Shown here in pieces: positions 1 through 20,000 of a stretch of DNA of 20,000 bases (the stretch's first letter is position 1; each line of letters begins with the position of its first letter). A program made the position numbers and the translations under genes. Location: assembly GCA_026770585.1 (NCBI GenBank), contig MU646824.1, forward strand, positions 36,126 through 56,125. The letters are read 5' to 3'. This stretch comes from Baffinella frigidus. Taxonomy: Eukaryota > Cryptophyceae > Cryptomonadales > Baffinellaceae. Under the pieces are notes generated by a model. It searched no databases. It worked only from the letters and a program-made list of their open reading frames with translations, and had not been told where the DNA came from.

Positions 1-950
1 GGTACTAGGAACCCTAAACCCTAAACCATAAACCCTAAACCCGGAACCCTAAAACCTGAACCCTAAACCCAAACCCTAAACCCTTAACCATAAACCCTCT
101 TGGGGTGAGGGTTTTTGGCCTTAGGGGTTTGGGGTTGAGAACATACCGTAGGGAACTAGGGGGTGGCGCTTGCTTCTGAGTGAGGTACCCCTGTACGGTA
201 CGGGGGGGGGGGGCGCTTGCTTCAACCCTAAACCCTAAACCCTAAATCCATGACCTCAACCATGAACCCTAAACCCTAAACCCCAGAACAGAAACCCCAG
301 ATACAGTCATGGGGGAGAGGGCGATGTCCTCAACCTCAAAATCCTAAACCCTGAACCCTTCACCCTCAACCCCGAACCCCTGTCAGGTTTTGGATTCACG
401 GTCTAGGCGTGTATGGTTTAGGACCTCAAGTAGGGTACAAGGGTGTAGCGCTATCTTCTGAGCGAGATACCCCTGTAGGGTTTTGGGGGGCGGGTGCTTG
501 CTTTAACCCTAAACCCTAAACCCTAAACCCTAAACCCTAAACACTTAAAATTAAACTTTAAACCATAAACCCTAAACCCCAGAACCGAAAACCCACATCC
601 GAAACCCTAAACCCGAAGCCCTGAACACTTAACCCTAAAACCGAAGTTCTACACTCTAAAACCTAAACCCTCAACCCTGAAAACGGAACCATACACCCTA
701 AACCCGAAACCCGAAACCGTACGTAACCTAAACCCCAAATCCCAAACCGTACACGGTACACCGTAAACCCTTTTCAGGGTTACGGTTCACAGTTGAGGGT
801 TGTATGGTTCAGGACCTGCGGTAGGGTTCTAGGGGGTGGCGCTATGTACTGAGCACGCTATCTTATGAGCAACATACCCCTGTAGGCTTCTACGGGGTGG
901 GCGCTTTCTTCAACCCTAAGCCCTACACCCTAAACCCTTAACAGTAAACC
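1..950. repeat. Degenerate CCCTAAA array with threefold higher-order unit
   Basis: Degenerate CCCTAAA heptamers alternate with a non-telomeric block of about 130 bp seen three times (about 99-230, 383-507, 772-915). Each block has a TTTAGGG-strand lead-in, a 'tacccctgta' core and a 'gggcgcttgcttcaacccta'-like exit. This resembles subtelomeric or interstitial telomeric satellite. No gene seen. Confidence 0.8.
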
Positions 951-1088
951 AAAATTATTGAAGGATGCACCACTCGGGAACCCTGTGTTCAGCAAAAAAA
1001 TGGGTGCGTTTTTTCGGCAGAAAATGCGCCAGCTCCATTCTGGGGGGGTAAGCCACAAAATGGCCCTTTTTTTCGACTGCGGCGCTAA

Positions 1089-1112
1089 CCCCCCCCCGTC
1101 CATCGGGGGGGG
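1089..1112. repeat. C-run/G-run hairpin
   Basis: A run of nine C, a short GTCCATC loop and a run of eight G form a small GC hairpin. Function unknown. Confidence 0.5.
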
Positions 1113-1143
1113 CGACGCCCGTTTCCCTGATTTTCCGTGTTTC

Positions 1144-1286
1144 GTCAATTTCCCGACAAGTCAACACCAACAATTGACGATTGACTTTAAGTCAAGTCAA
1201 TCCCAGCCCTTTCCGATTGACTTGACTTTCCGTCAAGTCAACCCCGACGATTGACAGGATATTCAGGTTCGAAATTGATTGACGGA
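1144..1286. repeat. TTGAC/GTCAA-rich patch with inverted repeats
   Basis: About ten occurrences of TTGAC or its complement GTCAA in 140 bases, including inverted pairs (ATTGACTTTAAGTCAAGTC and GATTGACTTGAC...GTCAAGTCAA). TTGAC is the core bound by WRKY factors in plants; no such role can be claimed here. Confidence 0.5.
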
Positions 1287-1982
1287 ACCACCCAGACGGC
1301 TCTGGCCTAGGGGCTTTTTTAGTTGGGAGGCAAGCCACATACGAGGCCTGTACCGGTACCCGAAAGTGAAACATCGGAAAAAGTTGGAACGCTCTTTACC
1401 TCACAATTCCCATTCAACGAATTTTACAGCCTTCTTTTTAAAGTGGTGTGTTTACAACCTTCTTTCTTTTAAAAATTTGTGCGGGGAATGGACGTTTGGA
1501 AAGCAAATTGGCCATGTGCGAACCCCAATTGAAATGGGGTTGTGGCATGTTTCGCACCATACAATTGCTTTTAGCATCTCCAAAAAAAACTTTGTACCAG
1601 GGATCTTGCTGATTGTGTGGTGAATAATGTTTTGAGTTTCTAAACCCTAAAGGGTTCAGGGAAGTTGTGCTAAAAAGTATTTAGACCCGGGTAAAAAGCT
1701 TTTGAGATAGCCATGTTTAAATTTGGTCATTTGCCGGTTGTGCTGGGCGTGACCTCCTCTTCAAAACGGTCCAAAGAAACATAAATTTCGTCGCGGTCCG
1801 TGACTTCTTTGTGTAGAAAAGAGTGTTTCAGATTGGGATGCAGGCCTCGTAGTGAATTTTGTATCAAAGGGAAGCATCCTACCTACAGGGAAGCTGAAGG
1901 AACCTTTAGAAAGGACCACAAAGAACCTCCGGTGGAATTTCGAATGCAAAATGAAGCCTCTGGCGGAGAGTCTCCTGTAAAA

Positions 1983-2042
1983 AGAAAGCGAGGGAGGGAA
2001 AGAGAGAGAGAGAATACGTACTCGGACAGAGAGAGAGAGAGA
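1983..2042. repeat. GA-rich microsatellite
   Basis: AGAGAG tracts interrupted by an ACGTACTCGGAC segment, directly preceding the CCCTAAA array. Confidence 0.8.
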
Positions 2043-2530
2043 TAAACCCTAAACCCTAAACCCTGAAACCTGAACCCTAAACCCTAAACCCTAGACCCTA
2101 CACCTTAAACCATAAACCCTGAACCCTAAACCCTAAACCCTAAACCCTAAACCCTAAACCCTGAACCCTAAACCCTCAACCCTACACCTTCAACCCTAAA
2201 CCCTAAACCCTCAACCCTTAAACCTAAAACCTAAACCCTAACCCCTAAAACATAAACCCTCAATCCTTGACCCCAAACCCTCAACCCTGGACCCTAAACC
2301 CTGAACCCTAAACCCTCAGCCCCAAACCCTTAACCCTTAACCCTTAACCCCTAAACCCTACACCCAAAACCGTACCTGTAAACCCTAAACCCTAAACCCC
2401 AAACCCCAAACCCTAAACCCTAAACCCTAAGCCCTAAGCCCTAAACCCTAAACCCTAAACCCCAAACTATAAACCCCAAACCCTTAACCCCACACCCTGA
2501 GACCTGAGTCCCCTAAACCCCAAACCCTAA
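2043..2530. repeat. Interstitial CCCTAAA-type array
   Basis: Almost 500 bases of heptamer CCCTAAA with many single-base variants (CCCTGAA, CCCTCAA, CCCCAAA), all in the C-strand orientation. No gene. Confidence 0.9.
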
Positions 2531-2829
2531 GCACTAGTCCGCCTATGTTGGGAGCTCGAAGAACCTAACAGTCCTAAAGGACGTACGAGATAGGATCTTA
2601 CGAGCCTCGTACGAGCTCGTACGAGCTCGTACGGGCAGATGTCACATACAGTCGCTTGACACCCAGAAAATCGTAACTTCAAAACGATTTATTCAAGCGC
2701 ACCACCGACACCATCTAAATACGAGCCTTTCCCCCCTCTTTCTAACGAGGTGCTAATCAGCTATAAACTCTCAAGGGTCTCCAAAATCTCGAAATTTCGG
2801 CCCCGGGCATCTACGCACCAGAGACCAAC
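2531..2829. other. Sequence upstream of probable exon 1
   Basis: Contains tandem self-complementary ACGAGCTCGT units at about 2604-2632. If exon 1 is right this is the promoter/5' leader region. No TATA box or initiator could be assigned with confidence. Confidence 0.35.
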
Positions 2830-2993
2830 ATGCACCCACGTCTCTATTCCGCCCGGACGCTGCCTTCCGGGAGGCTTGCGCCGATGTGCAAGTCTGGCGC
2901 GGTGGGGGTGGCAGCGGAGAATCATTCCAGCGGTTGCGGGAAGGAGGAATTGCTCCAATTGGAAGTGGTGGGTGATGAGAGACCTGGCCACAG
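2830..2993 (+). CDS. Exon 1 (probable), N-terminus upstream of F-box
   Basis: ATG at 2830 opens 54 codons plus two bases (MHPRLYSARTL at the start, KEELLQLEVVGDERPGH at the end) up to a donor CACAG|gttgag. The intron begins directly with TTTAGGG-type repeat. It leaves in phase 2, and the acceptor ctgcag at 6033-6038 accepts phase 2, giving a smooth join into SEGQFSAIEDHLIEM. No domain is recognised. The mildly acidic helix-like end just before the F-box is typical of F-box proteins. Two other frames are also open here but are Arg/Trp/Cys-rich and look like shadows. Linkage across a 3 kb intron is an inference. Confidence 0.5.
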
Positions 2994-5900
2994 GTTGAGG
3001 GTTTAGGGTTTAAGGTGTAGGGTTTAGGGTGTAGGGTTTAGGGTTGAGAGATTAGGGATTAGGGATTAGAGTTCCGGGGTTAGGGTTCACGTTTCAGGGT
3101 TCAGAGTTTACGGTTTAGGGTTTTGTGTTTGGGCTTTAGGGTACAGAGTTTAGGGTTTAGGGTGAGGGTTTGAAGGTTCTGGGCTTAGGGTTTAGGGTTT
3201 AGATCGGCGATTGTATCGCTGGGGTGGTTCAGAAAAGTATGAGGCAGGGAAGAGGTTGGCACTTCGCTCCATGGTGAAGGGGTGCGTCTCGCAGTGAGCA
3301 CCATGCGCGGAGACAGAGGAGTGGTTGGTCGGAGTGGACCTGCCCAGAAGGCATTGATGTCACGGACCTGCCTGGAGCAAGTCAAGCAAGAAAAGAGATG
3401 CGGGCAGCAACCGCGTGGAATCGTCGCTGCGTCGCAGAGAGCCAGGCATCCGGGTCCTGTGGAGAGAGGGTCGAGTTGTCGGGTCAGACAGGACATTTTC
3501 AGTGAAAATACCCTTCTGGTACAAATTTGAACGGGCATTGCCTAGCGTAGAAACGAATTTACAGGATTTTGGACCTGGAAATTCATTTGGGCAGGGAAAG
3601 CAGCTCACATGATAATAAAATCGGTTGGTAGGAGGGGGGGTATCTTCCTACGCAAGGGCCTAACGTAGGCCAATAGAAGGACGGCTAACCCTTTATCCCC
3701 TCTTCACGAGCCTCTGCACTGGAGAGCGAAACGCGATCCTAAAGCAAAAATGCTTTCTCTGCAGTCCTTTCTACGGAAGGGCGTGTCGTTGGCATATGTT
3801 GGGCGAAATGAAAACCTCAAGGACCTAAACTTAATGAGGCTCATGGTATCCCATGATTGAAATTCAAGAGCTTCAATCACGAATACCCCACAAGGCGAGA
3901 GGGATTGTGTGGGGGCGTGAGGTGTAAACAGTTAGACACCAAAAACGAAAATGAGAAAAATGTGATTGTGTGGGAGTTTCCCCCAATGTATGGACGTCAG
4001 AACTGTGATGGGCAATTCAAGGGTCAGAAGCTTTAGGTCCTTTAGGTTTTAATTTCTCCTATCATAGCCCAACGACACGCCGTTCCGTAGAAAGGATCTG
4101 CAGAGAAAGCATTAACAACATTCCGCCCTTTAGGTCCGATAAAGTCCGCCACAAAGAGGGGGCCCAATCGGCCTTTTTGTGCAGGAACATGTTCACCTGA
4201 AATCTGCGACTGGGGAAATCCAATCACAAATTTGTAGCCCTCGAAATTCTAAGAAACTTTGCGATTGGAACCCCCCTGGCGCAGATTTCATGGGACAAGT
4301 TACAGGTGATAGGGACACTTATTGACACTTGACACTTATTGACACTTATTGACTTTATTCGAAAGTGAGAATGCACGGTGCAAGAATTGAGGCGAGGTTA
4401 GGAAAACGTCTGGGTTCTGCACCAGATTTTTCCTTCCCAAGAAACTGCCACTACCCATAAGAAAAAACCACGAAGGAGCTTCCCGCATAAGCCCGGCGAA
4501 CCGGACAGCGTGTCACTCCCCAATGGCTCCCCGCAGAGCACCCCGTTGCGTGGGGGCCTCTGCCTATTCCATACACAGTTGCTTATTGAGGGAAGTGCCG
4601 GGACCCCGAGGCGGGCCCGTCCGGACCGCCGTGGGGACGTTTGGGGCTTTAACTTTTGACTCCGTGGGCCGATTTTGCTTTTCTCGACGGTTCTGGAATC
4701 ATCAGGACGCCCTCTTTCAGTCACTAGATAGAATGTATGGCGCCAGAGGCCCAGAAACAGGCCCGCCGTTTGAGTCAACTTTCCACGAACAAAGCGAGTT
4801 TTTGGCATCTTCCTATGCTCCGCTGGAGATACTTCATCAAGTGGGTTTGTAGAGGGCGTGATGAGGAATTCAGAACCGTCGAGAAAAGTGAAATCGGCCA
4901 AGGGGATCAGATGTTATTAGAGGACACACATGTTTGGGATTTTCACATTCCTATAGGAATGGCTCAAAGGGTTTGGGCCCCCTCGCCACAAACCACAAAT
5001 CAAAACAAACTTGGCCCCAGTTGGAGCCATGGTCTCGTCCATGGTCTCGTCCACCCCCAGGGATCTAATCCCGCCGAGTATTCATAATGAATACGGTTTT
5101 GGTGTATCTTAAGGGGTATAAATGAGACAGTCGTCTATCTAGACTTCATTTAGAGCCTCAAGATACACCAAAATCGAATCGGAGATCCCCGAAATCGTAT
5201 TCATTGTGAATACTCGTCCAGATGAGATCCTGTCCTCTGGATCTAAAGGGATGGCAAGCATGGGTCTCTCCCCTCCCCCATCCCCAGAACCACCTCACCA
5301 CCCAACCCCCATTCACTCCGCGGCAACACACTCACCTCCCCCCCGTGCTGAACGTGTTCGCCTTGAAGAGCGTATCGTCCATTCTGGAGGGTTGCTGATG
5401 TGCTGTTGCAGGGGAATGGGAGAAGTCAGTGCGGCTGCTGCGCAGAGTGACCTGGATGGTAGCCTGCAAAAACGCAGCTGGGAGTTGGCAGCTGGATGTT
5501 CCGTTGATTGCGGTTGAACTTGATGCTGACGGCGCGGTGAGGGATGGCAACTTGATGCTGGGGGCGGCGCGTTAAGGGAGTTTGTTTTAATAGAACGATA
5601 TCTTCTCAGGCCGCCCCGGCCGGCAGGCTTTCTGCTAAACGCGCCCGCGCGGGGCCCGGGTGGGTCTAGGGGAAGCCGGGTACACAACCCCTAGTATCAA
5701 TCTGCACGCCTTTTGTAAATATGGATTTTACAAATTTCAGGGTTTTGCGGAGAAGGGGGCGACTCACCCGCGGCACCTCTGGCGCAGTGTGGCTGGCGGT
5801 GGAGAACACGCCGAAGCTTCAACGCGCTCAACTTCCAGTTCCAGAGCATGCCAGACCAGTGTGCTGTTGGAGGAGATGAACACACCCTAAACCCCATGAA

Positions 5901-6860
5901 CATCCCGCCGGCAGGCTGTCCTCTCAGCCCGCCCGGCAGGGCCAGGGTGGGGGGTAACAGGGGGGAGGGGAAGAAAAGAACTGGAGGTTGATATGTTGCC
6001 CTAAATTGGTTACTGTCTGGGAGAGCAGAGGTCTGCAGCGAGGGGCAGTTCTCTGCAATCGAAGATCACCTGATCGAAATGATCCTCGAGTTCCTCCCCG
6101 GCCGCGCCGTGGTCTGTTCCCCTCTTCCTCGCCCCCATCCCTGGAGGACAAAACAATAGGAAACTGTAGATCCCGAAAAACCAAGACTGTAGTTCCTAAA
6201 AACTCTTGAACACGCAAGAGCGCGACAAGATGGGAAGAGGGCGAGGTCCGAGCACAGACGGCATCGCGTGCGCGGCGCAGCCTGATCCCACGCGCGGCGC
6301 GCAGGCGAGGATGGCGGGTGTGTGCACTCGCTGGCGGGAGCTGGTGATGGGCGAGGCCAACGAAGCGCACCTCTGGCGCACGCTGTACGCACGCGACTTC
6401 GAGCCCCTCGTCGAGCAGGGCCCGGCGCGCACGTTGCTCCCCCCGCGCGCGGGCGTCGCCGCACCAGGACCGGCTGCGCGCCACCGGTGCCATCCACACC
6501 CATCACCCCCTGCCCTCGTTTCTCCGCACTTTCCTCACCTCATTTTCGCCTCCCTGAGGGCGCCACACGGACTAGATCCGTCTCGGTCGATTTTCTCTCA
6601 ACAATTTGGTGAGACCGGTCCCTTTTCCGCCCCAAAATTGACGGATTTGTACCACACAACCAGCGTGTGAATCTGAGAATAGCGAGGCAACCCGAGTGAG
6701 GCAGAGGTAGGAGGTGGGTGACACGGGTGGGTGTGCGCACGGTGTTCTGGCAGGTATGGAGATGCGGCGTCGGTCGACGGTCTCGTTTGCCCGACCTGGA
6801 TCCAGGTGCGCGCCCGCCCGCTTTCTCTCTCTCTCTTCTCTCTCTGTCTTTCTGTCTGTT

Positions 6861-6904
<44 letters not shown>

Positions 6905-6921
6905 CATCCATCCATCCATCC

Positions 6922-6955
<34 letters not shown>

Positions 6956-7155
6956 ATATATATATATATATATATATCTCTCTTTCTTTCTTTCTTTCTT
7001 TCTTTCTGTCTGTCTGTCTGTCTCTATCTATCTATCTCTGTCTCTCTCTTTGTCTCTCAGTCTCTCAGTCTCTCTGTCTCTCTGTCTCTCTGTCTCTCTG
7101 TCTCTCTGTCTCTATGCCTCTCTGTCTCTCTTTCTTTCTATCTGTCTGTCTGTCG

Positions 7156-7231
<76 letters not shown>

Positions 7232-9706
7232 TTCTATCTTCCTCTCTCTCTTTCTCGCACACTGCTGGCGAGGCTCCTGCTTGTGGGAGACGGTCTCATG
7301 TGCCCGACCTGGATCCAGGTGCGCCTATCCACACAACTATGAAGGGTTTTTCTGCCCGAATCGGGCCAGCTTTCCATTTCCTTATCCGTTGGAACCCCCC
7401 CTATGTACTAACGGATTTCCTATCGTAGGGTCCTAGGTCTAATCGCGTATGGGTCATGCAAAATCCCTTCAAAGTCCGCTGTGTGGACTGGGCCGCATGG
7501 GGTGTTTTGAAGGGCATGCCGTCAAGTTTGTTGTGGTTCAGGTAAAATTTCAACATTTGCTGTAAAGATTGGTTGGCGCGCCAGTCCGCATCGAGGGGGC
7601 CCTCTCCACGCGCGTGGCATGCGGAGGGCGCGGGCGCTTAGGATGCGGAGGGGGCATCGGTTGTGTGGGATGCGGAGGGCGCATCGGTTGTAGAGAGATT
7701 GATAATTTATTGCCAAACAATCAGTGTCAGTGCCGCACATGCTACGCTTGACCACTCTGGAATTTGACCATCGGTTGTGTTTGGACGCAGTAGGAGCGTC
7801 CTAGCTCTGCCTTGGTTAATCTGGGCTCCTCATTCATACATTTAGGCGATCGCTCCGTGCAAACGCTCCAGCACAAAGAGCATCTGAATGTATTGAACGA
7901 TGCGCCCCGATGAACTGAGGCAGAGCGAGAGTACCTCGTGGCACTTGGATGCTTGGATCGCAGCGTTGACGCGCGTCGACGAGGCCTTGCCGTAAGTGGG
8001 ATCAGGCGGGAGGTAGATAGTCGTGGGAGACTACCCGGCGTCGGGTGTCGGGTGGGAGGGGGGGCAGCTCGCCCTGACGGGTGTGGGGCAGTGCCGAAGC
8101 GTCGGGTGTGGTCGTGGAGAGTGAAGGGGCGGTGGTAGTGGGGGAGAGAAACCACCGTTTATTCCGGATCGAAACGAACATTGTCATGATCTGTGGGGAT
8201 GGCAGCTGCACGCTCTGACGAGCTTGGGGTAGACAGTCGGGAGAAGGCAAGGGTGGAGAGTGAAGGGGTTGGGTTGGGTGTGTGGGGTGGAGAGTGAAGG
8301 GGTGGTGGTAGTGGGAGAGAGCAAGGTGTGTCTACTCCGGATCGACAGTAACATGGACACCATCTGTGGGGATGGCAGCTGTACGCAAAGCAGGCGCGGC
8401 AGACGGTCGGGAGCAGGCAAGGGTGCGCCGGCTGCGTCCTCCGCGGCGAACTCGTGCTGCCCCCTCCGCCCTGTTGCTTTGCGAAATCATGCTCCGTTTT
8501 ATGCACCCTCCCCTGCACCATCAGCTGACGGGGCGTGAAGGCGTTCACTTTTGGGACTCCTCTGAGTCACACAAGTCAATTGAGGATGCGTGCTACGAGG
8601 CGATCTTGTACTGCCCCCCCTCCTTCCGCCCCCAAAAATGACGCATTTGTTCTGAAACCCCAGCATGCCAACTTGAGAATAGTCTGTGCGGCCGGCTGCG
8701 TGCTCGGAGAACTCGTGCTGCCCCCGCCTCCCCCTCTAGACCCTGAACCCCAAGCCCTTCCCTGCGCACCAGACTCTCCCTCACGACGGTCGACATGCAC
8801 CAGACACCCACAACTTGTCAATCATTACAGATTGTCTCGTCACCCCCCCCCCTCCCTGTGAGGACAGAGTCCTAGGAAGGGCCTCTCCTTGCCAGAGGCG
8901 GCTTTCGGGCGTGGGTTCGCAGTCGCTATTCATGGTGTGCGACCACCAACGGTTTGTATGCAACGATGTAAATCTCTCTGATCGCCAACGGTTGTATTTA
9001 ATGATGTAACGATGTCACCATGGACGAGAGGTTGGCAACTAGCCGTACCTCGTAGTTAGGTGACCTGATGGTCGAGGTGCGCCCCGAGGCGTGCGGCTGT
9101 CATGCGCACGTCCCGCTCATGCGCACGTCCCACACGAGGTGCACTTTGCCCGTGAGTGCCAGGGGTGACGACGTAATCAATTCGACTGACTGTTGGCAGG
9201 TTGTCTACGGAGGGTGGACAAACGGATGGCAGACAATCCGCAACGACATCAACCTCCTCCACATCGTCGACCCCCCCCCCGCACCCCTCCACACTTTCCC
9301 TGCGGACGGGAAAGATTCGGAGGCTGGCGCGGCGGAGAGGACGGGGAGGGCGCACATGGACGAGGTGGGGGGGGCGGGGGGATGGGGGGGGGGGGCGGCG
9401 AAGGAGACGGCGAAAGACGTTGAGAAGAAGGAGCTCAAGTGGGAGGCAGGTGAGAGTGTGTGGGGCGCTTTAGGGTTTAGAGTTTGGGGTTGGGGGTGCG
9501 TGTGGGGGGGGTTGCGTGGCGAGGTGTAGATAAGGGAGGGGGGGGGGATACCGTACGTCGGGGGGGTCATCAGGCGCGTCTCGCGTTGAGGGTTTAGGAT
9601 TTAGGTTTTCGCGACGGCACCTCTCGCTCCTTACGCCCGTCCTCTTCGGGACACCCCTCTGACTTCCTACAAGCTCGTGGAGAGAGCGAGAGAGAGAGAG
9701 CGAGCG

Positions 9707-9750
<44 letters not shown>

Positions 9751-11098
9751 CGGTCGGCAGTGCGGGGTGCTCCTCCTCTTCATCCTCCTCTGCCTCGCTC
9801 TGCCTGAGTTTCATTCTGGCTCGTCCTTAAAATGATTTAAGAGCAGAAATTTAGTACAAAATGGCGAATAGAAAGCCTTTAGGACGAGCCAGAATAAAAC
9901 CGAGGCAGCGGTAGTCTTGCTCTGACGGTTTCCTCCGTGATTTGCAGTGCGGCTTTGACTCTAACGCTCCGACCCCTGGTCGGCAGTGAAGTGCAGCGGC
10001 TCGGCGCCGACGGCCTCATACGGCCCAACGATCACCACGGCCTCGCACCCCGAGCACGGCGACATCCTTCTTGTCTTCGGTGGCGTCCGCCACGGCGGCT
10101 ACCAGGGTATCCCCAACTAGCATATCCCTCATTCGGGTTGACTGTCAGACTGTTCTCAAGATGACATGCTGAGGTTGCGGTACACTTCCGTCGACTTTGG
10201 GGCGGGAAAGAGCCCAGGGGAAGCAGACTGGTGAGACCTAATAGACTCGCACTCCGAGCACGGCGACGTCCTTTTTGTCTTCGGCGGCGTCCGCCACGGC
10301 GGCTACCAGGGTATCTCCCAACTCCTTTCAGCCTTGCGGGTTCAGCGTCGAAGGGTGGGGGTTGAGCGGGTATGCCCACCTAGGTTATACTAGCTCTACC
10401 TCACTCGGGTTGACTCAGAGAGTCTCAAAAGACTGTTCTCAAGTTGACATGCTGGGTGTGCGGTGCGAATCCGTCAAGTTTGGAGTGGGAAAGAGCCCGG
10501 GCTCACCAGATTGGGAAAGAGTCCGGGCTCCCCAGACTCAGGGTATTATAGTCGTGCGCACATACGTTGTCCGCGGGAATCATGTGACATTGGTAAAATG
10601 TCACGGCGCTGGTGACAAAACGTCCACTTTCCTCAAGCTTCCATTATTTCAGCGGGCAACTGGTCTGCTCACCGCTCTAAGCCTGCGCATGGGATGCATC
10701 ATGATGCATCCCGTACTGAGCTACTAAGCCTGCCAAACTTGGGCCAGTACTACGCCCGCCGGTACTAAGGCTACCGGGTACTGACCCTGGGCAACCGCAG
10801 GACCGATCAACGACCTGCGCATGCTTGTGCCTGCCCCCGCGTCGTCCGACGCTGCCGACGCCCCCCCCCACCAGGTGCCCGACTATTCTCAAGTTGACAA
10901 GCTGGTTTTGCTGTACAAATCTGTCAACTTTGGAGCGGGAAAGAGCCCGGGGGGAGCGGATTGGTAAGTAGACCAATCGACGATGTGAGTATGCTGGTGC
11001 TTGCCCCCGCGTCTTTCGACGCTGCCGACGCCCCCCCCCCACCAGGTGCATTCTCTCTCACTCTCTCTCCCTGTCTCTGTCTGTCTGTCTGTCTGTCG

Positions 11099-11160
<62 letters not shown>

Positions 11161-14034
11161 ATTACCCCCAGAGCCGTTGAAATCCTCGGTACATGGGTAA
11201 CCTGACAAATACCAGCGTAGGTGTGACAATGCCGCGATCTCGCAGGGCATGGGGGCGCAGAGGGAAGGGAAGGCAGAGCAGACGTGTGGAGCGGACGATC
11301 CCCTGTCCCTGCAGCATTTTGACAACCCCGCGGTGGGTTTACGCAGGGTTCGGGGGGAAGGCGTGAGGGCAAGGCAGCCCAGGGGTACTTCTTCGCGCTC
11401 AACCCCTGCACCTGCAGAGTTGTGACAATGCTGTGGTTTCGCAGGGTCCGGGGGGAGGGGGGGAGGGGAAGACAGACTCGATGAGTGGAGCGGACGACGA
11501 CGATGATGATGATGAGCCTTCGGGTGGTTGGCGGTGGGTCGATCCAAGGCAAGATTCGTCTGTCGTGGTCCCAGGCATGCCCCAAACCCTCAAGCCGGAA
11601 CCCTATACCCTGAACCCTAAACCCTAAACCCTGAACCCTAAACCCTAAACCCCAAACCCCAAACCCCAAACCCTAAGCCCCCAACCCCCAACCCCCAACC
11701 CCCAACCCCCAACCCCCAACCCCAAACCCCAAACCCCAAACCCCAAACCCCAAACCCCAAACCCCAAACCCCAAACCCCAAACCCTAACCCTAATACAGG
11801 GATGGGCGTGGACAACGGCACGCCGCGCGCGTACCACACCGCCACCTGGCTTCAGGCCAAAGGTCTGAGGGCTCAGGGTTCAGGGTTGAGGATTTGGGGT
11901 TTAGGGTTTGGGGATTGGGGTTTGGGGTTGAGGGTTTGGGGTTTGAGGTTGGTTCAGGGTTCAGGGTTTGGGGTTAAGGGTTACCATACTGCCACCTGGC
12001 CCAGGACACAGGTGCTCTTTCCCAGCTCCCTCTCTGTCTCACGCCCACTAATAACCCCGGACGGAAAAGACGCTAGTGGTGTCCCTGAGGGGCGAGGTGC
12101 GAAAACGTGACTGGCGCGTGGGGTGTGCAGGGGGCGGTGGGGGGGGCAGGCTGCTGGTGATGGGAGGCTTTTCGGAGGGCGACCCGCTACTCCACCTCGA
12201 GGTTCCGAAACCCTGAATCCTGAACCGTAGACCCAAAACCCTGAACCCTGGACCCTAAACCTTGAACCCTAAACACTATACACTAAACTTTAAACACTAA
12301 CCCCTGACCCCTAACCCCTGACCCCTGACCCCCAACCCCTAAACTCAAACCCTAAACCCTAGACCCTCAACCCCTTCACCCTATACCCTACACTCTACAC
12401 CCCACACCCTACACCTCAAACCTCAAACCCTAAACCCCAAAGCCCAAACCCTAAACCCCAAACCCCACACCCTGAACCCCAAACCCCAAACCCCAAACCC
12501 CAAACTCCAAACCCCCGCAGGCGTGCGAGATCGGGCATGGTCCGTTCAAGTGGTCTGCGGTAGATACAATGGGCACCGCCCCCTGCCCGCGCTTCGGACA
12601 CTCGGCCTCTCTCGTGCGTGCCCCCCCCCCCCTTCCCCTCCCCTGCAGAACGACGGACCATCCAGCCCAGCAGTTGAGGCCACTCCGCCTCTCTCGTGCG
12701 CCCCCCCCACTCCCTAGCCCACCGTGGGATAATCCGGTCTCCTCGTTTTGCCTGAGTTAATACGGTCTCCTCAAAACGAGGGGACCGGTGTTCGAATGGA
12801 CGCCGGTCACAGCGATCGGCACGCCCCCCTGCCCTCGCTTCGGCCACTCCGCCTCCCTCGTGCGTGCTTCCTCTAAACCTAGGCCCTAAACCCCACACCC
12901 TAAACCCTAAACCCTAAACCCTATGAAATAAACCCTACATCCTAAACCCTACACCCAAACCCCAAACTCTGCTTCCAGCCCAGCGGGTTGCGCTGTGTAT
13001 CGCCTGCTGTTCGCTTTGATGGTTAATGCTCCTGATGCTCCAATCGCTCCAATTGCTCCGGCTGACGCATGTTCCTCCGGCCCGCCAAATCGGTGTGGCC
13101 ACATAGACTGAGCGGGAGTGGCGCTCTGGGGGAGACAGGTGGGCCCTGACGCGTCGCGTCTGGTGGTGATCGGTGGGTGCACGGGGGGGCACAACCACAA
13201 GGGCAACGGCACTGACGGCCATGAGTTGCGCGACGTCCACATCCTCACGCTCGCCCCAGGTTTGCTCCCACCCTCCCACTCTTGCGCCCTCACCTTCTAC
13301 CAGGAATACGAAGTGGATGTACCGAGTTTGTTTGCAAGGGCGATTTGTACGAGGGAGTTGCCCGGTCAGGGCAACCATCGCACAGCCAGAGGTACCGCCA
13401 ACCCCTCTCCTGTGTACCAACATCCTCGTGTGGTATTCGCGGGGGATGCAGCACCCTTCCCCCGCACGGAGCCGTCGCGCCGGCAACTGACTGCACACCT
13501 CTACACCTGACTTCACATTGGTAGATCTGAGTGCACCCGCCCCCGGCAGGGGAAGACCCCTTATGGACATCGCCGATGATGCAAGGGGTTCCCCCGCGCG
13601 GCGCCGTCGCGCGCTGCCACACGGCTGTTGTCGTCGGCGGCAACATCCTCTGCTTCGCCGGTGAGGTTCAGGGTTGGGTTTGGGGTTGAAGAAGGACCGC
13701 CCCGTGTGTGGGAGTGGGATGTGTGTTGGAGGTGTGTCTATGACGGGTATGAGATGTATGCGTGACGGGGCTGCCATACGGCGGTTGTCGTCGTCGGCAA
13801 CATCCTCTGCGTCGCCGGTGCGCTCCCTGTTTTTGTCAGGGTCCATGGTTTGCGGTTTGCGGTTTACGGTTTACGGTTAACGGTTCAGGGTTCATGGATA
13901 AGGGTTCAGGGTGAACGTTTAAGGTTTAGGGTTCAGGGCCCACCCTACCTCACGCCCACCTGCAGAACCGCCCTGATGCACGCCTGCCCTGATGGATAAC
14001 ATCCTTGACGATGTGTGTGGGATGTGTGTGTGTG

Positions 14035-14087
<53 letters not shown>

Positions 14088-17000
14088 CGTGGCTGGCGTG
14101 TCTCGGTTCACTGCTTGCAGGTCGTCATTCGGGTGTGTGGGATGTATGTGGAATTTGTGTGGGATTTGTGTGGGATGTTTGTGGGTGTCACGCTAGTCAA
14201 GTGGCTAAGTGGGGTTCTCTATTGGCCGCAGGCGGACCATCATTCGCGCTTTCCAACTCCCTCTCCGCACTCGACACCCGCGACTTCACCTGGAAAGAGG
14301 TAGCTTCGCCTCACTCGAGTTTGTTGACTATTCTCAAGTTGACATGCTGGAGTTTTGGTACAAATCTGTCAGTTTTGGAGCGGCAAAAGCCGAGTCTCGC
14401 CAATTTGGTGAGCACAAAAAGACGGGGACAAAGCTAGGGTAGAGGAACGGCTCCAATTCCCGGCCCGCCTCGAATCCTATCCACTAACCTCGCCGGACGT
14501 GACCTGACCCAAAATGTGGCCCCGCGATAGGTGAAGCAGGCGCCCGCGTCGCAGGCCCCGCCGCGCGAGCGGCACAACCCCATCTGCGTCCCCGTCTGCG
14601 GCGGCAGCGAGGTGCTGCATCATCGCTCCTCAACCCCACACCTTCACCTCTCAACTCTCAACTCTCAACCATCAACCATCGGCCGTACGCCCTAGGCCCT
14701 AAACCCTGAACCCTAAACCCTCAACCCTAAATCCTAAACCCTAAACCCTAAACTCTAAACCCTAAACTCTCAACTCTCACACCTAAGCCCTAAACCCTGA
14801 ACCATGAACCACACACCCTGAACCCTGAACCATTCACCCTAAATCCTAAACCCTAAACCCTCCACCCGCAAGGTGCTGGTGTTCGGGGGGTGGCGGGGAG
14901 AGGAGCTGGGCGACCTCTACTCCCTCAAATTCGGCACCCTCGAGGTCCGTCGAAACCCCCAAATCCTCAACCCCAATACCCAACCCATAACCCGTGAACC
15001 CAACACCTTTAACCCTCTCCTCTCTCAAATTCGGCGCTGTCGAGGTCTCTCACAACCCTCAACCCTGCAACACTCCACACTAAATCCTGCTCCATAAACT
15101 CAATCCCATGCTCTGCAGAAACTAAACCTGGACCTCTATTCTCACAAATTCGGCGCCCTCGAGGTCCTACTTTCTAAACCCTACATCCTGAACCCCAACC
15201 TCCCGAAATCTAAATCCTAAGCCCTACACCCTACACCCTAAACAGTCGACTTCCAAATCCTGAACCGAAGACCCTAGAACCTGACTCCTTCAAAATCTGC
15301 GCTCTCGAGGTCATTGAAACCCCTAAACCCTAGACCCTAGAACCCTTCACCCGAAACCTTAAACCCTAAACCCGAAAGCGTAATGCAGGAAGGGCAGCAC
15401 CCGCACGGCACGTCGCTCTCTTGCAAGCCTCCCCTCGCCGCCGCCCAACAGTCCCGCCCCACTCGACCCCACTCTACCGAACTCTACCCCCCTCTACCCT
15501 ACTCCGACTTGAACTCTCGCTCTCTCGCTCTCGCTCTTTTTGCTTTACAATGAATCTCGCTGTCAAGCAAACGCCGCCGCCGCGCAGCAGGCCTGCCCCA
15601 CTCCCTCTACGTGTCCTCTCACTCTCGCTCTCTTTCTCGCTCTGTTTGTCTCCACCACTCGAGGCTCATATTGATGGTTTGGTTTGGTTTGATCTCTCGA
15701 CTCTGACCACTCAAGGCGGACCGTGGCCTCTCAAATGTTGGTGTTTTGCTCGCGTCCAGGTTTGTACCAGAACTGGTCGCGTGGCCCACGCCTTAAGCAT
15801 GAGCAACGTGACCAATTCCCCGCACATCCCCGTCAAAAGGGTTTACGCAGCGAATTGTAGATGTGAAACAAAGGCCACGGCCCGCCTCGAGTGGCGCATG
15901 CGCCGACAGACCCTCCGCTGGAGGGTGCGTTTCCGGCGCTGAAGGCATTTCGGATTGAGGGTCTGACGGCGGGGGCCCTGGGGAGCAGGGACGACGAGGA
16001 CGACGAGGACGACGAGGATGCCGCCGACCCGCGGAATGCGCATGGGACGAGGTCTCGCGCCCCACCCACTAGGATTCACGGGTTTGGGTGTAGGGGTTTG
16101 GCCTGGTCGGGAGGAGGTGGAGGAGGAGGAAGAGGACGGCGGACGACGGACGGGGGCCTTTGCATGGGACGATGTCGCGCGCCCCACCCACCTTGTCTCA
16201 GAGAACCTATTAGTTAATGCCTCTGTGCCAACGAAAATTACTACACAAATGGATTATACTGTTGGCAGTAAAACGTTTGTGTAGTAAATTTCGTTGACAG
16301 AAAGCCATTGATTAATGCATTCTGAGGAGGAGGAGGACGACCCGCGGAATCCGCATGGGTTGAGGTCACGTGCCTCGCCCAGCATGATTCAGGTGTTTGG
16401 GTTCTGGCTTGCGGGTTCAGGGGCTTTGCCTCGTCGGAAGAAAGCTGAGGAAGAGGACGACGGTTGTGGCCATTCGCATGGGACTGAGGTCGCGTGCCCA
16501 AGACACCCTTAACCGTTTCCAACACACTCCCTGCCGTGTCAATCACACCCTCGACCGTGTCTAACACACCCTCAACCGTGTCGGTTGAGGGTGTGCTGGA
16601 CTGTGTCCAACACACCCTGTTGTCTAACACACCCTGGGGGGAGGAGGAGGACTGATGGGGAATGGAGGCGGCAACACCCACGGCAGTCTCGGCCTAGATA
16701 ACCAGATCCTTAAAACTCCTAACCCTGAGCATTTCTGAGTTCATATATATGAATATTTCATATATGAAACCGCCCCCGGAGGCGAAAAGGTCTACGTTTC
16801 GCGAAGACACGATTCATGTCTTCGTGAAACGTTGCGTTTTTCAACAAAAAGCGGCGAAATCTTGCGAAATTGACCGAACTTGTCGAAAAGAGCCCAAATT
16901 TGAATCAAATTTGAGGTCAGTCCGAAATGAAGATACGAATTCAAAAGGACGTCAACCTGTTGATATCCGGGTGCGGTATGTCTTAGTTGATATATCTGAA

Positions 17001-20000
17001 AAGTCGCTTTCCGAAAGCAGGGCGCGGATGCAGCAGCGGATGATGGCGTACCTGATGGGGAATGGCGGCGCCAACGCCAACAGCGGCCTCATGCAGAGCC
17101 TTCTCGCCCAGGTGTTCCTCCTCGTAGCTCCTCGTGGCGCAAACGTGTTTTTTTCCAGAGAGCTGCGCTAGTCACGAGGTGGTCACGAGGCGCGTGTGTC
17201 CCCATTAACCGACAGATAGCGTTCTAGAACGTTCTAGAACCGCCTCGAAGTTGGAGAGGGTGATCACGTACCTGATGGGGAATGGAGGTGGGAACGCCAA
17301 CACAGGCGTTGTGCAGAGGCTTCTTGCGCAGGTTTAGGGTTTGGGTCTAGGGTTTGGGGGTAAGTCTCATGCAGAGTCTTCTTGCTCAGATTTGCGAGGC
17401 CTTGACGAAGGGGAATACATGGTGGTCATGTTGGTTTCGACCCGTAATAAATAGACCAGGCTGTTGACAAACCCTTGTACGGCGCATAAACCTCCTTGTA
17501 TTTATTAGCTTTTCGATCCGTAACCAACACACTTTTCTCACACAGATGGGCCACGTGGTTATGTTCTCGATCTACTGATCCAAACCACCATGTATTCCCT
17601 CTTGCGAAAGCCTTGTAAGACTAGGACCCACACGACATGTCGAAATCCACGCACGCTTGTCGCAGAAATGGGGGTGCAGCCTGATGGCACGCTGCGCACA
17701 TCCGCGTCCTCAACCCTCAACCCTACCCGTCGTTTTATGGGGGCACACGAACCTCGTGACTACCTCGTGAACACCTCGTGACCACCTCGTGACCACATCC
17801 AAAGCCTCGCTAAGGTCTCGCGCCGTTGATGTCTCGCGTGGCTCAGGGCTGACGCACCTTTCTCCCTAACGGCAGATGGGGGTGCGGGTGCGGCCGGATG
17901 GCACAACAGCGTTGGCCGACGCTGATGACGACGAGGTCGCTCTCTCACTCTGGCTCCCCGAAGCATTCGCCAGGCTCGCAAATCCCTGGCCTTCTAGTTG
18001 TGGGGCTTCCGAAAACTGGGCTTCCAGTTTGAATTTGAAACTGGGCTTCCAGTTTTCAGTAGCGAAGGCGCGATAGATCGATAACGTTGGCGGTCAACGC
18101 TATCATCGTCAGCTGACGATGAGGTCGCCCCCCGAAGCATCTAGATCTATTGCAGCCATGTTTTTGAGGGGAGGAGTGTCCGTTGCAACCGATTCAGACT
18201 CACGGGAGAGAGGGGCGACGAGGTCTTTCCTCGCAAAGCTTCTGAATTGGTTGCTCCGTTGCTGTTTCTCAGCACCCCGTTCGATTTCTATCTTGGGGGG
18301 GGGGCTGTTTTCTTTACACTGGATCCATCTCTTTCTAGGACGATGACGACGAGGTCGGTCTTGCATTTGCGCTATTCAGATTGCTGTCGCCACTTTCGTG
18401 GTAAAAATAAAAAACTGAAGAGGTTTAAAAGTTTGATACCGCACGCCAAGCATTTCAAGTGGTTGCTTCATTGCGTCTCTCTGGGTGAAGGTCTCTGGGG
18501 CTTGGTGCCGCAGCCTCAAACCGTAACGGTGAAGGCCTTGCAAGACTAGGACCTAAACGGCTTGCGGCCCCGCAATAGTCGATGCCGCAGCGCCCAATGC
18601 GGGTTTAGGGTTAGGAATTGAGGGTTGAGGGTTGAGGGTTTGGGGTTTAGGGTTTAAGGGTTGAATTCCCGTCAGAGATTTGGGTTTAATCCCCCAAACC
18701 CTAAATCCTCAACCCCTAAAAACTAAAACCTTGACCCTGAACCCTAAACTCTAAATCCTAAACCCTAAACCCTACATCCTACACCCTGAACCCCAAACCT
18801 CAAACCCCAAACCCCAACTCCTCAACTCTAAGCCCTCAACCCTCAACTCTACGTCAGGACAACTCGTCAGGCGAGTTTGAGGCAATGCAGATGGCCGGCT
18901 ACTCCGGAGGTAACCCCTGAACCCGACATCCTAATGGCTATACGTCTTGAGATCGTGACTTCACTGTAAAATTCGTGAATTCCCGCCAAGGTGAGGCCCG
19001 ATCAAATGGCCCAGACGTACAGCCGCTATGTGGCCAAGTTGGTTTCGATCCGTAATATGTAAAAGAACCTAAACACAAGGGTCTCACACTCGCGCTACTG
19101 AGGTTGCTCGTTTTTTTCTCTGGCTCAGTCCGGTGTTCGGACTATTGTCAAGTTGACATGCGGTGTTCGTGGTGCAAATTCGTCGCCTTTTGGGTGGAAA
19201 CAGACCCGTTGTCACCAAATTGGTGAGACCAAACCGACTGCGACAGAGCTAGTTTTTTGTTGCCACCTGATGCTGGTTGGATGAGGCAAGCGGTGGACCG
19301 GGACTTAGTCTCTACCAACCTTGATGTTTGGCAATTTAGATGTTTGGTAACTTTAATGTATGGCAACTTTGATGTTTGACAACTTGATATTTGATTCCGC
19401 TCCATCCTCTACCTCCGTCACGCGACGAGAGCTGACACAGATCGATGTTTCGCAACATCCACGACATTGACTTTCTTTTTGACCAAAATATCGGATGAGA
19501 GTTTTCGGATGTCGTCAGTCAAGTCCTTGAGGTTTTGCGAGCTGCCACCGTTGGCGCGGACACTGGAAGTTATCGGCAGGCCCCGTTCCAAGCATGCCCA
19601 GGCGACGCGAGCGCCCTCTGAACAGTAGAGGTGCCGAGTTTGCAACTTATCCCTCAAGTGGCCAGACGGTCAAATTTGAGAGCCAAGAGGTCAAAGGCAG
19701 GTCCTAGGGCCCTACGGTAGGGCGTATGCGCCTACTCGCCGCTAAGGGATACGTGGACACTGTGGCAGGGGCAGACGACTATAACGACGAGGACGTTGAG
19801 GCGGATGAGGGCATAGATGAGGATGATGATGATGATGAGGAGGAGATGATAATGATGATGATGATGACTTATCCGTGGACACTGTGGCAGGCGCGGCTCT
19901 GGACTCTGACGACGATAACGACGACGAAGAGGACGAAGAGGACGAAGATGATGATGATGATGATGATGATGAGGAGGAGGAGGAGATGGAGGGGGATGAT
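2830..20000 (+). CDS. F-box/kelch-repeat protein, about 22 micro-exons, incomplete at right edge
   Basis: Gene-level entry; exons are listed separately. Seen: an F-box split over exons 2-3 (about residues 62-110), then about six kelch blades (about residues 150-600) recognisable by hydrophobic strand plus Gly-Gly (VVYGGW, LLVFGG, LLVMGGF, LVVIGG, ILCFAGG, VLVFGGW), upstream R..H motifs (PRAYHTATW, PCPRFGHSAS, RCHTAVVV, PPRERHNPI) and blade-closing Trp (LKWEA, FKWSAV, PLWTSP, FTWKE). An acidic tail follows. Known: F-box proteins dock to Skp1 in SCF ubiquitin ligases and a kelch propeller binds the substrate. Inferred: the same role here, target unknown. Codon phase matches at nearly every proposed GT-AG junction. 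Acceptors are mostly [CGT]GCAG. Exons are 50-250 nt and introns 48 nt to 3 kb. No stop codon is reached before the window ends. Extra exons could be missed, mainly between 6806 and 9055. Confidence 0.82.
2994..3205. repeat. TTTAGGG-type repeat at the start of intron 1
   Basis: G-strand orientation heptamers (GGGTTTAGGGT and variants) begin immediately at the exon 1 donor and continue about 200 bases. Confidence 0.85.
3206..3734. other. Intron 1 interior, no gene recognised
   Basis: Open frames occur on both strands (for example RRLYRWGGSEKYEAGK at about 3206-3300 on plus, following tttag), but none joins the flanking exons in phase. One fragment (ctggtacaaatttg near 3518-3531) weakly recalls the dispersed element. 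Confidence 0.4.
3735..4135. repeat. Foldback element with arms of about 95 bp
   Basis: 3735-3830 and the reverse complement of 4033-4130 align well (shared AATGCTTTCTCTGCAG, CCTTTCTACGGAA and GGCGTGTCGTTGG, and AAAACCT.AAGGACCTAAA), enclosing about 200 bases. The right arm lies within a minus-strand open frame (4042-4227, FVADFIGPKGRNVVNAFSAD). MITE-like or a decayed inverted duplication; no transposase seen. Confidence 0.7.
4316..4356. repeat. Short tandem ACACTTATTG repeat
   Basis: Four imperfect copies of a 10-15 base unit (ACACTTATTGAC). Confidence 0.7.
4668..4902. repeat. Foldback element with arms of about 55 bp
   Basis: GGCCGATTTTGCTTTTCTCG... at 4668-4723 pairs with the reverse complement of 4846-4902 (shared TTTTCTCGACGGTTCTG and ACGCCCTCT), spacer about 120 bases. 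The arms explain why a similar peptide (TVEKSKIG/TVEKSEIG) appears in frames on both strands. MITE-like. Confidence 0.7.
5086..5214. repeat. Foldback element of about 130 bp
   Basis: Ends are GAGTATTCATAATGAATACG and the reverse complement of CGTATTCATTGTGAATACTC. Inner arms TTTTGGTGTATCTT...AAGATACACCAAAA continue the stem, with about 15 extra bases in the right arm. Typical of a small non-autonomous inverted-repeat element. Target duplication not clear. Confidence 0.8.
5336..5463 (-). CDS. Second exon-like segment on minus strand
   Basis: Minus-strand acceptor cgtttttgcag, then ATIQVTLRSSRTDFSHSP and MDDTLFKANTFSTGG, ending at a consensus donor GGGAG|gtgagt. It does not join the 5768-5886 segment in phase (phase 2 into phase 0), so either another exon lies between or one of the two is spurious. 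Confidence 0.3.
5768..5886 (-). CDS. Exon-like segment on minus strand (inside intron 1)
   Basis: On the minus strand an acceptor ggggtttag is followed by GVFISSNSTLVWHALELEVE and RVEASACSPPP, then a donor CCGCGG|gtgagt. Length 119 nt, leaving in phase 2. Composition is protein-like but no family is recognised. The plus strand is also open here (LNFQFQSMPDQ), so strand choice rests mainly on the splice consensus. Confidence 0.3.
6039..6111 (+). CDS. Exon 2, first half of F-box
   Basis: Reads EGQFSAIEDHLIEMILEFLP then GRAV. The pattern HLIxMILEFLPGR matches helix 1 and the turn of the F-box, the Skp1-binding motif. Acceptor ctgcag ends at 6038 (phase 2). A second in-frame acceptor, ggggcag ending at 6048, would shorten the exon to start at TTC. 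Donor is taken as GCCGTG|gtctgt; GCC|gtggtc three bases earlier is equally in phase. Either joins exon 3 in phase 0. Confidence 0.7.
6305..6486 (+). CDS. Exon 3, second half of F-box and linker
   Basis: Starts after gcgcgcag and reads ARMAGVCTRWRELVMGE, then LWRTLYARDFEPLVEQG. This is the classic F-box continuation (V-C-x-R-W-R-E-L, then L-W-x-x-L-Y-x-R-D-F). A Pro/Ala/Arg-rich linker follows, to CACCG|gtgcca, phase 2. A longer version starting after the cag at 6278-6280 is in frame but would insert PDPTRGAQ into the middle of the F-box, so it is not preferred. Confidence 0.8.
6602..6700 (-). repeat. Dispersed intron element, copy 1 (reverse orientation)
   Basis: Reverse complement reads CTATTCTCAGATTCACACGC, GGTACAAATCCGTCAATTTT, GGGGCGGAAAAGGGACC and ends CTCACCAAATTG, matching the family consensus. 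It includes the TCACTCGGGTTG lead-in. Lies in intron 3. Confidence 0.8.
6754..6805 (+). CDS. Exon 4, entry strand of the kelch propeller
   Basis: Acceptor ttctggcag, phase 2 (one base completes Arg), then YGDAASVDGLVCPTWIQ and donor ATCCAG|gtgcgc in phase 0. The Trp near the end fits the closing strand that precedes the first blade. The last 30 bases and the donor reappear at 7289-7324 after about 500 bp of pyrimidine microsatellite. Confidence 0.6.
6822..7252. repeat. Large pyrimidine microsatellite (TCTG/TCTA/TTTC/TC)
   Basis: Over 400 bases of TCTG, TCCA, TCTA, TA, TTTC and TC tandem blocks, all pyrimidine-rich on the plus strand. Long frames read through it on both strands (Cys-Leu-Ser or Asp-Arg-Gln-Thr repeats) and are not genes. 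It separates exon 4 from its echo. Confidence 0.95.
7289..7324 (+). repeat. Echo of the exon 4 donor edge
   Basis: Matches 6776-6811 with a few differences (TGCCCGACCTGGATCCAG and the gtgcgc donor are intact). The encoded DGLMCPTWIQ parallels DGLVCPTWIQ. Confidence 0.85.
7325..8110. other. Intron 4 interior, no gene recognised
   Basis: Contains a roughly 30 bp tandem repeat at about 7616-7695 (GATGCGGAGGG.GCATCGGTTG, three copies). No frame shows kelch motifs, but a missed short exon cannot be excluded. Confidence 0.4.
8111..8424. repeat. Tandem duplication of about 140-175 bp in intron 4
   Basis: 8111-8251 and 8287-8424 share GAGAGTGAAGGGG.GGTGG, TCCGGATCGA, ATCTGTGGGGATGGCAGCTG and the CAGACGGTCGGGAGCAGGCAAGGG-like end (about 80% by eye). 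Confidence 0.8.
8425..8733. repeat. Direct repeat of about 40 bp flanking dispersed-element copy 2
   Basis: 8425-8464 and 8690-8733 share GCCGGCTGCGT and GAACTCGTGCTGCCCCC. Between them lies the reverse-oriented dispersed element at 8621-8682, the same duplication-flanks-element pattern seen elsewhere in this gene. Confidence 0.7.
8621..8682 (-). repeat. Dispersed intron element, copy 2 (partial, reverse)
   Basis: Reverse complement gives GACTATTCTCAAGTTGGCAT, GCTGGGG, ACAAATGCGTCATTTTTGGG, GGCGGAAGGA. The right-hand end is missing. Confidence 0.75.
8734..9055. other. Intron 4, distal part
   Basis: Pro-rich pseudo-frames and two short imperfect repeats (CCAACGGTTTGTATGCAACGATGTAA, shown only in part, near 8945 and 8982). 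No gene recognised. Confidence 0.4.
9056..9151 (+). CDS. Exon 5, kelch blade 1, first strand
   Basis: Acceptor cctcgtag immediately follows an in-frame stop and opens phase 0, joining exon 4 in phase. Reads LGDLMVEVRPEACGC, then HVPLMRTSHTRCTLP, ending at a strong donor CCC|gtgagt. RTSHTRCTLP joined to exon 6 VVYGGW makes a normal kelch strand pair. The following intron is only 48 nt. The acceptor has a weak pyrimidine tract, so the left boundary is less certain. Confidence 0.6.
9200..9449 (+). CDS. Exon 6, kelch blade 1 core with acidic/Gly insert
   Basis: Acceptor gttggcag, phase 0. Opens VVYGGWTNGWQTIRNDINLL then HIVDPPP, a clear kelch strand 2 to strand 3. An insert of about 45 residues rich in Ala, Gly, Glu and Lys follows (KDSEAGAAERTGRAHM), and KKELKWEA closes the blade. 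Donor GAGGCAG|gtgaga, phase 1. This is the largest exon found. The G-homopolymer runs in the insert are places where an assembly error could shift the frame. Confidence 0.85.
9663..9750. repeat. GA microsatellite in intron 6
   Basis: (GA)n with GAGC interruptions. Confidence 0.95.
9800..9908. repeat. Foldback element of 109 bp in intron 6
   Basis: Left arm CTGCCTGAGTTTCATTCTGG CTCGTCCT pairs with right arm AGGACGAGCCAGAATAAAAC CGAGGCAG; arms about 30 bases, AT-rich spacer about 50 bases. Size close to the foldback at 16209-16315. Confidence 0.85.
9987..10106 (+). CDS. Exon 7, kelch blade 2, strands 1-2
   Basis: Acceptor ggtcggcag, phase 1, completing Val, then KCSGSAPTASYGPTITTA, and EHGDILLVFGGVRHGGYQ. 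ILLVFGG is a textbook kelch strand. Donor taken as CCAGG|gtatcc, phase 1, which matches exon 8. A copy of the last 67 exon bases plus the donor (about 90% by eye) lies at 10244-10322. Confidence 0.85.
10150..10238 (+). repeat. Dispersed intron element, copy 3
   Basis: GTTCTCAAGATGACATGCTG, GGTACACTTCCGTCGACTTT, GGGGCGGGAAAGAGCCC, ending CTGGTGAGACC. Preceded by TCATTCGGGTTGACT. Lies between exon 7 and its echo. Confidence 0.85.
10244..10322 (+). repeat. Echo of exon 7 (79 bp with donor)
   Basis: Matches 10040-10117 with roughly ten percent differences, including the donor CCAGG|gtatc. The reading GDVLFVFGGVRHGGYQ keeps the kelch sequence. No acceptor in the right phase precedes it, so it is treated as intronic. 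Confidence 0.9.
10431..10537 (+). repeat. Dispersed intron element, copy 4
   Basis: TGTTCTCAAGTTGACATGCT, GGTGCGAATCCGTCAAGTTT, GGAGTGGGAAAGAGCCCGGG. Its right end GGGAAAGAGCCCGGGCTCAC is tandemly repeated once more (GGGAAAGAGTCCGGGCTC). Confidence 0.85.
10691..10712. repeat. Perfect 22-bp palindrome
   Basis: GGGATGCATCA followed by its exact reverse complement TGATGCATCCC, no spacer. Located in intron 7 about 90 bases before the exon 8 acceptor. Confidence 0.9.
10801..10874 (+). CDS. Exon 8, kelch blade 2, strand 3
   Basis: Acceptor gcaaccgcag, phase 1 (completes Gly), then PINDLRMLVPAPASSDAADA and PPHQ. The N-D-L-x-x-L-V pattern is kelch strand 3. Donor CACCAG|gtgccc, phase 0. The nearly identical segment at 10977-11047 has ten rather than nine C residues before the donor and a differently phased acceptor, so this first copy is the usable exon. 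Confidence 0.75.
10881..10973 (+). repeat. Dispersed intron element, copy 5
   Basis: GACTATTCTCAAGTTGACAA, GTACAAATCTGTCAACTTTG, GAGCGGGAAAGAGCCCGG, ending GGATTGGTAAGTAG, a perfect donor consensus. It starts seven bases after the exon 8 donor and is followed directly by the exon 8 echo. Confidence 0.9.
10977..11047 (+). repeat. Echo of exon 8 with frameshift
   Basis: Parallels 10803-10876; reads DDVSMLVLAPASFDAADAPP. One extra C in the C-run changes the phase of its donor, and the preceding AG would enter in a wrong phase, so it is a relic. Confidence 0.88.
11062..11160. repeat. (CTGT)n(CT)n microsatellite in intron 8
   Basis: TCTG tetramers followed by CT dimers, directly following the exon 8 echo. 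Confidence 0.95.
11222..11480 (+). repeat. Threefold repeat of the exon 9 acceptor region, unit about 100 bp
   Basis: Units begin near 11222, 11317 and 11420, each with TGACAA.GC.G.G followed 15-20 bases later by CGCAGGG and a G-rich stretch. Units 1 and 3 share GGGAAG.CAGA and GTGGAGCGGACGA. The last unit is taken as the exon. Confidence 0.8.
11445..11523 (+). CDS. Exon 9, acidic/Gly insert closing kelch blade 2 (right end uncertain)
   Basis: Acceptor ggtttcgcag, phase 0, then GPGGGGEGKTDSMSGADDDD with more Asp and EPS. The next exon needs a phase 1 donor; TCGG|gtggtt at 11523 or GGTG|gttggc at 11526 fit. However, the sequence just beyond reads GGWRWVDPRQ, which looks like the Trp strand expected here. 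The true end may therefore lie further right, and a GC donor at 11548 (CCAAG|gcaaga) is strong but out of phase. The acceptor region occurs three times (starts near 11222, 11317, 11420). Confidence 0.55.
11579..11797. repeat. CCCTAAA/CCCCAAA array ending at the exon 10 acceptor
   Basis: C-strand heptamers and hexamers (CCCCAA blocks) fill most of intron 9 and run straight into ctaatacag. Confidence 0.95.
11800..11862 (+). CDS. Exon 10, kelch blade 3, strand 1
   Basis: Acceptor ctaatacag directly follows CCCTAAA-type repeat; phase 1. Reads MGVDNGTPRAYHTATWLQAK to donor CCAAAG|gtctga, phase 1. G-T-P-R-x-x-H-T-A-T-W is diagnostic for the start of a kelch blade. Partial copy (YHTATW) at 11980-12005. 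Confidence 0.8.
11866..11980. repeat. TTTAGGG-type repeat at the start of intron 10
   Basis: G-strand heptamers (GGGTTCAGGGTT, GGGTTTAGGGTTTGGGG) follow the exon 10 donor and end at the echo of exon 10 (11980-12005). Confidence 0.9.
11980..12005 (+). repeat. Echo of exon 10 (YHTATW)
   Basis: TTACCATACTGCCACCTGGC resembles the exon segment TACCACACCGCCACCTGGCT at 11832-11851. Confidence 0.8.
12131..12201 (+). CDS. Exon 11, kelch blade 3, strands 2-3
   Basis: Acceptor gtgtgcag, phase 1, then a Gly run and RLLVMGGFSEGDPLLHLE to donor CTCGAG|gttccg, phase 0. LLVMGGF is the kelch double-Gly strand and DPLLHLE the following strand. Confidence 0.8.
12203..12515. repeat. CCCTAAA/CCCCAAA array filling intron 11
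   Basis: Nearly the whole intron is C-strand degenerate heptamer, from just after the donor to the acceptor acccccgcag. Confidence 0.92.
12521..12613 (+). CDS. Exon 12, end of kelch blade 3 and start of blade 4
   Basis: Acceptor acccccgcag after a CCCTAAA-type tract, phase 0. Reads ACEIGHGPFKWSAVDTMGTA and CPRFGHSASL to donor CTCTC|gtgcgt, phase 0: exactly 31 codons. Contains the closing Trp of one blade and the P-R-F-G-H-S-A-S opening strand of the next. Two further copies of its 3' part follow at 12676-12703 and 12781-12868. Confidence 0.85.
12614..13138. other. Intron 12
   Basis: Besides the exon 12 echoes it holds a short CCCTAAA tract (about 12873-12965) and ordinary sequence with GCTCC repeats near 13027-13060. 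No gene. Confidence 0.7.
12676..12868 (+). repeat. Two echoes of exon 12 with a hairpin between them
   Basis: 12676-12703 repeats the donor edge only (CCACTCCGCCTCTCTCGTGC). 12781-12868 repeats almost the whole exon and reads EWTPVTAIGTPPCPRFGH. Between them, 12736-12786 is a stem with arms GGTCTCCTCGTTTTG and CAAAACGAGGGGACC. The large echo can be entered only in phase 2 whereas exon 11 leaves in phase 0, so simple exon swapping would break the frame. Confidence 0.88.
13139..13259 (+). CDS. Exon 13, kelch blade 4, strands 2-3
   Basis: Acceptor ggagacag, phase 0. Reads VGPDASRLVVIGGCTGGHNH, a loop, then HELRDVHILTLAP to donor CCCCAG|gttt, phase 1. RLVVIGGCTGG and LRDVHILTL are unmistakable kelch strands. 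The opposite strand carries the longest uninterrupted frame in the window (12935-13846), which is regarded as a shadow. Confidence 0.88.
13436..13494 (+). repeat. Upstream echo of exon 14 start
   Basis: TTCCCCCGCACGGAGCCGTC at 13457-13476 matches GTTCCCCCGCGCGGCGCCGT in the exon (about 13588), with similar flanks. Decayed, with no usable frame. Confidence 0.7.
13550..13660 (+). CDS. Exon 14, end of kelch blade 4 and start of blade 5
   Basis: Acceptor ccccggcag, phase 1. Reads GEDPLWTSPMMQGVPPRGAV, ARCHTAVVVGGNILCFA, to donor TTCGCCG|gtgagg, phase 1. Closing Trp, PPRxxxxRCHTAVVV and GGNILCFAG are all kelch hallmarks. Degraded copies of its start (13436-13494) and its end (13771-13820) flank it on both sides. 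Confidence 0.88.
13661..14231. other. Intron 14
   Basis: Begins with TTTAGGG-like variants (gtgaggttcagggttggg), holds the exon 14 echo, a second G-strand heptamer tract at about 13843-13938, then a (GT)n microsatellite at about 14018-14087 and GTGTGGGATxTGTGT repeats to about 14185. Confidence 0.8.
13771..13820 (+). repeat. Downstream echo of exon 14 end with donor
   Basis: CTGCCATACGGCGGTTGTCG and CAACATCCTCTGCGTCGCCG then gtgcgc, matching 13614-13665. Reads CHTAVVVVGNILCVAG, so the kelch peptide is preserved. Confidence 0.9.
14232..14299 (+). CDS. Exon 15, kelch blade 5, strands 3-4
   Basis: Acceptor tggccgcag, phase 1, completing the Gly-Gly of blade 5, then GPSFALSNSLSALDTRDFTW and KE. 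SLSALDTRDFTWKE fits strand 3 (hydrophobic-L-D) and the closing Trp. Donor AAAGAG|gtagct, phase 0. The downstream intron carries a dispersed-element copy at 14326-14412. Confidence 0.8.
14326..14412 (+). repeat. Dispersed intron element, copy 6
   Basis: GACTATTCTCAAGTTGACAT, GGTACAAATCTGTCAGTTTT, GGAGCGGCAAAAGCC, ending CCAATTTGGTGAGC. TCACTCGAGTTTG lead-in begins 25 nt after the exon 15 donor. Confidence 0.9.
14540..14611 (+). CDS. Exon 16, kelch blade 6, strand 1
   Basis: Acceptor gtgaagcag, phase 0, 24 codons: APASQAPPRERHNPICVPVC then GGSE, donor AGCGAG|gtgctg, phase 0. P-P-R-E-R-H is the blade-opening motif and VCGGSE precedes the next strand. Confidence 0.85.
14643..14868. repeat. CCCTAAA-type array in intron 16
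   Basis: C-strand heptamers and CTCAA variants up to the exon 17 acceptor. Confidence 0.92.
14873..14944 (+). CDS. Exon 17, kelch blade 6, strands 2-3
   Basis: Acceptor cacccgcaag after CCCTAAA-type repeats, phase 0, exactly 24 codons: VLVFGGWRGEELGDLYSLKF then GTLE. Donor CTCGAG|gtccgt, phase 0. Very clear kelch. The donor-side edge is repeated three more times at 15019-15047, 15131-15166 and 15281-15312. Confidence 0.88.
14945..15385. repeat. CCCTAAA-type array with three echoes of the exon 17 donor edge
   Basis: Echoes at 15019-15047, 15131-15166 and 15281-15312 each end TCGAGGTC and are about 105-150 bases apart, with heptamer sequence filling the gaps. The exon itself (14912-14947) is the first of four. 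Confidence 0.9.
15386..15923. other. Rest of intron 17
   Basis: CT-rich and CTCTACCC-like short repeats (15455-15540), then ordinary sequence. A frame at 15421-15942 is open but Ser/Arg/Pro-rich without motifs. A missed exon carrying the blade-closing Trp could be here. Confidence 0.4.
15924..16051 (+). CDS. Exon 18, end of propeller and start of acidic tail
   Basis: Proposed acceptor ccgctggag (non-canonical context, phase 0), then GAFPALKAFRIEGLTAGALG, an Asp/Glu run, and AADPRNAHGT to donor ACGAG|gtctcg, phase 2, matching exon 19. A longer start after gccgacag (15909) is possible only if the previous exon were in another phase. The donor edge recurs at 16160-16190, 16344-16372 and 16473-16500. 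Something may be missing between exons 17 and 18, since no clear closing Trp is seen. Confidence 0.55.
16026..16508 (+). repeat. Fourfold echo of exon 18 donor edge in a nested duplication
   Basis: GCGCATGGGACGAGGTCTCG (exon) recurs as TTTGCATGGGACGATGTCGC, TCCGCATGGGTTGAGGTCAC and TTCGCATGGGACTGAGGTCG. Copies 1 and 3 also share the next roughly 100 bases (GATTCA.GGTTTGGGT and a GAGGA-rich end), as do 2 and 4 in part. The pair has therefore been duplicated as a unit with a foldback (16209-16315) between. Confidence 0.85.
16209..16315. repeat. Foldback element of about 107 bp
   Basis: Arms ATTAGTTAATGCCTCTGTGC CAACGAAAATTACTACACAA A and the complementary right arm (TTTGTGTAGTAAATTTCGTTG... 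to TTAATGCAT), with a short AT-rich loop containing CTGTTGGCAG. Strongly MITE-like. Confidence 0.88.
16505..16635. repeat. Minisatellite, about 20-21 bp unit
   Basis: Five to six imperfect copies of TCTAACACACCCTCAACCGTG, one inverted (GGTTGAGGGTGTGCTGGAC). On the minus strand it reads as repeated DTVEGVLDTVEGVIDT. Confidence 0.85.
16741..16840. repeat. Two hairpins upstream of exon 19
   Basis: TTCATATATATGAA with TTCATATATGAA at 16740-16768, then GTTTCGCGAAGACA...TGTCTTCGTGAAAC at about 16795-16830 (a 14-base stem with one mismatch and a loop of about 8). Confidence 0.8.
17021..17111 (+). CDS. Exon 19, Met/Asn/Gly-rich helix
   Basis: Acceptor ccgaaagcag, phase 2, then ARMQQRMMAYLMGNGG and ANANSGLMQSLLAQ, donor GCCCAG|gtgttc, phase 0. 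Not part of the kelch fold; probably a helix-loop-helix in the tail, function unknown. The frame is open upstream through an AT-richer stretch as far as an ATG at 16749, so intron retention would still be translatable. Related copies at 16650-16692, 17254-17335 and 17366-17389. Confidence 0.7.
17221..17240. promoter_or_regulatory. Perfect heat-shock-element-like sequence
   Basis: GTTCTAGAACGTTCTAGAAC contains four alternating TTC/GAA blocks in exact nTTCnnGAAn spacing, the canonical binding site of heat shock factor trimers in eukaryotes. It lies in intron 19, 110 bases after exon 19. Whether it acts as an enhancer or is just a tandem palindrome is unknown. Confidence 0.5.
17254..17389 (+). 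repeat. Two downstream echoes of exon 19
   Basis: 17254-17335 reads ITYLMGNGGGNANTGVVQRL and ends in GCGCAG|gtttag, closely matching the exon. 17366-17389 repeats only TCATGCAGAGTCTTCTTGCT CAG. An upstream partial copy (GATGGGGAATGGAGGCGGCA) is at 16650-16692. Confidence 0.9.
17399..17615. repeat. Nested foldback in intron 19
   Basis: Outer arms GGGGAATACATGGTGGT (about 17410-17426) and ACCACCATGTATTCCC (about 17585-17600). Inner arms GTTGGTTTCGACCCGTAATA (17430-17449) and the reverse-complementary TATTTATTAGCTTTTCGATC CGTAACCAAC (17499-17529). GTTGGTTTCGATCCGTAAT occurs again at about 19038. Confidence 0.75.
17616..17875. other. Rest of intron 19
   Basis: Holds an upstream echo of exon 20 (17656-17705, cgcagAAATGGGGGTGCAGC) and short direct repeats CCTCGTGACCA near 17753-17792. 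GCCTTGYAAGACTAGGACC occurs at 17609 and again at 18534. Confidence 0.7.
17876..17935 (+). CDS. Exon 20, tail segment
   Basis: Good acceptor (ctccctaacggcag), phase 0, exactly 20 codons: MGVRVRPDGTTALADADDDE, donor GACGAG|gtcgct, phase 0. Assigned to the tail by phase and acidic character. An upstream look-alike at 17656-17705 (reading MGVQPDGTL) and three downstream echoes of the donor side accompany it. Confidence 0.65.
17936..18857. other. Intron 20 with echoes of the exon 20 donor edge
   Basis: GATGACGACGAGGTCG of the exon (17922-17939) recurs at 18112-18125 (GACGATGAGGTCGC), 18205-18217 (GGGCGACGAGGTC) and 18339-18356 (GACGATGACGACGAGGTCGG). It also contains a duplicated AACTGGGCTTCCAGTTT (18014-18056), a palindromic ATCGTCAGCTGACGAT (18105-18120) and mixed-orientation telomere-like repeat at 18600-18850. 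Confidence 0.8.
18600..18850. repeat. Telomere-type repeat that switches strand
   Basis: TTTAGGG-strand variants at 18602-18665 are followed by CCCTAAA-strand variants at 18690-18845, head to head around a short unique segment. Confidence 0.88.
18858..18909 (+). CDS. Exon 21, tail segment
   Basis: Acceptor tctacgtcag after CCCTAAA-type repeats, phase 0. Reads DNSSGEFEAMQMAGYSG to donor CCGGAG|gtaacc, phase 1. Short and acidic; joins exon 20 (ADADDDE) and exon 22 in phase. Confidence 0.65.
19140..19230 (+). repeat. Dispersed intron element, copy 7
   Basis: GACTATTGTCAAGTTGACAT, GGTGCAAATTCGTC, TTTTGGGTGGAAACAGACCC, ending in the full palindrome TCACCAAATTGGTGAGACC. Lies in intron 21. Confidence 0.88.
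19319..19395. repeat. Tandem repeat, about 16-18 bp unit
   Basis: Five imperfect copies of GATGTTTGGCAACTTT. Confidence 0.85.
19418..19657 (-). CDS. Possible antisense coding segment inside intron 21
   Basis: An open frame of about 79 codons ends at a TGA and has natural-looking composition (YCSEGARVAWACLERGLP, NLKDLTDDIRKLSSDIL, VKKKVNVVDVAKHRSV), with a probable amphipathic helix in the middle. No in-frame ATG starts it (the frame begins at TTG), so if real it is a last exon or a fragment with an upstream acceptor. No family recognised. It lies opposite an intron of the F-box/kelch gene. Confidence 0.35.
   Translation of the reverse strand: MRDKLQTRHLYCSEGARVAWACLERGLPITSSVRANGGSSQNLKDLTDDIRKLSSDILVKKKVNVVDVAKHRSVSALVA
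19752..19910 (+). repeat. Duplicated exon 22 acceptor with polyacidic GAT/GAG/GAC tracts
   Basis: CGTGGACACTGTGGCAG occurs at about 19752-19768 and 19874-19890; each is followed by an acidic GAC/GAG-rich stretch (CGACGACTATAACGACGAG-like and GACGACGATAACGACGACG). (GAT)n/(GAG)n tracts lie between. Confidence 0.88.
19891..20000 (+). CDS. Exon 22, polyacidic tail, runs off the window
   Basis: Acceptor cactgtggcag, phase 1, then GAALDSDDDNDDEEDEEDED followed by a longer Asp/Glu run to the right edge. An earlier acceptor with the same 12-base context ends at 19768 and also opens an acidic frame in the same phase (GADDYNDEDVEADEGIDED), so alternative 3' splice use is possible. No stop is reached in the window. 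Confidence 0.65.

Follow-up and report, generated by a model that had tools for sequence, protein, structure and literature searches.

How did the introns of a single protein-coding gene come to hold degenerate copies of the exon ends beside them? The question is raised by the window analysed here, a stretch of 20,000 nucleotides from Baffinella frigidus, a cryptophyte alga that is apparently Arctic (GenBank assembly GCA_026770585.1, contig MU646824.1, positions 36,126 to 56,125 of the forward strand), for which a preliminary description, made from the letters alone, had reported such copies (hereafter, echoes) next to many exons, and had ascribed them to repeated insertion or repair events. 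The gene in question encodes an F-box/Kelch protein, and our exon model follows the predicted protein P0001 (714 residues), which is resolved by exact spliced alignment into 21 exons with GT-AG introns; 680 of the 714 residues lie inside the window and the remainder beyond it. The nearest of six related proteins to carry an organism's name is 36% identical and belongs to Guillardia theta. The first half of the F-box, at approximately 6050-6110, precedes the start of P0001 and was joined by eye, and the F-box-like value in Table 1 rests on that join. The sole basis for exon 16 is the P0001 prediction, whereas for exon 18 we used our own judgement in taking the donor at 17111 instead of at 17123, its position in P0001 (12 bases downstream), because the former gives CAG/gt and agrees with the echo; the edge tests (with the hand mask and the automatic mask), the echo alignments, the count of splice-site pairs and the identity profile all depend on this choice. 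Two inverted repeats lie 5' of the gene, at 3765-4096 and 4650-4916, with arms of 65 and 66 bp that are 88% and 80% identical, respectively; these are probably other fold-back elements. Rfam gave no match in the window.

The echoes are real. A masked self-comparison recovers the copies, and each donor edge was additionally used as a query (no more than 60 nt of exon, followed by 15 nt of intron) against its own downstream intron, with 300 dinucleotide shuffles of that intron as the control: 12 of 20 donor edges beat the shuffles with p ≤ 0.0066 (exons 2, 3, 5, 6, 8, 10, 12, 15, 16, 17, 18 and 19), and all 12 outscore each of 18 non-adjacent introns. At the acceptors, five of 20 edges reach p = 0.0033 (exons 3, 7, 12, 18 and 21), with exon 19 at p = 0.013. 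Masking left almost no testable sequence at donors 9 and 14 and acceptor 10, and little at a few others. Under the automatic mask, the window gene is positive at 11 of 17 donors (that of exon 16 being lost) and 6 of 17 acceptors, and in the inverted orientation at none of 34 edges. The preliminary description had allowed that the similarity might be no greater than that between random intron segments, which the shuffle and non-adjacent-intron controls contradict. Its exon numbering seems to run two ahead of ours; its exon 22 would then be our exon 20, which is negative, although positives are found on either side, at 19 and 21. Echoes also accompany exons 3 and 21 of our numbering (Table 1). 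Chance similarity, low complexity or a fault in the assembly could be suspected from the fact that part of the exon 17, 19 and 21 echoes sits in repetitive acidic codons; such an origin is, however, refuted for those edges that pass both controls, the divergence of the copies speaks against an assembly duplicate, and overall we give it virtually no credence.

Table 1. Features of the F-box/Kelch gene, its echoes and associated MITE copies (window coordinates; exon numbers are those of this analysis)
Feature	Position	Strand	Evidence or remark
F-box/Kelch gene, 21 exons per P0001	6230-20000	+	Continues beyond window end; Pfam F-box-like 9.2e-07 (join by eye, see text), Kelch_KLHDC2 1.2e-25
Exon 2 donor edge, exon end 6805	6776-6811	+	94% identical to its echo
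Echo, exon 2 donor edge, past TCTG-type microsatellite	7289-7324	+	Self-comparison, shuffle test, alignment
Upstream echo, exon 3 acceptor edge (exon 8379-8453)	8167-8255	+	Within larger duplication 8101-8255/8273-8425
Echo, exon 3 donor edge	8686-8732	+	84%
Exon 5 donor edge, exon end 10106	10042-10146	+	Final ~30 bases overlap MITE copy, may be chance match
MITE copy between exon 5 and echo, right end short by ~13 nt	10117-10247	+	Alignment
Echo, exon 5 donor edge	10246-10349	+	84%
Exon 6 plus 4 nt of intron	10801-10878	+	Alignment
MITE piece between exon 6 and echo, both ends incomplete	10879-10970	+	MITE alignment spills into exon 6 and into echo
Echo, entire exon 6 with donor	10971-11049	+	86%
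Two upstream echoes, exon 7 acceptor edge (exon start 11445)	11219-11377: 11219-11298, 11312-11377	+	Alignment
Echo, exon 8 donor edge, past G-rich telomere-like array	11982-12013	+	Shuffle test, alignment
Echo, exon 10 donor edge (exon 12521-12613)	12777-12867	+	Self-comparison, shuffle test, alignment
Weaker second echo, exon 10 donor edge	12662-12720	+	Alignment, no significance value
Upstream echo, exon 12 interior (exon 13550-13660)	13424-13487	+	Shuffle test, alignment
Echo, exon 12 donor edge	13770-13820	+	92%; to 13841 at 81% in longer alignment
Near-complete MITE, begins at exon 13 donor, without long flanking repeat	14300-14437	+	Alignment
Exon 15 donor edge (exon end 14944), echo 1, cut at donor	15014-15046	+	Alignment, no significance value
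Exon 15 donor edge, echo 2	15131-15165	+	Self-comparison, shuffle test, alignment
Exon 15 donor edge, echo 3, cut at donor	15279-15311	+	Alignment, no significance value
Echo, exon 16 donor edge (exon end 15450)	15556-15603	+	Shuffle test; drops out under automatic mask
Exon 17 (15989-16051), echo 1	16102-16191	+	Self-comparison, shuffle test, alignment
Exon 17, echoes 2 and 3	16324-16507: 16324-16400, 16447-16506	+	Self-comparison, alignment
Upstream echo, exon 18 interior	16640-16690	+	Shuffle test, alignment
Exon 18 (17021-17111, chosen donor), downstream echo 1	17255-17333	+	Self-comparison, shuffle test, alignment
Exon 18, short downstream echo 2	17366-17389	+	Alignment, no significance value
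Upstream echo, exon 19 (17876-17935)	17669-17690	+	p = 0.013
Exon 19 donor edge, three short echoes, repetitive codons	18114-18373: 18114-18128, 18216-18232, 18342-18373	+	Significance test on 18342-18373 only
Upstream echo, exon 21 acceptor edge (exon start 19891)	19749-19845	+	Partly GAC/GAT repeat

Exon-edge copies are also present in other genes of the same genome (the assembly searched comprises 382 Mb in 1,364 contigs), and echoes were found in all three of the genes looked at. The second, in an arbitrarily picked stretch of the assembly (L020, on contig C645), encodes myo-inositol-1-phosphate synthase (Pfam, 4.5e-131). All 521 aligned residues read from its exons are identical to a B. 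frigidus database protein, a nine-residue gap representing an overlooked short exon; minus its first 8 residues, the database protein corresponds exactly to 20 exons with GT-AG introns, each exon being used once. The source list for this protein includes MMETSP, a transcriptome collection. By the shuffle test, the synthase gene has echoes at 5 of 15 testable donors, of which donor 10 is a weak positive (score 15 against a shuffle maximum of 15), and at 2 of 15 testable acceptors. In the third gene, a chaperonin found with PF00118 and covered in part, the one exon tested has two upstream copies of its acceptor edge (87% and 75% identical; p = 0.002 for the better). A chaperonin match at G000:C1202:9689-9916, falls in a 446-residue open frame and is perhaps bacterial or organellar DNA in the assembly.

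Under one automatic mask, the window gene and the synthase gene together provide 64 testable splice-site edges; at p ≤ 0.01, the neighbouring intron contains a direct copy for 24 of them and an inverted copy for 1. The corresponding counts for the intron on the opposite side of the exon are 11 of 60 and 0 of 60; we read the former as stemming largely from short exons, which put the same echo in both queries.

The echoes are for the most part incomplete. At the donors, they keep from fewer than 10 to nearly 90 terminal exon bases, and the GT is retained in 21 of 23; exons 6 and 17 have echoes that extend over their full length and all others are partial, echo acceptors having been judged by eye. 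The copies are not adjacent: an echo lies approximately 15 to 480 bases from its exon, often across repeat DNA, and in both genes the donor echoes stop some 60 or more bases short of the next exon. For 23 donor echoes, chosen by eye from the window-gene alignments and the second gene, the ungapped identity on the exon side is 0.82 at -15 to -4 and 0.94 at -3 to -1, and on the intron side 0.96 at +1 to +2, 0.63 at +3 to +6, 0.46 at +7 to +10 and 0.33 at +16 to +25. Among the 13 that are at least 85% identical over the last 20 exon bases, three still have an identity of at least 0.6 at +16 to +25, and gapped alignments take several echoes to +20 or further, partly via shared base composition. 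The drop in similarity close to the donor is suggestive, rather than proven.

The decay of the echoes is non-coding. Over 27 exon-echo alignments, the differences at codon positions 1, 2 and 3 number 60 of 391, 39 of 388 and 79 of 390, respectively, the nonsynonymous to synonymous ratio is 0.51 and there are 17 gap openings; this matches the expectation for one constrained and one free copy, and a peptide-like reading is normal for a young pseudo-copy. Were the echoes alternative or mutually exclusive exons, or conserved splicing decoys, the retained GT and an identity of 0.94 to 0.96 at -3 to +2, even where the remainder is lower, would be explained; nevertheless, alignments end on matches, which inflates the identity at the edge, and both the pattern of decay and the gaps are those of a free copy. 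Moreover, the appearance of echoes as regular exons in cDNA, envisaged in the preliminary description, is not borne out for the synthase, whose database protein contains each exon a single time. We thus consider a role in splicing improbable.

That repeat DNA often separates the copies, as originally described, holds good: the spacers contain a TCTG microsatellite (exon 2), telomere-like DNA (exons 8, 12 and 15, and exon 6 in the synthase gene) and pieces of a MITE (exons 5 and 6, and L020 1347-1461). The MITE family is approximately 138 bp long, with terminal inverted repeats that start CTAGCTCTG, and has a decayed target duplication of approximately 5 bp (17 of 37 copies show two matching bases, versus 8% at random). 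Besides 14300-14437, it occurs at six further places in the window; a first look at the genome gave 447 candidate places, of which 40 were scored, and 20 of 59 copies are not near full length. A 20-base core of the element has no match in viral or prokaryote contigs. Our reading of L020 1116-1572 is that a MITE separates two acceptor-edge copies, the older of which contains another kind of fold-back element, and that the events there can accordingly be placed in time order.

A MITE separates exon from echo at exons 5 and 6, as it does at L020 1347-1461, and another copy begins at the exon 13 donor; these observations raise the idea of an introner-like element that makes long target duplications, the echoes being those duplications. 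We tried this candidate, suggested by exons 5 and 6 and L020 1345, and rejected it: 36 of the 37 near-full copies with readable flanks have no long direct repeats abutting both ends, the one that does (L029) lying within a tandem array, and a decayed duplication of approximately 5 bp is seen instead. All three copies that lie between an exon and its echo are incomplete and hence fall outside this set of 37. The MITE appears to make a short target duplication only, and therefore insertion alone does not account for the echoes; additionally, many echo spacers contain no MITE. This explanation is largely refuted, and we rate it as very improbable. The MITE itself resembles introners (PMC9860276): it is short and dispersed, has inverted ends, carries a short target duplication and is found in introns. 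It differs in that the donor-starting copy stops 93 bases ahead of the acceptor, such that the boundaries of element and intron do not coincide there, and in that the element does not explain the echoes. The strings 'cryptophy', 'Guillardia' and 'Baffinella' do not occur in the main text of that paper.

Of 140,346 readable bases, 6.2% belong to telomere-like arrays. Within the introns of the window gene and L020, 17 of 20 such arrays are C-rich on the sense strand, a bias that may mark the direction of transcription. Healing of break ends by telomere addition, a candidate that predicts G-rich before C-rich arrays, was dropped, as the order was 5 versus 4.

In tandem exon duplication, copies of exon sequence come to lie beside the exon. 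The echoes could have arisen by such ordinary duplication, or by replication slippage, without filler, the transposons, microsatellites and telomere-like arrays having entered the spacers later. Their direct orientation is compatible with slippage, those of exons 6 and 17 span the whole exon, and L029 provides an example of a MITE within a tandem array. Tandem exon duplication, however, involves a whole exon with both splice sites, whereas the echoes are mostly partial and decay without coding constraint. Moreover, at exons 5 and 6 and L020 1274-1551, the spacer consists almost exactly of an incomplete MITE, which is unexpected for later random insertion. A variant in which the exon 5 edge was duplicated in tandem together with its MITE was dropped: the two MITE copies near exon 5 are 74% identical to each other and 80% identical to the exon 6 copy and, being no closer mutually than to this third copy, were probably not duplicated with the exon. 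Overall, we regard ordinary tandem duplication as possible, though rather unlikely.

Local direct pairs in the window gene are concentrated at splice sites: 14 of the 17 touch one, against 6.3 expected (the maximum of 1000 null draws being 13; p = 0.001), although the 14 include one pairing of MITE copies that qualifies via a 3-base margin; the remaining three are two MITE pairs and an exon-interior echo. In the synthase gene, the figures are 7 of 11 against 4.7 expected, which is not significant (p = 0.13), with one of the seven being a MITE-MITE alignment. Part of the excess is to be expected: since one copy is conserved, an exon-intron pair should stay recognisable approximately twice as long as an intron-intron pair. 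The fall in identity from 0.96 to 0.46 by +7 to +10 lies nearer the donor than a plain survival filter suggests, and so speaks against the repair reading set out below, although several echoes extend to +20 or further in gapped alignments. Duplication might instead be anchored to the splice sites, with breaks or template switches favouring the few bases around the donor, via transcription, R-loops or splicing, and introns growing by repeated copying of exon ends; we hold this to be doubtful.

We favour the view, with a probability of roughly 0.55, that error-prone DNA repair generated short duplications, of which the echoes are the fossils. What is observed is a set of copies in direct orientation, placed at exon edges and decaying without coding constraint, together with the presence of echoes in three genes. 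The repair, the uptake of filler and their sequence in time are proposed as follows. A staggered break would be filled in and rejoined, giving a direct duplication of tens of bases up to approximately 150, and extra DNA (MITE pieces, telomere-like repeats or microsatellite) would be captured, or would grow, between the copies. Within an exon, such a duplication would disrupt the gene, whereas one that spans an exon-intron edge would be tolerated, provided that one copy holds the exon and the splice site together. The intron would thereby lengthen, and the spare copy would decay as neutral DNA. We infer that repair provides the best fit because the copies are direct. For direct copies with foreign filler, error-prone repair at staggered breaks would be a better match than strand-annealing capture, a process that is able to give inverted copies too, as in an example in PMC2671141; the two orientations, as noted above, are very unequally represented. 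MITE pieces between the copies would fit the role of filler; incomplete MITE copies are common (20 of 59), and their truncation is therefore weak evidence for capture. Also on the opposing side, no fresh duplication junction was seen among the echoes, most of which are too diverged, and the splice-site excess in the synthase gene falls short of significance. The preliminary description is upheld in part: the similarity is above chance, the copies are located at edges and often have intervening repeat DNA, and other genes, which it proposed to scan, bear echoes too. Insertion or repair as their cause is a candidate explanation: simple insertion of an element does not account for the copies, as the MITE appears to make a short target duplication only, and the repair component is our deduction.

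Processes of this kind are known. In the experiments of PMC8355091, on cells of mouse and human, staggered breaks gave rise to direct tandem duplications that are tens of bases long, and that paper cites Vaughn and Bennetzen 2014 for rice; the echoes are likewise direct and tens of bases long, whereas the copies in that study are in tandem and ours are spaced apart. In vertebrates, Pace et al. 2009 (PMC2671141) report repair-mediated duplications and short local 'doublets', the exon copies that were tested being without constraint. As with the echoes, these are short linked copies, some of exons or splice sites, in introns of the same gene, and our pairs also consist of two near copies above chance, one of them free of coding constraint. 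The density differs: Table 2 of that paper, covering 824 human events, lists four partial exon/intron, two full exon and two intron/exon/intron donors, and one exon copy that the paper describes is inverted, as against direct copies at 24 of 64 edges, and inverted copies at 1 of 64, in the present study. Intron gain by tandem duplication has also been described (PMC2891723). The model in that paper shares with ours a duplication across the exon-intron boundary or of adjoining exon sequence; in it, the intron is new and the echo would be beside the splice site, whereas our donor echoes end well short of the next exon, in an intron that we presume to be older. We found no earlier report, among open-licence full texts, of exon-edge copies at such density.

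Local direct duplications are also found elsewhere in the genome. At 34 loci outside the window, L020 included, there are 165 local direct pairs versus 27 inverted pairs in 100,790 unmasked bases, counting several pairs per repeat family (the direct pairs form 96 families, of which 73 are two-copy). At least one local direct pair is present at 29 of the 34 loci, and the direct pairs have a median length of 57, identity of 84% and spacing of 195. These counts are not restricted to exons: 29 of the 34 loci were picked for containing the MITE, and L020 is the one with a gene model. On this basis, the genome makes local direct duplications generally, and exon edges are the best kept and perhaps the commonest of their sites. 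L003 3252-6439 contains six or more copies of a further dispersed repeat family, in either orientation, over approximately 3 kb. According to PMC9756366, the genome of Baffinella sp. CCMP2293 is 6.1 times that of Guillardia theta, with an assembly of 534.5 Mb; the word 'intron' is absent from its main text.

Intron growth is seldom visible; here, traces of the events are found at more than one-third of the testable splice-site edges of two genes. As the exon is conserved, a copy of its edge should stay recognisable longer than a duplication internal to an intron, and exon edges would therefore serve as a record of mutational events whose traces soon vanish elsewhere. The echoes also constitute natural pairs of used and unused donors of similar sequence, which makes them useful for the study of spliceosome choice, and they show one way in which introns may swell over time.
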